From IMG/VR virus record IMGVR_UViG_3300021090_001099, positions 1-47,364 of that record: a DNA stretch of 47,364 nucleotides. One strand, given 5' to 3'. Of this stretch, positions 1 through 47,364 are shown piece after piece (positions within the stretch are counted from its first letter, which is position 1; each line of letters begins with the position of its first letter). A program made the translations under genes and the position numbers. Origin of the DNA: a virus. The notes under the pieces are model-generated. The model had not been told where the DNA came from. It ran no database searches and worked only from the letters and a program-made list of their open reading frames with translations.

Positions 1-1
1 G

Positions 2-271
2 GACGTCGATTCCGAGGCCGGGGCGATCGCCTGGGCGGGCGCAGGCGAGGCGCTGCGGGCGAAGCTGAGCCCGGAGGCCTGGGCGACCTGGATCCGCCCA
101 TGCCGCGGCCTGTACGTGCGCGAGGGGCGGATCGTGGTGGAGGTGCCGGACGCGCGCTTCCTGGATTGGATCGGGCGGAACTGGAGCGCGCACCTGCAGT
201 GGGCGGCCGCGGAGACCGGCCTCGAGGGAGTGGACCTGGTCGTGGCGTCGGCGCCGGCGATCGCCGGCTAA
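2..271 (+). CDS. Replication initiator, 3' fragment (DnaA domain-I-like C-terminus)
   Basis: The reading frame is open from the window edge and ends with TAA at 269-271. It encodes 89 residues that match the C-terminus of the full initiator at 43601-44785 almost exactly. The segment has the pattern of a DnaA N-terminal (domain I-like) module: LSPEAWATWIRP, then a strand, then VPDARFLDWIGRNW. In DnaA this module contacts helicase or helicase loaders, so a role in recruiting the host helicase is inferred. The gene is truncated only by the window edge. Only a few bases differ from the other copy, for example R instead of S in the VPDARF segment. Confidence 0.8.
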   Translation, partial: DVDSEAGAIAWAGAGEALRAKLSPEAWATWIRPCRGLYVREGRIVVEVPDARFLDWIGRNWSAHLQWAAAETGLEGVDLVVASAPAIAG

Positions 272-280
272 GGAGGGGAC

Positions 281-490
281 ATGGACATCAACACCGGTCG
301 GATCTACCCGGGCCTCGCCGCGGCGATCGCCGCGGGGGTCCGCGCTTCCGACCTCGTCACGGGCGAGAAGCGGACCCTCCTCAAGCTGAAACGCAAGATC
401 CGGATGGCCAGCAGGTGCGCGAACATGCACCGGCGCGCGGGCCGGCGAATCCAGAAGCTGAGCCGGAAGAAGAACCGTAGGCGAAAGTGA
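281..490 (+). CDS. Small basic protein, unknown function
   Basis: A 69-residue protein with ATG at 281 and an AGGAGGGG ribosome-binding site at 270-277. The C-terminal half is very rich in Lys and Arg and ends KKNRRRK, so binding to nucleic acid is possible but not shown. Its stop codon overlaps the GTG of the ATPase gene at 487, so the two are probably translationally coupled. The corresponding place in the second copy (44786-44787) has no such gene, which marks it as an accessory insertion in this version of the module. No family recognised. Confidence 0.6.
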   Translation: MDINTGRIYPGLAAAIAAGVRASDLVTGEKRTLLKLKRKIRMASRCANMHRRAGRRIQKLSRKKNRRRK

Positions 491-2256
491 GCCGACTGCT
501 CCAAATCGCCCAGGACTTCGCGCTCCCGGTCGACCTGGTCACGCAGACGATCGGCGTGCTAGCCAAGCGCGGGGCGGGGAAGTCCTACACGGCCGCGGTG
601 CTCGCGGAGGAGATGCTGGGCGCGTCCCTCCCCGTGGTGATCGCCGACCCGGTGGGGGTGTTCTGGGGGCTGCGGGCGGCCGCCAACGGCCGGGATCCCG
701 GCCTGCCCATCCTGATCATGGGCGGGGACCACGGGGACGTGCCGCTCGAGTCCACCTCCGGGGAGATGGTGGCGGACCTCGTCGTCGACGAGCGCGTCTC
801 CGCCGTGCTCGATCTCTCCCGCCTCCGGAAGGGCGAGCAGACGCGCTTCATGGAGATCTTCGCGGAGCGGCTCTACCAGCGGAACCGCCAGGCTCTCCAC
901 CTGGTGCTCGACGAAGCCGACGCCTTCGCGCCCCAGAGGCCGATGCCGGGCGAGCAGCGGCTCCTCGGGGCGATCGAGGACCTGGTCCGCCGTGGCCGCG
1001 CCCGGGGGATTGGCCTCACGCTCGTCACGCAGCGCGCGGCCGTGCTGAACAAGAACGTCCTGACCCAGGCCCAGGTCCTCGTGACGCTGCGGACGATCGC
1101 CCCCCAGGACCGCGATGCGATCGACGCCTGGGTCGAGGTGCACGGCACGAAGGAGCAGCGGCGCGAGCTCATGGAGTCCCTGGCCGCGCTGCCTATCGGG
1201 GAGGCCTGGTGGTGGTCCCCGGGATGGCCCACGGGCGAGGGAATCTTCAGGCGCGTCAAGATCCGGCGGCGCCGCACCTTCGACAGCTCGGCGACCCCGG
1301 AGGTGGGCGCGGCCGCGGCGACGCCGAAGAAGCTGGCCGCGGTCGACCTCGAGGGGATCCGGAAGCGCATGGCGGCCACCGTAGAGCGGGCCCAGGCCGC
1401 GGATCCCCGCCGGCTTCGGGCCCGGATCGCCGAGCTCGAGCGCGAGCTCGCGAAGAAGCCCGCGGCCGCGGCGCCGCCGCCGAAGCGCGTGGACGTGGAG
1501 ATCATCAAGCCGCGGCAGGTCCTCCGTCTCGCCGCGGTGGCGCGGATCCTCGAGCGGCGGGTCACCGCCACCGAGGAGGCCGCGCGCGTCGTCCGTAGTA
1601 CCTGGCAGGAGCTCGACGCGGCGCTGAAGCGCGCGCGGGCGCTGCCGGGCGAAACCCGCGTGAGCCGGGCCGTACCCGGGGCGCCGGGGCTGGGAGTGTC
1701 CGGGGTGGGACCCGGAACGCGTTCCCAGGCCCCGGTCGCCCCGGCTCCTCCTCGAGGCGGCCGCCCCACGTTCCGCGAGGCCTCCGCCGTGCTCACCGGG
1801 CCCGAGCGGAAGATCCTGACGGCGCTCGCTCAGCACGGCGCACGGACCACGCGGGCCCTGGCGCTGCTCACCGGCTACGCGGCAGGCGGTGGCGCCTTCC
1901 GGAACCCCCTGAGCGCGCTGCGCGCCCGGGGCCACGTCGACGGCCGCGAGACGGTGCGCATCACCGACGGCGGCGCCGCCGTGCTTGGCGCCTGGGAGCC
2001 TCTGCCGACCGGCCAGGAGCTCCTCCGCTACTGGCTCGAGCACCTGTCGGGTCCGGAGCGCAAGCTGCTCGCCGGCGTGGCCGACGCCTGGCCCGGCTCG
2101 ATCACCACGGAGGCGCTCGCGGCCGCGACCGGGTACGAGGCCTCCGGCGGCGCCTTCCGCAATCCGCTGAGCCGGCTACGCACGCTCGACCTGGTTGACG
2201 GCCGCGGCGAGCTGCGCGCGGCCGACGAGCTCTTCGAGCCCCCGGTGGCCCCTTGA
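487..2256 (+). CDS. HerA/FtsK-type P-loop ATPase with tandem C-terminal winged helices (left copy)
   Basis: 589 residues, GTG start overlapping the previous stop. A DUF87/HerA-like ATPase core is seen: Walker A GVLAKRGAGKS near residues 23-33, Walker B LHLVLDEAD near 137-145, and a TQR motif downstream. Then follows a short coiled coil (IAELERELAKK), a Pro/Gly linker, and two repeated winged-helix modules (about 430-500 and 510-585) sharing LTGYAAGGGAFRNPLS and ATGYEASGGAFRNPLS. Such proteins are usually hexameric DNA pumps or helicase-like ATPases that pair with nucleases. Here a nuclease lies two genes downstream. Role in phage replication or recombination is inferred. The N-terminal domain is much more diverged from the second copy than the C-terminal half. 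Confidence 0.75.
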   Translation: MSRLLQIAQDFALPVDLVTQTIGVLAKRGAGKSYTAAVLAEEMLGASLPVVIADPVGVFWGLRAAANGRDPGLPILIMGGDHGDVPLESTSGEMVADLVVDERVSAVLDLSRLRKGEQTRFMEIFAERLYQRNRQALHLVLDEADAFAPQRPMPGEQRLLGAIEDLVRRGRARGIGLTLVTQRAAVLNKNVLTQAQVLVTLRTIAPQDRDAIDAWVEVHGTKEQRRELMESLAALPIGEAWWWSPGWPTGEGIFRRVKIRRRRTFDSSATPEVGAAAATPKKLAAVDLEGIRKRMAATVERAQAADPRRLRARIAELERELAKKPAAAAPPPKRVDVEIIKPRQVLRLAAVARILERRVTATEEAARVVRSTWQELDAALKRARALPGETRVSRAVPGAPGLGVSGVGPGTRSQAPVAPAPPRGGRPTFREASAVLTGPERKILTALAQHGARTTRALALLTGYAAGGGAFRNPLSALRARGHVDGRETVRITDGGAAVLGAWEPLPTGQELLRYWLEHLSGPERKLLAGVADAWPGSITTEALAAATGYEASGGAFRNPLSRLRTLDLVDGRGELRAADELFEPPVAP

Positions 2257-2546
2257 GCCAACCGAAATGGTTCGTGCTGAACCACGCGCAGGTAGAGAAG
2301 GGCCGGCGCACACTGCGATGGAGGGTGACATCGCTCGACGGCGGCACGCTCGGCCATGTGGAGTGGTACAGCCCATGGCGCTGCTATTTCCTTCCCTCCG
2401 TGGAGACCCTCTTCGAGAAGACCTGCCTGCGGGACCTGGCTGACTTCTGCGAGCAGGCCACCCGCGACCACATCGAGGGCCTCCGGCGCAAGCGGGAGGC
2501 GGAAGGCGGGCCGCGGGCTGCCAGCCACGGAGGGAAGGACGAATGA
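2253..2546 (+). CDS. Conserved small phage protein (VEWYSPWRCYFL motif)
   Basis: 97 residues, TTG start at 2253 overlapping the ATPase stop (TTGA). The protein carries GHVEWYSPWRCYFLPS followed by FEKTCLRDLADF. A similar pattern of a KWYGPWR-type segment followed by a Cys-Leu-x-Asp helix is familiar from small proteins encoded next to replication and recombination genes of many temperate phages. Function is unknown. It ends ATGA-overlapped with the nuclease gene at 2543. The second copy of the module goes directly from ATPase to nuclease and lacks this gene. Confidence 0.65.
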   Translation: MSQPKWFVLNHAQVEKGRRTLRWRVTSLDGGTLGHVEWYSPWRCYFLPSVETLFEKTCLRDLADFCEQATRDHIEGLRRKREAEGGPRAASHGGKDE

Positions 2547-2953
2547 AGCTGCAACCGCCCCGCTTCGACCGGCAGGACCCACACGATCTGTGGGCTCGCG
2601 AGGAGGCCGCGGCAAAGCGCAGGAAGCTCGAGGACCTCTTCGCCCACCAGCTGATGGCGCACGCCCTGCCCAAGCCCGAGCGGGAGTACCGCTTCCACCC
2701 CACGCGGATGTGGCGGCTCGACTTCGCATGGCCGGACTACGGGCTACTGGCGGTCGAGATCGACGGGGCGTCCTGGATCCAGGGCCGGCACAACCGCGGC
2801 GCCGGCTTCGAGGCCGATGCCGAGAAGCTCAATGCCGCGGCCGCCCTCGGGTGGCGCGTCTTCCGCTACACCGCCACGCGGGTGCGGTCAGGCTGTGCGG
2901 TCATGGAGGTCCGGGTGCAGCTCGAGCGCGCCGCCTGGAACCGGATCCCATGA
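2543..2953 (+). CDS. PD-(D/E)XK-like endonuclease (left copy)
   Basis: 136 residues. The core reads WRLDFAWPDYGLLAVEIDG, then GRHNRGAGFEADAEKLNAA and WRVFRYTA. This fits the small PD-(D/E)XK/VSR-like nucleases found near phage replication genes: the D of LDFAW and the E of VEIDG are the expected metal ligands, with the GRH and GFEAD segments as family markers. It probably cuts branched or damaged DNA during replication or recombination. That role is inferred from family and position. It is paralogous to the protein at 46593-47006 (shared HRFDP/YRFHP, RFDFAWP and GFEADAEK segments). ATG overlaps the preceding stop. Confidence 0.75.
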   Translation: MKLQPPRFDRQDPHDLWAREEAAAKRRKLEDLFAHQLMAHALPKPEREYRFHPTRMWRLDFAWPDYGLLAVEIDGASWIQGRHNRGAGFEADAEKLNAAAALGWRVFRYTATRVRSGCAVMEVRVQLERAAWNRIP

Positions 2954-3165
2954 AGCGCCCGGAGGCCACCGATGAAGCCGTGCGAATCCTGCGTGTGCAG
3001 ACGATCCCGGCGCTCCGGGCGTCCGGAGGCGGTGGGCACGCCGACGCGATCGAGACGGTGCTGGCAGAGCTGGATCGTCGCGGCAGGTTCATGACCATGC
3101 TGGCCGAGGCAAAGGCCGTGGTTGAGGCCAAGCTGGACGATCTGCAAGCCGAGGGGCACTGGTGA
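2950..3165 (+). CDS. Small helical protein, unknown function
   Basis: 71 residues, ATG at 2950 overlapping the nuclease stop. Mostly alpha-helical in appearance with an acidic/basic mix, no cysteines and no membrane segment. It is followed by an overlapping GTG at 3162. No family recognised. Its place in a tightly overlapped run supports it as a real gene. It has no counterpart at the same place in the second module, where a different 70-residue protein (47003-47215) follows the nuclease. Confidence 0.55.
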   Translation: MKRPEATDEAVRILRVQTIPALRASGGGGHADAIETVLAELDRRGRFMTMLAEAKAVVEAKLDDLQAEGHW

Positions 3166-3362
3166 GCCAGCCCTCCCCCGACGCCCGCCTCGCGGAGGTG
3201 CTCGCCGCGCTCCCGGACCTGTGTCGCGCCATCGTGGCGGCCGTCGAGCGGGCGCAGCGGCGCGGGGGCGGGGAGGTGCCGGTGCTGCTCATCGTCGGGC
3301 CGAACGGGCTCGAAGAAGGTCGCGTGGCGGTGTCGTACGAGCGGACGCGCTTGACAGGGTAG
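3162..3362 (+). CDS. Small protein, unknown function
   Basis: 66 residues, GTG start at 3162 overlapping the previous stop. An amphipathic N-terminal helix (LAEVLAALPDLCRAIVAAVERAQRR) is followed by a short beta-like tail. No recognised family. It is the last gene before the lysis region. The 132-base gap to the transglycosylase (3363-3494) contains an imperfect GAGAGCG/CGCTTTCTC hairpin near 3464-3486 but no clear terminator, unlike the strong terminator at the same map position at 47290. Confidence 0.5.
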   Translation: MSQPSPDARLAEVLAALPDLCRAIVAAVERAQRRGGGEVPVLLIVGPNGLEEGRVAVSYERTRLTG

Positions 3363-3494
3363 CGTAGACTCGTCGGTGCAGGCATCGGCCTGAGCGCCCG
3401 GCAGCACCCGCGGGCGCGATCGTGCAGGCCGAGCGCTTGTCGGGCCCCGGTCGCAACCACGGGGGAGAGCGAGACGCTTTCTCTCGGGGGTTGA

Positions 3495-4067
3495 ATGGAC
3501 GGGGGCGCCGGCGCCACGGAGAGACACACGGCCGCGGACTGGCGGCCGCTCGTGACGGAGGCCGTCGCTGTCCTCTGGCCCGCCCTCCCGGACGGCTGGC
3601 GCTGGATCCTCGCGCAGTGCCAGATCGAGAGCGCCGGCGACCCGCGGGCGGTGAGCCCCTCCGGGGCCGAGGGCCTCCTGCAGCTCATGCCAGCCACGGC
3701 GGCGGAGCTGGGTGTCGAGAACCCCTTCGACCCGGCGCAGAACCTCCGCGGCGGCATCACCTACCTGAAGCGCCAGTACGACGCGCTCGGCGAGGTGCCG
3801 GTGCACCTCGACCGGCTGCTCTGGAGCTTTGGCTGCTACAACGGCGGGCGCGGCTACTTCGACTTCAACGGCGACGTGGCGAACACGTGCCTCGAGCTCG
3901 CGAAGCGTGACGAGCCGCGGGCCTGGTCGCGCTGGGTGGTGGGGCGCTACTGGCTGATGCACCGGGACCTGGTGGTCCACGGCCGCCGGCCCGACTACCG
4001 CCAGATCTGGACGTACGTCGACCGGATCCGGTCTCTCGCGGCCGGCCTGGGCGCGGTGACTACGTGA
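3495..4067 (+). CDS. Lytic transglycosylase endolysin (SLT/GH23-like)
   Basis: 190 residues, ATG at 3495 with a GGGGG stretch just upstream. The SLT signature is clear: [28 protein letters not shown], with the catalytic Glu in QIES (about residue 43), then the [14 protein letters not shown] and SFGCYNGG segments usual in this fold. These enzymes cleave the MurNAc-GlcNAc bond of peptidoglycan with formation of anhydro-MurNAc. There is no signal peptide, so it needs a holin or similar route across the inner membrane. Holin-like genes lie downstream at 7256-8212. The very same start (MDGGAGAT) begins again at 47339, at the other end of the window. Confidence 0.9.
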
Positions 4068-4963
4068 GGGCAGCCCTCGCGCTCCTGCTCGTCCTGTCGA
4101 TCGGCTGCGTCCACACGTACATGCGGCCCCCGGACCCGCCATCGCAGCCGGTCCCCAGCCCCAGCCCGGAGGTACTACTCGTGAGCCCGCGGCTTTCGGC
4201 CCGGGTTTCGTCGCTTCGCGGCGAGCCCGCGCATGTACTCGCTGATCTCGGTCGCGGTCGCCCCTCCGCGGCGTTTGCTGGCCCCGCGTCCCGCCCGCCC
4301 CATCGCCGCCGCCGCCTTGCTCGTGGCGGCCCGAGCCCGCGCCAGCGCCGCGTACGTCTTGCTCGGCAAGTCGCTGCATCCGCAGTGCCCACCATCGGCC
4401 CCTACGCAGCCCTGGACGCAGGGCCGGTCCGCGCAGCCGCAGGTCCCGTCCCGGTGCGCGTCGGTCGCCCGGCTGGCCTCCGCTTCGCGCTCCTCGCTCT
4501 CCAGCCGGGCGTCCAATTCGCGCCTGGCTGCGCGTTCGTTGTAGGTCCGCTCGTCATCGCTTCGCGAGTCCATGATCCACTCCTAGCTCGCGCTGATCGA
4601 CAGGATGTAGCGATTACTCGCCGAGATGCTGCGCCGGATCTCGCGAGTCTCGCCGGCCACCATCATCACGGTCTGGGACTCGCGGATCTTCTCCCGCCGG
4701 GTCGCGCGCGCGATCTCGCCGATGATCTCCAGGGTCAGCGTGCCGTCGCTGCTGAGGACCGAGGTCGTCCCGTACTGGAGCTTGTCCAGGCCAGGGACCT
4801 TGTACGCCATCCAGCCCTTACTGTGGCTCGGGATCTCGACCACCGTGATCGTGAGTGTCATCGTGCTTTCCTTGGTTCCCATGCCTCTATAATAGGGCAA
4901 CGTTGCGCTATAGTCAAGGGGAATCGGATGCCCCACAGTCTGGATTCTGGACAATCCACATGA
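4064..4963 (+). CDS. Proline-rich small lipoprotein with an anomalously long open frame
   Basis: GTG at 4064 overlaps the transglycosylase stop. The first 20 residues form a lipoprotein signal (hydrophobic run ending LSIGC) and are followed by a Pro-rich stretch, a layout typical of Rz1-like outer-membrane spanins or other short phage lipoproteins. The frame then stays open to 4963, but from about 4175 it runs antisense to two minus-strand genes that have their own promoter and ribosome-binding sites. I infer that only the first 35-40 codons are ancestral and that insertion of the minus-strand moron removed the original stop. The real 3' end is uncertain. Confidence 0.4.
4175..4573 (-). CDS. 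Moron gene 2: Cys/His-rich hypothetical protein
   Basis: 132 residues on the minus strand, ATG at 4573 with AGGAG six bases upstream, nine bases after the end of the upstream gene. A charged N-terminal helix is followed by a Cys-rich block ([23 protein letters not shown]) that could bind a metal, then an Ala/Arg/Lys-rich C-terminus. No recognised family. With the gene at 4583-4861 it forms a two-gene unit transcribed against all surrounding lysis and late genes. That is the usual arrangement of a lysogenic-conversion moron expressed from the prophage. Confidence 0.65.
   Translation of the reverse strand: MDSRSDDERTYNERAARRELDARLESEEREAEASRATDAHRDGTCGCADRPCVQGCVGADGGHCGCSDLPSKTYAALARARAATSKAAAAMGRAGRGASKRRGGATATEISEYMRGLAAKRRNPGRKPRAHE
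4583..4861 (-). CDS. Moron gene 1: small beta-rich hypothetical protein
   Basis: 92 residues, minus strand. The ATG at 4861 is chosen because AAGGA lies seven bases upstream and the promoter at 4889-4917 would give a leader of about 20 bases. An earlier in-frame ATG at 4882 would sit on the predicted transcription start. The protein is rich in Thr, Ile, Val and Ser with several Arg/Lys-Glu pairs and no membrane segment. Function is unknown. Base composition is less GC-rich than its neighbours, which fits recent acquisition. The palindrome inside its promoter suggests repressor control, perhaps by one of the two moron proteins themselves, though this is inference. Confidence 0.65.
   Translation of the reverse strand: MTLTITVVEIPSHSKGWMAYKVPGLDKLQYGTTSVLSSDGTLTLEIIGEIARATRREKIRESQTVMMVAGETREIRRSISASNRYILSISAS
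4889..4917 (-). promoter_or_regulatory. Strong sigma70-type promoter of the moron operon with operator palindrome
   Basis: On the minus strand, TTGACT (4912-4917) and TATTAT (4889-4894) are separated by exactly 17 bases, close to consensus in a GC-rich genome where such boxes are rare. The spacer holds the perfect palindrome GCAACGTTGC (4897-4906), which extends to ATAG...CTAT on both sides with a single mismatched pair (4892-4911). A repressor bound there would block RNA polymerase directly. Predicted start near 4882. Confidence 0.8.
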
Positions 4964-5598
4964 TGCGCAACCCCAACCCCCCGAAGCATGTACCCGCTCT
5001 GTTCGCTGTCGTCCTCTCGTTGGCGGTACGCGCGGCAGCCCAGGCGTCTGATCCGCTGGCCGCCCAGACCTTCTCGCAGGCCTACCTGTGGCGCGAGGTC
5101 CTCTGGCAGAGCGAGAGCGGCCGCACTGAGGGCTGGGGGGGGCGGGGGCTCCTGCAGCTCGGCCTCGGACGCGTCGGCGTCGCGCTGCGCGCGGACGTCG
5201 GCGGATTGCCGGAGGCCTTCTCGCTCGAGGACCCGAGGACCTTCCGTTCGGCCTCCGGCTACCTGGCCGTCCACCTCAACATGATCGCCCGGGAGGGCGC
5301 GGTGGTCGGGCCGACGGTGTTGGTCGGCAGGGCGATATCGCTGGAGGACGGGCTCGCGTCGGCGCCGACGGCCGGCCGGATCACGGCCGGAGCCGGGATA
5401 CGGGTCGCCACCGCCACCGCGGCCGGGTACCTCGCCGTCGGGACGCACGAGGCGCTCGGCGGCGCGTGTCTCCTCTGGACCCTGCATCTCCCGTTGACGT
5501 CGCGCCTCGCGTTCGTGGCGGATGGGGCCACGACGACGGGGGGCCGCGCCTATTTGCGGCTCGGCATGGCCGTTTCTCTCGCAGAAGGAGGGCAGTGA
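4960..5598 (+). CDS. Secreted or envelope protein with signal peptide, unknown function
   Basis: 212 residues. The ATG at 4960 (or the next codon at 4963) begins a signal peptide: basic start, hydrophobic core ALFAVVLSLAV, then RAAAQASD as a likely signal-peptidase I site. The mature part is rich in beta-forming residues and Gly (GGRGLLQLGLGRVGVALR, AGRITAGAGIRVATATAAGYLAVG), which resembles outer-membrane beta-barrel or periplasmic phage accessory proteins, but no family is recognised. No clear ribosome-binding site is seen. Its stop TGA overlaps the next ATG (TGATG). A role in lysis or in changing the host surface is possible. Confidence 0.6.
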   Translation: MMRNPNPPKHVPALFAVVLSLAVRAAAQASDPLAAQTFSQAYLWREVLWQSESGRTEGWGGRGLLQLGLGRVGVALRADVGGLPEAFSLEDPRTFRSASGYLAVHLNMIAREGAVVGPTVLVGRAISLEDGLASAPTAGRITAGAGIRVATATAAGYLAVGTHEALGGACLLWTLHLPLTSRLAFVADGATTTGGRAYLRLGMAVSLAEGGQ

Positions 5599-7259
5599 TG
5601 GACCCTGGAGTCGTCTGGTGTGGCTGGCTCGCCCTATTCCTGCTCTACGAGATCGTCGCCGCGAGGTCCCGCGCGAGTGGGGACACGCTGAGCGAGATGG
5701 TCTGGTACTGGTTCGGGGTGCGGACGGCGCGCCGGTACGCGATCCTCCGGCGCCTGTTCCTTGCGGCGTTCCTCGTCGCTCTCCTGGCGCACCTCGTCCT
5801 TGGGGCGAGCGTGCTGCCGGTGATCGTGACGGGGGGACTCGTGGCGGCCGTGATCGTCTATGCCGCGTTCTTCGAGCGGCCCATGCTCCTCATCCTCCTC
5901 GCCCTGCCCTTCCTCGTGGGCTGTCCCCTCGACTGCAAGCAGCTGCAGACAGCGCTCGACCTCGCGCGCGCCTCTGGCGACGCGACAGCGATCTCCCTGG
6001 CCGAGAAGGAACTGGCCGCCGCGAAGTGCGTCGTGCCTACGCCGCCGCCCCCCGGGACATGCCCCGACGGCTTCCCGCCGGGCCCGGACGGCTGCCCGAA
6101 GACCTGCGCCGACCTGGCTTGCCGGTGGGGCTGCGACGAGCAACCGAGCGGGGCGGTCTGCAGGCCGGAGCCCCCGCCGACGGAGTGCCTGCCGGGCGTG
6201 GAGTGGTGCGACAAGCTGGTGCCGCCCGCCCAGTGCTCGAGCCTATCGCGCCCGTGCAAGCACAACCCCACCCAGGACCCCGGGTACTGCGAGCTGGCTC
6301 CGACTTGCACCCCAGGGGATCCCTGCAGCGGGGTTTCGTGCCCGGATGGTCAGCACTGCAGCGTCGGGATGTGCGTGCGCAACGTGCCGCCACCCCCCAG
6401 CTGCCTCCACATCGAGTGCCCGGCAGGTCAGCACTGCGTCGCCGGCGGGTGTGTCCCGAACACGCCTCCTCCGGCTGACATCTATCTCGACGATGCGCAC
6501 CTGACGGTCGTCGAGTATCCCGCTACTTCCAGGGAGACGTGGCAGGTAGCGCTCGACGCCCTCGAGGCGGTGAGGTCCACCCACCCGGAGCTCTTCACGG
6601 ACGACCTGGCGGGCGTCAGGGATTTGAACCTCCCAGGGTATGGCGACGACGTCGACGCCGTCTACAGCCTGATGGCCGCACGGATTCGCCTCAGTGGCCG
6701 CGACGCCGGTCAGAGCCTCAAGCGGGCCGAGGGGAAGAAGTCGGACTGCATCTTCGTCGCGCGGGCTGTGGGCTCCGACCTGTTCGAGGAAGACCACGTG
6801 TTCGAGTACGGCGGCGGAAAGAGCACGACCGGCCCGAACATGGTGAAGGCTCTGTATCGCTACGACCTGGTCGTTACCACCGGCGCGTGCGGCCCGCCCG
6901 TCCTGCCCCCACTCCAGTCGATCGACCTGAAGCCCGAAGGCAAGTGGATGGGTGGCACCCCGCAGTTCCACGGCTGCGACTTTCCGGCGCCCGCCGAGAA
7001 TTACTGCGCGAAGGCCGGACTCGGCACGATGCCGAACGATCCCAACGTGGTCAGGTGCGATTGCCCGGCGTGGAGCGAGGCCGATCCCCAGCAGCGGATG
7101 TGCAGGGAGCACCAGGCTCTTCTCGGCGACGCGAGCTGGCACACCGACGGCATCCTCGAGCGCAACCCCGAAAACCACCTGCAGGCCCGGTGCTCGGATT
7201 GCTCGTGGATCGAGGTCTGCAGTGCGGACGGCGGAAAGTGCACGCGGGTGGCGCAGTGA
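5598..7259 (+). CDS. Three-TM membrane protein fused in frame to a Cys-rich lipoprotein
   Basis: 553 residues, ATG at 5598 after AGGAGGGC. Residues about 5-20, 52-72 and 75-92 are membrane segments like a small phage membrane protein. At residue 96 (ATG at 5883) an in-frame lipoprotein signal starts with LALPFLVGC. The rest is a Pro- and Cys-rich region with two repeats of the type CSGVSCPDGQHCSVGMCV and CLHIECPAGQHCVAGGCV, then a folded C-terminal domain (about 290-553) with further cysteines. Either this is one fusion, or a second protein starts at 5883 and is a lipid-anchored exported protein. The Cys repeats resemble those of myxobacterial secreted proteins. Function unknown. Confidence 0.65.
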   Translation: MDPGVVWCGWLALFLLYEIVAARSRASGDTLSEMVWYWFGVRTARRYAILRRLFLAAFLVALLAHLVLGASVLPVIVTGGLVAAVIVYAAFFERPMLLILLALPFLVGCPLDCKQLQTALDLARASGDATAISLAEKELAAAKCVVPTPPPPGTCPDGFPPGPDGCPKTCADLACRWGCDEQPSGAVCRPEPPPTECLPGVEWCDKLVPPAQCSSLSRPCKHNPTQDPGYCELAPTCTPGDPCSGVSCPDGQHCSVGMCVRNVPPPPSCLHIECPAGQHCVAGGCVPNTPPPADIYLDDAHLTVVEYPATSRETWQVALDALEAVRSTHPELFTDDLAGVRDLNLPGYGDDVDAVYSLMAARIRLSGRDAGQSLKRAEGKKSDCIFVARAVGSDLFEEDHVFEYGGGKSTTGPNMVKALYRYDLVVTTGACGPPVLPPLQSIDLKPEGKWMGGTPQFHGCDFPAPAENYCAKAGLGTMPNDPNVVRCDCPAWSEADPQQRMCREHQALLGDASWHTDGILERNPENHLQARCSDCSWIEVCSADGGKCTRVAQ

Positions 7260-7567
7260 AGGGCGTTGGCTGGCTTGCGGCCATATTCCTTGGCCTCGCC
7301 GCACTCTCGGCTTTCATGGGACTACGCGACGAGCGCCGGCACCCTCCGGAGCCAGACCCAGCGATCGCTGAGCTCCGGGGACAGGTCACCCAGCTGGCCG
7401 GGAGGATCGAGCCGCTGGCGCGTCGGGTCGCCGCCCTCACGAGCGACGTGGACGACATGCGGGGTCGCGTGGACATGCTGGAGCGTCGGATCGTCGCGCT
7501 CGAGCGCGTGGTGCCGAGGCAGGCGATCAGGGATCGGGCGGAAGCGAAAGCCCTGAGGAGACAATGA
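7256..7567 (+). CDS. Inner-membrane-anchored coiled-coil protein (i-spanin-like)
   Basis: 103 residues, GTG at 7256 overlapping the previous stop. An N-terminal membrane segment (WLAAIFLGLAALSAFMG) is followed by a long heptad-like coiled coil (AELRGQVTQLAGRIEPLARRVAALTSDV and so on). This topology fits Rz-like inner-membrane spanins or the signal-anchor proteins found in lysis cassettes. With an upstream lipoprotein (4064 or 5883) it could form a spanin pair linking inner and outer membranes. Function is inferred from topology and position only. Confidence 0.55.
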   Translation: MKGVGWLAAIFLGLAALSAFMGLRDERRHPPEPDPAIAELRGQVTQLAGRIEPLARRVAALTSDVDDMRGRVDMLERRIVALERVVPRQAIRDRAEAKALRRQ

Positions 7568-7568
7568 A

Positions 7569-7850
7569 ATGACGACGACCAACACCGACCCGATCGCACC
7601 CGCGAAGGTCACCGTCACCATCAACCCGGACGCACCGCTCTCGCCGTCCACCACGTACCGCTGGGCGACCACTCTCTGGAAGGGGATCAGGCCGGCGCTC
7701 ACCGTAGCTGGCGTCGCGGCCGTCGGCGTCTTCCTCAATCAGCTCGACGCGTCGGTGCTCGTGAAGATGGGCCTGTCCCAGGTCCTCGCCACGTTCCTGA
7801 TCGAGGCGGCCAGGAACTGGTGGAAGCAGCGCGCGCTGCGGAGCAACTGA
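7569..7850 (+). CDS. Holin-like small membrane protein
   Basis: 93 residues, ATG at 7569, two bases after the previous stop. A polar N-terminus of about 45 residues is followed by two short hydrophobic segments (LTVAGVAAVGVFL and LVKMGLSQVLATFLI) and a basic tail (NWWKQRALRSN). Size, topology and position between other small membrane proteins and downstream of the endolysin fit a class II or class III phage holin that would release the transglycosylase. No sequence family was recognised, so the call rests on context. Confidence 0.55.
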   Translation: MTTTNTDPIAPAKVTVTINPDAPLSPSTTYRWATTLWKGIRPALTVAGVAAVGVFLNQLDASVLVKMGLSQVLATFLIEAARNWWKQRALRSN

Positions 7851-7864
7851 GAGGAGGACTGACC

Positions 7865-8212
7865 TTGGGCTTGGAGGTTTCCTGGCGCGAATACGTCGAC
7901 ATGCGCTTTGCCGACTGGGAACGGTCTCACAAGGTCCAGTTCAGGTCCACCGAAAAGGCGCTGGCGCTTGCCTCCGAAACTCTCAAGGACCGCCTGGCCC
8001 AGATGAACGAGTTCCGGCAGCAGATTGACGTCGAGCGCGCGACCTACGTGAGGCGGGAGCAGATGGACGAGTCGACCCTGGCTCTCACCCAGCGCCTGGA
8101 GAGGCTGGAGCAGTGGCAGGCGAACGTCCTCGGCAGGCAGGTCGTTTTCGGCGGCGCGATCATCGTGATCTCTGGGCTGATCACGCTCGCGCTGCGGTTC
8201 GTCGGGCATTAG
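7865..8212 (+). CDS. Coiled-coil protein with C-terminal membrane anchor
   Basis: 115 residues. TTG at 7865 is chosen because GAGGAGG (7851-7857) lies seven bases upstream. The body is a long charged helix (WREYVDMRFADWERSHKVQF ... ERLEQWQANVLG) and the last 22 residues form a membrane segment (VVFGGAIIVISGLITLALRFVG). Tail-anchored coiled-coil proteins of this kind are common beside phage holins and may be holin partners, antiholins or spanin-like proteins. Function inferred from topology. Confidence 0.6.
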   Translation: MGLEVSWREYVDMRFADWERSHKVQFRSTEKALALASETLKDRLAQMNEFRQQIDVERATYVRREQMDESTLALTQRLERLEQWQANVLGRQVVFGGAIIVISGLITLALRFVGH

Positions 8213-8217
8213 GCGCC

Positions 8218-8550
8218 ATGGCAGCCAGCTTCATCGGGGGAGAGGTGGTCCTCGCTGGGACCACCCCCCAAACGGCCGTGACGGCTCCCGGGGCCGGCGA
8301 GCAGAAGCAGGTGCTGTCCCTGCTCGCCATCAATCGCGACTCGGCAAGCCGGACGATCACAGCGAAGAAGGTCGGCGGCACGGTGACCGAGACGATCGGG
8401 AGCGTAGTCCTCGCCGCGGGGCTCAGGGGTCAGCTGATCGAGGCCTCTGTGGTGCTGGACGGCACCGGTGAGTCGGTGACAGTCGAGAGCGACGCGACGG
8501 CCGCCACCACGGAACCCGTAGTGGACGTCGCAGTCTTCAAGGTGCCATGA
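8218..8550 (+). CDS. Small beta-rich protein, probable virion or fibre accessory
   Basis: 110 residues, ATG at 8218, overlapped at its end with the next gene (ATGA at 8547). The sequence is almost entirely Val/Thr/Ala/Gly beta-strand-like (AINRDSASRTITAKKVGGTV), without membrane segments or cysteines. It resembles short phage proteins placed beside fibre genes. No firm family. Its position between lysis and fibre-like genes gives the only functional hint. Confidence 0.5.
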   Translation: MAASFIGGEVVLAGTTPQTAVTAPGAGEQKQVLSLLAINRDSASRTITAKKVGGTVTETIGSVVLAAGLRGQLIEASVVLDGTGESVTVESDATAATTEPVVDVAVFKVP

Positions 8551-9335
8551 AGAAGCTGATCCCGCCGCTCGCGCTCTTACTCGTCTCGAGCGTCGCTCTC
8601 GCCCAGAGCTACGACGCGAACGGACGGCAGAAGGTCAACGTCGAGACCGGAGCCGTCGTCGTCACGCAGGGCACGGGTACGAACCTTCATACCGTGGTGG
8701 ATTCGGGAACCGTAACCGTCGGCACATTTCCGGACAACGAACCATTCAACCTCGCCCAGGTCGCCGGCGCCACGGTCGCCACGGGGAACGGTACAGCGTC
8801 CGGAAGCCTTCGTGTATCGCTCGCCTCCGACTCGACCGGGACCACCGTAGCCACTCAAGGTACGGCCGCCAACCTCAACGTCAGGACCGACACGTCCGGG
8901 GCAACCGGAGCAGCTCCTCCAGCACGAGCGGAGTACACCGGTGGGCTCGGCAGTGGGGCCACGGCCGGCTTTCTCATCGGCTTCCCGGTCTGCGACAGCT
9001 TCGCCAACGTCAACGTGTCCACAGCGACGACGACGCTGATCGTGACCGGCGTCTCGGGCCGGCACGTCCGCATCTGCTCGCTCTCCCTGGTGACCGCCGC
9101 GGCTAATAACGTGGCTCTCATCTCGGGGACCGGCGCCACCTGCGGCACCGGGACCACCGGCATGAACGGCGGCACCACGGCTGCGTCTGGCTGGAACTTC
9201 GCGGCGAACGGCGGCCTCACCCAGGGCTCGGGACTCGGCGCGATCAACCAGACGAACGCGACTGGTGACAGCGTGTGCGTCATTACCTCGGCCGCCACGC
9301 AGCTCTCGGGTCGGCTTTCCTACGCGATTTACTGA
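8547..9335 (+). CDS. Exported repeat-containing protein with signal peptide
   Basis: 262 residues, ATG at 8547 overlapping the previous stop. A classic signal peptide is present: MKKLIPPLALLLVSSVALAQS with cleavage expected after ALA. The mature N-terminal half has repeated GTxxNLxV and ATQGT/VVTQGT beta motifs, and the C-terminal half is Gly/Thr/Asn-rich with four Cys. Such domains occur near phage fibre genes, but virion proteins assembled in the cytoplasm do not need a signal peptide. It may be a secreted lysogenic-conversion protein or a protein whose signal is not used. Function unknown. Confidence 0.6.
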   Translation: MKKLIPPLALLLVSSVALAQSYDANGRQKVNVETGAVVVTQGTGTNLHTVVDSGTVTVGTFPDNEPFNLAQVAGATVATGNGTASGSLRVSLASDSTGTTVATQGTAANLNVRTDTSGATGAAPPARAEYTGGLGSGATAGFLIGFPVCDSFANVNVSTATTTLIVTGVSGRHVRICSLSLVTAAANNVALISGTGATCGTGTTGMNGGTTAASGWNFAANGGLTQGSGLGAINQTNATGDSVCVITSAATQLSGRLSYAIY

Positions 9336-10930
9336 TGCGTAGCCTCCTCCTCCCAATCGCGCTCCTCTTGGCCTCACCCGCGTGGGCCGCCTGGACCGCC
9401 GTAGGGACCATCGCGAACGCGAACGACGGGACGGCGGGCTCGACCTGGGCTCCTACGACCTCGGCCGCGCTCGATGCGGGCAACGTCGGCGTCTGCGTCT
9501 TGGCGAAGGACGAGACGGGGACGGGAACCACCGACGGCACGGGTCAGGTAACGAGCCTCGTGGACGCCGCCGGCAACACGTGGACCGAGGGTGGCGACTG
9601 GTGCAACATGCAGACCAGCACCGCGGCGAACGGCGCGTGCGTCGCGATCTATTGGACGCGCGCCGGAGCGACCCTGTCCTCCGGGGCCGCGATGACGTGG
9701 ACCTTCGCGGCCTCTACGACGCGCAAGGCCGTGACGTGCATGGAGTACACCACTACTACGTCCGACATCGTGATAGTCGCGCGTGCGGCCGGGGACAATG
9801 GCCTCGCCAACGACGCGGCCGACCCGGGGTCCATGACGGACGCCACCACGGTCAGCCGTGCTCACCTCTTCGTGCGGGGCAGCTCGTGCGAGTCCAACAA
9901 CACCGGGTATACCGCCGACACCGACTACACGGCCTTCACGGGGCAGGGGGCGAGTAGCACCTCGGATAGCGGCACCGCCGCGACATCGATCGGATCGAGA
10001 GGGGAGTATCGGGTTGCCACGCAGAGCACCTCCGCAGCCTCGGACCCAACCTACGTCGCTGCCGACTGTGCCTCCTACGTCCTGGCTCTTGATGAGGATC
10101 CATGCACTGGGTTGTGCATCGACTCCGGTTTCCCGAAAACCACCTTCAAATCCAACACTACCGGCGCCACGATCACATCGCCCTCGTTCATTGTGGGAGG
10201 GAGCACGCGGACGTTGGTCCTGGTCTACACCCTCTACACCACGGGTGCCGACCCCTGGCCGATCACCTGCGCGTGGAGCGGGGGCACGCCCGGCCCGGCG
10301 ACAGCCTGGGTCCTGCGCGCGTGGAACGCCATCGACAACGGCAACAACGACAACCCAAACCCAACCTATTCCTTCACTGGTGACTCGACTTCCGGCAATG
10401 ACCAGGAGGATCTCTTCAATCGGCACCACACGGCGAGGATCTGGACGTCGACTTGGAGTGGGACGCCGTCGAGCGCCTCGGCGATATGTACGCGCACGGG
10501 CACGGATGCCAACACCGGGATCGTTTCCATCTACAGCTTCGGTGGCGCGCAGACCACCTTCGGCACCCTCGGCCAGCACCACTCCTCCGGCACTGAGATC
10601 GCGGATCTCACGGCCCAGACCATCAACCTGCCGATTACCGCGAGCGCGAGCGGCTCGTTCCTCATCGGCGGGCTTTACTGGGGCAATGCCGGTGGTGCCG
10701 TCACGGCCAATGGCTCGACGACCATCGATTTCCAGGCCGACGACGGTGGCTCCCAGGGCGTCTCGGTCGCTTTCAGACTAACAGGCACGACAACCGCCAG
10801 CACCGGATACACGCTCGGTGTCACCGACTCGCAATGGGCGTGGGGTGTGGCAGCCATTGAGGTACTGGCGAGTAGTGCCCCTCCCTCATGCGCGCTCTCG
10901 ATCGCGCTCATGGGAGTTGGGTGCCGATGA
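9335..10930 (+). CDS. Large exported two-domain beta protein with signal peptide
   Basis: 531 residues, ATG at 9335 (TGATG with the previous stop). Signal peptide MRSLLLPIALLLASPAWA with cleavage before AWT. Two similar beta-rich halves of about 250 residues each are visible. Each ends with an AxEVLA or YVLALDED-type strand and contains GxxxTWTF or GxxTRTLVLVY segments, suggesting an internal duplication of a jelly-roll-like domain. Cysteines are abundant, which suits an oxidising compartment. Together with 8547-9335 it suggests a secreted or surface-exposed adhesin-like pair carried by the phage. A virion fibre is an alternative. Confidence 0.6.
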   Translation: MRSLLLPIALLLASPAWAAWTAVGTIANANDGTAGSTWAPTTSAALDAGNVGVCVLAKDETGTGTTDGTGQVTSLVDAAGNTWTEGGDWCNMQTSTAANGACVAIYWTRAGATLSSGAAMTWTFAASTTRKAVTCMEYTTTTSDIVIVARAAGDNGLANDAADPGSMTDATTVSRAHLFVRGSSCESNNTGYTADTDYTAFTGQGASSTSDSGTAATSIGSRGEYRVATQSTSAASDPTYVAADCASYVLALDEDPCTGLCIDSGFPKTTFKSNTTGATITSPSFIVGGSTRTLVLVYTLYTTGADPWPITCAWSGGTPGPATAWVLRAWNAIDNGNNDNPNPTYSFTGDSTSGNDQEDLFNRHHTARIWTSTWSGTPSSASAICTRTGTDANTGIVSIYSFGGAQTTFGTLGQHHSSGTEIADLTAQTINLPITASASGSFLIGGLYWGNAGGAVTANGSTTIDFQADDGGSQGVSVAFRLTGTTTASTGYTLGVTDSQWAWGVAAIEVLASSAPPSCALSIALMGVGCR

Positions 10931-12312
10931 ACCAGAGCATCCAGACCCCAGCGCGGTACCTGACGTGGTTCGCCTCCGCGGCGACCGTCTACGACGAGAC
11001 GGACCGCGCCGTCACGGCGCTTGCCCTAGTGGCCTTGACCGACCTCCAGCGGTACAAAGATCTCGGCGTCCCGGTCGCGGCTGTCGGGCTGGTCGCGCTC
11101 TCCGACGCGGAGAGATACAAGGATCTCGGGCTCGTCGTTCCGGTGTCGGCTCTCGTGTCAGCGACGTCGACCGAGCATTTTCGGGACGTGGGCCTGGCGG
11201 TCTCCGTCGCGGCCGTGGTGACGGATCTCGAGGCACAGCGCTATCGGGAGACGGGGATTCCTTTGTCCGCGGCCGCGCAGGTGGCCGGAACGGACCTTCA
11301 GAAGTGGCAGGACGTTGGGCTGAGTCTGACGGTGCAGGGGATCGTCTCTCTCGCGAGCGAGGTGTTTCACGCGGGCGGCACGCACTACCCCGAGACAGGC
11401 CTCGCCGTCGTCATCGCGGGCTCCGCAACCGTCTCCGACTTCCAGCGCTACCTCGAGGCGAGCCTGCCAGTCGCGGCCCAGGCTGTCCTGAGCCTGGCCC
11501 TCGAGCGCGGGCACTACGCCGACGCCGTGCAGGTCCTCGCCGCGGCCACCCTGACAGCCACGGACGTCGAGCATTGGCGAGAGAACCTCCAGGCCCTTGC
11601 CACGGGCACGGTCGCGCTGAGCGATGCCCAGCGATACCGCGAGGTGGGGCTCCTCGTCCAGGCGATCGCGACCCTCGGCGTCACGGACGCGCTGCGCCAA
11701 GCGCGGCCCGGGGTGCCGCTCTTCGCGTTCTCGACTGCGCCGTGGGTCCACTCAGCGTGGTGGGGGCCAGTGGAATGGACGGAGGTGGTTGGCTGCCTGG
11801 TGCAGCCCGACGGCTCGCTGCTGAAGGTGATCCCCAGCGGGTTCGCTGCGGGCGCCCGCTCGGTGCGCTCCATCACGGCGGACGGCGGTTTCATCCGGTG
11901 GCGGCTGTGGGACGTCGACGTCGTCGTGGGCCTCGGGGCCGGCAGCACTGATCAGACGCTCGCGGACGTGGACTACGCGGTGCACCCCGCGTCCGGGAGC
12001 CAGCTCAAGCTCTACCGTCTCGGGTCGCTGGTGTTCCAGACGACCTGGAGTCAAGGCTCCATCGTGGAGATGAGCCTGTCCGGAGGCCACATCGAGGTCC
12101 GCGTCGACCTGGCGTTGGTGCACACGTTCGCGGCGTCGGTGTCGCCCCCGTTGAACGTCGACACCGCGATGAGCGGGCCGTCCGGTTCTTCCGTTCGGCC
12201 GGTGACGCTGCTGGACGCGGGCGACATCGAGGTCGTCCCGCGCAGCTTCAAGACGGTGTCATGGGCGCGCAGTGGTGCGACGCCCAGTTGGCAGAGGGCA
12301 TTCGGGGGATAG
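10927..12312 (+). CDS. Fibre-like protein with about ten 21-residue tandem repeats and a C-terminal lectin-like domain
   Basis: 461 residues, ATG at 10927 overlapping the previous stop. Residues about 30-255 contain roughly ten repeats of 20-21 residues with the pattern V-A-L-[ST]-D-x-[EQ]-[RH]-[YWF]-[KR]-[DE]-x-G-L-x-V-x-V-x-A. One repeat is longer (insert near the FHAGGTHYPETG segment). Repeats alternate a charged turn (RYKDLG) with a beta strand, as expected for a rod or fibre shaft. The C-terminus (about 285-440) looks like a concanavalin/SPRY-like sandwich (DQTLADVDYAVH, GSIVEMSLSGGHIEVRVD, NVDTAMSG) and is the probable receptor-binding part. No signal peptide, unlike its upstream neighbours. 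Confidence 0.7.
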   Translation: MNQSIQTPARYLTWFASAATVYDETDRAVTALALVALTDLQRYKDLGVPVAAVGLVALSDAERYKDLGLVVPVSALVSATSTEHFRDVGLAVSVAAVVTDLEAQRYRETGIPLSAAAQVAGTDLQKWQDVGLSLTVQGIVSLASEVFHAGGTHYPETGLAVVIAGSATVSDFQRYLEASLPVAAQAVLSLALERGHYADAVQVLAAATLTATDVEHWRENLQALATGTVALSDAQRYREVGLLVQAIATLGVTDALRQARPGVPLFAFSTAPWVHSAWWGPVEWTEVVGCLVQPDGSLLKVIPSGFAAGARSVRSITADGGFIRWRLWDVDVVVGLGAGSTDQTLADVDYAVHPASGSQLKLYRLGSLVFQTTWSQGSIVEMSLSGGHIEVRVDLALVHTFAASVSPPLNVDTAMSGPSGSSVRPVTLLDAGDIEVVPRSFKTVSWARSGATPSWQRAFGG

Positions 12313-12326
12313 GGAGGAGACGAGCC

Positions 12327-13016
12327 ATGAGCAAGATGACGCGGGGCGTCCTCGCCGTGCTGGTGGGGCTGGCAATGACGGCCGGCGGGCTGCTGCTGAC
12401 CCGCTGGGGTGTGGCGACGATCCACGAGGAGCTGCAGCTCAGGGGCAAGGGCACCACGAGTGGGACCGATACCCTGCGACGATCCTCCCTGGACGAGCCC
12501 GTGCGGGTCGCCAGCGTGCGAGAGATCGGCGTATGGACCTTCACGTGGAAGGACGCGCTGCGCAGGGTCAAGAGCGTCGAGCGGTACCACAACACGCTGT
12601 CGCGCGTAGCCGACCAGCGACTCCTCGAGCTCCAGTTTCGAGGCGGCGCGGCGCCAGGAGCCTCCTACTACATCGGCCTCGCCGACGCTTCCAACCCCTG
12701 CAGCATCACGAAGACGGACGCCACGGCGACGGCCTGGACTGGCGAGCCCTCCGCGAACGGCTACGCGCGCGTGGCGGTCTCCAAGGACAGCACGGGCTGG
12801 CCGACGTCCGCCGCGGCCACGAACGACTGGCACATCGTGAGCAAGGTCGTCACCTTCACGAGCACGGGCACCATCGGCCCCGTCAACTGCGCCCTCCTGA
12901 GCGACCAGGCGAGCGGTACGGCAGGGGACTGGCACGCCTGGGTTGCGCTCTCCCAGGCGCGCACCATGGCGAACGGCGAGAGCCTCGACGTGTCGATGGA
13001 TATCACCCTCCAATAG
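12327..13016 (+). CDS. Membrane-anchored or fibre-associated beta protein
   Basis: 229 residues, ATG at 12327 with GGGAGGAGA upstream. The first 28 residues include a hydrophobic segment (GVLAVLVGLAMTAGGLLLT) that is either a signal anchor or an export signal. The rest is a beta-rich domain (YYIGLADASN, NDWHIVSKVVTFTSTGTIGPVNCALL, WHAWVALSQARTM) that resembles phage fibre-tip domains. Placed between a fibre-like gene and the packaging genes. Function is inferred from context. Confidence 0.5.
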   Translation: MSKMTRGVLAVLVGLAMTAGGLLLTRWGVATIHEELQLRGKGTTSGTDTLRRSSLDEPVRVASVREIGVWTFTWKDALRRVKSVERYHNTLSRVADQRLLELQFRGGAAPGASYYIGLADASNPCSITKTDATATAWTGEPSANGYARVAVSKDSTGWPTSAAATNDWHIVSKVVTFTSTGTIGPVNCALLSDQASGTAGDWHAWVALSQARTMANGESLDVSMDITLQ

Positions 13017-13028
13017 AGGGAGGAACGC

Positions 13029-13343
13029 ATGCGGCCGGACTGGACGGTGTCGAAGGCGAAGCGCCCCGGGGAGGAGTTCCGCATCTCTTATAACTTCGCC
13101 AACGACGTCGAGGTGTCGGACTCCTACGCCTCCCACGTCATCACGGCAACCGACGTCCAGGCGGGGACAGACGTGAGCGCCACGTTCCTGCAGGGCCCGA
13201 CCCGCATCGGCTCCACGGGCGCCATCCTCGGAGTGCAGGTGCAGGGAGGGGCGGACGGCAAGGACTACGACGTCCTGTTCCAGCTCACCACCACGCAGGG
13301 CGACGTCTTCCAGCGCGTGGTCCGCGTGTCGGTAAGGGCTTGA
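13029..13343 (+). CDS. Small beta protein, probable head or fibre adaptor
   Basis: 104 residues, ATG at 13029 with GAGGGAGGAAC upstream. It begins with a short polar segment and continues as alternating beta strands ending QRVVRVSVRA. A fold of the type VSDSYASHVITATDVQAGTDVSATFL...GKDYDVLFQLTTTQGDVF is common for short phage proteins encoded just before terminase genes. Function not certain. Confidence 0.55.
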   Translation: MRPDWTVSKAKRPGEEFRISYNFANDVEVSDSYASHVITATDVQAGTDVSATFLQGPTRIGSTGAILGVQVQGGADGKDYDVLFQLTTTQGDVFQRVVRVSVRA

Positions 13344-13349
13344 GCGTGA

Positions 13350-13679
13350 ATGATGCCAAATGCTCCCCTCCGCGCCTGCGCTACCTGCGGGCGGGCGTTC
13401 CCGAAGGGGCGATGCCCCGCGCATCCGCGCCGCTCCACCTCGTGGGGGCAGGGCAACAGGGGCAACAGGCGCGGTTCGGCCATGCGCGCCCAGGTCCTGC
13501 GCGAGGAGCCGACATGCCGCTACTGCTCGAGGGCTCCATCGACGACGGTCGACCACGTCGTCCCTCTAGCCGAGGGAGGGTCGAGCGAGCGCTCCAACCT
13601 GGCGGGCGCGTGTGGCGGGTGCCACCGCCAGAAGACGGAGCGCGAAGCGAAACGCGCAAGGGTTGCGCAGTGCAGGTAG
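13350..13679 (+). CDS. HNH endonuclease upstream of terminase
   Basis: 109 residues, ATG at 13350 (a second ATG follows at once). Zinc-binding CATCG and CRYC pairs, the HNH core VDHVVPLAEGG, then SNLAGACGGCHRQKT with the catalytic His and Asn of the fold. HNH proteins placed directly before small and large terminase genes are known from many cos-type phages, where they help terminase-mediated cleavage of concatemeric DNA (HK97 gp74-like). This role fits the position, so packaging rather than homing is the favoured reading. Confidence 0.85.
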   Translation: MMPNAPLRACATCGRAFPKGRCPAHPRRSTSWGQGNRGNRRGSAMRAQVLREEPTCRYCSRAPSTTVDHVVPLAEGGSSERSNLAGACGGCHRQKTEREAKRARVAQCR

Positions 13680-13752
13680 GGGGGGGCGTGAATCTCTGGA
13701 GTCCACCGGGAGCGGTACCGCTTGGGGCCTCGGCGCACACGCGGACAGAATT

Positions 13753-13811
13753 GGGCGCGCAGAGCGTGCGCCCACGGCAGGGCCCGAATGGGGCGCGCAG
13801 AGGGTGCGCCC
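13753..13811 (+). repeat. Twin 21-bp hairpin repeats before terminase small subunit (cos/pac candidate)
   Basis: GGGCGCGCAGAGCGTGCGCCC (13753-13773) and GGGCGCGCAGAGGGTGCGCCC (13791-13811) differ at one base, are 38 bp apart and can each fold into a hairpin (GGGCGC/GCGCCC). They lie in the 147-base gap between the HNH gene and the small terminase gene, where terminase recognition sites are usually found. Assignment to cos or pac is inference. Confidence 0.5.
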
Positions 13812-13826
13812 CGGGGCGGGGGTCTG

Positions 13827-14300
13827 ATGAGGGGACGTAAGCCCGCGACGACCGCCGAGAAGATCGCGAAGGGCGAGACCCGTCCCAGCCGCGTGAACTA
13901 CGACGAGCCGGACGTGCCATCGGCCAACGTCACCTCGGCGCCCAAGGAGCTGCGCGGTGCCGGGTTTCGGCTGTGGCGCGATCACGCGCAAGCGATGAAG
14001 GACTCGGGCCAGCTGCGCGCGACCGACGTGCCGTTGTTCGTGGCTCACTGCAGGACGGCGACGGATCTCGAGTTCTGGGAAAAGGAGAAGTCGAAGCGCG
14101 ACCTCGACCGGGCCGCGCGTATCCAGATCCAGCGGACGGTCAACCAGCTTGGCAGCCTTTACCTGCGCCAGGCCGCCGAGCTCGGCATGACGTCGGTCGC
14201 CCGCTCGAGGGTGAAGACGGTCACGAAGGCGCCGGTCGAGAAGCCGAAGCACGAACGATTCTTCAAGGGGCTCCGTGGTATCAGCGGCGGCAAAGCGTAG
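13827..14300 (+). CDS. terS: Terminase small subunit (P27-like)
   Basis: 157 residues, ATG at 13827 after a GGGGCGGGGG stretch. Opens with RGRKPATTAEKIAKGETRPSR, the usual start of P27-family small terminases, followed by a helical DNA-binding and oligomerisation region (RLWRDHAQAMKDSGQLRATDVPLFVAHCRT) and a C-terminal helix. It binds the packaging site and loads the large subunit. The large terminase gene starts inside its 3' end (GTG at 14275), giving a 26-base overlap and probable translational coupling. Confidence 0.85.
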   Translation: MRGRKPATTAEKIAKGETRPSRVNYDEPDVPSANVTSAPKELRGAGFRLWRDHAQAMKDSGQLRATDVPLFVAHCRTATDLEFWEKEKSKRDLDRAARIQIQRTVNQLGSLYLRQAAELGMTSVARSRVKTVTKAPVEKPKHERFFKGLRGISGGKA

Positions 14301-16140
14301 GACGGCCAAGCCTGGTCGAGGCCCGCGGCTCCCGTGGTGGGGAGCCGGAAAGGCCCCGCATCTTCGTTGGCCTGGTGTGACGATCGAGATCCCGGCCGTC
14401 TGGTCGAGGGCCCGCAAGCGATGGGAGAGCCCGGACGGACGGTACTATTTCGACGCCGAGGCAGCGGACAAGGCCTGCGACTTCTTCCCGACGTTCCTCA
14501 CTCACCACATTGGCGAGTTCGCCGGCGAGGCCTTCGAGCTGCTCGACTATCAGCGGCTGCTAGTCGTGCGTCCGCTCTTCGGATGGAAGGACGCGCGCAC
14601 CGGCTTCCGGCGTTTCCGCTTCCTGTTCCTCTTCGTGCCCAAGGGCAACGGCAAGTCGCCGCTCGGCTCCGGCCTGGGGCTCTACCTGCTGTTGTGCGAC
14701 GACGAGCCGGCGGCCGAAGTGTTCTCCGTGGCCACCGACAAGGACCAGGCGAAGGTCGTCCATGAATCGGCGAAGATCATGGTCGAGCAGTCGGCCGACC
14801 TGTCCGAGCTCGCCCAGGTCCTGCGCGACTCGATCTACTGCCCGACGTCGCGCGGCTTCTACAAGGCGATCGCTTCGGATGCGGCCGGCAGCCACGGCGG
14901 CCGACCGCACGGCGTCATCATCGACGAGTTCCACACGCAGCGGAATCGCGACCTCTTCGAGGCCCTGCGGAAGTCGATGCTGAAGCGACGCCAGCCGATG
15001 CTCGTCATGCTGTCGCATGCCGGCGACGACGACGAGTCCATCTGCTTCGAAGAGTACGAGGTCGCGAAGCGAGTCCTGAAAGACGCGTCGATCGATCCGG
15101 CCTACCTGCCGGTCATCTTCGAAGTCGGGCCAAAGGAAGACTGGACGCGCGAGCGCACGTGGAAGAAGGCCAATCCTGGCTATGGGATCACGATCAACCC
15201 GGTGATCTTCGCCGCCGAGTGCAAGGCGGCACAGGACACCCCGCGCAAGCGCAACGACTACCTAAAGTTCAACTGCAACCGTTGGGTCAACCAGGCGACG
15301 GCGTGGCTGCCCAGCGAGTGGTGGGACGCATGCGAGGGTCCGTTCCCGGAGGGGTACGAGAGCCTCGAGTGTGCGGCGGGCCTCGACATGGCGCAGAAGA
15401 TCGACCTGGTCGCCTTCCACGTGGTCCTGCGCCAGCCGATCGAGGTCGAGCTCAAGATAGAGGTCACGACGGCCGACGAGGAGACCCTCGAGCCGGAGAA
15501 ACGCGAGGTCTCGCTCAACTTCCGCGTGTATGGCGTGCCCTTTTTCTGGCTGCCTGAGGAGACGGTGCGCGATCGCGAGCGCGAGGGTTTCACGTCCTAC
15601 CGGGACTGGGCGGCCGCCGGGTTGCTCACGATCACGGAGGGCGCGTCTATCGACTACGACCGCGTGTTTCAGGACATCACCAAGAAGATCGCGCCACGCT
15701 TCCCGCTGCTCAAGCAGGGGGAGATCGGATACGACCCGGCCTTCGCCACGGACATCGCGAACCGCCTGCGCGACAAGGCCGGCTTCAAGACGGTCGAGGT
15801 CCTCCAGAACTACCAGCACCTGAACGAGCCCTGCCAGGTCTTCGAGGCGCTCGTCAAGTCGAAGCGCTGGGTCCACGACGGCAATCGGCTCATGCGCTGG
15901 AACGTCGAGAACGTGGCGGTCAAGCGCGACGACGCCGGCCGCATTCGCCCCGTGAAGCCGCGGCGGGCCCACAAGAAGATCGACGGCGTGGTGTCCGGGA
16001 TAATGGGGCTCTCTCGGCTGACTGCACAGTCGGCGCCGAAGCAATCCAAGTACGCCGGCGACGACGACGTGATGCCCTTCGTAGCAGGCCTCGGCCGCTA
16101 TGAGGAGAGGGATCGAGATGCTCCGCCGACTACTGCCTGA
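14275..16140 (+). CDS. terL: Terminase large subunit
   Basis: 621 residues, GTG start at 14275. ATPase centre: Walker A-like VPKGNGKS at residues 121-128 and Walker B GVIIDEFH at 213-220, followed by LRKSMLKRRQPMLVMLSHAG. The nuclease half begins at AAGLDMAQKIDLVAF and continues to YDPAFATDIANRLRDKAGF and HKKIDGVVSGIMGLSR, as in Terminase_1/HK97-type enzymes. It pumps DNA into the prohead and cuts it at the packaging site. Length is within the usual range. Position after HNH and the small subunit and before portal is standard. Confidence 0.95.
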   Translation: MVSAAAKRRTAKPGRGPRLPWWGAGKAPHLRWPGVTIEIPAVWSRARKRWESPDGRYYFDAEAADKACDFFPTFLTHHIGEFAGEAFELLDYQRLLVVRPLFGWKDARTGFRRFRFLFLFVPKGNGKSPLGSGLGLYLLLCDDEPAAEVFSVATDKDQAKVVHESAKIMVEQSADLSELAQVLRDSIYCPTSRGFYKAIASDAAGSHGGRPHGVIIDEFHTQRNRDLFEALRKSMLKRRQPMLVMLSHAGDDDESICFEEYEVAKRVLKDASIDPAYLPVIFEVGPKEDWTRERTWKKANPGYGITINPVIFAAECKAAQDTPRKRNDYLKFNCNRWVNQATAWLPSEWWDACEGPFPEGYESLECAAGLDMAQKIDLVAFHVVLRQPIEVELKIEVTTADEETLEPEKREVSLNFRVYGVPFFWLPEETVRDREREGFTSYRDWAAAGLLTITEGASIDYDRVFQDITKKIAPRFPLLKQGEIGYDPAFATDIANRLRDKAGFKTVEVLQNYQHLNEPCQVFEALVKSKRWVHDGNRLMRWNVENVAVKRDDAGRIRPVKPRRAHKKIDGVVSGIMGLSRLTAQSAPKQSKYAGDDDVMPFVAGLGRYEERDRDAPPTTA

Positions 16141-16324
16141 CGCCCGCGCCGCGGCCGCGCTCGCCGCGGGCCTGGTGCCCGAGGTCGTCGGCTTCGCCGG
16201 GGTCGCGCTCGTGGTCGCCGGTGTCTGGGAGCTCGCCGGCCGCGCATGGGCGCAGCTGCTGACCGGCGGGCTCCTGCTCGCCGCATACCTCGCGCGCTCG
16301 CTGCGCGCGCGTCGGAGGGCCTAG
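16118..16324 (+). CDS. Small two-helix membrane protein between terminase and portal
   Basis: 68 residues. ATG at 16118 preceded by GGAGAGGG, inside the 3' end of the terminase gene. An in-frame ATG at 16100 is possible but less well placed. Two hydrophobic segments (AAALAAGLVPEVVGFAGVALVVAGVW and LLTGGLLLAAYLA) end in a very basic tail (RSLRARRRA). Short membrane proteins at this position occur in other HK97-type phages without known function. Confidence 0.6.
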   Translation: MLRRLLPDARAAAALAAGLVPEVVGFAGVALVVAGVWELAGRAWAQLLTGGLLLAAYLARSLRARRRA

Positions 16325-16326
16325 CC

Positions 16327-17898
16327 ATGTCGACGCTCCTCGCGCAGTTCCTCGGCCTCGACCCGCTCGGCGATGTCGGCTACACCTCGGGACCCGTGAT
16401 CATTCGCGAGCCCGGCGCCGACGACGGCGGCGGCCTCAAGGTCGCGACCGTGTGGAGAGCGGTCAACGTCCTGGCCGCGGCCGTCGCCACCCTCCCGCTC
16501 AAGATGTATCGCCGGCTGCCATCGGGCGGCAAGGAGGAGGTCCGGGACCACTGGGCCGCCCAGCTCGTCTACCACATGCCGAACCGCGCCCAGACCTCCT
16601 TTCGCTGGAGGCATCACGCTATGGGCCACGCGGTGCTGGGGGGCAACTACTACGCGCTGAAGATGCCGGGAGCGAACCAGGGCTTCGCTGCCCTCTGGCC
16701 GCTCGCTCCCGAGCGGATGAGGCTCGTCGAGGTACGCGGGGACGGCTCCCTCGGCTACAGCTACACCACAGCCGCCGGCCAGCCCAAGGAGTACTCCTCC
16801 GACCAGGTGTTCCACTTCCGGGGGTTCAGCCTGGACGGCCTCGTTGGGGTTTCGGTCGTCGACCTGATGCGTTTGCAGCTGCAGCAGGCGATGGCGTCGC
16901 AGCGCCAGCGGACGTCGTTCCTCAAGAACGAGATGCGGCCGAGTGTCACGATCACCCACCCCGGGGATCTCGGCCCGAACGGCCGCGTGAAGCTCGAGCG
17001 TGCATTCCGCTCGGCGTATGGCGGGCCCGAGCACGCCGGGACGCCGCTGGTGCTCGACGAGGGCATGACGATGGCGCCCTTCGCGTTCAGCGCGAAGGAC
17101 TCCCAGTACGTCGAGTCTGACCAGTTCCGGGTGGAGGAGTTTCTCCGCTACATCGGCGTGCCGGGAGTGCTCTGCGGCTACGCCGACAAGACGGCGACCT
17201 TCGCCTCGGCCGAGGCGTTCTTCCAGTCGTTCAAGGACCACAACCTGGGGCCCTGGACGAAGAACCTGGAGACGGAGCTGACCATCGCGCTCCTCGGGGT
17301 CCAGGATGAGCTCTTCTTCGAGTTTTCCCTGGACGCGTTCCTGCGCGGCGACTCCACCGCGCGGGCCGCCTTCTACCGCGTCATGGTCGAGCTCGGGATC
17401 CTGACCCGCAACGAAGTGAGAGCCCTCGAGAACAGGAACCCGCTGCTGGGCCTCGACGAGCCGCTGACGCCGAAGAACATGAGCAGCGGCGCCGACCAGA
17501 CGCCGGAGCCGGCGCCGGCGGCGCCGCCGAGGCGAGCCCCAGAGGATCCCGCGCCGGACGACTCGGCCGACGCGCAGCGCGTTGCGCGCCTCGAGCGCAT
17601 CGCCCGGGAGTCCGCCGCGGCGATTGTCCGGCGCGAGGTCCTCGCCTTCGCAGGGGACGCGACCCGAAAGGGTGCCGCGGCGAGGTACGCGAGCGACCTG
17701 GCCGGCTGGCGCGCGTACGTCGTCGAGTTCTACGCGGAGCACGCCGCGCTCCTCACCGCGCGCCTGGGCATCCCGGAGGCCCTCGCCGTTCGCTACTGCG
17801 ACCGCCAGGCCGGGGAGCTCCTGCGACTGGGGGTCGCGGCGGTCGAGGCCTGGGAGGCCTCGCGCGTGCCCGAGCTGCTCGAGCTGGTCGCCGCCTGA
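16327..17898 (+). CDS. Portal protein (HK97 gp3-like)
   Basis: 523 residues, ATG at 16327. Typical portal features: VATVWRAVNVLAAAVATLPLKMYRR near the N-terminus, HAVLGGNYYALK, FHFRGFSLDGLVGVS, and VGIPGVL-like IGVPGVLCGYADKTATFASAEAFFQSF. Forms the dodecameric ring through which DNA enters and to which the tail attaches. The last 115 residues after a Pro/Ala-rich linker (APAAPPRRAPEDPAPDD) form an extra helical domain (QRVARLERIARESAAAIVRREV), longer than the HK97 protein. This part may contact scaffold or protease. Confidence 0.93.
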   Translation: MSTLLAQFLGLDPLGDVGYTSGPVIIREPGADDGGGLKVATVWRAVNVLAAAVATLPLKMYRRLPSGGKEEVRDHWAAQLVYHMPNRAQTSFRWRHHAMGHAVLGGNYYALKMPGANQGFAALWPLAPERMRLVEVRGDGSLGYSYTTAAGQPKEYSSDQVFHFRGFSLDGLVGVSVVDLMRLQLQQAMASQRQRTSFLKNEMRPSVTITHPGDLGPNGRVKLERAFRSAYGGPEHAGTPLVLDEGMTMAPFAFSAKDSQYVESDQFRVEEFLRYIGVPGVLCGYADKTATFASAEAFFQSFKDHNLGPWTKNLETELTIALLGVQDELFFEFSLDAFLRGDSTARAAFYRVMVELGILTRNEVRALENRNPLLGLDEPLTPKNMSSGADQTPEPAPAAPPRRAPEDPAPDDSADAQRVARLERIARESAAAIVRREVLAFAGDATRKGAAARYASDLAGWRAYVVEFYAEHAALLTARLGIPEALAVRYCDRQAGELLRLGVAAVEAWEASRVPELLELVAA

Positions 17899-17916
17899 AA
17901 CTGAAAGGGGAGCCAC

Positions 17917-18831
17917 ATGGAATTCGTCGGCCGAGTCTGGGCGATCCGCTCCGAGGTCGCAGAGCATCTCAGGGCCCGCCTCGAGTTGGGCGGAGTCGCG
18001 GCCGCGAGGGGCGAGCTGCCGGGCCCGATGGCTGGGCGAAGCCTCGAGGCCTCGCTCATGGCTGTCTCGGACCCTCCCGATGGCGGGTCAGGAGGAGCGC
18101 TGCGCGGGGGCAGCGTGGCGGTGATCCCGATCTTCGGGACGATCACCCAGCACGGCGGCTACTGGGGCACCTCGCTCGACGGGCTCGTGGCGGCGATCGC
18201 CCGGGCCCTCGCCGACCAGGACGTCCGTGCGCTCGTGTTCAACGTCGACTCGCCCGGGGGAGAGGTCTACGGCCTCACCGAGGCGGCGAAGCTGATCCGC
18301 GAGGCCGGCCGGATGAAGCCGATCGTCTCCGCCGTCAACTCCCTGGCCGCCTCGGCGGCATTCTGGGTGGCGGCCCAGGCGACGGAGCTGCTCATTCCGC
18401 CGTCGGGCGAGGCCGGCTCCGTCGGCATCTACGGCATGCACGTCGACATGTCGGCGGCCCTCGAGAAGGAAGGCTTCAAGGTGCGGATGATCTCCGCACC
18501 GAAGGGCGGCGCGAAGACGGAGGGGAACCCCTACGAGCCCCTCTCCGACGAGGCCGCGGCCGCGATGCAGGAGGCGGTCGACCGCTACTACGCGATGTTC
18601 CTGGCCGACCTGGCCGCGGGCCGGAAGAAGCCCTCGAAGGACGTCGAGGCCAACTTCGGTCAAGGCCGCGTGGTGGGGGCGAAGGATGCAGTCGCCCGGG
18701 GGATGGCGGACGGGCTGGGAACCCTGGCCGACGCGATCCGGCGCGCGAACGCCCTCGCCGTCGCCAGGCGCCGCTCCACGGCGGCGCTGCAGGAAGCTCA
18801 GGCCATCAGCGCTCGGCTCGGGCTCCCTTGA
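17917..18831 (+). CDS. Prohead protease, S49 (SppA/phage protease C) family
   Basis: 304 residues, ATG at 17917 after AAAGGGGAG. ClpP/SppA-fold markers: VAVIPIFGTITQHGGYW, VFNVDSPGGEVYGL, NSLAASAAFWVAAQ with the nucleophile Ser at residue 146, then GSVGIYGMHVDMSAALEKEGFK and the AKTEGNPYEPL segment expected to carry the general-base Lys. It trims the capsid delta domain during head maturation. Position between portal and capsid is standard for phages using S49 instead of S14 proteases. Confidence 0.92.
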   Translation: MEFVGRVWAIRSEVAEHLRARLELGGVAAARGELPGPMAGRSLEASLMAVSDPPDGGSGGALRGGSVAVIPIFGTITQHGGYWGTSLDGLVAAIARALADQDVRALVFNVDSPGGEVYGLTEAAKLIREAGRMKPIVSAVNSLAASAAFWVAAQATELLIPPSGEAGSVGIYGMHVDMSAALEKEGFKVRMISAPKGGAKTEGNPYEPLSDEAAAAMQEAVDRYYAMFLADLAAGRKKPSKDVEANFGQGRVVGAKDAVARGMADGLGTLADAIRRANALAVARRRSTAALQEAQAISARLGLP

Positions 18832-18837
18832 CACCTG

Positions 18838-18973
18838 TGCTAGCCTGAGGCCTGACAGACGTACGGGCCCGAGCCGAGAACGGCGACGGCCGACCGCCGG
18901 AGAGACCCGCACCTCCTAGCAGCGTGCGTGATCCAGCGGCACCCGAAACAGCGATTTCGAGGTGTCCTGTTTC
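18838..18973 (+). promoter_or_regulatory. Structured leader upstream of the major capsid gene
   Basis: The 187-base gap before the capsid gene holds no ORF but two inverted repeats: TGCTAG (18838-18843) pairs with CTAGCA (18916-18921), extended by GAGG/CCTC across a small bulge. GAAACAG (18945-18951) pairs with CTGTTTC (18967-18973). A perfect TTGACA (18828-18833) overlaps the protease stop, but no good -10 box stands 16-18 bases downstream (CCTGAC at 18851). A 5' untranslated RNA element or mRNA-stabilising leader is plausible. Confidence 0.4.
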
Positions 18974-19018
18974 ACGCGCGCTGTTCGCGTCTTACGGGCG
19001 CCCAGGAGGCGAAGGGTC

Positions 19019-20353
19019 ATGAATTCCAAGGCGAAGAGGGCCGCACTCGCGGCCGAGTTCAAGGCGTGGCTGGACGCCATCCTTCCGGCCGCCAGCTCTC
19101 GCGACGTCCCCGGCCTGACGGCCGAGGAGGAAGCGAAGAAGAAGGCCTACCAGGACGGGCTCGCGGCCCTGGACGCCATGATCGCGAACGAGGCCCTCTC
19201 GGCCTCCCTCGCCCCCGCCTTCACGCCGGCGCCCGCGGCCCCCGCCGCGGCCGTCCCCGACGCCGGCGCCATCACCGGCCGCACCACGGCCGGCGCGCCG
19301 AACCTCGCGACCGACCCGGCCCGCGGCTTCACCGGTCCCAACGCCCTCGCCGAGTTCGCGATCGCCGTGCGTCGCGCGCAGAAGGGCAACATCGACCGGC
19401 GGCTGATCGAGGGCGGCCTGTGGGTGAACGGCCTGCAGGCGGCGCCCTCGAACTACCACCAGGAGTCCGGCACAACCGAGGGCGCGATGGTCCCGCCCGC
19501 GATTGCGTCGGCCATCTGGACCCTCGTCATGAGCGACCCGCTCATGGCGCTGCTCACGATCGAGCCGACCGAGGGGAACAGCGTCGACCTGTACGGCGAC
19601 GAGACGACCCCCTGGGGCGCGACCGGCGTCCTGGCCGCCTGGCGCGCCGAGGCGGCGCAGCTGAGCCCCTCGAAGCTCGTCACGAACCCGAAGCAGGTGC
19701 GCCTCCACGAGCTCGCCGCCTTCGTGCTCGCCACCGAGGAGCTCGTCGAGGACGCTCCGCGCCTGAACGACCGGCTCACCGTCAAGGCGCCCTCGGCCAT
19801 CCGGTGGAAGATGATCGAGGCCTTCGTGTTCGGGACCGGCGCCGGCCAGCCCCTCGGGTGGTCGCACGCCAACTACGCGGGCAAGGTGGCCCTGAGCCGC
19901 AAGACGGGCGCCCAGGTCAACCCCGACGACGTCGTCAACATGTACGCCCGCATGCTGCGGCAGGACGGCCCCGACAACACGTTCTGGGTCGGCAACCCGG
20001 ACATCCTCCCCGACCTGATCCTGCGCTCCACGATCGGGAACGTCCCGATCTGGATGCCGCCGACCGGCCTCGCGGCCGCGCCGAACGGCACCCTCATGGG
20101 GCGGCCGCTCTTCTGGAGCGACCACGCGCAGACGAAGGGGACGGCCGGGGACCTGCAGTACGTGAACCCGGACGGCTACTACGCCATCCAGAAGGGGACC
20201 ACGAAGTTCGACGTGTCCATCCACCTCTACTTCGACTACGCCATCACGGCGTTCCGGTGGCTGGTGCGCGTCGGCGGACTGCCCCTGCTGACGGCCCCGG
20301 TGTCCCCCGCGAAGGGTTCCAACACCCGATCGCATTTCGTGGTCCTGACGTAG
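19019..20353 (+). CDS. Major capsid protein (HK97 fold)
   Basis: 444 residues, ATG at 19019 after AGGAGGCGAAGGG. Residues 1 to about 110 are a helical, Ala/Glu/Lys-rich delta (scaffold) domain with a linker rich in Pro and Ala, expected to be cleaved by the S49 protease. The rest shows the HK97 coat pattern: GTTEGAMVPPAIASAIW, then ELAAFVLATEELVEDAP, EAFVFGTGAGQPLGW, and the P-loop-like FWSDHAQTKGTAGDLQYVNPDGYYAIQKG. C-terminal strands follow (HLYFDYAITAFRWLVRVGG). Highest-expressed virion gene by expectation, with its own structured leader. Confidence 0.93.
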   Translation: MNSKAKRAALAAEFKAWLDAILPAASSRDVPGLTAEEEAKKKAYQDGLAALDAMIANEALSASLAPAFTPAPAAPAAAVPDAGAITGRTTAGAPNLATDPARGFTGPNALAEFAIAVRRAQKGNIDRRLIEGGLWVNGLQAAPSNYHQESGTTEGAMVPPAIASAIWTLVMSDPLMALLTIEPTEGNSVDLYGDETTPWGATGVLAAWRAEAAQLSPSKLVTNPKQVRLHELAAFVLATEELVEDAPRLNDRLTVKAPSAIRWKMIEAFVFGTGAGQPLGWSHANYAGKVALSRKTGAQVNPDDVVNMYARMLRQDGPDNTFWVGNPDILPDLILRSTIGNVPIWMPPTGLAAAPNGTLMGRPLFWSDHAQTKGTAGDLQYVNPDGYYAIQKGTTKFDVSIHLYFDYAITAFRWLVRVGGLPLLTAPVSPAKGSNTRSHFVVLT

Positions 20354-20381
20354 GACCGCGGGGAAAGGCAAGGATCGATCG

Positions 20382-20831
20382 ATGCACCCGAACCTCAAGC
20401 CGTCCGACAAGCTCACCCTCCTGGCGCTCATCGCGCCGCTCTCCCAGGGCGCCGGCGCCGTCTCCACGGGCTGGGTGAAGGGGTCCGACTTCAACCAGTT
20501 CCTGGCCGAGATCGACGCGGGGGTCCTCGGGGCCTCCGCGACCCTCGACGCCAAGATCCAGCAGGCGAGCGACTCCGGCGGCACCGGCGTCAAGGACGTC
20601 ACCGGGGCCGCGATCACGCAGATGGTGAAGGCCACCGACGACGGCAAGGTGTCCTTCATCAACTTCGGGACGGACAAGCTCGACGTGGCGAACGGGTTCT
20701 GCTACGTGCGCCTCACCGTGACGGTCGGTACCGCGGCGTCGCTCATCGCGGCCCGGCTGTACGGGATGGAAGCCACATACGGGATCGCCGCCCACGCTGC
20801 CGCGGTGAAGGAGGCGGTGGCCCTCTTCTAG
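20382..20831 (+). CDS. Probable head decoration or accessory virion protein
   Basis: 149 residues, ATG at 20382, 28 bases after the capsid stop, with GGGAAAGGCAAGGA upstream. No cysteine-rich or membrane features apart from one Cys. A helical N-terminus is followed by a beta-rich core (FCYVRLTVTVGTAASLIAARLYGM). Proteins of this size directly after the capsid gene are often head-decoration proteins. The 85-base gap that follows (20832-20916) has a GGGGCG/CGCCCC hairpin (20861-20888) and a direct repeat GGCCTCTGC (20834 and 20908), possibly an attenuator. Confidence 0.55.
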   Translation: MHPNLKPSDKLTLLALIAPLSQGAGAVSTGWVKGSDFNQFLAEIDAGVLGASATLDAKIQQASDSGGTGVKDVTGAAITQMVKATDDGKVSFINFGTDKLDVANGFCYVRLTVTVGTAASLIAARLYGMEATYGIAAHAAAVKEAVALF

Positions 20832-20916
20832 GGGCCTCTGCCTGCCGAGTCAGCCAGCTCGGGGCGGTCCGCGCGAGCGGGTCGCCCCGGCCGTCTTCTT
20901 CTCGGAGGCCTCTGCA

Positions 20917-21573
20917 ATGCCCCTGTCGGACTATTCCGTCTTGTCCCTCGAAGAGCTCAAGGAGTACCTGGCCGTCGGGGGCGACGCGAAGAACCTGGTC
21001 CTCGAGCAGATCGCCAACCGGGTATCGGACGAGATCGAGCAGTACCTCGGTCGGCAGATCGTAAAGCGGCCGACGGCTCTCACTGAGTACCACACCATGC
21101 AGGCCAGCGGCTCGCCGGTCTGCTCCCCAGAGATCCAGACGCTCGACTGGCCGATCATCGACGTCACCAGCGTGCACGAGGACGTGGCCGTCCCCAGGAC
21201 CTACGGTGCAAGCTGGGCTCTCACGGTCGACGTCGACTACGAGGTCGTCAAGTCGACCGGGCTGCTGAGGCGGATCCAGGGATTGGGGTTGCCCATCCCG
21301 TGGGCCACCGGGTCTCGCGCGATTCGGCTCGTCTACACGGCCGGCTACGCGACGCCCGACGCCGTGCCCGCGAGGATCAGGGGCGTCGCGCTGCGCTACG
21401 CAGCGCTCATTTGGGCCGAGGTCAAGAACAGCTCCTTCGGGGTGAGCGGCCAGTCTGACACCCTCGGCAACTTCACGCGGTTCGTACCGGCGCAGCTCAC
21501 GGAGCCCATGAAGGCAACGCTGGACCCGGAGCGTCAGGGCTCTATCTGGCAGTCCGGGGAGCGGGCCGCGTGA
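20917..21573 (+). CDS. Head-tail connector (HK97 gp6-like adaptor)
   Basis: 218 residues, ATG at 20917 with GGAGG upstream. The start SLEELKEYLAVGGDAKNLVLEQIANRVSDEIEQYLGRQIV is the standard pattern of connector proteins that bind under the portal ring, followed by the IRLVYTAGYATPDAVPARIRGVALRYAALIW segment. Adaptor role inferred from this family pattern and from position after the head genes. Confidence 0.85.
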   Translation: MPLSDYSVLSLEELKEYLAVGGDAKNLVLEQIANRVSDEIEQYLGRQIVKRPTALTEYHTMQASGSPVCSPEIQTLDWPIIDVTSVHEDVAVPRTYGASWALTVDVDYEVVKSTGLLRRIQGLGLPIPWATGSRAIRLVYTAGYATPDAVPARIRGVALRYAALIWAEVKNSSFGVSGQSDTLGNFTRFVPAQLTEPMKATLDPERQGSIWQSGERAA

Positions 21574-22199
21574 GCGACACCGTCACGCTCGCCCAGGCGA
21601 TCGCCAGGCTGCGGGAGTTCGACCGGAAGGGGCTGCGGGACGCCACGAAGAGCGCGTTCTACCGGGCGCTCCAGATCGGTCGCCAGCGCGCCGTCGCGAC
21701 CCTGGGAAGGACACAGCTCGGCAGGATGGTCCAGCGCCGCGGCGACGTGGCGCTCGAGCTCGGCCTGAAGAGCCGGGCGAAGAAGTGGAAGGTCGACGGC
21801 GCGCTCGGGTCCCTGAAGCGGAGCACGATCCCCCTGATCGTCCGGCGGGCCGAGATGACGCCCGGCCACGCCGGCATCGGACTGCGGAGCGGCCTCGAGG
21901 CGATGGGCTTCGCGGCCCTGATCGAGTCCGGGGGCCGGACGAAGCCACACCAGATCAACCGGATCCGCCTCGCGGGCTACTCCCGGAAGGCTGACACCCG
22001 AGCGAAGCAGGTCGCCGGCGGACCGCCCCTGACCTTCCAGGTCGGCGGGAAGTGGGTGTCGCCCCGGGTCGTCAGGCACCCGGGCTCTCACGTGCCGCGC
22101 AACCCGTTCCTGGGCACCGGCGCGGAGGCGGCCGCGCGCGCCCTCCCGGGCGAGTTCGAGCGGTCGCTGCTCCAGGCCGTGCAGAAGGCGGGGCTGTAG
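21570..22199 (+). CDS. HK97 gp10-like head-tail joining protein
   Basis: 209 residues, GTG at 21570 overlapping the previous stop. Opens with an amphipathic helix region (LAQAIARLREFDRKGLRDATKSAFYRALQIGRQRAVATL), then a basic stretch, and ends HVPRNPFLGTGAEAAARALPGEFERSLLQAVQKAGL. The combination of an N-terminal helix bundle and the PRNPFL...FE..L ending matches gp10-type neck or tail-completion proteins. Next gene begins one base later. Confidence 0.7.
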   Translation: MSDTVTLAQAIARLREFDRKGLRDATKSAFYRALQIGRQRAVATLGRTQLGRMVQRRGDVALELGLKSRAKKWKVDGALGSLKRSTIPLIVRRAEMTPGHAGIGLRSGLEAMGFAALIESGGRTKPHQINRIRLAGYSRKADTRAKQVAGGPPLTFQVGGKWVSPRVVRHPGSHVPRNPFLGTGAEAAARALPGEFERSLLQAVQKAGL

Positions 22200-22706
22200 A
22201 TGGCCGAGAGCCTGCACAACCAGATCGCCGACGCCTTGAAGGCGCGCCTGGGCGCGATCGCCAGGGACGGCGGGGCGACCTATTGGTACACGCCGGACCG
22301 GGTGGCCCGCGTGCAGGGCTACGACATGCTCTCCGCGGATCCCACGGTGGGGATGGCCTACCTGGTGCGCGCCGGCGAGGAGCGTCACGCGGAGGAGTCC
22401 ACCGGCGATGCCGCCAGCGGGGGGGGCGTCCGCGCGGAGGCGGAGTTCTGGGTCCTGATGCTGCGACCCACCGCGGCCGCCGACGAGAACCCGTTCGGGG
22501 CCGACGCCAGCACGAAGGCGATCGAGCAGGACCGGATGGTCCGAGACTTCCTGCGCGCCCTCTGGCTCGACGTGACCCTGGGGGGTCTGGTGCAGAACGT
22601 CGTCGACGGGTCCCTGGTGATCGACCGGGACATCGAGGTCCGGGGCTGGGCGGCGGCCGAGGCTCGCTTCACGATCGTCTACAGCTACCTGTCGAGGATC
22701 CCATGA
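22200..22706 (+). CDS. Tail terminator-like protein
   Basis: 168 residues, ATG directly after the previous TAG. The ordering (connector, gp10-like, this protein, tail tube) and the pattern of an N-terminal helix (LHNQIADALKARLGAIARDGG), a central beta domain (FWVLMLRPTA) and a C-terminal strand pair (ARFTIVYSYLSRIP) fit a tail terminator/completion protein that caps the tail tube. Sequence family not firmly recognised. Confidence 0.6.
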   Translation: MAESLHNQIADALKARLGAIARDGGATYWYTPDRVARVQGYDMLSADPTVGMAYLVRAGEERHAEESTGDAASGGGVRAEAEFWVLMLRPTAAADENPFGADASTKAIEQDRMVRDFLRALWLDVTLGGLVQNVVDGSLVIDRDIEVRGWAAAEARFTIVYSYLSRIP

Positions 22707-22876
22707 GCGCGGATCCCGAGGACGAGGCCACGGGGCCGGAGGAAGGCCCTGGCGTGGGCGTGGACGGGCCGGAGGCGCCCGCGGGGCCCGCAACTCTGGG
22801 GGAGATCCTCGAATCGTCCCATGGGCGTTTCGTGGCGCGGGTTCGGGAGCGCCAGAGGAAGGGAGAGCTCGAATGA
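22703..22876 (+). CDS. Small acidic protein, unknown function
   Basis: 57 residues, ATG at 22703 overlapping the previous stop and ending in ATGA with the next gene. First half acidic and rich in Pro/Gly, second half a helix (LGEILESSHGRFVARVRERQRKGEL). No family known. Tight coupling on both sides supports it being expressed. Confidence 0.5.
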   Translation: MSADPEDEATGPEEGPGVGVDGPEAPAGPATLGEILESSHGRFVARVRERQRKGELE

Positions 22877-23133
22877 AGGTCCAGTGCAGCGGCACCGGCT
22901 ACCACCCGGCCACCGGGCTCGACCTGGTGGTGGGCGAGATGGAGGTCACCGAGGAGCAGGCGGCGACGCTCGAGGCCGCGGGGCTGCTCGTCACGAAGGC
23001 CAAGCGGGCCCTCGAGCCCGAGAAGCACAAGGAGGAGTCAGATGCGCGCGAAGGGCTTTCAGGGGATCGTCGGCCGCAAGAAGGGCGCGACGTGGAACAC
23101 CGCCGTGGTACCGGCGGCCGCGGACGGCATTGA
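22873..23133 (+). CDS. Small tail-region protein with 92-base overlap into the tail tube gene
   Basis: 86 residues, ATG at 22873. Residues 1-50 look like a compact beta/alpha unit (YHPATGLDLVVGEMEVTEEQAATLEAAGLLV) familiar from short proteins before phage tail tube genes. From about residue 57 the frame runs over the beginning of the tube gene (start 23042) and the composition turns to Arg/Gly/Glu/His. The long tail may be accidental extension past a lost stop. Confidence 0.5.
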   Translation: MKVQCSGTGYHPATGLDLVVGEMEVTEEQAATLEAAGLLVTKAKRALEPEKHKEESDAREGLSGDRRPQEGRDVEHRRGTGGRGRH

Positions 23134-24106
23134 GGTCCTCTCGGTCGTTCCGTCCGGGGGAACCGACCTTATCGAGGACAACCAGATCACCGGCCGGGTG
23201 ACGCAGCGGGAGGCCTCTGCTGGCCTGAAGAACATGACCGTCGTCCTGCGGACGGCGCTGCGCTACGAGGGCAACGGCTTCGACGTCGCGATGGTGACGG
23301 GCCTCGCGGGCGCACCGACCACCGTCGACACCACCGGGAAGCTGCACGTGTTCAAGATCAAGGACTCCATGGACGGGATCTTCAACACCCTGGTCTACGA
23401 GTCGGTGAAGGACACGAAGGTCGAGGAGCTGTCCTCCGTCAAGTGGAACAAGCTGAAGATCTCCGGCAAGTCCGGCGAACGGGTCGAGATCGAGATCTCC
23501 GGGATCGTGGCGAACTGGACCGACGCGAGCGGAACGAACACAACGACGTCGATCGACAGCATCACCCTGACGGCGACCCGGGAGTACGCGCTCTTCCACC
23601 AGGCGGTGCTGTGGATGAACGCGCAGTCCGGCGGCGCGCTCTCGGGGAGCGACGCGGTCCGCATCTCGGAGTTCGAGATCAACGTCGAGCGCGGGATGGA
23701 CGCCAGGTTCACCACGGGCGGCGGACAGGTGTGCGACGAGCCGATCGAGAACGGCTTCCTGAAGGTCTCGGGCTCGTTCGGCTTCGCGGCGCTGGAGGAC
23801 GGCACCGGGGGGAATGCCGCGTTCCTGGCCGAGCAGATGGCCGCGACCGCCAAGAAGGCGACGCTCGCCATCTCGTCACCGAACCTCGCCGGTTCCGCCA
23901 CGGAGAAGTACTCGTGGAAGTTCTGGCTCCCGAACCTGCAGTTCGGGGCGGCCAAGGTGGGAATCCCCGGGCCGGGCGGGCCGACCTGGAGCATCCCGTT
24001 CACGGCGTGGCACGTGGCCACGGTCCCGACGGGGTTCACGGCCGGCTACCTGGACGCGGTCACGATCGAGAACACGAACAGGCTCACGACGGACGTCCTG
24101 GCGTAG
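23042..24106 (+). CDS. Major tail tube protein
   Basis: 354 residues, ATG at 23042 with AAGGAGG six bases upstream. Beta-rich throughout with the plan of a siphovirus tube protein, including a long duplicated-like organisation: FKIKDSMDGIFNTLVYESVKDTKVEELSSVKWNKLKISGKSGERVEIEISG in the first half, EFEINVERGMDARF and NGFLKVSGSFGF in the second. It forms the rings of the tail tube. Larger than the lambda tube protein, consistent with an additional surface domain. Followed by the tail chaperone genes as expected. Confidence 0.8.
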   Translation: MRAKGFQGIVGRKKGATWNTAVVPAAADGIEVLSVVPSGGTDLIEDNQITGRVTQREASAGLKNMTVVLRTALRYEGNGFDVAMVTGLAGAPTTVDTTGKLHVFKIKDSMDGIFNTLVYESVKDTKVEELSSVKWNKLKISGKSGERVEIEISGIVANWTDASGTNTTTSIDSITLTATREYALFHQAVLWMNAQSGGALSGSDAVRISEFEINVERGMDARFTTGGGQVCDEPIENGFLKVSGSFGFAALEDGTGGNAAFLAEQMAATAKKATLAISSPNLAGSATEKYSWKFWLPNLQFGAAKVGIPGPGGPTWSIPFTAWHVATVPTGFTAGYLDAVTIENTNRLTTDVLA

Positions 24107-24136
24107 GCCGGTTGTAGGCCGGTTGTAGGCCGATTC
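24104..24136 (+). repeat. Three tandem 11-bp repeats starting at the tail tube stop codon
   Basis: TAGGCCGGTTG is present twice (24104-24114, 24115-24125) and a third time as TAGGCCGATTC (24126-24136). The first copy contains the TAG stop of the tube gene. The units stand 11 bp apart and lie in the short gap before the tail chaperone gene. They may be slippage products or a protein-binding array. Confidence 0.6.
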
Positions 24137-24193
24137 AACTCGCGGGCACGCGCGCCGGGAGGCAGCTCGTCGCCCCATCTTGGAGAGCGGTGC

Positions 24194-24676
24194 ATGGCGC
24201 TGTTGAAGACGATCTACGCGGAGAGCGAGACGGACCCCGGGCAGTGGTTCGTCTGGAAGCAGGAGGGGGAGGAGACGATCGAGTTCAAGGTCCGCCACCT
24301 CCCTCCGGCCGAGCGCAAGAGGATCAACCTGAAGCACCTCGGGAAGAAGCGCCGGCTGAGCCTGGGCAACCGGGTCGAACAGGAGTACGAGGTGAACGCC
24401 CAGGCCGAGGCGACGCGCGAGATGGCCGCCTACTGCCTGATGGACTCGAAGGGTTTCACGTTCCCGGCGGGGCCGATGCTGGCCGAGCGGCTCACGGAGG
24501 CCCTGGGCGAGAAGGTCGGAGCCAGCGTCACGCTCGACGGCCACTGGTCCGAGGACGTCAAGGACCTCATGCTCCGCAGCGGTTTCGGCGCGGAGCTGCA
24601 GGCCTTCATCGACGAAAAGGCGGCGGAGATCCTCCAGCAGAAGAAGGACGAGGAAGGGGAGGCGTCGGGAAACTGA
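24194..24676 (+). CDS. Tail assembly chaperone, short product (gpG-like)
   Basis: 160 residues, ATG at 24194 with TGGAGAG upstream. Sequence is helical and acidic/basic mixed (FKVRHLPPAERKRINLKHLGKKRRLSLGNRVEQEYEV, ending in a Lys/Glu-rich helix). Position between tail tube and tape measure and the slippery heptamer just before its stop identify it as the G-type chaperone that coats the tape measure during tail assembly. Confidence 0.8.
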   Translation: MALLKTIYAESETDPGQWFVWKQEGEETIEFKVRHLPPAERKRINLKHLGKKRRLSLGNRVEQEYEVNAQAEATREMAAYCLMDSKGFTFPAGPMLAERLTEALGEKVGASVTLDGHWSEDVKDLMLRSGFGAELQAFIDEKAAEILQQKKDEEGEASGN

Positions 24677-25134
24677 CCGCCTGGGTAGCCTTCCGCCTGG
24701 GCTACCCGGGCATGAGCGCAGAGCGGTGCCGAGGCTGCAAGGTGATGGGTGGATGCACTATCGAGAGCGAAGCCGAGGCCCGCGCATTCACGGCGGCGAT
24801 GCGGGCGCACCCGGCCGCCTGGCCCACGCCGGACATCAACCCGGCGCCCGTGCAGGTGGGCGACACGCTCGAGCTCGCGCCCTGTGTCGGGCCGGACTAC
24901 CGGCAGCGGTTCAAGCGTGAGTGCCCGCGGGTCGAGCTGTGGCCCGAGAACGCCCAGGCGGCGGAGCTGGTGTTCGCCGCCCTCCCGGAGCACACGCGAC
25001 CGCTCCTGCCGGCCTATGTCGAGGCCCTCTCGGCCGAGCTGGGGGACGAGGCGGGCCCGGTCGTCCTGCGGGCGTTCCGTGTCTTGCAGGGGGCCGCGGT
25101 GAACGCCTGGTTGAAGGCGCAGGGTGACGCCTGA
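24194..25134 (+). CDS. Tail assembly chaperone fusion by -1 frameshift (gpGT-like)
   Basis: At 24667-24673 stands GGGAAAC, a canonical X XXY YYZ slippery heptamer positioned G GGA AAC immediately before the TGA stop (24674-24676). A -1 slip continues in the frame CTG ACC GCC ... to the stop at 25132-25134, adding 153 residues for a 313-residue product. The T-like part contains GYPGMSAERCRGCKVMGGC and a helical C-terminus (VVLRAFRVLQGAAVNAWLKAQGDA). Lambda uses the related GGGAAAG for gpG-T. An independent ATG at 24712 in the same frame could also make the T part alone. The tape measure ATG overlaps the stop. Confidence 0.8.
24667..24673 (+). promoter_or_regulatory. Programmed -1 frameshift slippery site GGGAAAC
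   Basis: The heptamer is in the right phase (0-frame TCG GGA AAC TGA), one codon before the stop of the short chaperone, and the open -1 frame begins upstream and runs to the tape measure gene. All parts of the known tail-chaperone frameshift arrangement are present. Confidence 0.85.
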
Positions 25135-27671
25135 TGATCTCGATCAAGATCCCTATCGAGCTCGAGCAGATCGGCAGCGGCGTCAAGACATCCATCCTTG
25201 GCCTGGAAAACGTCGAGAAGCAGGCGAAGAGGACGCAGGCCGCCGTCAAGGACGTGGGAACCGGCTTCGCCTCGGGGAGCAGTAGGGCCAGCGAGTTCGC
25301 GGACGCCACCGGCCGCGTGTCGACGAAACTCGCACGGTCGGTCGAGACGCTGGGGCTGAGCGCAGCCGGCTTCCGGCAGCTCGACGACGTGATGGACATC
25401 GCGGAGTTGGGCTTCAACGGGATGACGAAGGCGGCGGCCGGCTTCAACGCGACGAGCGTCGGCGTGGCCGGCGCCGGGCTCGCGATCGGCATGGCCTTCG
25501 GGTCCTGGCTCAACACGTTCCCGGCCGTACAGAAGGCGGCCGACGGCCTGCTCCATACCCTGTTCCGCTTCGTGGGTCTCGCTCCCGAGATCGTTGCGTC
25601 GGCAGGCCCCATCTCCGAGTTCAGCAAGAGGATCGCCGCCATCAACGCCGATGCGATGCGGAAACAGGTGGCGCAGCTCCGAGCCAGCGGGATGAAAGGC
25701 GAGGACATCGCCAAGACGTACGGGAACCTCTCGCCCGAGCTTCTGAAGGAACTTGGGCTCACCAAGGAGGCCTTGAAAGTCGAGAACGAGCGGCTGGCCG
25801 TCGCGAAGAAGCACAAGGAGGAGATCAAGCAGCTCATCGAGCTGATGGCCAACCCCAAGGTCAATTTCCGGGACGCGCTGACAGTGAACTTCAAGAAGGA
25901 CCTTGTGGGCAGCGCGATGGCGACGAGCATCGACACGTCGTCGCTGGCGAACCGGAGCGCCACGTCCTCGGCGCAGGGTGCTGACGTTCTCGGCGGACTC
26001 ATGGTCGGCGGGATTGCCACGTCGCTCAACATCTCGTACAGCCTGGGACAGGCGCTCGACAGGACGAAGAAGGTCGCAAACGAAGCCCAGCGGTGGCAGG
26101 CGGCGCTGCAGGGCGTCGCGTTGCTGGCTGGTGCAATCGGCGGGAGGATGGGCGCCGCCGTCAACGTTATTGGCAACATCGGCAGCTCGTTCCAGGGCTT
26201 CGGCAAGATGTCCGGGACGCAGAAGTTCAACACGATCGCCTCCGGGATAGGCCAGATCGGTGGGCTGATCGGCGCCAAGGCGGGCGGGGCTGTGGCCGGC
26301 GCGGCAGGCGGCGCGATGGCGGGCGCGGCGCTCGGAGGGGTGATCGGCGGGGTGGTCGGCGGCCTCGTGGGAGGGATCGCGGGTTGGATCAGTGCAGGCA
26401 AGAAGGCCAAAGAGCAGATGGCGGAGATGAAGAAGCAGTTTATCGAGGGCGCGGGCGGCATGAGTGCGCTGACGATGCGGGCCCAGGAGGCCGGCGCCTC
26501 ACTCGACAAGCTGTTCGCCGCGAAGGACACGAAGGCCCTCGAGAAGGCGATGCTCGAGGTGCAGAAGACCATTGACGCCTTCGAGAGCAAGATGAACGGC
26601 CTCAAGGAGGCTCGCGCCGCCGCCGAAAGCCTGATGGACCGCGTCGCCAAGGGCGGGTTCTCCGAGAAGTTCGGCGAAGCCGTGGGCGTGATGGTCCAGA
26701 AGGTCCAGGACGCGCTCCTGAAGTCGGGCCTGGGCTTCATGGCGACCGGGCCGCTGCGCGACTCGGAGGCGTTCATGGGGGCGCAGGGGGCCGCAGGCGA
26801 CGTCGCGCAGCTCCTCGCCGGGATGCGGGCCGGCGGGGCCGTCGACGCCGGGCTGCTCGGCGCCGCCGGGCAGTCGGCGGTTGAGCTCCAGGCCCAGGCG
26901 GTCGAGGCGGCGAAGGCTGCGGGCCTGGAGGGCGCCGACGCCACGAAGGCCGGTTTCGGGGCGATCGCACCTCTTCTGCGCGAGCAGCTCAACTCGGAGA
27001 TCGCCGCGAACGGGAAGATCAGCAGCACGCTCCAGGCGCAGCTCGACGAGGCGAAGGCGAACGGGGTGACGATCCTCGCGGATCCGATGGTCGAGAGCGT
27101 GGCCGTCGAGAAGGCGATGCTCTCGGAGCTGAAGCGCATGAACGGCGGCGGAGGGGGGCCCGAGGCCGCTTTCGCGTCCGGGACCCGCGGGCTCCGCACA
27201 CTGAAGCGCGACCTGGTCGCGCGGATCCACGAGGGCGAGGGGCTGATGGTCATCCCCAAGGACGAGATGACCAGCATGTCCTTCCGCAGCTTTGCCAAAG
27301 GCACGCCACGAGACGACGAGGACCGGATCTACGGACCCCGGGGAAGGCCAGATTCCGCGGCCGGCGTGGGAGACATGCCATCGCCGGTTCCCACAGGTGG
27401 GGGCGGGGCGCCGGCGCCGGCGGTTCTCGAAGAGATCGTCGGGCGGGCCGCCGCGAGGGCCGCCGCGGCCGCCGGGCCGCGCGTGACCATCAACAGCAAC
27501 CCGGTCCTCAACATCCAGGACGGCTCCCTGGCGCGCACCGTCGACAGTGCTCGCGCACTCGCCAGGGCGGCAGAGGAGGCCTTCAGCCGGGCCCTGGACC
27601 AGAACAGCCGAGGCCTCCGGAGCCAGCTGGAGCAGCTCATCGACCGCCGCGTCGCGGCGAGGGCGAGGTAA
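25134..27671 (+). CDS. Tape measure protein
   Basis: 845 residues, ATG at 25134 overlapping the chaperone stop. The longest gene in the window, placed after the chaperones. Composition is rich in Ala, Gly, Lys with long helical stretches, and residues about 380-425 form a Gly/Ala membrane-active segment (GGAVAGAAGGAMAGAALGGVIGGVVGGLVGGIAGW when read in parts). By the usual rule of about 1.5 angstrom per residue a tail near 120-130 nm is expected. The C-terminus carries the FASGTRGLRTLKRDLVARIHEGEGLMVIP segment common in tape measure tails. Confidence 0.9.
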   Translation: MISIKIPIELEQIGSGVKTSILGLENVEKQAKRTQAAVKDVGTGFASGSSRASEFADATGRVSTKLARSVETLGLSAAGFRQLDDVMDIAELGFNGMTKAAAGFNATSVGVAGAGLAIGMAFGSWLNTFPAVQKAADGLLHTLFRFVGLAPEIVASAGPISEFSKRIAAINADAMRKQVAQLRASGMKGEDIAKTYGNLSPELLKELGLTKEALKVENERLAVAKKHKEEIKQLIELMANPKVNFRDALTVNFKKDLVGSAMATSIDTSSLANRSATSSAQGADVLGGLMVGGIATSLNISYSLGQALDRTKKVANEAQRWQAALQGVALLAGAIGGRMGAAVNVIGNIGSSFQGFGKMSGTQKFNTIASGIGQIGGLIGAKAGGAVAGAAGGAMAGAALGGVIGGVVGGLVGGIAGWISAGKKAKEQMAEMKKQFIEGAGGMSALTMRAQEAGASLDKLFAAKDTKALEKAMLEVQKTIDAFESKMNGLKEARAAAESLMDRVAKGGFSEKFGEAVGVMVQKVQDALLKSGLGFMATGPLRDSEAFMGAQGAAGDVAQLLAGMRAGGAVDAGLLGAAGQSAVELQAQAVEAAKAAGLEGADATKAGFGAIAPLLREQLNSEIAANGKISSTLQAQLDEAKANGVTILADPMVESVAVEKAMLSELKRMNGGGGGPEAAFASGTRGLRTLKRDLVARIHEGEGLMVIPKDEMTSMSFRSFAKGTPRDDEDRIYGPRGRPDSAAGVGDMPSPVPTGGGGAPAPAVLEEIVGRAAARAAAAAGPRVTINSNPVLNIQDGSLARTVDSARALARAAEEAFSRALDQNSRGLRSQLEQLIDRRVAARAR

Positions 27672-27672
27672 G

Positions 27673-28974
27673 GTGGGGCGCTACTCCGTGGCGATGCTGG
27701 CGGAAGTGCGCAAGCCGGCCCCAGCCGTCGTCGAGCTCTTCAGCCTCACGATCGCCGGCACCTCGCGCTACTACTCGCAGCTCGGGGCCATGGTGTCCGG
27801 GGTCGGCCTCTACGAGCCGAAGGTGCTCTCCTGGGGTGCGCTCGCGCGGGGGGTGAGCTGGCGCTACAACTCGCTCGAGCTCTGGACCTACGACGTCATC
27901 CTCGACGACGCGGACCAGGCCTTCTCGAAGCTCGTGGAGGGACCCAACCGTAACGCCATCCGGGGCAGTGTGGCGACTCGCGTGCTGGCATCGCCGAACG
28001 TCGCGCCGGCCTCGTGGTTCACGAAGTCCATCGGCCAAGTCGACACGATCCGCCAGCCCGGACGGCTCATGTGGCAGATCACGGTCTCCAGCAAGGACCT
28101 GCCCCTGAAGCGCGAGTCGATCCCCAAGCACAGCATCACGCGGTCGGACTGGCCGAACGCCTCGCTCGACGTCCTCGATCAGCCGTCGCCGATCGCTTAC
28201 GGAAACCTGTCGAGCGCGAGCGGGGGAAACAACGGGGCCGTCCTGTGCTTCCTCGTCGACACCGTGAAGTACAGGTACCTGGTATGCGCCGGGTGGGCGA
28301 AGGCCGTCGACAAGGTGTACGCGGACGCCATTGGTGTCGCGGCGGCAGGGTACACCGTCACCCATCCGATCGTGAACGGGCGGGTCTACACCTGCATCGT
28401 CTTCCCGACCGACCAGGGCACGAAGACAATCACCGCCGACATCCAGGGGTACGAGACCGTGGGGGATGGGAGCGGCATCCTCATCGTCGACCCCGCGGCG
28501 ATCGGGATCCACGTCCTCACCAACTGGATCTTCGGCGACTACCGCTCGGGTGCCTGGTTGTCGCCGTCGACGGCGCCTGTGGATACGACCTCCTGGGGCA
28601 CCACCTTCTTCTCCTCGCGGAACTACTCCGGGTCGCTCTACGTGGGCACGAAGCGCAAGGGCCTCGACGTCCTCAACGACGTGCTCGCCTCGGCCGAGGC
28701 GAAAGCCTATTGGACGGCCGCGGGCACGATCGCCCTGGCGATCGACGACTGGACCACGTGGGCATACCCCGACCAGGTCCTGCTGGAGGACGAGATGAAC
28801 GGCTGGGATCTGAACTTCCCGACCGTGAACATCATCGACTCGATCGATGCCCGCTACGGGCTCCGCCCGGCTGACGGTTCCTACACCCAGGCCCTAGCCG
28901 TGAAGGACCTCGGGATCCTCGAGCAGGCCCCGGACACGCTCGAGCTCCCGTGTTCCGCGGCCTTCATCGTGTGA
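27673..28974 (+). CDS. Tail hub/distal tail protein, N-terminal part
   Basis: 433 residues from GTG at 27673 (other in-frame starts: GTG 27688, ATG 27694). Beta-rich protein following the tape measure, with ELFSLTIAGTSRYYSQLGAMVSG near the start, then IRGSVATRVLASPNVAPASWF and WFTKSIGQVDTIRQPG. It ends DTLELPCSAAFIV. Comparable hub proteins continue at this point with a variable-Arg-Leu helix segment, which here occurs only in the next gene after a LamG domain. I therefore regard this as the front half of a split hub gene. Confidence 0.65.
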   Translation: MGRYSVAMLAEVRKPAPAVVELFSLTIAGTSRYYSQLGAMVSGVGLYEPKVLSWGALARGVSWRYNSLELWTYDVILDDADQAFSKLVEGPNRNAIRGSVATRVLASPNVAPASWFTKSIGQVDTIRQPGRLMWQITVSSKDLPLKRESIPKHSITRSDWPNASLDVLDQPSPIAYGNLSSASGGNNGAVLCFLVDTVKYRYLVCAGWAKAVDKVYADAIGVAAAGYTVTHPIVNGRVYTCIVFPTDQGTKTITADIQGYETVGDGSGILIVDPAAIGIHVLTNWIFGDYRSGAWLSPSTAPVDTTSWGTTFFSSRNYSGSLYVGTKRKGLDVLNDVLASAEAKAYWTAAGTIALAIDDWTTWAYPDQVLLEDEMNGWDLNFPTVNIIDSIDARYGLRPADGSYTQALAVKDLGILEQAPDTLELPCSAAFIV

Positions 28975-28984
28975 GGCGCTGACG

Positions 28985-31249
28985 GTGCCCCTCCCGAACG
29001 AGCTCTCGAGCCTCTACGCCTGGTACCGCGCCGATTCGTACGCCCTGGGCGACGGCGCGACGATCTCCGGGGCATGGACCGACAAGACGGGCGGGGGACG
29101 CTCCCTCAACGCGGCCGGATCCCCGATCTTCCGCGCGGCTGTTGTCGGGAACCAGCCGGCGGTGGACTTCAACGGCTCCGCGGCCGCGTTCTCGATGTCG
29201 ACGTTCGGCTGGGAGGCGAACCTCGCCTCCCACACGCTCTTCGTCGTGTTCCAGCCGGATACGGCCTTCGCCTCGGCGAACGCCCCGGGGATGTTCGGCA
29301 GCAGTGGCGGGGATCAGTCGGAGGCCCTAGGCTTCGACCACGCGACGAAGGCGCCCTTCGCGCGATGGGCGAACACCGGCGGCGCCGTCCGCGCGAACGC
29401 CTCCGCGATCGCCACCCAGTGGCACTTCGCGTGGAAGCGCCAGAACGGGCCCTCCACCTCGATCGAGATGTGCCTCGACGGTGGAGGGATCGCCACCCAG
29501 GCCCTCAGTGGCACACGCAGGGCGATGGGCTCGAACGCCTACATGGCCCTGGACGGCGGATCCTACTTCAAGGGGCAGATCGCCGAGGTCTTCGTCTTCA
29601 GCGCCGCGAAGAGTGCCGCCGAAGTCCAGGCCATGGTGGACTACGTCCGGAGCCGCTACTTCGTCGTCGTGCCCAGGCAGAACGAACAGGAGAGGGATGT
29701 CCTCTCCCGCCGGCTCTGGGCCCTCCGGCGGGCTCCTGGACTGCTGACAGTGGAGGCGCCGCTGTGGGCTCTCGACCTCGATGTCGGCGACCGGGTCGCG
29801 CTCCAGTCGCGAGTAGGCCCATCGAACGACGGCAAGGGCTGGCTCGCGAAGAAGTGGCAGCGACACGACTTCACCATCCAGCAGATCGAGGACCTCGGCA
29901 ACGGGAAGAGCGTCCGCCTGCAGCTGCTCGACCGCAGGCCGCTTGACGCGCTCTTGTGGGATACCGCCTCGACCGACATCCCCGCAGTCATCCTGAACGC
30001 CAGGCGACAGAGTGGCGTCGCACGCTTCGGCAAGGGCTCGCTGGCGATCACGTTCGCTCGGGCCTCGCGCGCGTGGGTCGAGAACCCAGCCGACCCGACC
30101 GCGGTGATGCAGATCCAGACCGACGAACGCGCGCTGACCGCCGCCGGCGAATACCTCGAGCCAGGGCGCATCAACCAAATCCTGCGGTCGTCCTTCGCCA
30201 GCGGGACGACGGGCATCACTCTCACGGGCACCGGAGTGAACGGGTCGGCCATCGCGGTCGACACCAGCGACCTGCTCTTCGATCCCGAGTCGTCTCCGAA
30301 CTCCCTGAAGTTCACCGCCGGGAGCCCCCACACGGCTCTCCTTTACTGCACGTTCCCAGTGACGGCGACCATTCCCGCCAACTCGGACCTTCGGCTTTCA
30401 ATCGACCACCACACCGACTCGGGTGAGGCCCTGTTCTATTGGCTCTCGAGGGGAGTCGACGGTCAGTACTGGAATGCCGGTGTTGGCTGGCAGGTCGGGT
30501 CGATCGGGAACCAGTTGCCGACGGTGCCAATCCGCAGCGCGGCCGCTCGCTACGTCTCGCCCTACCTCAATCCAGGGTTCGCGGACACGACGCTCACGCT
30601 ATCGATCGGGCTCGCCTCGGGCGGCACAGCAGGCCGGATCTCGCACCTCTACCACGCGCAGATCGAGCTCGGCCTCTTCGCCACCAGCAGGATGCTGAGC
30701 GACGCCACGGCCTTCACGCGCTCGTCGTCGCTGTTGTCGATCGCGGTGCCGTCGGCAGCAAGGGTCTACGAGCCTGCCCTGGGGTCCTTCTATGCAGAGG
30801 TGATCCCGGAATGGACTTCCTGGGAGACCTACGCCGCCCCGGACCGCCACGTCTACTACATGACCACCAACGGGGGCGCCGACTACGACGCGCTCTACTA
30901 CCAGTTCAACATCCCAACGGGCCAGTGGGTGTTCGAGCGAAAGGTGGGCGCCTCCGTCTACACGGCGACACACGAAGGCGGCGCGGAGGCGGGGAGCCTC
31001 AATCGACTCTGCTGCAGGTGGACGGGAGCGGAAGGGGAACTAGGGCTCGCCCCCTACACCATGAGCGTCTTCTGGAACGGTGAAAAGGGCACGGACGCGG
31101 TGTCGGTCGCGCCGACTTTCGCGGGAGGTGGAGAGACACTCTACCTAGGACAGAACCCGGCGACCGGACGAGTGTTCGGTGGCGTCATCCGGAACCGCCT
31201 GATCCGTCCCTACGCGCCCACGGACGAAGAGATGGGGCGCACTCCATGA
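28985..31249 (+). CDS. LamG-domain tail tip protein containing the C-terminal part of the hub
   Basis: 754 residues, GTG at 28985. Residues 1 to about 225 form a concanavalin/LamG-like domain (LSSLYAWYRADSYALGDGATI, VGNQPAVDFNGSAAAF, GQIAEVFVFSAAKSAAEVQAMVDYVRSRY). Then comes a segment ERDVLSRRLWALRRAPGLLTVEAPLWALDLDVGDRVAL typical for the later part of hub proteins. A third region (about 340-754) has another LamG-like layout (FARASRAWVEN, IDHHTDSGEALFYWL, SFYAEVIPEW, FGGVIRNRLIRPYAPTDEEM). Together they make a tail-tip protein likely to bind cell-surface glycans. Confidence 0.65.
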   Translation: MPLPNELSSLYAWYRADSYALGDGATISGAWTDKTGGGRSLNAAGSPIFRAAVVGNQPAVDFNGSAAAFSMSTFGWEANLASHTLFVVFQPDTAFASANAPGMFGSSGGDQSEALGFDHATKAPFARWANTGGAVRANASAIATQWHFAWKRQNGPSTSIEMCLDGGGIATQALSGTRRAMGSNAYMALDGGSYFKGQIAEVFVFSAAKSAAEVQAMVDYVRSRYFVVVPRQNEQERDVLSRRLWALRRAPGLLTVEAPLWALDLDVGDRVALQSRVGPSNDGKGWLAKKWQRHDFTIQQIEDLGNGKSVRLQLLDRRPLDALLWDTASTDIPAVILNARRQSGVARFGKGSLAITFARASRAWVENPADPTAVMQIQTDERALTAAGEYLEPGRINQILRSSFASGTTGITLTGTGVNGSAIAVDTSDLLFDPESSPNSLKFTAGSPHTALLYCTFPVTATIPANSDLRLSIDHHTDSGEALFYWLSRGVDGQYWNAGVGWQVGSIGNQLPTVPIRSAAARYVSPYLNPGFADTTLTLSIGLASGGTAGRISHLYHAQIELGLFATSRMLSDATAFTRSSSLLSIAVPSAARVYEPALGSFYAEVIPEWTSWETYAAPDRHVYYMTTNGGADYDALYYQFNIPTGQWVFERKVGASVYTATHEGGAEAGSLNRLCCRWTGAEGELGLAPYTMSVFWNGEKGTDAVSVAPTFAGGGETLYLGQNPATGRVFGGVIRNRLIRPYAPTDEEMGRTP

Positions 31250-31264
31250 GGGAGGAGTAGCCGG

Positions 31265-32314
31265 ATGGCCGAACTCTACGCGGCGGGGGAGAACGTCAAC
31301 CTGCTGGAGCGGGCCAGCGCCATCACCCTCAGCCCCGCGGTGGATTCGCTGTTTCCGACGGCGAACCTGTATGACGGCCGCCTCACGCGGCCGACGCGGC
31401 ACGGCTCGAACGCGGCCAACCCGTCGATCACCTTCGACCTGGCCGCCTTCGCTCCCCAGGGCGCCGGGACGGTGGAACGGTGGGTCCGGGCCGGCGAGCG
31501 GCGTCGCATCACCTCGTCCGGGACGACGTCGATCACCGTCCAGAACCTGGCCACCAAGAAATTCCTTCAGTTCAGCGGGGTGGGCTGGCAGACCGGCTCC
31601 GTTGCTGCCCTATCCTCCCCCGGAGCGATCTCGTATCAGGTCGAGTCCCTCGCGGTATGCCAGTCGCCAATGGTGAAGCTGCAAATCGTGATCACGAGCG
31701 GAACCTCCGTCACCGACTGGCCGCGATGGAACGGGCTCATCGTCTTCGGGCACCAGCTCGACGTCGGCCTGGTCTGCGAGATGCGCTCGAGCACCGACAA
31801 CTTCTCCGGGTCGAACGTCCTCGAGGCGACGGGCGCGATCCTGCAGCCCGGGTTCGTCATGTGGGCGCCTTCCGGGATCGCGAGCCGCTACGGCCGGCTG
31901 CTCCTCACCGGCACCAACCAGGTCATCCCCTGGTACGCCTGTGTCATGCCGTGCTGGCTGGAGACCGCGCTCCAGGCCGCGGATATCGGGTACGAGGAGA
32001 AGACGCGCGAGTCGCAGGTCCGGAACGAGAGCGACTTCGGCGTCGTGAACGTCTTCAACCTGACAGCCGGCGGGCGGCGGAGCCTGAAGCTCTCGTTCCG
32101 GGCGAACTCGCCGGGCGCCGCCGAGATTCGGAACGAGCTCGTGTGGCGCTCGCGCGGCGGAGCCTACCCGGCGGCGATCATGCCGAGGTCGGACGAGGGC
32201 AGCGTGTACCTCGGCCGGTTCACCGACGAGTGGGGGGTCAAGCGCGCCTTCCTGGAGACTTGGGACACCGACCTGTTCCTGGCGGAGGATGCCGTCGTCG
32301 CACCGCTCACCTAG
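31265..32314 (+). CDS. Tail tip protein
   Basis: 349 residues, ATG at 31265 after GGGAGGAGTAG. Begins AELYAAGENVNLLERASAITLSPAVDSLFPTANLYDGRLTRP, a frequent opening of phage tip proteins that bind along the tail end. A C-terminal domain (YEEKTRESQVRNESDFGVVNVFNLTAGGRRSLKLSFR... SVYLGRFTDEWGVKRAFLETWDTDLFLAED) is beta-rich. It is the last tail gene. Its 3' end overlaps by eight bases with the convergent minus-strand gene at 32307. Confidence 0.65.
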   Translation: MAELYAAGENVNLLERASAITLSPAVDSLFPTANLYDGRLTRPTRHGSNAANPSITFDLAAFAPQGAGTVERWVRAGERRRITSSGTTSITVQNLATKKFLQFSGVGWQTGSVAALSSPGAISYQVESLAVCQSPMVKLQIVITSGTSVTDWPRWNGLIVFGHQLDVGLVCEMRSSTDNFSGSNVLEATGAILQPGFVMWAPSGIASRYGRLLLTGTNQVIPWYACVMPCWLETALQAADIGYEEKTRESQVRNESDFGVVNVFNLTAGGRRSLKLSFRANSPGAAEIRNELVWRSRGGAYPAAIMPRSDEGSVYLGRFTDEWGVKRAFLETWDTDLFLAEDAVVAPLT

Positions 32315-32687
32315 CCTGCGGCGTCGGCGCGGGCGTGAGGCCGTCGGTTATCCCCTTCAGCACCTTCTTCTGGAGCTTGTTGCTGTCGATTCCCATGCCC
32401 CAGGAGAGACCTGCATGGGCGGCCTTGGAATTCACCGTGACAAGCGTTTCGATGTCTGACGTGCCGACGATGAGGAGTGAGGCCTCCTGGGTCCCGCCTC
32501 GGAACGAGATGGTCCCCTCCACCTGGTTGGCGTTGTTCAGCGTGTAGTTCTGGGCGATGAAGGCGAGGGCCACAGTCCAGACACGCTCGCGCGGAGCGTT
32601 GAACGTCTGGGATCGACCCTTGGCCTCTAGCGGTGAGACCGCAACCAGGACGGTCAGGACCAGCATGACCAGTAAGAGCTTCCTCAT
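32307..32687 (-). CDS. Secreted protein next to attP (probable lysogenic-conversion gene)
   Basis: 126 residues on the minus strand, ATG at 32687 with GGAGAAAG upstream. Signal peptide: MRKLLLVMLVLTVLVAVSPLEA. The mature part is a small alpha/beta domain (RERVWTVALAFIAQNYTLNNANQVEGTISFRGGTQEASLLIVGTSDIETLVTVNSK when read in parts), reminiscent of small periplasmic envelope proteins. Situated between the last tail gene and attP, in the opposite direction to the late genes, a common place for prophage-expressed host-modifying genes. No enzyme motif. Confidence 0.7.
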   Translation of the reverse strand: MRKLLLVMLVLTVLVAVSPLEAKGRSQTFNAPRERVWTVALAFIAQNYTLNNANQVEGTISFRGGTQEASLLIVGTSDIETLVTVNSKAAHAGLSWGMGIDSNKLQKKVLKGITDGLTPAPTPQAR

Positions 32688-32749
32688 TGTTCTTTCTCCA
32701 CCCGAACCAGACCAGGGTACGCCCTGAAGGCGGTCCGCGTCACGATCCA

Positions 32750-32777
32750 CTGGCACCCGTTTTGGCACCCGTCGCTC
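32750..32777 (+). repeat. Integrase arm-type repeat, P arm
   Basis: This 28-bp stretch contains TGGCACCCGT twice, 12 bp apart (separated by TT), followed by CGCTC. An identical 28-bp copy occurs at 32958-32985. The pair flanks the tRNA-like attP core, at about 135 bp on this side. Tandem direct repeats in both arms around a core are the standard form of arm-type binding sites of tyrosine integrases. Confidence 0.7.
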
Positions 32778-32885
32778 CGGTGTACGCCGTCTCGGCTCTT
32801 CCGAAGCCGATTCGCGTATGACCCGTTCTGAGAGTACTTTAGGGGAGAATCAGGGAGGGGGCGGGAACGGCTGGGACCCCCCTGA

Positions 32886-32914
32886 ATAGGTTCGATTCCT
32901 ACCCGCTTCCGCCA
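32886..32914 (+). other. attP: attP core: tRNA-Sec (selC) 3' end
   Basis: Positions 32886-32914 read as a tRNA 3' end: T stem ATAGG, T loop TTCGATT, CCTAC, then CCGCTTCC, discriminator G and CCA. Eight rather than seven bases stand between T stem and discriminator, and the ending CTTCCGCCA pairs with a GGAAG start; both are marks of bacterial selenocysteine tRNA. No anticodon arm is present upstream, so this is not a complete gene. Phages that integrate into tRNA genes carry such a 3' fragment to restore the gene. The integrase gene is 293 bp away. Confidence 0.75.
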
Positions 32915-32949
32915 AATGTCGTGCCGCGACAGGTACTTAGAGAGCAGCC

Positions 32950-33210
32950 TCACCACGCTGGCACCCGTTTTGGCACCCGTCGCTCTTCCCGTGTCTTCCC
33001 TGCGACGAGGCCTTCCTTGGCCGTCCACTCGCCATTCGGTGACCAACATGCGCAGCACCGGACGCGTCGTGTCGTGAGCGAATACCAGACTGGCCTGCAG
33101 GAGAGCCTTCGGCAGAGCTCGCAGACGCCGGCTGCCTGGAAGCGCGAGTTGAACAGGTTGCGCACGCGAACCCACTCGCCTTCGTGAACGATCTTCCAGC
33201 GCCTACTCAT
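32950..33210 (-). CDS. Small zinc-ribbon protein coupled to integrase
   Basis: 86 residues, ATG at 33210 overlapping the integrase stop as ATGA, so probably translationally coupled. Sequence starts SRRWKIVHEGEWVRVRNLF and carries CELCRRLSC and VRCCACW, two Cys pairs that look like a zinc ribbon. Function unknown. Its position between integrase and attP fits an accessory factor for integration or excision, but no excisionase-like helix-turn-helix is visible. Confidence 0.6.
   Translation of the reverse strand: MSRRWKIVHEGEWVRVRNLFNSRFQAAGVCELCRRLSCRPVWYSLTTRRVRCCACWSPNGEWTAKEGLVAGKTREERRVPKRVPAW
32958..32985 (+). repeat. Integrase arm-type repeat, P' arm
   Basis: Exact 28-bp copy of 32750-32777 with two TGGCACCCGT units, starting about 44 bp from the tRNA CCA. 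It overlaps the 3' end of the zinc-ribbon gene at 32950-33210. A single further CTGGCACCCGT lies at 34704-34714 in the switch promoter. Confidence 0.7.
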
Positions 33211-34265
33211 CGAGGCCTCTTCTTCTCGACGTAGGCGGCCGTCCGCCCGAGTGCCGCCCGGATGTCGACCTCGTCGACGATGTTGTAGCGGTCGAAGGTC
33301 GAGCGGGTCTTGTGGCCGGAGATCTTCATGGCCACGGTGAAGTCGACGCCGGCGCGCACCATGTTGCGCAGCGCCGAGCGGCGCAGGTCGTACGGGAGGA
33401 GCGTCAGGGGCAGCCGCGCCTCCTTGAGCGCCAGGCGCCACATCTTCCGGTAGTCCTTCACCGGCTGGCCGTCCTTCCCGTGAGCGCTGCGGTGGAAGAC
33501 GAGCTCGCACCCGAGGCGCCGGCTCTTCAGCCGCCGGCGGACGATCCGAAGCAGGGGGCCCGTGAGGGCGATCGTCCGGCCCTCGCGCGTCTTCGCCGCC
33601 CGCGGGTCGAGCCTCATCGCCAGGCCCTCGAGGTCCACCATCTCCCAGGTGATCTGCCGGGCCTCGCCGGGCCGCATCCCCGTCCACCCGCACCACTCCA
33701 CGAAGTCGCGCACGTCGGGGTCTGGGATGGCCGCCACGAGGCGGGAGAACTCCCCGGGGCCCACGAACCCCTGCCGGGCGTTCTGGACGCGCAGGAGGGG
33801 GATGTGGGGCACCACGGCCACCTTCGGCGGCGTGTGCCGAGCGGCGAGGCGATAGGCCTGGCGCAGGAGCTCGCAGCGGCGGTTCACGGTGGCCGGTCGG
33901 CGCCCCTCGTCCAGCCAGGTCTTCTGCGAGCGCTCGATCGAGGCGGTGTCGAGCTCGAGGGCGGGGCAGTGGCCGAGCTCGCTGCGCACGGCCTTGAGCG
34001 TCGATCGGGCCTTGTCGAGGGACGCCACCCCCCGCACCTCGAGGTGGACCAGCAGCTCGTCGAGCAGCTCGCCCACCGTCACCCGCCGGACCTGGGGGGT
34101 CACGTAAGTCCCGAGGTCCCGCTTCCGTCGGAGGGCGAGGAGCCGCTTGGCCGCCACCTCGGGGTCCCGGGTCTTCAGCGTCTCCCGCACCTTGCGGCCG
34201 CGCTGGTAGGTGACGGCGTAGAAGATGCCGTTCCGGCAGACGAGGTAGCCGTCGCCCTGGGCCAT
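33207..34265 (-). CDS. int: Tyrosine recombinase integrase
   Basis: 352 residues, minus strand, ATG at 34265. N-terminal arm-binding domain (GYLVCRNGIFYAVTYQRGRKVRETLKT), core-binding helices (about 65-160), catalytic domain with R198 (TGMRPGEARQITW), K225 (AAKTREGR), the box II segment PYDLRRSALRNMVRAGV, then SGHKTRSTFDRY with H318 and Y327. The His usually found three residues before the box II Arg is Tyr292 here. It recombines attP with a host tRNA gene. The gene points at attP and is followed by a coupled zinc-ribbon gene. The 173-base gap upstream (34266-34438) has no gene and no clear promoter. Confidence 0.92.
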   Translation of the reverse strand: MAQGDGYLVCRNGIFYAVTYQRGRKVRETLKTRDPEVAAKRLLALRRKRDLGTYVTPQVRRVTVGELLDELLVHLEVRGVASLDKARSTLKAVRSELGHCPALELDTASIERSQKTWLDEGRRPATVNRRCELLRQAYRLAARHTPPKVAVVPHIPLLRVQNARQGFVGPGEFSRLVAAIPDPDVRDFVEWCGWTGMRPGEARQITWEMVDLEGLAMRLDPRAAKTREGRTIALTGPLLRIVRRRLKSRRLGCELVFHRSAHGKDGQPVKDYRKMWRLALKEARLPLTLLPYDLRRSALRNMVRAGVDFTVAMKISGHKTRSTFDRYNIVDEVDIRAALGRTAAYVEKKRPR

Positions 34266-34438
34266 GGGGTTTACCTTCTCGACGCCACCGGATCGAACGC
34301 ACTACGCAACCAGTGGGGGCACGAAAGTTGGGCAGCGAATGGACCCTCAACGGCGGGGGACCGGGGTAGCGTCTCGCTCACGGGCATCTTGGAGCCGCGT
34401 CCCTCCGCTGGCTCAAAGGCCAGAAGGAGGGCAGTGTG

Positions 34439-34627
34439 CTACGCGCCTCGCTTCTTCAGGTATTCGTCGAGGGCCGCGATCGCGACCTCCTGCAACGTGG
34501 TGCGGTACTCCACGGCGTAGGTCCTGGCCCGCTTGCGAATGGCCAGCGGCGCCCTAAACGAAACTCCCGAATCGCGTTTCAGCTCGGGCAGCGATGGCTG
34601 GAACTCGGCGTGAGTGCTCTTCTTCAT
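34439..34627 (-). CDS. Ribbon-helix-helix repressor-like protein
   Basis: 62 residues, minus strand, ATG at 34627. The C-terminal two thirds read VSFRAPLAIRKRARTYAVEYRTTLQEVAIAALDEYLKKRG, the pattern of a ribbon-helix-helix protein (strand, helix, turn with TTLQE, helix) related to ParG/Arc and many antitoxins. No toxin partner is adjacent. It is divergent to the regulator at 34713 across a promoter region with two ATGCATG sites, so it is the best candidate for the lysogeny repressor. The predicted start of transcription lies at or one base before the ATG. Confidence 0.7.
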   Translation of the reverse strand: MKKSTHAEFQPSLPELKRDSGVSFRAPLAIRKRARTYAVEYRTTLQEVAIAALDEYLKKRGA

Positions 34628-34634
34628 GGGCCGC

Positions 34635-34664
34635 ACTCTAGCCTGAATGCATGGTCGCGTGCAA
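34635..34664 (-). promoter_or_regulatory. Leftward switch promoter with ATGCATG in its spacer
   Basis: Minus strand: TTGCAC (34659-34664) and TAGAGT (34635-34640) with an 18-base spacer. The expected transcription start (about 34628) is at the ATG of the repressor gene, giving a leaderless mRNA. The spacer contains ATGCATG (34647-34653), a candidate operator repeated in the opposite promoter. Confidence 0.55.
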
Positions 34665-34676
34665 GCAGTTTTCCGC

Positions 34677-34705
34677 TTGACTGTGTGCGCGCATGCATGT
34701 ACGCT
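34677..34705 (+). promoter_or_regulatory. Rightward switch promoter with ATGCATG in its spacer
   Basis: TTGACT (34677-34682) and TACGCT (34700-34705) with 17 bases between them. Transcription would begin near 34712, at the GTG start (34713) of the regulator, again leaderless. ATGCATG (34693-34699) fills the end of the spacer. CTGGCACCCGT, the integrase arm-site unit, follows at 34704-34714. Confidence 0.55.
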
Positions 34706-34712
34706 GGCACCC

Positions 34713-35264
34713 GTGCGTAGGGTAACAGTCGAGCAGATTCGTGAGGCCCTGACCCTCTCCGGGGGGAGGGTGGCACGTGCAGCCAGGGTGCTGGGGATCG
34801 CCAGGAACAACCTCTATAAGCGCCTTGCCAGCAGCGGTATAAGCCCTGACCAGTTCCGGGGTAACACCGCCACCGGTGTCGGGGTGACAGGCGTTGCGCC
34901 CGCTACAACTGGGGCAGCGCGGCACGCTGTCCCCGCGGGTGCCCGCGCGGAAACGTCTGTCTCTGTTTTGCGACCTGCCATCTTTCGCGGGGGCCGAAGC
35001 GCGTCTACCTTTGGCGACGTGAACAACGCGGCTTCAGCCGACGTGCCCGACGAGCCGAAGCAGTTGCGGCTGTCGCGCAGCGTGTACCTGCGACCGGATC
35101 AGGTGCGCGCGCTGGACGACGCCTGTCTCGACCTGCCGCGGATCCTCAGAGAGAAGATGTCGCCGTCGAAGGTGCTCGAGCGGTTCATCGACGATTGTTT
35201 CCCGGGCTGGATCGAGTCGAAGCTCGGAGAGGCATCGAAGGCGCGGGGCACGCGCGAAGAGTAA
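34713..35264 (+). CDS. Fis-type HTH plus ribbon-helix-helix regulator
   Basis: 183 residues from GTG at 34713, which fits the promoter just upstream. An in-frame ATG at 34647 lies inside the switch promoter region and is less likely. N-terminal residues 1-45 are a Fis/NtrC-type helix-turn-helix (EQIREALTLSGGRVARAARVLGIARNNLYKRLASSGI). A low-complexity linker of about 65 residues follows. The C-terminus (LRLSRSVYLRPDQVRALDDACLDLPRILREKMSPSKVLERFIDD when read in parts) resembles a ribbon-helix-helix domain. A separate start at GTG 35019 would make the RHH part alone. Probably the early regulator opposing the divergent repressor. Confidence 0.65.
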   Translation: MRRVTVEQIREALTLSGGRVARAARVLGIARNNLYKRLASSGISPDQFRGNTATGVGVTGVAPATTGAARHAVPAGARAETSVSVLRPAIFRGGRSASTFGDVNNAASADVPDEPKQLRLSRSVYLRPDQVRALDDACLDLPRILREKMSPSKVLERFIDDCFPGWIESKLGEASKARGTREE

Positions 35265-35339
35265 GGACGGGCCACGGCGCCGCCTACCTTGGCGGGGGAC
35301 GGCGCCGCGACCCGCAGCAACCACCCGGAGGTGGCAGCC

Positions 35340-35666
35340 GTGGCGAGCATAGCGCAACCCGACCGAGCCGCGACCCCGGTTGCATCCGTGCACCTGGGAC
35401 CCAAGACCCTCTCCGCTGCAGCGACCGCGCTGCGCACGCTGGCCGACCTGCTCGAGGCCGGCGCGGTGCCGTCTCCGCCCGCCCCGCCGGTCGAAGAGGC
35501 TGACCCCCTGCTGACGGTAGCGGAGGCCTCGGTCGAGCTCCGCCGGTGCGCCAAGCACGTCCGCGCGCAGTGCGTGACGGGGGCCATCAAGGCCATGCGC
35601 GACGGCCGCGGCTGGCTCATCCGCCGCAGCGCGCTGCGGGCCTACGAACGCAGGAGGACGGCATGA
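35340..35666 (+). CDS. Excisionase-like (HTH_17/MerR-type) DNA-binding protein
   Basis: 108 residues. GTG at 35340 is chosen because GGAGGTG (35327-35333) stands six bases upstream. An in-frame start at 35289 has no ribosome-binding site. After an Ala/Pro-rich N-terminal part the C-terminus reads LLTVAEASVELRRCAKHVRAQCVTGAIKAMRDGRGWLIRRSALRAYERRR, read in parts, which is the HTH_17 pattern (helix-turn-helix, then wing with GRGWLI and a final helix). Excisionases and similar phage regulators use this fold. It is the first gene of the early operon and may act as recombination directionality factor or transcription regulator. Confidence 0.65.
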   Translation: MASIAQPDRAATPVASVHLGPKTLSAAATALRTLADLLEAGAVPSPPAPPVEEADPLLTVAEASVELRRCAKHVRAQCVTGAIKAMRDGRGWLIRRSALRAYERRRTA

Positions 35667-36001
35667 GAGTCAGCGTGCTTCGGCCCTGCGACCTCTGCCG
35701 CTCGCCCGTCGCCGGCAACTCCCGCGGCGGACCGGCGCTCGACTTCCGGCGGATCGTGATCGAGCGGCAGCTCCTCGACATGGGCGCGATCCGTGAACAC
35801 GCCGGGCTCTCGATGCTCCTGGGCGGCAGCGAGAGGCTCGCCCTCGCGATGGGCAGCGATCGGGAGGCGACGGGCCTGCTGTCGTCCTGGGAGCTGTTCG
35901 TCTGCTCCGCCTGCTGGACCGACCTCGCCGAGACGGCGCTCTGTCGCGCCCTCGCCGAGGGGAAGGGGAGGGAGATCCCGGTGCCCGAGGTGCGCTCATG
36001 A
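35663..36001 (+). CDS. Conserved phage protein with two Cys pairs
   Basis: 112 residues, ATG at 35663 with AGGAGGA upstream, ATGA-overlapped on both sides. CDLC near the start and CSACW near the C-terminus could bind one zinc ion. Between them DMGAIREHAGLSMLLGGSERLALAMGSDREATGLLSSWELFVC follows a pattern seen in early proteins of other temperate phages of GC-rich hosts. Function unknown. Confidence 0.65.
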   Translation: MRVSVLRPCDLCRSPVAGNSRGGPALDFRRIVIERQLLDMGAIREHAGLSMLLGGSERLALAMGSDREATGLLSSWELFVCSACWTDLAETALCRALAEGKGREIPVPEVRS

Positions 36002-36777
36002 GCGACGACGCCGAGCGCGTCGACGAGCTGCTCGAGGCCGCCGCGGCGGTCGTGGCTCGAGTCCTCGCGGTGTACCGCCCCGAATATGTGGAGCAGGCCG
36101 CGGCCAAGGAGCCAGAGAGCATCCTCGGGCGCGTCAAGGCCCTTGAGGCAGCGATCGAAAAGGCCACTAGGGAAGCGGCGCTTCGCACCCAGGTGCGCGA
36201 CGCCCGAAGCGGCTCGCGCCTGCACTTCGACTTCGCATGTCCTCTGACGGGGTGCCGGCACTGCTGCGTCTGCGGCCTCGGGTCACAGCCGCTCCTGATC
36301 CATGCAGGCCCGTGGGCGGCGGGGATGTGTCCCCTCTGCGCGAAGAAGGTGGAAGCCATGAACGAACACGAAGCCGGCGGGCGCGGCGTGACAGGCAGAC
36401 CCGGCGACGCCGTTGGCGCGTCCCCACGGGGAATGATGCCGGCCGCCCCTGAAACGATCCGTTCTGGCGAGCCGCCGTCGGCGATGACCCAGCCCGGCCG
36501 CTCGTCGGCTTCGTGCTCGCCCATGACCACCGGCACGCAGGACAGCGCGCCCCCCACATCGCCCTTCGAGCCACCGATCGATTTCTCCCCGGAGGCGCCG
36601 CACCGTCTGCGCCGGGCCGAGGACTTCCAGGAGATGCTGATCCGCTCCGAGATCACTGACCGGTGGCTGAACGCGCTCGCCAAGGAGACTCCGCACGCGG
36701 CGCTCATGCTCGCGCTCGACGACTACAGGCGCGAGCTGACGCTCCTCGCGCTGAAGCGCTGCGGGGCCAAGCTGTGA
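35998..36777 (+). CDS. Early protein with Cys cluster, unknown function
   Basis: 259 residues, ATG at 35998 overlapping the previous stop. N-terminal helical region (VDELLEAAAAVVARVLAVYRPEYVEQAAAKE), then CPLTGCRHCCVCGLG and MCPLCAKK, likely zinc-binding, then a low-complexity Pro/Ser/Thr linker of about 75 residues and a C-terminal helical domain (RAEDFQEMLIRSEITDRWLNALAKE). No family recognised for the whole. The layout suggests two small domains joined by a flexible linker. Confidence 0.6.
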   Translation: MSDDAERVDELLEAAAAVVARVLAVYRPEYVEQAAAKEPESILGRVKALEAAIEKATREAALRTQVRDARSGSRLHFDFACPLTGCRHCCVCGLGSQPLLIHAGPWAAGMCPLCAKKVEAMNEHEAGGRGVTGRPGDAVGASPRGMMPAAPETIRSGEPPSAMTQPGRSSASCSPMTTGTQDSAPPTSPFEPPIDFSPEAPHRLRRAEDFQEMLIRSEITDRWLNALAKETPHAALMLALDDYRRELTLLALKRCGAKL

Positions 36778-37118
36778 GGCTGACACCGCAGGGCGTCGGG
36801 CTCTTGATCGTGCTGCTGGCAGCGCTCGTATGGGCCCTCGCCCTCCTCGGCGTCGAGTGGGAGAGGGTCGGGCTGCAGCTCGCGGCCGCGGCGCTGCTCC
36901 TCCTCGGCAGCGTGCTGATCTTCGTGGCTCTCGTGAAGGTGGACCGGCCGATCGACCGGCCCTGGTCGCACGTTGCTCGCGGGCGCCGGCCCGCCGGCGC
37001 GAACACGCGGAGGCCTGACGCCTCCGTCCCGTTTCCCTCTCGCGCCGACGTCGCCCATGGTTCAACATCCCGCCCCCGGCCGGGGGGCGGGCTCACCCGC
37101 TCGAGGCCCGGCGCATGA
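36774..37118 (+). CDS. Two-TM membrane protein of the early operon
   Basis: 114 residues, GTG at 36774 overlapping the previous stop. Two membrane segments (VGLLIVLLAALVWALALLGV and LQLAAAALLLLGSVLIFVALV) in the first half, then a polar, Arg/Pro/Gly-rich tail that is likely cytoplasmic. Early-expressed small membrane proteins can act in superinfection exclusion, but nothing here proves that. Ends ATGA with the next gene. Confidence 0.6.
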   Translation: MRLTPQGVGLLIVLLAALVWALALLGVEWERVGLQLAAAALLLLGSVLIFVALVKVDRPIDRPWSHVARGRRPAGANTRRPDASVPFPSRADVAHGSTSRPRPGGGLTRSRPGA

Positions 37119-37360
37119 GCAAGCGCCTCTCCTCGATCGACCAGGTCGTGGTCGGTGACGTCGTGTGGGCCTACGCGCGGGGGGCGTGGCGCCAGGCCGT
37201 GGTCGTGGCCCTGGCCAGGACGCGCCTCACGGTGGGATACGTCCTGCGCGGCGGCCAGGCCCGCCACTCGGTCCTGCCCCCCTCGAGGCTCCGACGCGAG
37301 TCGCCTGGACGCGGACATGTCGTGACCACGGGACACGAGTTCGAGGGATCGAAGTCGTGA
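37115..37360 (+). CDS. Small protein with SH3-like layout
   Basis: 81 residues, ATG at 37115 overlapping the previous stop. VVVGDVVWAYARGAWRQAVVVALARTRLTVGYVLRGGQARHSVLPPSRLR has the rhythm of a small beta-barrel (SH3- or KOW-like) that could bind nucleic acid. No sequence family recognised. Next gene overlaps by GTGA. Confidence 0.55.
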   Translation: MSKRLSSIDQVVVGDVVWAYARGAWRQAVVVALARTRLTVGYVLRGGQARHSVLPPSRLRRESPGRGHVVTTGHEFEGSKS

Positions 37361-37611
37361 CGGCCCTGGCGGTCGTCATCCTGGCCGTCGTGATCGCCAG
37401 GGGAGTACTCCAGGACCGGGAGCCTTCGCGGTACGCAAGCGTCGGGGAGATGGCCGCGGCACGGGCGACGACCGCCGCGAGGCTGCGGCGCTTCGAGGAG
37501 GAGCGGGCGCTGTTCATCCGGTATGACCAGGCGTGGGCGCGCGCGGGGGTGAGGGGCCCGCGGCAGATCTACCTCACCGCCCACGACGGACGGAGGGCGA
37601 GCGGTGGGTAG
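37357..37611 (+). CDS. Small N-terminally anchored protein
   Basis: 84 residues, GTG at 37357. A short hydrophobic N-terminus (TALAVVILAVVIARGVL) is followed by a charged helix (EMAAARATTAARLRRFEEERALFIRYDQAWARAG). Probably membrane-attached. Unknown function. Overlaps the following gene by eight bases. Confidence 0.5.
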   Translation: MTALAVVILAVVIARGVLQDREPSRYASVGEMAAARATTAARLRRFEEERALFIRYDQAWARAGVRGPRQIYLTAHDGRRASGG

Positions 37612-37888
37612 CCCGAGGTACCACGCTGGCATCCTCGCGGGCTGCGCCCTGTCGCTCACGCCGGGCGCCTGGCCGGCCGCCGTACCGGGTCTAGGGCCGA
37701 TGCGTGGCGGTCAGCCGCTCGCCCGCTGCATCGCCTGCACGCCGAGTGAGCACGCCGCGCGAGCCTCGACGTTCGTCAGGTACGGCGATCGCCCGCTCTG
37801 CAAGCCCCACGCGACGACGCTCGCCGGCGGTGGTGAGCTGCCGTTCGTGGCCGAGGCGCTTCGGCGGGCGACAGAAGGGGGACGCTGA
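37604..37888 (+). CDS. Small zinc-ribbon-like protein
   Basis: 94 residues, GTG at 37604. Central CIACTP and LCKPH pairs with intervening RYGDRPL look like a single-zinc ribbon or treble-clef fragment of about 30 residues. The N-terminal 40 residues are hydrophobic and Gly/Pro-rich. Belongs to the series of small Cys-rich early proteins. One-base overlap with the next ATG. Confidence 0.5.
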   Translation: MGSPRYHAGILAGCALSLTPGAWPAAVPGLGPMRGGQPLARCIACTPSEHAARASTFVRYGDRPLCKPHATTLAGGGELPFVAEALRRATEGGR

Positions 37889-38163
37889 TGCCCTGCATCC
37901 CGGCGCGGTTTCCGGATGGCAGCTCGGCCATCGTCTGCACCAGGGGCCGGCGGCCGAAGCCGTGCGTCCACTGCAGACAGCCGAGCTCCCGCCTCTGTGA
38001 CTTCCCCGTCGAGCGCAACGGGAAGGCCGGGACGTGCGACGCGGCGCTGTGCGCACGCTGCACCTGGGCGATCAGCGGCGACCGGGATCTCTGCAGGGCT
38101 CACGTCAAGGAGTGGGCAGGGGAGTGGGGCCCGGCCGGGCGCCCGCTGGGAGACCCGGCATGA
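37888..38163 (+). CDS. Conserved phage zinc-binding protein
   Basis: 91 residues, ATG at 37888. Three Cys pairs: CVHC, LCDFP...TCD and LCARC, with a terminal LCRAH. The CDFPV-GTCD-LCARC-LCRAH order is a familiar signature of small zinc proteins in early regions of temperate phages. Their function is not established. Stop overlaps the next ATG. Confidence 0.65.
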   Translation: MPCIPARFPDGSSAIVCTRGRRPKPCVHCRQPSSRLCDFPVERNGKAGTCDAALCARCTWAISGDRDLCRAHVKEWAGEWGPAGRPLGDPA

Positions 38164-39146
38164 CGAGATCGTCCGAGCCTGAAGGGACCCGCGGCGCCCA
38201 ACGCATGCCGGCTGCGAGTGGAGGGCTCATAACCCCAACCCAGCCGCGGGTCCCTTCAGGTCCGGAGCAGGCTGAGGGCGCCGTGCGGGTCTGTCCCGAG
38301 CACAAGCTCGTCCTCGAGGAGCGCGGCGACCACCTCTTCTGCCCGGCCCCGCGTCGGCACCGCTGCACCCGCTGGACGGTGGTGGACCGGAGGAAGGGGC
38401 GCGCGGTCTACGAAGCGGACAGGGAAAGGGGAGGAAGGGCGATGGTCACGAACGAGAAGGTGGCCGTGGCGGGGACGCCGGAGAAGAAGTCCGCGACGCT
38501 CGAACGCGCGAAGTTCGAGGACGGGACGCACCTGGTGCTCTTCATCCGGATCACGAGGGAGCCGAAGCGCTGGGGCGGGGATCCTTTCCGGCTCCGCTGG
38601 TCGCAGGGCCCCGGGAGCGGCAAGAAAGGGACGACGCAGGGCGTGGCGAAGACGTGCCCCGACGAGTCCTCCGCGCGAGAGGCGTTCAAGGCGGCGGTCC
38701 GGAGCGCGATCACCCAGGGCTGGAAGCAGGTGCCGATCGGCGCGGGCCATGCGTTCGAGCTGAGGCCGAGCCCGGCCCCGAAGAAGCGGGTCGCCTCAAA
38801 CGCCATGGCCGCGCTCGAGCACTGCCGGAGCTGTCGCAGGCCCGTGCGGTTACTGCTGACCGCGAAGGGCCACCGGATGCCGATCGACCCGGACCCGGCG
38901 GGTCGATCGACCGGCCTCGAGCGGACCTCCTACGGCAGCCTGGCCCCGAGCCTGGTGATCCGCGAGGGCCGCGTCCACGTCCTGCGGCCGCTCGAGCCCT
39001 GGGACGGCGAGCTCTACGTGAGCCACTTCGCGACCTGCCCGGAGGCGCGGCGGTGGCAGCGAAAGATCCTCAAGAAGGCGGCCGAAAGGGCGCACGAACG
39101 CGTGTGGGAAGGTCTCGACGAGGAAAGGGCGAGGGGACGGAGATGA
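38160..39146 (+). CDS. Early protein with two zinc-binding regions
   Basis: 328 residues from ATG at 38160 (overlapping the previous stop). GTG at 38284 is a possible later start. After a poorly structured N-terminus that contains the inverted repeat described separately, CPEHKLVLEERGDHLFCPAPRRHRC forms a likely zinc site (near residues 44-68). A middle domain (HLVLFIRITREPKRWGGDPFRLRWSQ) is beta-rich. The C-terminal zinc domain CRSCRRPVRLLLTAKGHRMPIDPDP ... HFATCPEARRW is a pattern seen in many phage early proteins. Overall function unknown. Confidence 0.65.
   Translation: MTRSSEPEGTRGAQRMPAASGGLITPTQPRVPSGPEQAEGAVRVCPEHKLVLEERGDHLFCPAPRRHRCTRWTVVDRRKGRAVYEADRERGGRAMVTNEKVAVAGTPEKKSATLERAKFEDGTHLVLFIRITREPKRWGGDPFRLRWSQGPGSGKKGTTQGVAKTCPDESSAREAFKAAVRSAITQGWKQVPIGAGHAFELRPSPAPKKRVASNAMAALEHCRSCRRPVRLLLTAKGHRMPIDPDPAGRSTGLERTSYGSLAPSLVIREGRVHVLRPLEPWDGELYVSHFATCPEARRWQRKILKKAAERAHERVWEGLDEERARGRR
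38178..38260 (+). repeat. 18-bp perfect inverted repeat with an initiator-tRNA-like loop
   Basis: CCTGAAGGGACCCGCGGC (38178-38195) is exactly complementary to 38243-38260. The 47-base loop contains GGGCTCATAACCCC (38223-38236), which is the anticodon arm signature of initiator tRNA (three G-C pairs around CTCATAA), and a second small hairpin GCA-TGCCGGC-TGC (38205-38217). There is no T arm, so it is not a tRNA gene. It lies in the first codons of the gene starting at 38160, or between genes if GTG 38284 is the true start. Confidence 0.6.
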
Positions 39147-39159
39147 CCGAGAGGAACGC

Positions 39160-39795
39160 ATGAGCTCCAGCGCGAACGCGCGCGAGCGCCTGGTCCACCT
39201 CGTCCAGAAGCTCGAGCGCCTCGAGGAGGCGAAGCAAGCCGCGGCCGAGGAGCTCCGGGACGCCTTCGTCGACGCGAAGAGGGCCGGCTACGACCCGAGC
39301 ACCCTGAAGACCGTCCTTCGCCTCCGCAAGCTGACGCCGGAGGAGCGCGAGGAGCGACGGGCGCTCGAGGCGATCTACCTCGCCGCCCTCGGCATGCTCG
39401 AGGGCGGCCCCCTGCCCGACGAGGCGCGCCGACGGCTCGACGAGCAGGACAGCGCCCCGCCGAAACCCGAGCGCAGCTCCGGGCCGCAGGCGAAGGGGGC
39501 GCCAGCCCGCAAGCCGGCCGAGGCGCCGGCGCCCCCGCCCCCGCCACAGATGAGGATGAGCCTCAAGGATCCGAAGGAGGCTCGCCAGGAAGGCCGTGAC
39601 GCGGCCGCGGCAGGAAAGCGGATCTACGACAACCCGTTCCCCGCCGGTGACCCGTGTCGCGCCGCCTGGGACGAGGGCTGGTGCGCGCAGCTGAAGTCCC
39701 ACGGCATGGATACCCCCGCCGCCTACCAACGGCGTACGAAGCCTGACCAGACGGACAAGGCCGCCGGCGCCGGCGAGAAGAAGGGGGCCGCTTGA
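39160..39795 (+). CDS. GapR (DUF2312)-like protein fused to a ribosome modulation factor-like domain
   Basis: 211 residues, ATG at 39160 with GAGAGGAAC upstream. Residues 5-80 match GapR: NARERLVHLVQKLERLEEAKQAAAEELRDAFVDAKRAGYDPSTLKTVLRLRKL read in parts. GapR binds overtwisted DNA ahead of moving polymerases. After a Pro/Ala-rich linker (about 95-135), residues 139-178 read EARQEGRDAAAAGKRIYDNPFPAGDPCRAAWDEGWC, the pattern of RMF/CrpP-like proteins (RMF binds ribosomes and forms inactive dimers). Such a fusion could link DNA topology control and translation control during infection, but this is inference. Confidence 0.75.
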   Translation: MSSSANARERLVHLVQKLERLEEAKQAAAEELRDAFVDAKRAGYDPSTLKTVLRLRKLTPEEREERRALEAIYLAALGMLEGGPLPDEARRRLDEQDSAPPKPERSSGPQAKGAPARKPAEAPAPPPPPQMRMSLKDPKEARQEGRDAAAAGKRIYDNPFPAGDPCRAAWDEGWCAQLKSHGMDTPAAYQRRTKPDQTDKAAGAGEKKGAA

Positions 39796-40718
39796 TGGCC
39801 GGGCCGATCCGGGCCGTCGAGGCGCGGGAAAAGGACACCACTGCCGCCGCGCTCGATGAACTCCGACAGTACGCCGAGATCCTCCGGCCGCAGGACGCCG
39901 ACGAGCCGATCCTCGCCCCGACGGTCGCGCACGCCGTCCACGAGTGGATGGTCGAGCTCAACTACGCGCAGGAGCTCGAGGCAGCCAAAGTGCAACCACG
40001 GCGCCTGGCGCTCCTCTACGGGCCTCCGGGCACGGGCAAGACGACGCTCGCTCACCACCTGGCGTGCCGCCTGGGGCTCCCGCTGGTGGCCGTGCAATCC
40101 GAACGGATCTTTGGGCGGTACCTGGGCCAGACCGGGGAGAGGCTAGGCAATCTCTTCGACCTGCTGCAGGGCGTGGAGAACCACTGCGTCCTCCTCCTCG
40201 ACGAGTTCGACGCGCTGGGCGGCAAGCGGATTGCGGACACGGGCGGTGGTGGCGCCGCCCAGGAACGCAACCAGGCCCTCACCGTCATGCTCCGGCGGAT
40301 CGAGGGCTTCCGGGGTGTGGGGCTCGCGGCGACGAACACGAAAGACGCCCTCGACTCGGCGATGTGGCGGCGCTTCGGCCTGCAGATCTCCGTGGACCTG
40401 CCGGGAGAGAACGAGCGCTTCGCCATCATCCGCAAGTACGGGCTCCCGTTCGACCTGGAGGACTCGGCGATCGACGTCCTGGTACAGGTGACGCGCGGCT
40501 GCAGCCCGAGCCTGCTGCGGCAGCTGATGGAGGGGATGAAGCGCACCCTCGTGCTGGCGCCGAGGCTCCACCTCGACGTGTCGAGCCCCGTACGGGTCTT
40601 CGCCCACGTCCTGGCGTCGATCTCGCCGCCGCCCGAGATGGAGCAGCCGCCGCTGTGGGCCGACGCCGGCGCCGTTCACAAGGTCAAGGGCATCACGTGG
40701 CCACCGGGCCGCGCATGA
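39795..40718 (+). CDS. AAA+ ATPase
   Basis: 307 residues, ATG at 39795 overlapping the previous stop. Walker A GPPGTGKT (residues 76-83), Walker B CVLLLDEFDAL (131-141), a sensor-1-like AATNTKDALD and the arginine pair in MWRRFGLQI, followed by the small helical lid (AIIRKYGLPFDLEDSAIDVLVQVTRGCSPSLLRQLMEGMKR). This is a classical AAA unit like those of unfoldases and remodelling ATPases. In phage early regions such proteins may load helicase or remodel replication complexes. No protease or nuclease domain is attached. Confidence 0.85.
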   Translation: MAGPIRAVEAREKDTTAAALDELRQYAEILRPQDADEPILAPTVAHAVHEWMVELNYAQELEAAKVQPRRLALLYGPPGTGKTTLAHHLACRLGLPLVAVQSERIFGRYLGQTGERLGNLFDLLQGVENHCVLLLDEFDALGGKRIADTGGGGAAQERNQALTVMLRRIEGFRGVGLAATNTKDALDSAMWRRFGLQISVDLPGENERFAIIRKYGLPFDLEDSAIDVLVQVTRGCSPSLLRQLMEGMKRTLVLAPRLHLDVSSPVRVFAHVLASISPPPEMEQPPLWADAGAVHKVKGITWPPGRA

Positions 40719-41251
40719 GAACTGAGAAGGAACAGGGGAGGTGGATCTGCACCGTCCACTGGAACGAGAACATCAAGGCGGCGAAGAAGCGGGAGAAGGA
40801 GGTCGCGGCGGCCGGCGACACCGGCGAGGCTCGCGAGGCGCTCCGGAAACGGAAAGCCGAGGAGGAACAGGCGCGCGAGGAGGCCGAGCGCAAGCGATGG
40901 GAGAAGGCCCGGCCCGCGGTCGTCGCCGCTCTCGCCGCGGCCGTGAAGAAGGCTCCGGCGGGCGCCGGCGGCGTGCTTGGCAAGGAGCTGCTCCAGGCGC
41001 TAGAGAACTACTCGTACGGCCCGGCCAGTTCTGCCGCCAAGCACGTGCCCCTTGGGAAGAGCGCGGAGGACCTGGTCCGACACATGGCCTTCCGAATCAT
41101 CCTGGCCGACACCGAGGAGCTGGATCTCAACGACAAGAGGTTCGTCGCGGGCGCGAAGGCCCTCGGCGTCGACGTCGTGAAGATCGTCGAGGCGGCGGCG
41201 CCCGCCGATGTCGTCCTGCCGAAGTCCAAGAAGGGGAGAGTGCTCCGATGA
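40715..41251 (+). CDS. AAA-associated helical protein, unknown function
   Basis: 178 residues, ATG at 40715 overlapping the AAA gene. Starts EKEQGRWICTVHWNENIKAAKKREKEVAAAG, continues with a long charged helix (REALRKRKAEEEQAREEAERKRWEKARP) and ends with a compact helical domain (SAEDLVRHMAFRIILADTEELD). Coupling to the AAA gene suggests a partner or adaptor. No family recognised. Confidence 0.6.
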   Translation: MRTEKEQGRWICTVHWNENIKAAKKREKEVAAAGDTGEAREALRKRKAEEEQAREEAERKRWEKARPAVVAALAAAVKKAPAGAGGVLGKELLQALENYSYGPASSAAKHVPLGKSAEDLVRHMAFRIILADTEELDLNDKRFVAGAKALGVDVVKIVEAAAPADVVLPKSKKGRVLR

Positions 41252-42099
41252 AGCGAGTCAAGAAGTCAGACAGCAGAGACGGGTGGTACCAGTTGGAGCC
41301 CGGGGATTGCCAGCGTCTGCTTGATGGGCAGCCCAAGAACAGGGTCTTGCGAGAGTCCAAGGCGATCGGGTTCGCCCGCGACATGGATGCCGGGAAGTGG
41401 CGTCCGAACGGGGAGCCGGTGATCTTCGACGAAAACGACGAACTTCTCGATGGTCAGGGTCGATGTCGGGCCTGCGTGATCGCCGGCAAGCCCTTCGAGG
41501 CATATCTGATCTACGGCGTGCCGCGCCGGTTCTTTCCCACGGTGGACACCGGCCAGAGTCGGCTGGGGGCGGACACATTGAACCTGGCAGGCTTTCAAAA
41601 CTACGCCGTGGCCGCCGCGGTCGTCCGTCTCGCCATCCATTTTTCGCGAGGCCATTCTCTTTCCGACGGTCGCCGCGTCCCGAACTGGGAACTCGCCGAC
41701 TGGGCCAAGAAGAACTCCGAGAGGATTGGCCGTGCGCTCGAAGACGTTGCTCCGTTCTGGAAGAAGTCTCCGCTACCGCCGTCTCACCTCGTCTACGTCT
41801 ACATGGAAGCGCGCGAAATAGATCCCGCGAAGGCGCTTGCGTGGGCCACAGGAGTCGCCTTCGGAGAGAACCTCTCCGCCGGTTCGCCGGTGCTCGTTCT
41901 GAGGAACCAACTGGCTCGACTTAAGGGCCAAGCGCACGTCGTCAGCCCCTACGAAAAGCTGGCGTGGGCGATCAAGTCGTGGAACCAATTCGTCGCTGGT
42001 CGCGAAGACGTGAAGCTCATCAAGTGGGTCACAAAGGGAGGGAAGGGCAAGAAGAACACGGAGGATTTCCCGGTGATCTCAGGCCCGGCGCAAGAGTAG
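41248..42099 (+). CDS. ParB-like (Sulfiredoxin/ParB fold) protein
   Basis: 283 residues, ATG at 41248 overlapping the previous stop. The ParB/Srx-like core is seen at about 20-110: RESKAIGFARDMDAGKWRPNGEPVIFDENDELLDGQGRCRACVIAGKPFEAYLIYGV read in parts, followed by FFPTVDTGQSRLGADTLNL. The GQGRCRA segment corresponds to the G-x-x-R box that binds CTP or phosphate in the fold. A C-terminal helical half follows. Phage proteins of this kind are often annotated as partition- or transcription-related but may act as nucleases or regulators. Codons are less GC-rich than in neighbours, pointing to later acquisition. Confidence 0.7.
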   Translation: MKRVKKSDSRDGWYQLEPGDCQRLLDGQPKNRVLRESKAIGFARDMDAGKWRPNGEPVIFDENDELLDGQGRCRACVIAGKPFEAYLIYGVPRRFFPTVDTGQSRLGADTLNLAGFQNYAVAAAVVRLAIHFSRGHSLSDGRRVPNWELADWAKKNSERIGRALEDVAPFWKKSPLPPSHLVYVYMEAREIDPAKALAWATGVAFGENLSAGSPVLVLRNQLARLKGQAHVVSPYEKLAWAIKSWNQFVAGREDVKLIKWVTKGGKGKKNTEDFPVISGPAQE

Positions 42100-42120
42100 G
42101 CCAAGAAGGACGTCCTGAAG

Positions 42121-42861
42121 ATGCAGACAGAGACATCCCCGGGTGGCCGCCGTCGCCGGCGGCCGTCGCAGCGCCAGCCGAAGACCGAGAAGCCGTGCCG
42201 CGACTGCGGCCTTGCCTTCACGGCCGGGCCGTTCGCGAAGTGGGGGCTGTGCTGCAGGTGGAAGCACCGCGGCCCGAAGAAGCGCCAGTTCACGCCCGAG
42301 CAGGACGCAGTCATCCGCGAGCGCTACGACTCGAGGGTGCGCGGCCGGGCAAGCGAGGTGGCCCGCGCCATCGGCCTTCCGGGCTGGGTGGTGAAGCGCC
42401 GGGCCGGCGAGCTAGGTCTCTCGCATCCCCGGGGAGTGTTCAAGGAGTGGAGCGAGGAGGAGATCGTCTTCCTCGAGGAGAACGTGGGCGTCCGCCACGT
42501 GCACTGGATCGCGCAGCGCCTCAAACGGTCGACGGTCTCCGTGATCATGAAGCTGAAGCACCAGCACGTCAGCCGGCGCGTGCGCGACGGATGCACCATG
42601 CGGGACCTCGAGCTCGCCATCGGCCTAGACCACCGCCGCATCGAGCATCTCGTCGCCTCGGGGAAGCTGCGGGCGAAGCACCGGGGCGAGGTGCACAAGG
42701 AGGCCTGGCGCTTCGCCGACGACGACGTCCGAGACTTCGTGCGCCGGTACCCGACGGCGTTCCGCCTCGACCGCGTTGACCAGCTCTGGTTCCTCGACCT
42801 GGTCTTCAAGGGGAGGATCGGCGGCGGGGCGCGCGCGGCGGGCGAAGGAGAGGCGGCGTGA
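42121..42861 (+). CDS. DNA-binding protein with zinc motif and helix-turn-helix domains
   Basis: 246 residues, ATG at 42121 with AAGAAGGA upstream. A basic N-terminus is followed by CRDCGLAFTAGPFAKWGLCC (possible zinc site), then two SANT/GcrA-like three-helix units: FTPEQDAVIRERYDSRVRGRASEVARAIG and EWSEEEIVFLEENVGVRHVHWIAQRLKRS. A third helix-turn-helix (TMRDLELAIGLDHRRIEHLVASGKLRAK) and a C-terminal helix with LDRVDQLWFLDLVFKG follow. Likely an early or middle transcription regulator. Overlaps the next gene by GTGA. Confidence 0.7.
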   Translation: MQTETSPGGRRRRRPSQRQPKTEKPCRDCGLAFTAGPFAKWGLCCRWKHRGPKKRQFTPEQDAVIRERYDSRVRGRASEVARAIGLPGWVVKRRAGELGLSHPRGVFKEWSEEEIVFLEENVGVRHVHWIAQRLKRSTVSVIMKLKHQHVSRRVRDGCTMRDLELAIGLDHRRIEHLVASGKLRAKHRGEVHKEAWRFADDDVRDFVRRYPTAFRLDRVDQLWFLDLVFKGRIGGGARAAGEGEAA

Positions 42862-43604
42862 GCGCGAGCCCGGGCCCGCAGATCCCCTTCCGGGTCCGAC
42901 GCGGGCTTCCGGCGCCGGAGGCCTTCGCGCACGGCACACGCGCGCGCTACGTGACCGGCTGCCGCTGTGAGGACTGCAGGGCCTCGAACCGCCGCTACTA
43001 CCACGAGCGCGAGGCGCGCGGCCGGGCGCTCGCCGCCGAGATCTCGGCCCCTGCGATGCCGGCGCCCCAGGAATGGACCGCCCCCGACGGAGCGAGGCGG
43101 ATCCGCGTCTACAAGCGGGCCTGCCCGGGTGTCGAGGGCGAGCCCTGTCCTCTCCGCGCGCACCTACGCAGGGACAGCAAGGGCGGAGTCTGTCGAGCCT
43201 GCCGCCACCGGCTCGCATGGAACGGTCTCGTCAGTACCGCCGCCGCGAGCGCGCACGTCCGGAAGCTCGGCTATCAGGGAGTGGGCTACAAGTCCGTGGC
43301 CGCCGCGGCGAGCGTCGGCGTCCTGACTGTCTGGAAGATCCGGTCCGGAGAGCGGATGTGGATCCGGGCGGCCACCGAGCGGCGGATCCTGGCGGTGGAC
43401 GCCGAAGCCCGGGCCGACGCGTCGACGGTGCCGGCGGGATCCACCTGGCGGCTCGTCCGGCTCCTCCTCGACGAGGGGTACACGAAGGCGCGGCTTGCCC
43501 GCGAGCTCGGGGCCCAGACGCCCGCCCTGCAGCTGGGCCGCCGCCGCGTCCTGGCCATCACGGCCGTGCGGGTCCAGCGCCTCTACCACCGGCTCACGGC
43601 ATGA
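42858..43604 (+). CDS. DNA-binding protein with CxC..C zinc-like motif and HTH
   Basis: 248 residues, GTG at 42858. Starts with HGTRARYVTGCRCEDCRASNRRYYHERE, a motif well known from phage and actinobacterial helix-turn-helix proteins. A middle part has further Cys pairs (CPGVEGEPCPLRAHL, CRACRHR), and two helix-turn-helix-like segments follow (YKSVAAAASVGVLTVWKIRSGERMWI and YTKARLARELGAQTPALQLGRRRVLAI). Directly before the replication initiator, overlapped by ATGA. It may regulate replication or late genes. Confidence 0.65.
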   Translation: MSASPGPQIPFRVRRGLPAPEAFAHGTRARYVTGCRCEDCRASNRRYYHEREARGRALAAEISAPAMPAPQEWTAPDGARRIRVYKRACPGVEGEPCPLRAHLRRDSKGGVCRACRHRLAWNGLVSTAAASAHVRKLGYQGVGYKSVAAAASVGVLTVWKIRSGERMWIRAATERRILAVDAEARADASTVPAGSTWRLVRLLLDEGYTKARLARELGAQTPALQLGRRRVLAITAVRVQRLYHRLTA

Positions 43605-44785
43605 AGCGAGGCACCCCCACCCACCCGAAGACCCTCGCGCTCGCGGCGGCCCTCGGCCTCCCGCGGTGGGGGGCGGTGGGGATTCTCGAGAGCCTCTGGC
43701 ACTTCGGGGCGTCATACGCCCGCCGCGGCGACATCGGCCGCCACAGCGACGCCCAGATAGCCATCGGGATTGGCTGGCAGGACGACGCTCGGCGCCTGGT
43801 GGCAGCGCTCGTCGACACCGGCTGGCTCGACCGCTGCTCGTGCCACCGGCTGCGGATCCACGACTGGCCGGTCCATGCGGACCGGGCCGTGGCGAAGACG
43901 CAGGAGGTCGTGCGCATGGGCTGGCTAGAGTGCTACGCGCCTCGCCAGACCACTGTAGCCCAGGACCCCGGGGGACCCGCCGGCAACGGCGATGGATCCG
44001 GGGAGGGAGCGATCCCCGAAGATGACGGCGGGGACTCGCGAGGGGGCTCTTCGTCAGACGGCTGGCTCGAGAGCCACGCGCCTCGCCAGGACCCCGGGGG
44101 GCCCGCCGGCAACGGCGATGGATCCGGGGGACGTACGCACGCGTGTCACACGCGTGTCGCACGCGTGGGTCCTGCCGGTGCCGGAGCCGGTGCCGGAGCC
44201 GGAGCCAACGGACCCCCCTATCCCCGCCGGCTGGCGCCGACGGGGGATCTGTCGATCGAGGCGCAGCGCCGCCGGGCGGTCAGGTACTGGTGCAAGCTCG
44301 GGGGACGGCCTGGGCGCCAGGACCGGAGGCAGGTGTACGAGGCGCTCGTGTCGGGGCGTCCCCTCGCCCAGGTCCTCGGCTCGATCGCGTGCAGGGTGCG
44401 GGACGACCTCGTCGCCAGAGGGCGCCTCGCGCCCACAGACCCCTGGCCGCCCCCCGGGCTGGCCCCGTTCGACCCTCCAGCCACACCGCCGCCTGAAGCG
44501 CAAGCCTCGCCGGCGGACGTCGATTCCGAGGCCGGGGCGATCGCCTGGGCGGGCGCAGGCGAGGCGCTGCGGGCGAAGCTGAGCCCGGAGGCCTGGGCGA
44601 CCTGGATCCGCCCATGCCGCGGCCTGTACGTGCGCGAGGGCCGGATCGTGGTGGAAGTGCCGGACGCGAGCTTCCTGGACTGGATCGGGCGGAACTGGAG
44701 CGCTCACCTGCAGTGGGCGGCCGCGGAGACCGGCCTCGAGGGAGTGGACCTGGTCATGGCGTCGGCGCCGGCGATCGCCGGCTGA
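43601..44785 (+). CDS. Phage replication initiator with internal iterons
   Basis: 394 residues, ATG at 43601. The N-terminal 95 residues form a winged-helix-like domain (KTLALAAALGLPRWGAVGILESLWHFGASYARRGDIGRH, then AIGIGWQDDARRLVAALVDTGWLD). A Gly/Asp/Ser-rich linker follows and encodes a repeated GWLE.HAPRQ...DPGGPAGNGDGSG block and the iterons. A second helical domain (LSIEAQRRRAVRYWCKLGGRPG) and a C-terminal DnaA domain-I-like module (LSPEAWATWIRPC...VPDASFLDWIGRNW) end the protein. Probably binds the origin within its own gene and recruits the host helicase, as lambda O does. The helicase itself is not encoded in the window. Confidence 0.75.
   Translation: MKRGTPTHPKTLALAAALGLPRWGAVGILESLWHFGASYARRGDIGRHSDAQIAIGIGWQDDARRLVAALVDTGWLDRCSCHRLRIHDWPVHADRAVAKTQEVVRMGWLECYAPRQTTVAQDPGGPAGNGDGSGEGAIPEDDGGDSRGGSSSDGWLESHAPRQDPGGPAGNGDGSGGRTHACHTRVARVGPAGAGAGAGAGANGPPYPRRLAPTGDLSIEAQRRRAVRYWCKLGGRPGRQDRRQVYEALVSGRPLAQVLGSIACRVRDDLVARGRLAPTDPWPPPGLAPFDPPATPPPEAQASPADVDSEAGAIAWAGAGEALRAKLSPEAWATWIRPCRGLYVREGRIVVEVPDASFLDWIGRNWSAHLQWAAAETGLEGVDLVMASAPAIAG
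43919..44130 (+). repeat. Direct repeat of about 70-85 bp inside the initiator gene
   Basis: Unit A at 43919-44004 and unit B at 44060-44130 share GGCTGGCT.GAG..., CACGCGCCTCGCCAG or its variant, and GCCGGCAACGGCGATGGATC. They encode a repeated GWLE-x2-APRQ ... DPGGPAGNGDGSG motif. The units frame the linker directly before the 11-bp iterons, so they may be part of the origin or result from linker expansion. Confidence 0.65.
44138..44170 (+). other. Three tandem 11-bp iterons: candidate replication origin
   Basis: CACGCGTGTCA (44138-44148), CACGCGTGTCG (44149-44159) and CACGCGTGGGT (44160-44170) stand head to tail at exactly 11-bp spacing, about one helical turn, each with the palindrome CACGCGTG. 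They sit inside the linker-coding part of the initiator gene, as the lambda iterons do in gene O. No AT-rich unwinding region is evident nearby in this GC-rich sequence, which weakens the call. Confidence 0.55.
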
Positions 44786-44787
44786 GG

Positions 44788-46596
44788 ATGGATCCCTTGG
44801 ACAAACTGCAGATCGGGCAGGATGGCTTTTCCCTGAAGGTCGAGAGCTTCGAGGACGTCGTCGCGATCCTCGGCCGTCGTGGGCGCGGGAAGACGACGAC
44901 TGCCACGGTAATCGTCGAAGGGCTCCATGCCGCCGGCGCGCGCTTCGTGGTGGTGGACCCGGTTGGCGTCTGGTGGGGGCTGAAGAGCAGCCGCGACGGA
45001 CGACGGCCGGGGATCCCAGTCGTGCTGATGGGCGGCGAGCACGGGGACGTGCCGCTCGCGCCTGAGTCCGGCGAGATCATCGCGGACTTCGTCGCGGACC
45101 CCACATCGCCCTCGGTCGTGCTCGACTTGAAGCGCTTCACTCAGGGCGAGATGGTCCGCTTCATGACGGCGTTTCTCTCACGCCTCTACCACGTCAACCC
45201 GGACAAGTCGCTCCACGTAGTGCTAGACGAGGCCGACCAGGTGGCTCCCCAGCGCCCGATGCCCGGCGAGCAGGCGATGCTCGGCGCTGCACAGCGCGTC
45301 ACGAAGCTCGGGCGAGCAAAGGGGCTACACCCTATCCTCATCACACAGAGGCCCGCCACGCTATCGAAGAACGTCCTCACCCAGGCGGGGTTGCTCATAT
45401 CGCACGCGGTCACGGGTCCCCAAGATCGCAATGCTATTGACGACTGGATCAAGGCAAACGCGGAGGAGGGCGAGCGGGAGACGTTCCTGGCCGAGCTCTC
45501 CGGCCTGCCGCGTGGCACAGCCTACTTCTGGAGTCCCGACCTCGCGCCAGACGGACGGCAGCGGGGAAAGGACGACCCGCCACTCTTCCGCCAGGTGGCC
45601 GTGCGCGATCGAGAGACGTTCGACTCGTCAGCAACCCCCAAGCGCGGCGAGGCGGTGAAGCCGAAGGCCCTGGCCGAGGTCGACCTCGAAGCGCTGAAGG
45701 GCCGGATCGCCGCGACGATCGAGAAGGCGAAGGCCCAGGACCCACGGGAGCTCCGGAAGCGGATCGCTGAGCTCGAGCGCGAGCTCGCTAAGAAGCCCGC
45801 GGCGCCGTCGCAACGGGTCGAGGTCGAGATCATCAAGCCGCGGCAGCTCCTCCGTCTCGCCGCGGTGGCGCGGATCCTCGAGCGGCGGGTCACCGCCACC
45901 GAGGAAGCCGCGCGCGTCGTCCGTAATACCTGGCAGGAGATCGACGCTGCGCTGAAGCGCGCGCGGGCGCTGCCGGGCGACCCCAATGCCCATGCCGTGA
46001 GCCGCGTACCCGGGGCGCCGGGGCTGGGAGTGTCCGGGGTGGGTCCCGGAACGCGTTCCCAGGCCCCGGTCGCCCCGGCCGTTCCTCGAGGCAGCCGCTC
46101 CACAATCGCCGAAACCGCCGCCATGCTCACCGGGCCCGAGCGGAAGATCCTCACGGCGCTCGCGCAGTACGGCACGCGACCCACGCGGGCCCTGGCGCTG
46201 CTGACCGGCTATGCGGCGAAGGGAGGCGGCTTCCGGAACACGTTGAGCGCGCTGCGCACCCGCGGCCACGTCGACGGCCGCGAAACGGTGCGCATCACCG
46301 AGTCCGGCGCCGCCGTCCTCGGCGCCTGGGAGCCGCTGCCGACCGGACAGGCACTCCTCCGGTACTGGCTCGAGCATCTGCCGGGCCCGGAGCGCAAGCT
46401 GCTCGCCACCGTGGCTGACGCCTGGCCTGGTTCGATCACCACGGAGGCGCTCGCGGCCGCGACGGGGTACGAGCCTTCGGGCGGCGGCTTCCGAAATACG
46501 TTAAGCCGGCTGCGCACGCTCGACCTGATCGAGGGCCGCGGCACGCTGCTCGCTGCCGACGAGCTCTTCGAGCCCCCGGTGGCGGTGGCCCCTTGA
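44788..46596 (+). CDS. HerA/FtsK-type P-loop ATPase with tandem winged helices (right copy)
   Basis: 602 residues, ATG at 44788 two bases after the initiator stop. Walker A AILGRRGRGKTTT near residues 26-38, Walker B LHVVLDEAD at 142-150, and ITQRPATLSKNVLTQ downstream. Coiled coil IAELERELAKK and two C-terminal winged-helix repeats (LTGYAAKGGGFRNTLS, ATGYEPSGGGFRNTLS) as in the left copy. ATPase domains of the two copies are only moderately similar, while the stretch from the coiled coil to the C-terminus is nearly the same. The gene is followed with a four-base overlap by the nuclease gene. Confidence 0.78.
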   Translation: MDPLDKLQIGQDGFSLKVESFEDVVAILGRRGRGKTTTATVIVEGLHAAGARFVVVDPVGVWWGLKSSRDGRRPGIPVVLMGGEHGDVPLAPESGEIIADFVADPTSPSVVLDLKRFTQGEMVRFMTAFLSRLYHVNPDKSLHVVLDEADQVAPQRPMPGEQAMLGAAQRVTKLGRAKGLHPILITQRPATLSKNVLTQAGLLISHAVTGPQDRNAIDDWIKANAEEGERETFLAELSGLPRGTAYFWSPDLAPDGRQRGKDDPPLFRQVAVRDRETFDSSATPKRGEAVKPKALAEVDLEALKGRIAATIEKAKAQDPRELRKRIAELERELAKKPAAPSQRVEVEIIKPRQLLRLAAVARILERRVTATEEAARVVRNTWQEIDAALKRARALPGDPNAHAVSRVPGAPGLGVSGVGPGTRSQAPVAPAVPRGSRSTIAETAAMLTGPERKILTALAQYGTRPTRALALLTGYAAKGGGFRNTLSALRTRGHVDGRETVRITESGAAVLGAWEPLPTGQALLRYWLEHLPGPERKLLATVADAWPGSITTEALAAATGYEPSGGGFRNTLSRLRTLDLIEGRGTLLAADELFEPPVAVAP

Positions 46597-47006
46597 GCCT
46601 CACCAATCCCCGCCGGTCTCGGAGTGCGCGCCGCGAGGTCACGCCCGCCGAGCTCTGGGCGCGCGAGGAGGCCGCAGCGAAGCGGCATGCCCTCGAGACT
46701 CTTCTCGCCTGGCACATCAAGACCTGGGGCCTGCCGGTACCGGTCAGGGAGCACCGTTTCGATCCTGTGAGGCGGTGGCGGTTCGACTTCGCCTGGCCGC
46801 CTTTCATGGTGGCGGCCGAGGTGGAGGGGCTGACGCGCGAGGGCGGCCGCCACCAACGGATCGCAGGGTTCGAAGCCGACGCGGAGAAGTATGTGGCCGC
46901 GCAGCTCGCCGGCTGGACCGTCCTCCGCTTCACCGCGAAACAGGTCCACTCGGCCGACGCGGTGCGGGCGATCGAGATCGCGCTCGAGCGCGCGGCCCGG
47001 CGATGA
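46593..47006 (+). CDS. PD-(D/E)XK-like endonuclease (right copy)
   Basis: 137 residues, TTG at 46593 overlapping the ATPase stop (TTGA). Core: HRFDPVRRWRFDFAWPPFMVAAEVEGL, GRHQRIAGFEADAEKYVAAQLAGWTVLRFTA. The D of RFDFAW and the E of AEVEG are the expected active-site acids. Similar to 2543-2953 in the middle but with a different N-terminus (SLTNPRRSRSARREVTPAELWAREE). Direct coupling to the ATPase gene here, without the intervening small gene, supports a functional ATPase-nuclease pair. Confidence 0.78.
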   Translation: MSLTNPRRSRSARREVTPAELWAREEAAAKRHALETLLAWHIKTWGLPVPVREHRFDPVRRWRFDFAWPPFMVAAEVEGLTREGGRHQRIAGFEADAEKYVAAQLAGWTVLRFTAKQVHSADAVRAIEIALERAARR

Positions 47007-47215
47007 GCGGTCCCCCCGCGGTTTCACAGGCGGACCGAGAGCGCGCGCACCGACTTCTCGATCGAGTCCTCGACCTCATGGCCACGCGCGCGCTCTCGGG
47101 GGGAGTACTCCGCCTCGACGCGGATCGTCAGGGCCGGCTCCACCTGAAGGCCCATGACCTGGTCGTGGACGTCGAACGGCTCTTGACCCTGACGGAATTG
47201 GAGCGCAACCTCTAG
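47003..47215 (+). CDS. Small helical protein, unknown function
   Basis: 70 residues, ATG at 47003 overlapping the nuclease stop. Helical N-terminus (SQADRERAHRLLDRVLDLMATRAL), a short beta pair (GVLRLDADRQGRLHLKAHDLVVDV) and a final helix. Not similar to the small proteins at the same map position on the left (2950-3362). Last gene before the terminator. Confidence 0.55.
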   Translation: MSGPPAVSQADRERAHRLLDRVLDLMATRALSGGVLRLDADRQGRLHLKAHDLVVDVERLLTLTELERNL

Positions 47216-47289
47216 CCGGTCGCACCTCCCCGCGCCGGCCCGCCAGCGCTCCGGCGGGTACAGGGAGCCCGGGATACGCGGTCGCAGAA

Positions 47290-47335
47290 GCCCCCGGACC
47301 TCATGCCGAAGGAATCGGCGAGGTCGGGGGCTTTT
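47290..47335 (+). terminator. Rho-independent terminator at the end of the early/replication operon
   Basis: GCCCCCGGACCTC (47290-47302) pairs with GAGGTCGGGGGC (47320-47331) with one bulged G, the loop itself forms GCCGA/TCGGC (47305-47309, 47315-47319), and TTTT follows at 47332-47335. It separates the early/replication operon from the lysis genes. The left copy of this border (3363-3494) lacks a comparable structure. Confidence 0.85.
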
Positions 47336-47338
47336 CGC

Positions 47339-47364
47339 ATGGATGGGGGGGCGGGCGCCACCGA
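47339..47364 (+). CDS. Start of a second lytic transglycosylase gene (truncated by window end)
   Basis: ATG at 47339 four bases after the terminator T run begins MDGGAGAT, identical to the first eight residues of the transglycosylase at 3495 but with different bases. Only 26 bases are inside the window. It shows that the map begins to repeat here. Confidence 0.7.

Follow-up and report, generated by a model that had tools for sequence, protein, structure and literature searches.

Gene content and probable integration site of the window

The virus record IMGVR_UViG_3300021090_001099, taken over its entire length of 47,364 bases, has a G+C content of 69% and contains no N; this whole stretch is referred to here as the window. 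When compared with an annotated phage collection of 50,697 records, the first 8 kb of the window matched 2 records. All features described below lie on the plus strand, except the integrase gene. The terminase large subunit (14275-16140, phrog_9) is followed by the portal protein (16246-17898, phrog_12) and the head maturation protease (17917-18831, phrog_53). Further to the right are a GapR-like DNA-binding protein, recognized by a domain match (39160-39795), an AAA ATPase (39792-40718), a regulator (42121-42861, phrog_323, 'D5-like') and a replication initiator (43601-44785, phrog_9474) with a DnaA_N domain. The GapR-like protein also has a weak match to ribosome modulation factor, below its cut-off, and the DnaA_N domain is situated near the C-terminus of the initiator, at residues 316-374.

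A tyrosine integrase is encoded on the minus strand (33207-34265; PF00589, E 4.5e-18; phrog_1). A plus-strand open reading frame (ORF) at 33312-34520 was dropped as a gene since the integrase occupies that stretch. Next to the integrase we found a candidate attP core (32857-32916) that contains the 3' end of a tRNA-Sec-like sequence (32857-32910). This shortened tRNA-like stretch stands between two exact 28-base direct repeats, 208 bases apart (32750-32777 and 32958-32985), each of which carries TGGCACCCGT twice and might be an arm site for the integrase. ARAGORN predicted no tRNA in the window and no Rfam family matched at its gathering score; the tRNA-Sec remnant was found with the E-value threshold only (E 0.0014, 28.7 bits, below the gathering score of 47). 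Thirty bases of the core (32887-32916) are identical in another IMG/VR contig, L194, where they adjoin an integrase of 66% identity. Moreover, a 26-base core occurs with 2-3 differences in 2 of the 5 genomes searched, in both cases within a tRNA-Sec gene. These sequence matches make the tRNA-Sec gene (selC) the probable counterpart of the phage attachment site, and together the integrase and the tRNA-Sec-like attP point to a temperate phage.

Two diverged copies of one region at the ends of the window

The original prediction that the two ends of the window are versions of a single region that have diverged is confirmed, for 1-2953 and 44515-47006. Comparison of the window with itself returned four blocks on the same strand and in the same order: 1-277 with 44515-44791 (97.1% identity), 646-971 with 44956-45287 (68%), 1307-2259 with 45642-46599 (84%) and 2584-2938 with 46649-47000 (65%). 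Both the left (L) and the right (R) copy carry the 3' end of the initiator gene, a HerA-like ATPase, a phrog_503 protein, a small ORF and the start of a transglycosylase gene, in that order. The L copy opens within the initiator, of which it holds the 3'-terminal 89 codons (2-271) and, with them, part of the DnaA_N-like domain that was detected in the complete R-side gene; it continues with a basic ORF of 69 residues (281-490), the ATPase (487-2256), an ORF of 97 residues (2253-2546), the phrog_503 protein (2543-2953) and an ORF of 71 residues (2950-3165). On the R side, the initiator is followed by the ATPase (44788-46596), whose N-terminal part differs from that of L, the phrog_503 protein (46593-47006; 51% identity to the L copy) and an ORF of 70 residues (47003-47215). 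The offset from L to R is 44,514 bases at the initiator, 44,301 at the ATPase, 44,050 at the phrog_503 gene and 43,844 at the transglycosylase, in agreement with the unit of 43.8-44.5 kb that had been proposed. This drop keeps pace with the two extra ORFs of the L copy, 281-490 and 2253-2546, neither of which has a counterpart on the R side.

The prediction had also described the repeated genes as initiator end, ATPase and nuclease. The first two assignments hold, while the third is weakly founded: phrog_503 is annotated as 'unknown function', the restriction-endonuclease-like Pfam matches of the protein (DUF559 and MTES_1575) fall below their cut-offs, and a sequence search of the PDB returned no match for it. 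Our comparison likewise bears out the statement that the ends are not identical and do not form a simple circular overlap. Besides the extra left ORFs, the N-terminal parts of the ATPases share 48% identity, the small ORFs after the phrog_503 gene (2950-3165 and 47003-47215) are dissimilar, and the two ends of the window have no exact suffix/prefix overlap. The window is thus at most a strain-composite, over-run contig, and not a contig with a plain end repeat.

Sequence patterns at the left and right tips

We found that the left tip of the window, 1-126, matches 44515-44640 exactly, and that this is the longest exact same-strand repeat in the window among repeats of at least 24 bases. Past this run, mismatches fall at 127, 142, 155, 166, 190, 242, 270 and 275 (8 in 151 bases); if divergence is even, a clean run of 126 bases has a probability of approximately 0.001 at this density. 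In a de Bruijn graph, contigs that begin at the point of divergence between two strains open with k-1 or k shared bases. The left tip fits a graph branch at k=127, for which 126 equals k-1 (126 is itself not an odd k). A chimera, in which the R end came from a more distant phage and was misjoined at the common 126 bases, would also place the join at a k-mer-sized stretch shared by both ends. Yet identity in the initiator remains approximately 95% for another 151 bases, and gene order is collinear up to the transglycosylase start, so that we consider such a chimera very improbable; its main distinction from a join between two strains is the degree of relatedness of the second phage. According to the COBRA paper, end overlaps at breaks caused by repeats equal maxK for metaSPAdes and MEGAHIT or maxK-1 for IDBA_UD (PMC10914622). 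Similarly, the CheckV paper reports that end repeats cluster at k-mer lengths, and its authors mention that adapting the tool could allow it to detect artefactual chimeras of closely related viruses (PMC8116208).

The right tip does not visibly rejoin the left end. Instead, the last 26 bases of the window (47339-47364) restart the transglycosylase gene found at 3495-4067 (SLT, PF01464), as had been predicted, and are cut by the contig end. They agree with the start of that gene at 22 of 26 bases and 8 of 8 residues, all four changes being synonymous, and the next best place in the window reaches 18 of 26. As a control, 12 of 300 random 26-mers from the window reached at least 22 matches elsewhere, repeated ends included. 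Since random 26-mers can reach this score, it is the synonymous nature of the changes, along with the position expected for the gene, that supports the argument for the right tip.

The two ATPase alleles

Both ATPases match PF01935 and PF05872 above the curated cut-offs, which places them among HerA-like proteins. The R ATPase has weak matches to solved HerA chains (best E 1.8e-6) and one match in the annotated phage collection of 50,697 records, MW202482.1. Identity between the two copies is 48% over residues 1-280 of L and 85% from residue 331 onward. The N-terminal part of R is 80% identical to that of a relative, L021, while the N-terminal part of L is 70% identical to that of another, L025. 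The C-terminal part, which holds an internal repeat in the self-comparison of the window, shares at most 42% identity with any of 62 other proteins (from 66 loci).

We compared the two parts of the ATPase across 1953 pairs among 64 sequences, after 63 pairs had been dropped for too few columns. As a rule, identity is lower in the C-terminal part, with a median difference of -18 points, bearing in mind that its alignment is rough for distant relatives. L and R form the sole pair of the 1953 in which the C-terminal part is the more alike by at least 20 points. Plain divergence after a duplication does not explain this, since the part that is normally less conserved is here the more conserved one. 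This pattern points to recombinant alleles, exchanged between strains inside the ATPase gene, rather than to slow divergence of duplicates; a similar pattern could arise by gene conversion between tandem copies. Both alleles look real as sequence.

Contig ends of relatives

We compared the contig ends of 43 of 75 other virus records, taking 8 kb from each end of 13 whole records and 5 kb for the other 30. The 32 records left out are mostly shorter than 30 kb or longer than 85 kb, and also include G003 and G027. Self-overlaps of at least 46 bases were found in 16 of the 43 contigs, imperfect in 8 of these 16. Exact suffix/prefix overlaps of 55-144 bases occur in 8 of the 43: 127 bases in G017, G041, G051 and G064, 123 in G048, 144 in G042, 74 in G061 and 55 in G025. 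Short end overlaps of 21-22 bases are present in two further contigs of the 43 (G033 and G067), and 25 of the 43 have no end overlap. The imperfect overlaps run up to the right tip in 7 of the 43 (G016, G019, G021, G031, G038, G047 and G066). At the left tip, the imperfect cases open with exact runs of 126 bases (G016, G038), 127 (G021, G047), 106 (G019), 108 (G031), 115 (G054) and 15 (G066); G031 has an exact run of 127 bases at its right end, and three of the eight (G019, G054 and G066) have no run of 126-127 bases at either tip. Contigs of these relatives thus frequently overlap themselves, in some cases through a variant, and several show the k-mer-sized mark seen in the window.

The ends of G054 (L151, L152) look much like those of the window. 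An overlap of 252 bases at 98% identity stops 670 bases short of the right tip, and diverged sequence is then followed by a block at 87%.

These data bear on whether the window might instead derive from a tandem pair of related prophages integrated at the same host site, with the L module in a left phage running to an att junction near 32.9 kb and a right phage running from its integrase to the R module. The integrase and the attP-like site do separate the L copy from the R copy, in the order expected of a tandem junction, but one excised circle predicts the same order; a tandem double lysogen would give a window of the same appearance, with its outer att sites beyond the two ends. Such an arrangement requires two strains in one chromosome. 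From among the ORFs of the window, 45 translations were compared with PHROGs, and none of these was recognised as a gene of a bacterial host; the k-mer-sized tip overlap also occurs in self-overlapping relatives and does not require a lysogen. We hold a tandem lysogen to be less likely because of the lack of a host gene among those translations and because the ends follow the pattern of self-overlapping circles; overall, its probability appears low.

Position and copy number of the ATPase gene in relatives

In each of the 57 records that contain the ATPase gene, it is found at a single place; many of these records are fragments in which a second copy could have been missed. Either the ATPase or a neighbouring gene served to recruit these records, which comprise 55 of 55 recruited by the ATPase and 2 new ones among 3 of 12 others. 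In eight records with 2-3 ATPase matches (G023, G033, G034, G046, G047, G061, G066 and G068), the matches are adjacent pieces of one gene. Sixteen of the 57 self-overlap by at least 46 bases and look like closed circles. Among 14 records found by the terminase or by the 9275 ORF, 12 of them shorter than 30 kb, none gave an ATPase match. A contig of a single strain, L or R, was not retrieved via the R ATPase, the initiator or an exact 45-base initiator pattern, in a search that may omit near records.

The neighbours of the ATPase were readable in 3 of 19 sequences examined. The order is GapR-like gene, AAA gene and ATPase in G016 and G073, and regulator, ATPase and terminase in G027. In the window, the R ATPase comes after the GapR-like gene, the AAA gene, the regulator and the initiator, and the L ATPase precedes the terminase. 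Going by this gene order, both copies appear to fit the common slot of relatives.

These observations weigh on a third explanation, that one phage genome truly holds two diverged copies of the module. In keeping with it, the ATPase and the phrog_503 protein each have an open reading frame and matches to their families in both copies. However, no relative with two copies was found among the 57 records, and the more conserved C-terminal part of the ATPase runs against the family trend, although gene conversion could mimic this. A tandem duplication of the module only is also disfavoured because a transglycosylase start stands behind both copies, while such a duplication predicts one only. A genuine duplication hence seems as improbable as the chimera.

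Discussion

Our data make it very likely that the contig is an over-run of the circular map of a temperate phage of approximately 44.5 kb, which re-enters the module of a second strain. The population would consist of a temperate tailed phage whose genome, of approximately 44.5 kb, is circular or circularly permuted, in at least two strains that differ between the 3' end of the initiator and the transglycosylase. The contig would start at a graph branch within the initiator and take the initiator-ATPase-small protein module of strain L, then round the common approximately 41 kb (3495-44514) and return to the branch. There it would take the branch of strain R and stop 26 bases into the transglycosylase of that strain. 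We infer that the L and R alleles reside in different molecules and that the assembler made the join. Assembly is the probable source of the apparent duplication, given that the tip overlap is k-mer-sized, relatives have a single copy and a transglycosylase start follows both copies. The original prediction had left tandem prophages, a join between two strains and duplication of the replication module unranked; the 126-base tip, the single place of the ATPase in 57 of 57 records, the overlaps in relatives and the repeated transglycosylase start favour the two-strain join, and the second and last of these speak against duplication.

If read literally, the contig would assign two replication modules and 47 kb to a phage of approximately 44.5 kb. 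An end test, in which a k-mer-sized exact tip match is followed by divergence, can flag composite contigs that have no exact end repeat. The same test also catches two natural alleles, here with an apparent domain swap inside one ATPase gene. It is conceivable, if rather unlikely, that the phage population keeps the HerA-like motor, the N-terminal part of the ATPase, as an exchangeable cassette. Such a cassette would account for a common, lineage-specific C-terminal part (85%), N-terminal parts that belong to two distant groups (48%) and different small neighbour genes, and host defences or partner proteins might perhaps select for motor swapping. Among the matches listed for HerA domain swaps, no paper title addressed such swaps in phages.

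An over-run contig of this sort is ordinary in kind, while the ATPase domain swap is mildly interesting. Like the end-repeat contigs described in the CheckV and COBRA papers (PMC8116208, PMC10914622), the window returns to its start and has a k-mer-sized exact tip overlap; unlike them, its second pass follows a diverged allele for approximately 2.85 kb rather than the same bases. As in the strain bubbles and mosaic variants described in the Phables paper (PMC10563150), alternative paths between common flanks within one population would divert or break the contig. The window also resembles a circular genome in which two variants of the closing region halted assembly (PMC7111523), in that the break falls at a variable region. 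In contrast to both of these cases, the window is known from one contig alone. With regard to HerA-like ATPases, both copies in the window share with this family above-cut-off matches to PF01935 and PF05872, and they differ from the other HerA-like relatives examined in a C-terminal part that has an internal repeat and at most 42% shared identity.

Follow-up and report, generated by a model that had tools for sequence, protein, structure and literature searches.

What does a phage protein do when it joins a GapR-type DNA-binding domain to a domain resembling a ribosome-hibernation factor? The question is raised by a gene in a 47,364-nucleotide stretch of viral DNA (IMG/VR record IMGVR_UViG_3300021090_001099), analysed here as a whole and called the window. 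The original prediction had read its product as a GapR (DUF2312) domain, a flexible linker and an RMF-like domain in one protein, and HMM search and structure prediction agreed on this architecture. The linker was real, a Pro-rich stretch at aa ~95-133 that is variable among relatives and has low pLDDT. An AAA ATPase gene at the 3' end of the fusion gene had been overlooked. The features are collected in Table 1.

Table 1. Features of the fusion gene and of its downstream partner, in window positions.
Feature	Position	Strand	Basis
AGAGGA, plausible ribosome-binding site for the fusion gene	39150..39155	+	Sequence
GapR-RMF-fold fusion gene, 211 aa, ATG start	39160..39795	+	ORF; domain profiles; 40 distinct full-length sequences including the window's
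GapR_DNA-bd domain, aa 7-78	39178..39393	+	PF10073 match; 7/9 Caulobacter GapR DNA-contact positions basic
Conserved post-GapR segment, aa 79-93, M-L-x-G-x-P-L-...-A-R-R-R-L	39394..39438	+	Family alignment
Variable Pro/Ala-rich linker, aa 94-137	39439..39570	+	Alignment; low pLDDT
RMF-fold domain, aa 139-174	39574..39681	+	Profiles, AlphaFold, Foldseek
Conserved C-terminal extension, aa 175-192, C-x6-G-M-x-x-P-x-A-x-x-R	39682..39735	+	Alignment; past the RMF match
Partner Cdc48/FtsH-type AAA ATPase gene, 307 aa	39795..40718	+	Start overlaps the fusion stop by one base (TGATG)

GapR alone is a protein of ~89 aa. The window protein matched the GapR_DNA-bd profile PF10073 over its full length (1-72/72, 65.5 bits, E 3.3e-18, cut-off 22.6), and the profile matched 36/36 family members at E<=0.01. 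The DNA-contact residues described for Caulobacter GapR are K34, K42, K49, K56, K59, K60, R63, R65 and K66 (PMC7498317, PMC7373187). The window protein thus shares with GapR of Caulobacter crescentus (UPF0335/DUF2312) the whole 72-position domain, the three-helix layout and most of the basic contact positions, and it differs in its added linker and RMF-fold tail and in the ATPase encoded alongside. Some relatives also differ from Caulobacter GapR in lacking most of the contact residues, with just 2-4 basic positions in some prophages. In the Methylobacterium-type prophages L020, L039 and L041, 2/9 contact positions are basic, yet the RMF-fold core motif is invariant. Since the contact lysines are mostly gone in some Methylobacterium prophages, strong DNA binding is perhaps not universal in the family.

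The RMF assignment was marginal when the window protein's own scores were taken alone. The RMF profile PF04957 matched aa 139-174 with 21.5 bits (E 2.5e-4), under its cut-off of 27.9, and the NCBIfam profile Rmf_CrpP_fam scored 24.3 bits (E 1.7e-5) with a cut-off of 28. Across the family, the RMF profile matched 35/36 members at E<=0.01 (best 9e-8), and its cut-off was passed by at least one relative, a prophage member in host genome G004. An AlphaFold monomer model made with the family alignment placed helices at residues 138-150 and 165-178 (pLDDT ~94-97). Foldseek against the PDB ranked E. coli RMF in the hibernating ribosome first (prob 0.95, TMt 0.67, E 0.78) and V. parahaemolyticus RMF second (E 1.9); both E-values are weak because the domain is tiny. 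The RMF-fold alignment, used as a profile against PDB sequences, found no match, and the link rests on fold comparison and family profiles. The claim that residues 139-178 are RMF-like therefore stood at the level of the relatives and the fold ranking and fell short at the level of the window protein's own score. Together, the strong GapR match, the family-wide RMF matches and the top rank of RMF in the fold search confirm the observation of a GapR-RMF fusion.

The phage domain shares with the RMF and Rmf-CrpP family two helices and a loop, and it keeps positions G16, A19, G23, P30, R37, W40, G43 and W44, which are mostly invariant. The family-invariant motif RAAWDEGWC (aa 167-175) lies for the most part inside the domain. 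Relative to RMF, the phage domain is net negative, has no basic residue at the R11 position, carries an extra conserved C-terminal motif (GM-x-x-P-x-A-x-x-R), and is joined to GapR and tied to an AAA ATPase. As a separate observation, the Methylobacterium genome G002, which holds fusion locus L038 and loci L217, L221, L222 and L224-L226, contains seven RMF-like matches, and for six of these the open frame is 65-116 aa long. These matches suggest that small RMF-fold proteins form a family in alphaproteobacteria.

Direct searches of IMG/VR and GTDB contigs found the whole fusion in 30 viral and 12 genome loci; the genome loci with a named organism were alphaproteobacterial, and one was labelled just Proteobacteria. 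When the RMF-fold alignment was used alone as the query, 63 loci came up, many on contigs already found, with GapR in the same frame in 60. Loci L076, L101 and L107, considered as stand-alone RMF-like proteins without GapR, turned out to be frames without a start codon before the RMF part; they look like frameshifts and were not counted. A second clade (clade B, 29 loci), reached via the neighbouring ATPase, differs slightly in its RMF-like core (NPFPFGDxRRxxWDxGWRxxSGxDGMG) and has an additional conserved segment in the middle. The window protein is thus one of a two-clade family of fusions found at dozens of phage or prophage loci. In Rhodobacter phages such as RcFrancesLouise, two FtsK-gamma domains stand ahead of GapR.

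The GapR domain itself is common in the hosts: 204/289 genomes from the class of Chelatococcus (Alphaproteobacteria) have a match. Among the GapR matches listed for these 289 genomes, one extends through the RMF tail, that of the sample's centre genome, which argues that the fusion is a phage feature. Plasmids yielded no fusion at E<=1e-3. Within the INPHARED phage records, a GapR domain was present in 155/50,697 and an RMF-tailed GapR in 11, all of them Rhodobacter phages; the tail of RcKemmy was read directly. A direct tblastn of the window protein against the phage collection returned no full-length relative.

Does the tail bind ribosomes? The original prediction had proposed that the fusion tethers stress on phage DNA to ribosomes, or else that the RMF-like part has another ligand. 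In E. coli RMF, R3, K5 and R11 bind the ribosome, and G23 and R45 serve in ribosome dimerisation (PMC8778775). In the phage alignment the R11 position is mostly occupied by E or A in clade A, and by G, E or Q in clade B. The R3 and K5 positions are not part of the aligned region and lie in the variable linker. The R45 position keeps Arg in clade B and is an invariant Cys in clade A. The RMF-fold domain has a median net charge of -1, compared with +4 for aa 8-47 of E. coli RMF. Judged from the alignment, the RMF fold is kept and its ribosome-binding surface appears to be lost. Binding of host ribosomes, which would couple DNA topology to translation, is consistent with the fold match to RMF and with the Arg retained by clade B; it is at odds with the R11 position and the net charge, RMF is mainly a gammaproteobacterial factor (PMC8778775), and the model leaves the ATPase partner unexplained. 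With the fold retained but its ribosome-binding surface apparently gone, we consider this function very unlikely. Another ligand fits better than ribosomes.

The ATPase partner offers a different lead. In 35/37 non-redundant loci the first conserved gene to follow the fusion on its strand encoded an ATPase homologue, and in the other two the contigs stop 342 and 266 bases past the fusion gene. The two genes overlap by 1-8 bp or lie <=30 bp apart in most loci, with gaps of 171-599 bp in five. The next most shared neighbour family, in a clustering of ORFs from a simple gene finder, occurred in 7/37 loci. In the reverse direction, a DNA pattern for the ATPase picked out 66 viral contigs, 58 of which had GapR and an RMF-like domain in one upstream ORF; the pattern was drawn from fusion-adjacent ATPases, so this test is not fully independent, yet it reached a clade unused in its design. 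Among the remaining contigs, seven are cut off by the contig end and one, L209, is a real exception. L209 lacks a GapR-RMF gene although its contig reaches far enough upstream to hold one; the tail of its upstream ORF (DSGAERGAA) resembles the fusion C-terminus, which would fit a replacement of the core.

The ATPase accompanies the RMF-tailed GapR and not GapR alone, since the 11 INPHARED records with a close ATPase are the same 11 with an RMF-tailed GapR, these being close relatives that represent few independent events, and ~144 phage GapR records have no close ATPase. Two stand-alone GapR loci likewise had no such ATPase nearby. The RMF-fold part is more conserved than the GapR part (mean identities of 0.61 against 0.47 for clade A and of 0.58 against 0.47 for clade B). 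Its distances also correlated slightly better with those of the ATPase (0.66 vs 0.57; 0.45 vs 0.38), a correlation that is expected for linked genes anyway and cannot tell which domain touches the ATPase. In some loci the neighbours look by eye like DnaB helicase, beta clamp, RusA, exonuclease and ParB, names read from the sequences and not from library hits, and these neighbours suggest a role in replication or recombination.

In the window, the placement of the fusion gene in an early operon is plausible: it fits the rightward genes after the integrase, which include a DnaA_N protein and a HerA-like ATPase. The former, encoded at 43601-44785, carries, close to its C-terminal end (aa 316-374), a domain like the N-terminal one of DnaA and is a possible phage replication initiator. 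HerA-like ATPase genes lie at 487-2256 and 44797-46596 and are diverged copies with 68-84% nucleotide identity. The left end of the contig (1-277) repeats part of the right end (44515-44791) at 97% identity, and 1307-2259 corresponds to 45642-46599; either a gene was truly duplicated or the assembly is chimeric or permuted.

Conserved Walker A, Walker B and WRRF motifs mark the window ATPase as a classical AAA protein. By profile it was closest to p97/Cdc48, and its model (pLDDT 93) most resembled Rix7, FtsHi, proteasomal Rpt and Msp1, all of which, like p97/Cdc48, are known protein unfoldases or remodellers. In one other locus (L011:5612-7567), Walker A of the partner ATPase (GPPGTGK/TT) is split by an intein-like insertion that matches a LAGLIDADG endonuclease. 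PADLOC profiles for IetA, the AAA ATPase that acts with the subtilase IetS in IetAS, matched the ATPases of the window (E 5e-48) and of Rhodobacter phages (E 1e-52); PADLOC gave no match for the fusion protein itself.

These matches bring in a role in defence, superinfection exclusion or counter-defence, in which a GapR-RMF protein that senses DNA would have taken the place of the subtilase beside an IetA-like ATPase, or the host IetAS would be blunted by an orphan IetA. Enterobacter and Paenibacillus phages indeed encode an IetA-like ATPase followed by a Peptidase_S8 gene. Against such a role, the identity to those phage ATPases is ~30-34%, the window copy lies among putative early genes, the ATPase seldom occurs without the fusion, and no S8 protease was present in any locus examined: with two phage S8 partners as tblastn queries, neither the window nor the GapR-RMF and ATPase loci gave anything better than E 0.69 outside the partners' own records. 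We therefore hold a defence-related function to be quite unlikely. By its sequence, the ATPase is best described as an IetA relative that is not a member of IetAS. It shares a related core with IetA, and the phage pair differs from IetAS in having no subtilase, in having no C-terminal HTH match and in having a DNA-binding GapR-RMF protein encoded upstream as the partner. An HTH-like match is found at the C-terminus of two distant IetA relatives, IetA-like ATPases of Enterobacter and Paenibacillus phages, and the domain profile search found none in the window ATPase; DNA binding could therefore come from the GapR partner.

The reading that we tentatively prefer, and put a little short of an even chance, is that the fusion serves as DNA-binding adaptor in a phage DNA-remodelling module of two genes, with an AAA unfoldase as the other member. 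The GapR domain would clamp phage DNA, probably overtwisted, and the flexible linker would present the RMF-fold domain. That domain may dock the AAA ATPase of the next gene or serve as its engagement handle. The unfoldase, of Cdc48/Rpt/Msp1 type, would then pull apart or remove protein complexes on replicating or recombining phage DNA. We infer this adaptor model, and with it that the fusion and ATPase proteins touch, from the greater conservation of the RMF-fold half, the association of the ATPase with the RMF tail, and an ATPase without the apparent DNA-binding segment of its cousins. The L209 ATPase without a fusion and the loss of GapR contact residues in some prophages speak against it.

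The near-obligatory pairing, the unfoldase type of the AAA protein, the flexible linker and a conserved tail motif that ends in basic residues would also suit an ATPase that acts on the fusion itself, loading or stripping GapR clamps by gripping the RMF-fold tail as a tag, with no third substrate. Host GapR, in the same 204 genomes and with the single tailed protein among the matches listed, seems to work without such a tail, and we judge this alternative unlikely. A more specific form of the adaptor model, which we regard as somewhat unlikely, is that phages encode a DNA-tethered Cdc48-like segregase, in which the RMF fold would be repurposed as an AAA adaptor and the GapR clamp would bring the unfoldase to the overtwisted DNA that lies in front of forks or RNA polymerase. 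To our knowledge, no such machine has been described in a bacterial virus.

How much of this has been described before? The fusion recurs across the loci above; no description of the GapR and RMF combination was found in the non-subscription literature searched, in agreement with the original prediction. Within the same scope, DUF2312 did not appear in phage papers, a Rhodobacter phage paper mentions neither GapR nor DUF2312, and GapR and ribosome modulation factor co-occur in one paper, on Caulobacter NtrC, where the factor is mentioned once. ORF28 of Erythrobacter phage R34L1 was reported in 2025 as the first GapR in a phage, with no mention of RMF (PMC12185513). It shares the phage-carried GapR domain and differs in that GapR only was reported; the 155 phage records with the domain contradict its claim to be the first. 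PHROG 4212 and PHROG 3757 are phage families of unknown function that match the GapR part and the ATPase, and neither is annotated with a function or as one of a linked pair. The parts are known separately, and their combination with a near-obligatory ATPase partner appears to be undescribed.

If the adaptor model is true, phages build a DNA-topology-guided protein unfoldase, the RMF/CrpP fold has a non-ribosomal role, and PHROG 4212 and 3757 gain a functional lead. The pair is directly testable, as it is carried by cultured Rhodobacter capsulatus phages.
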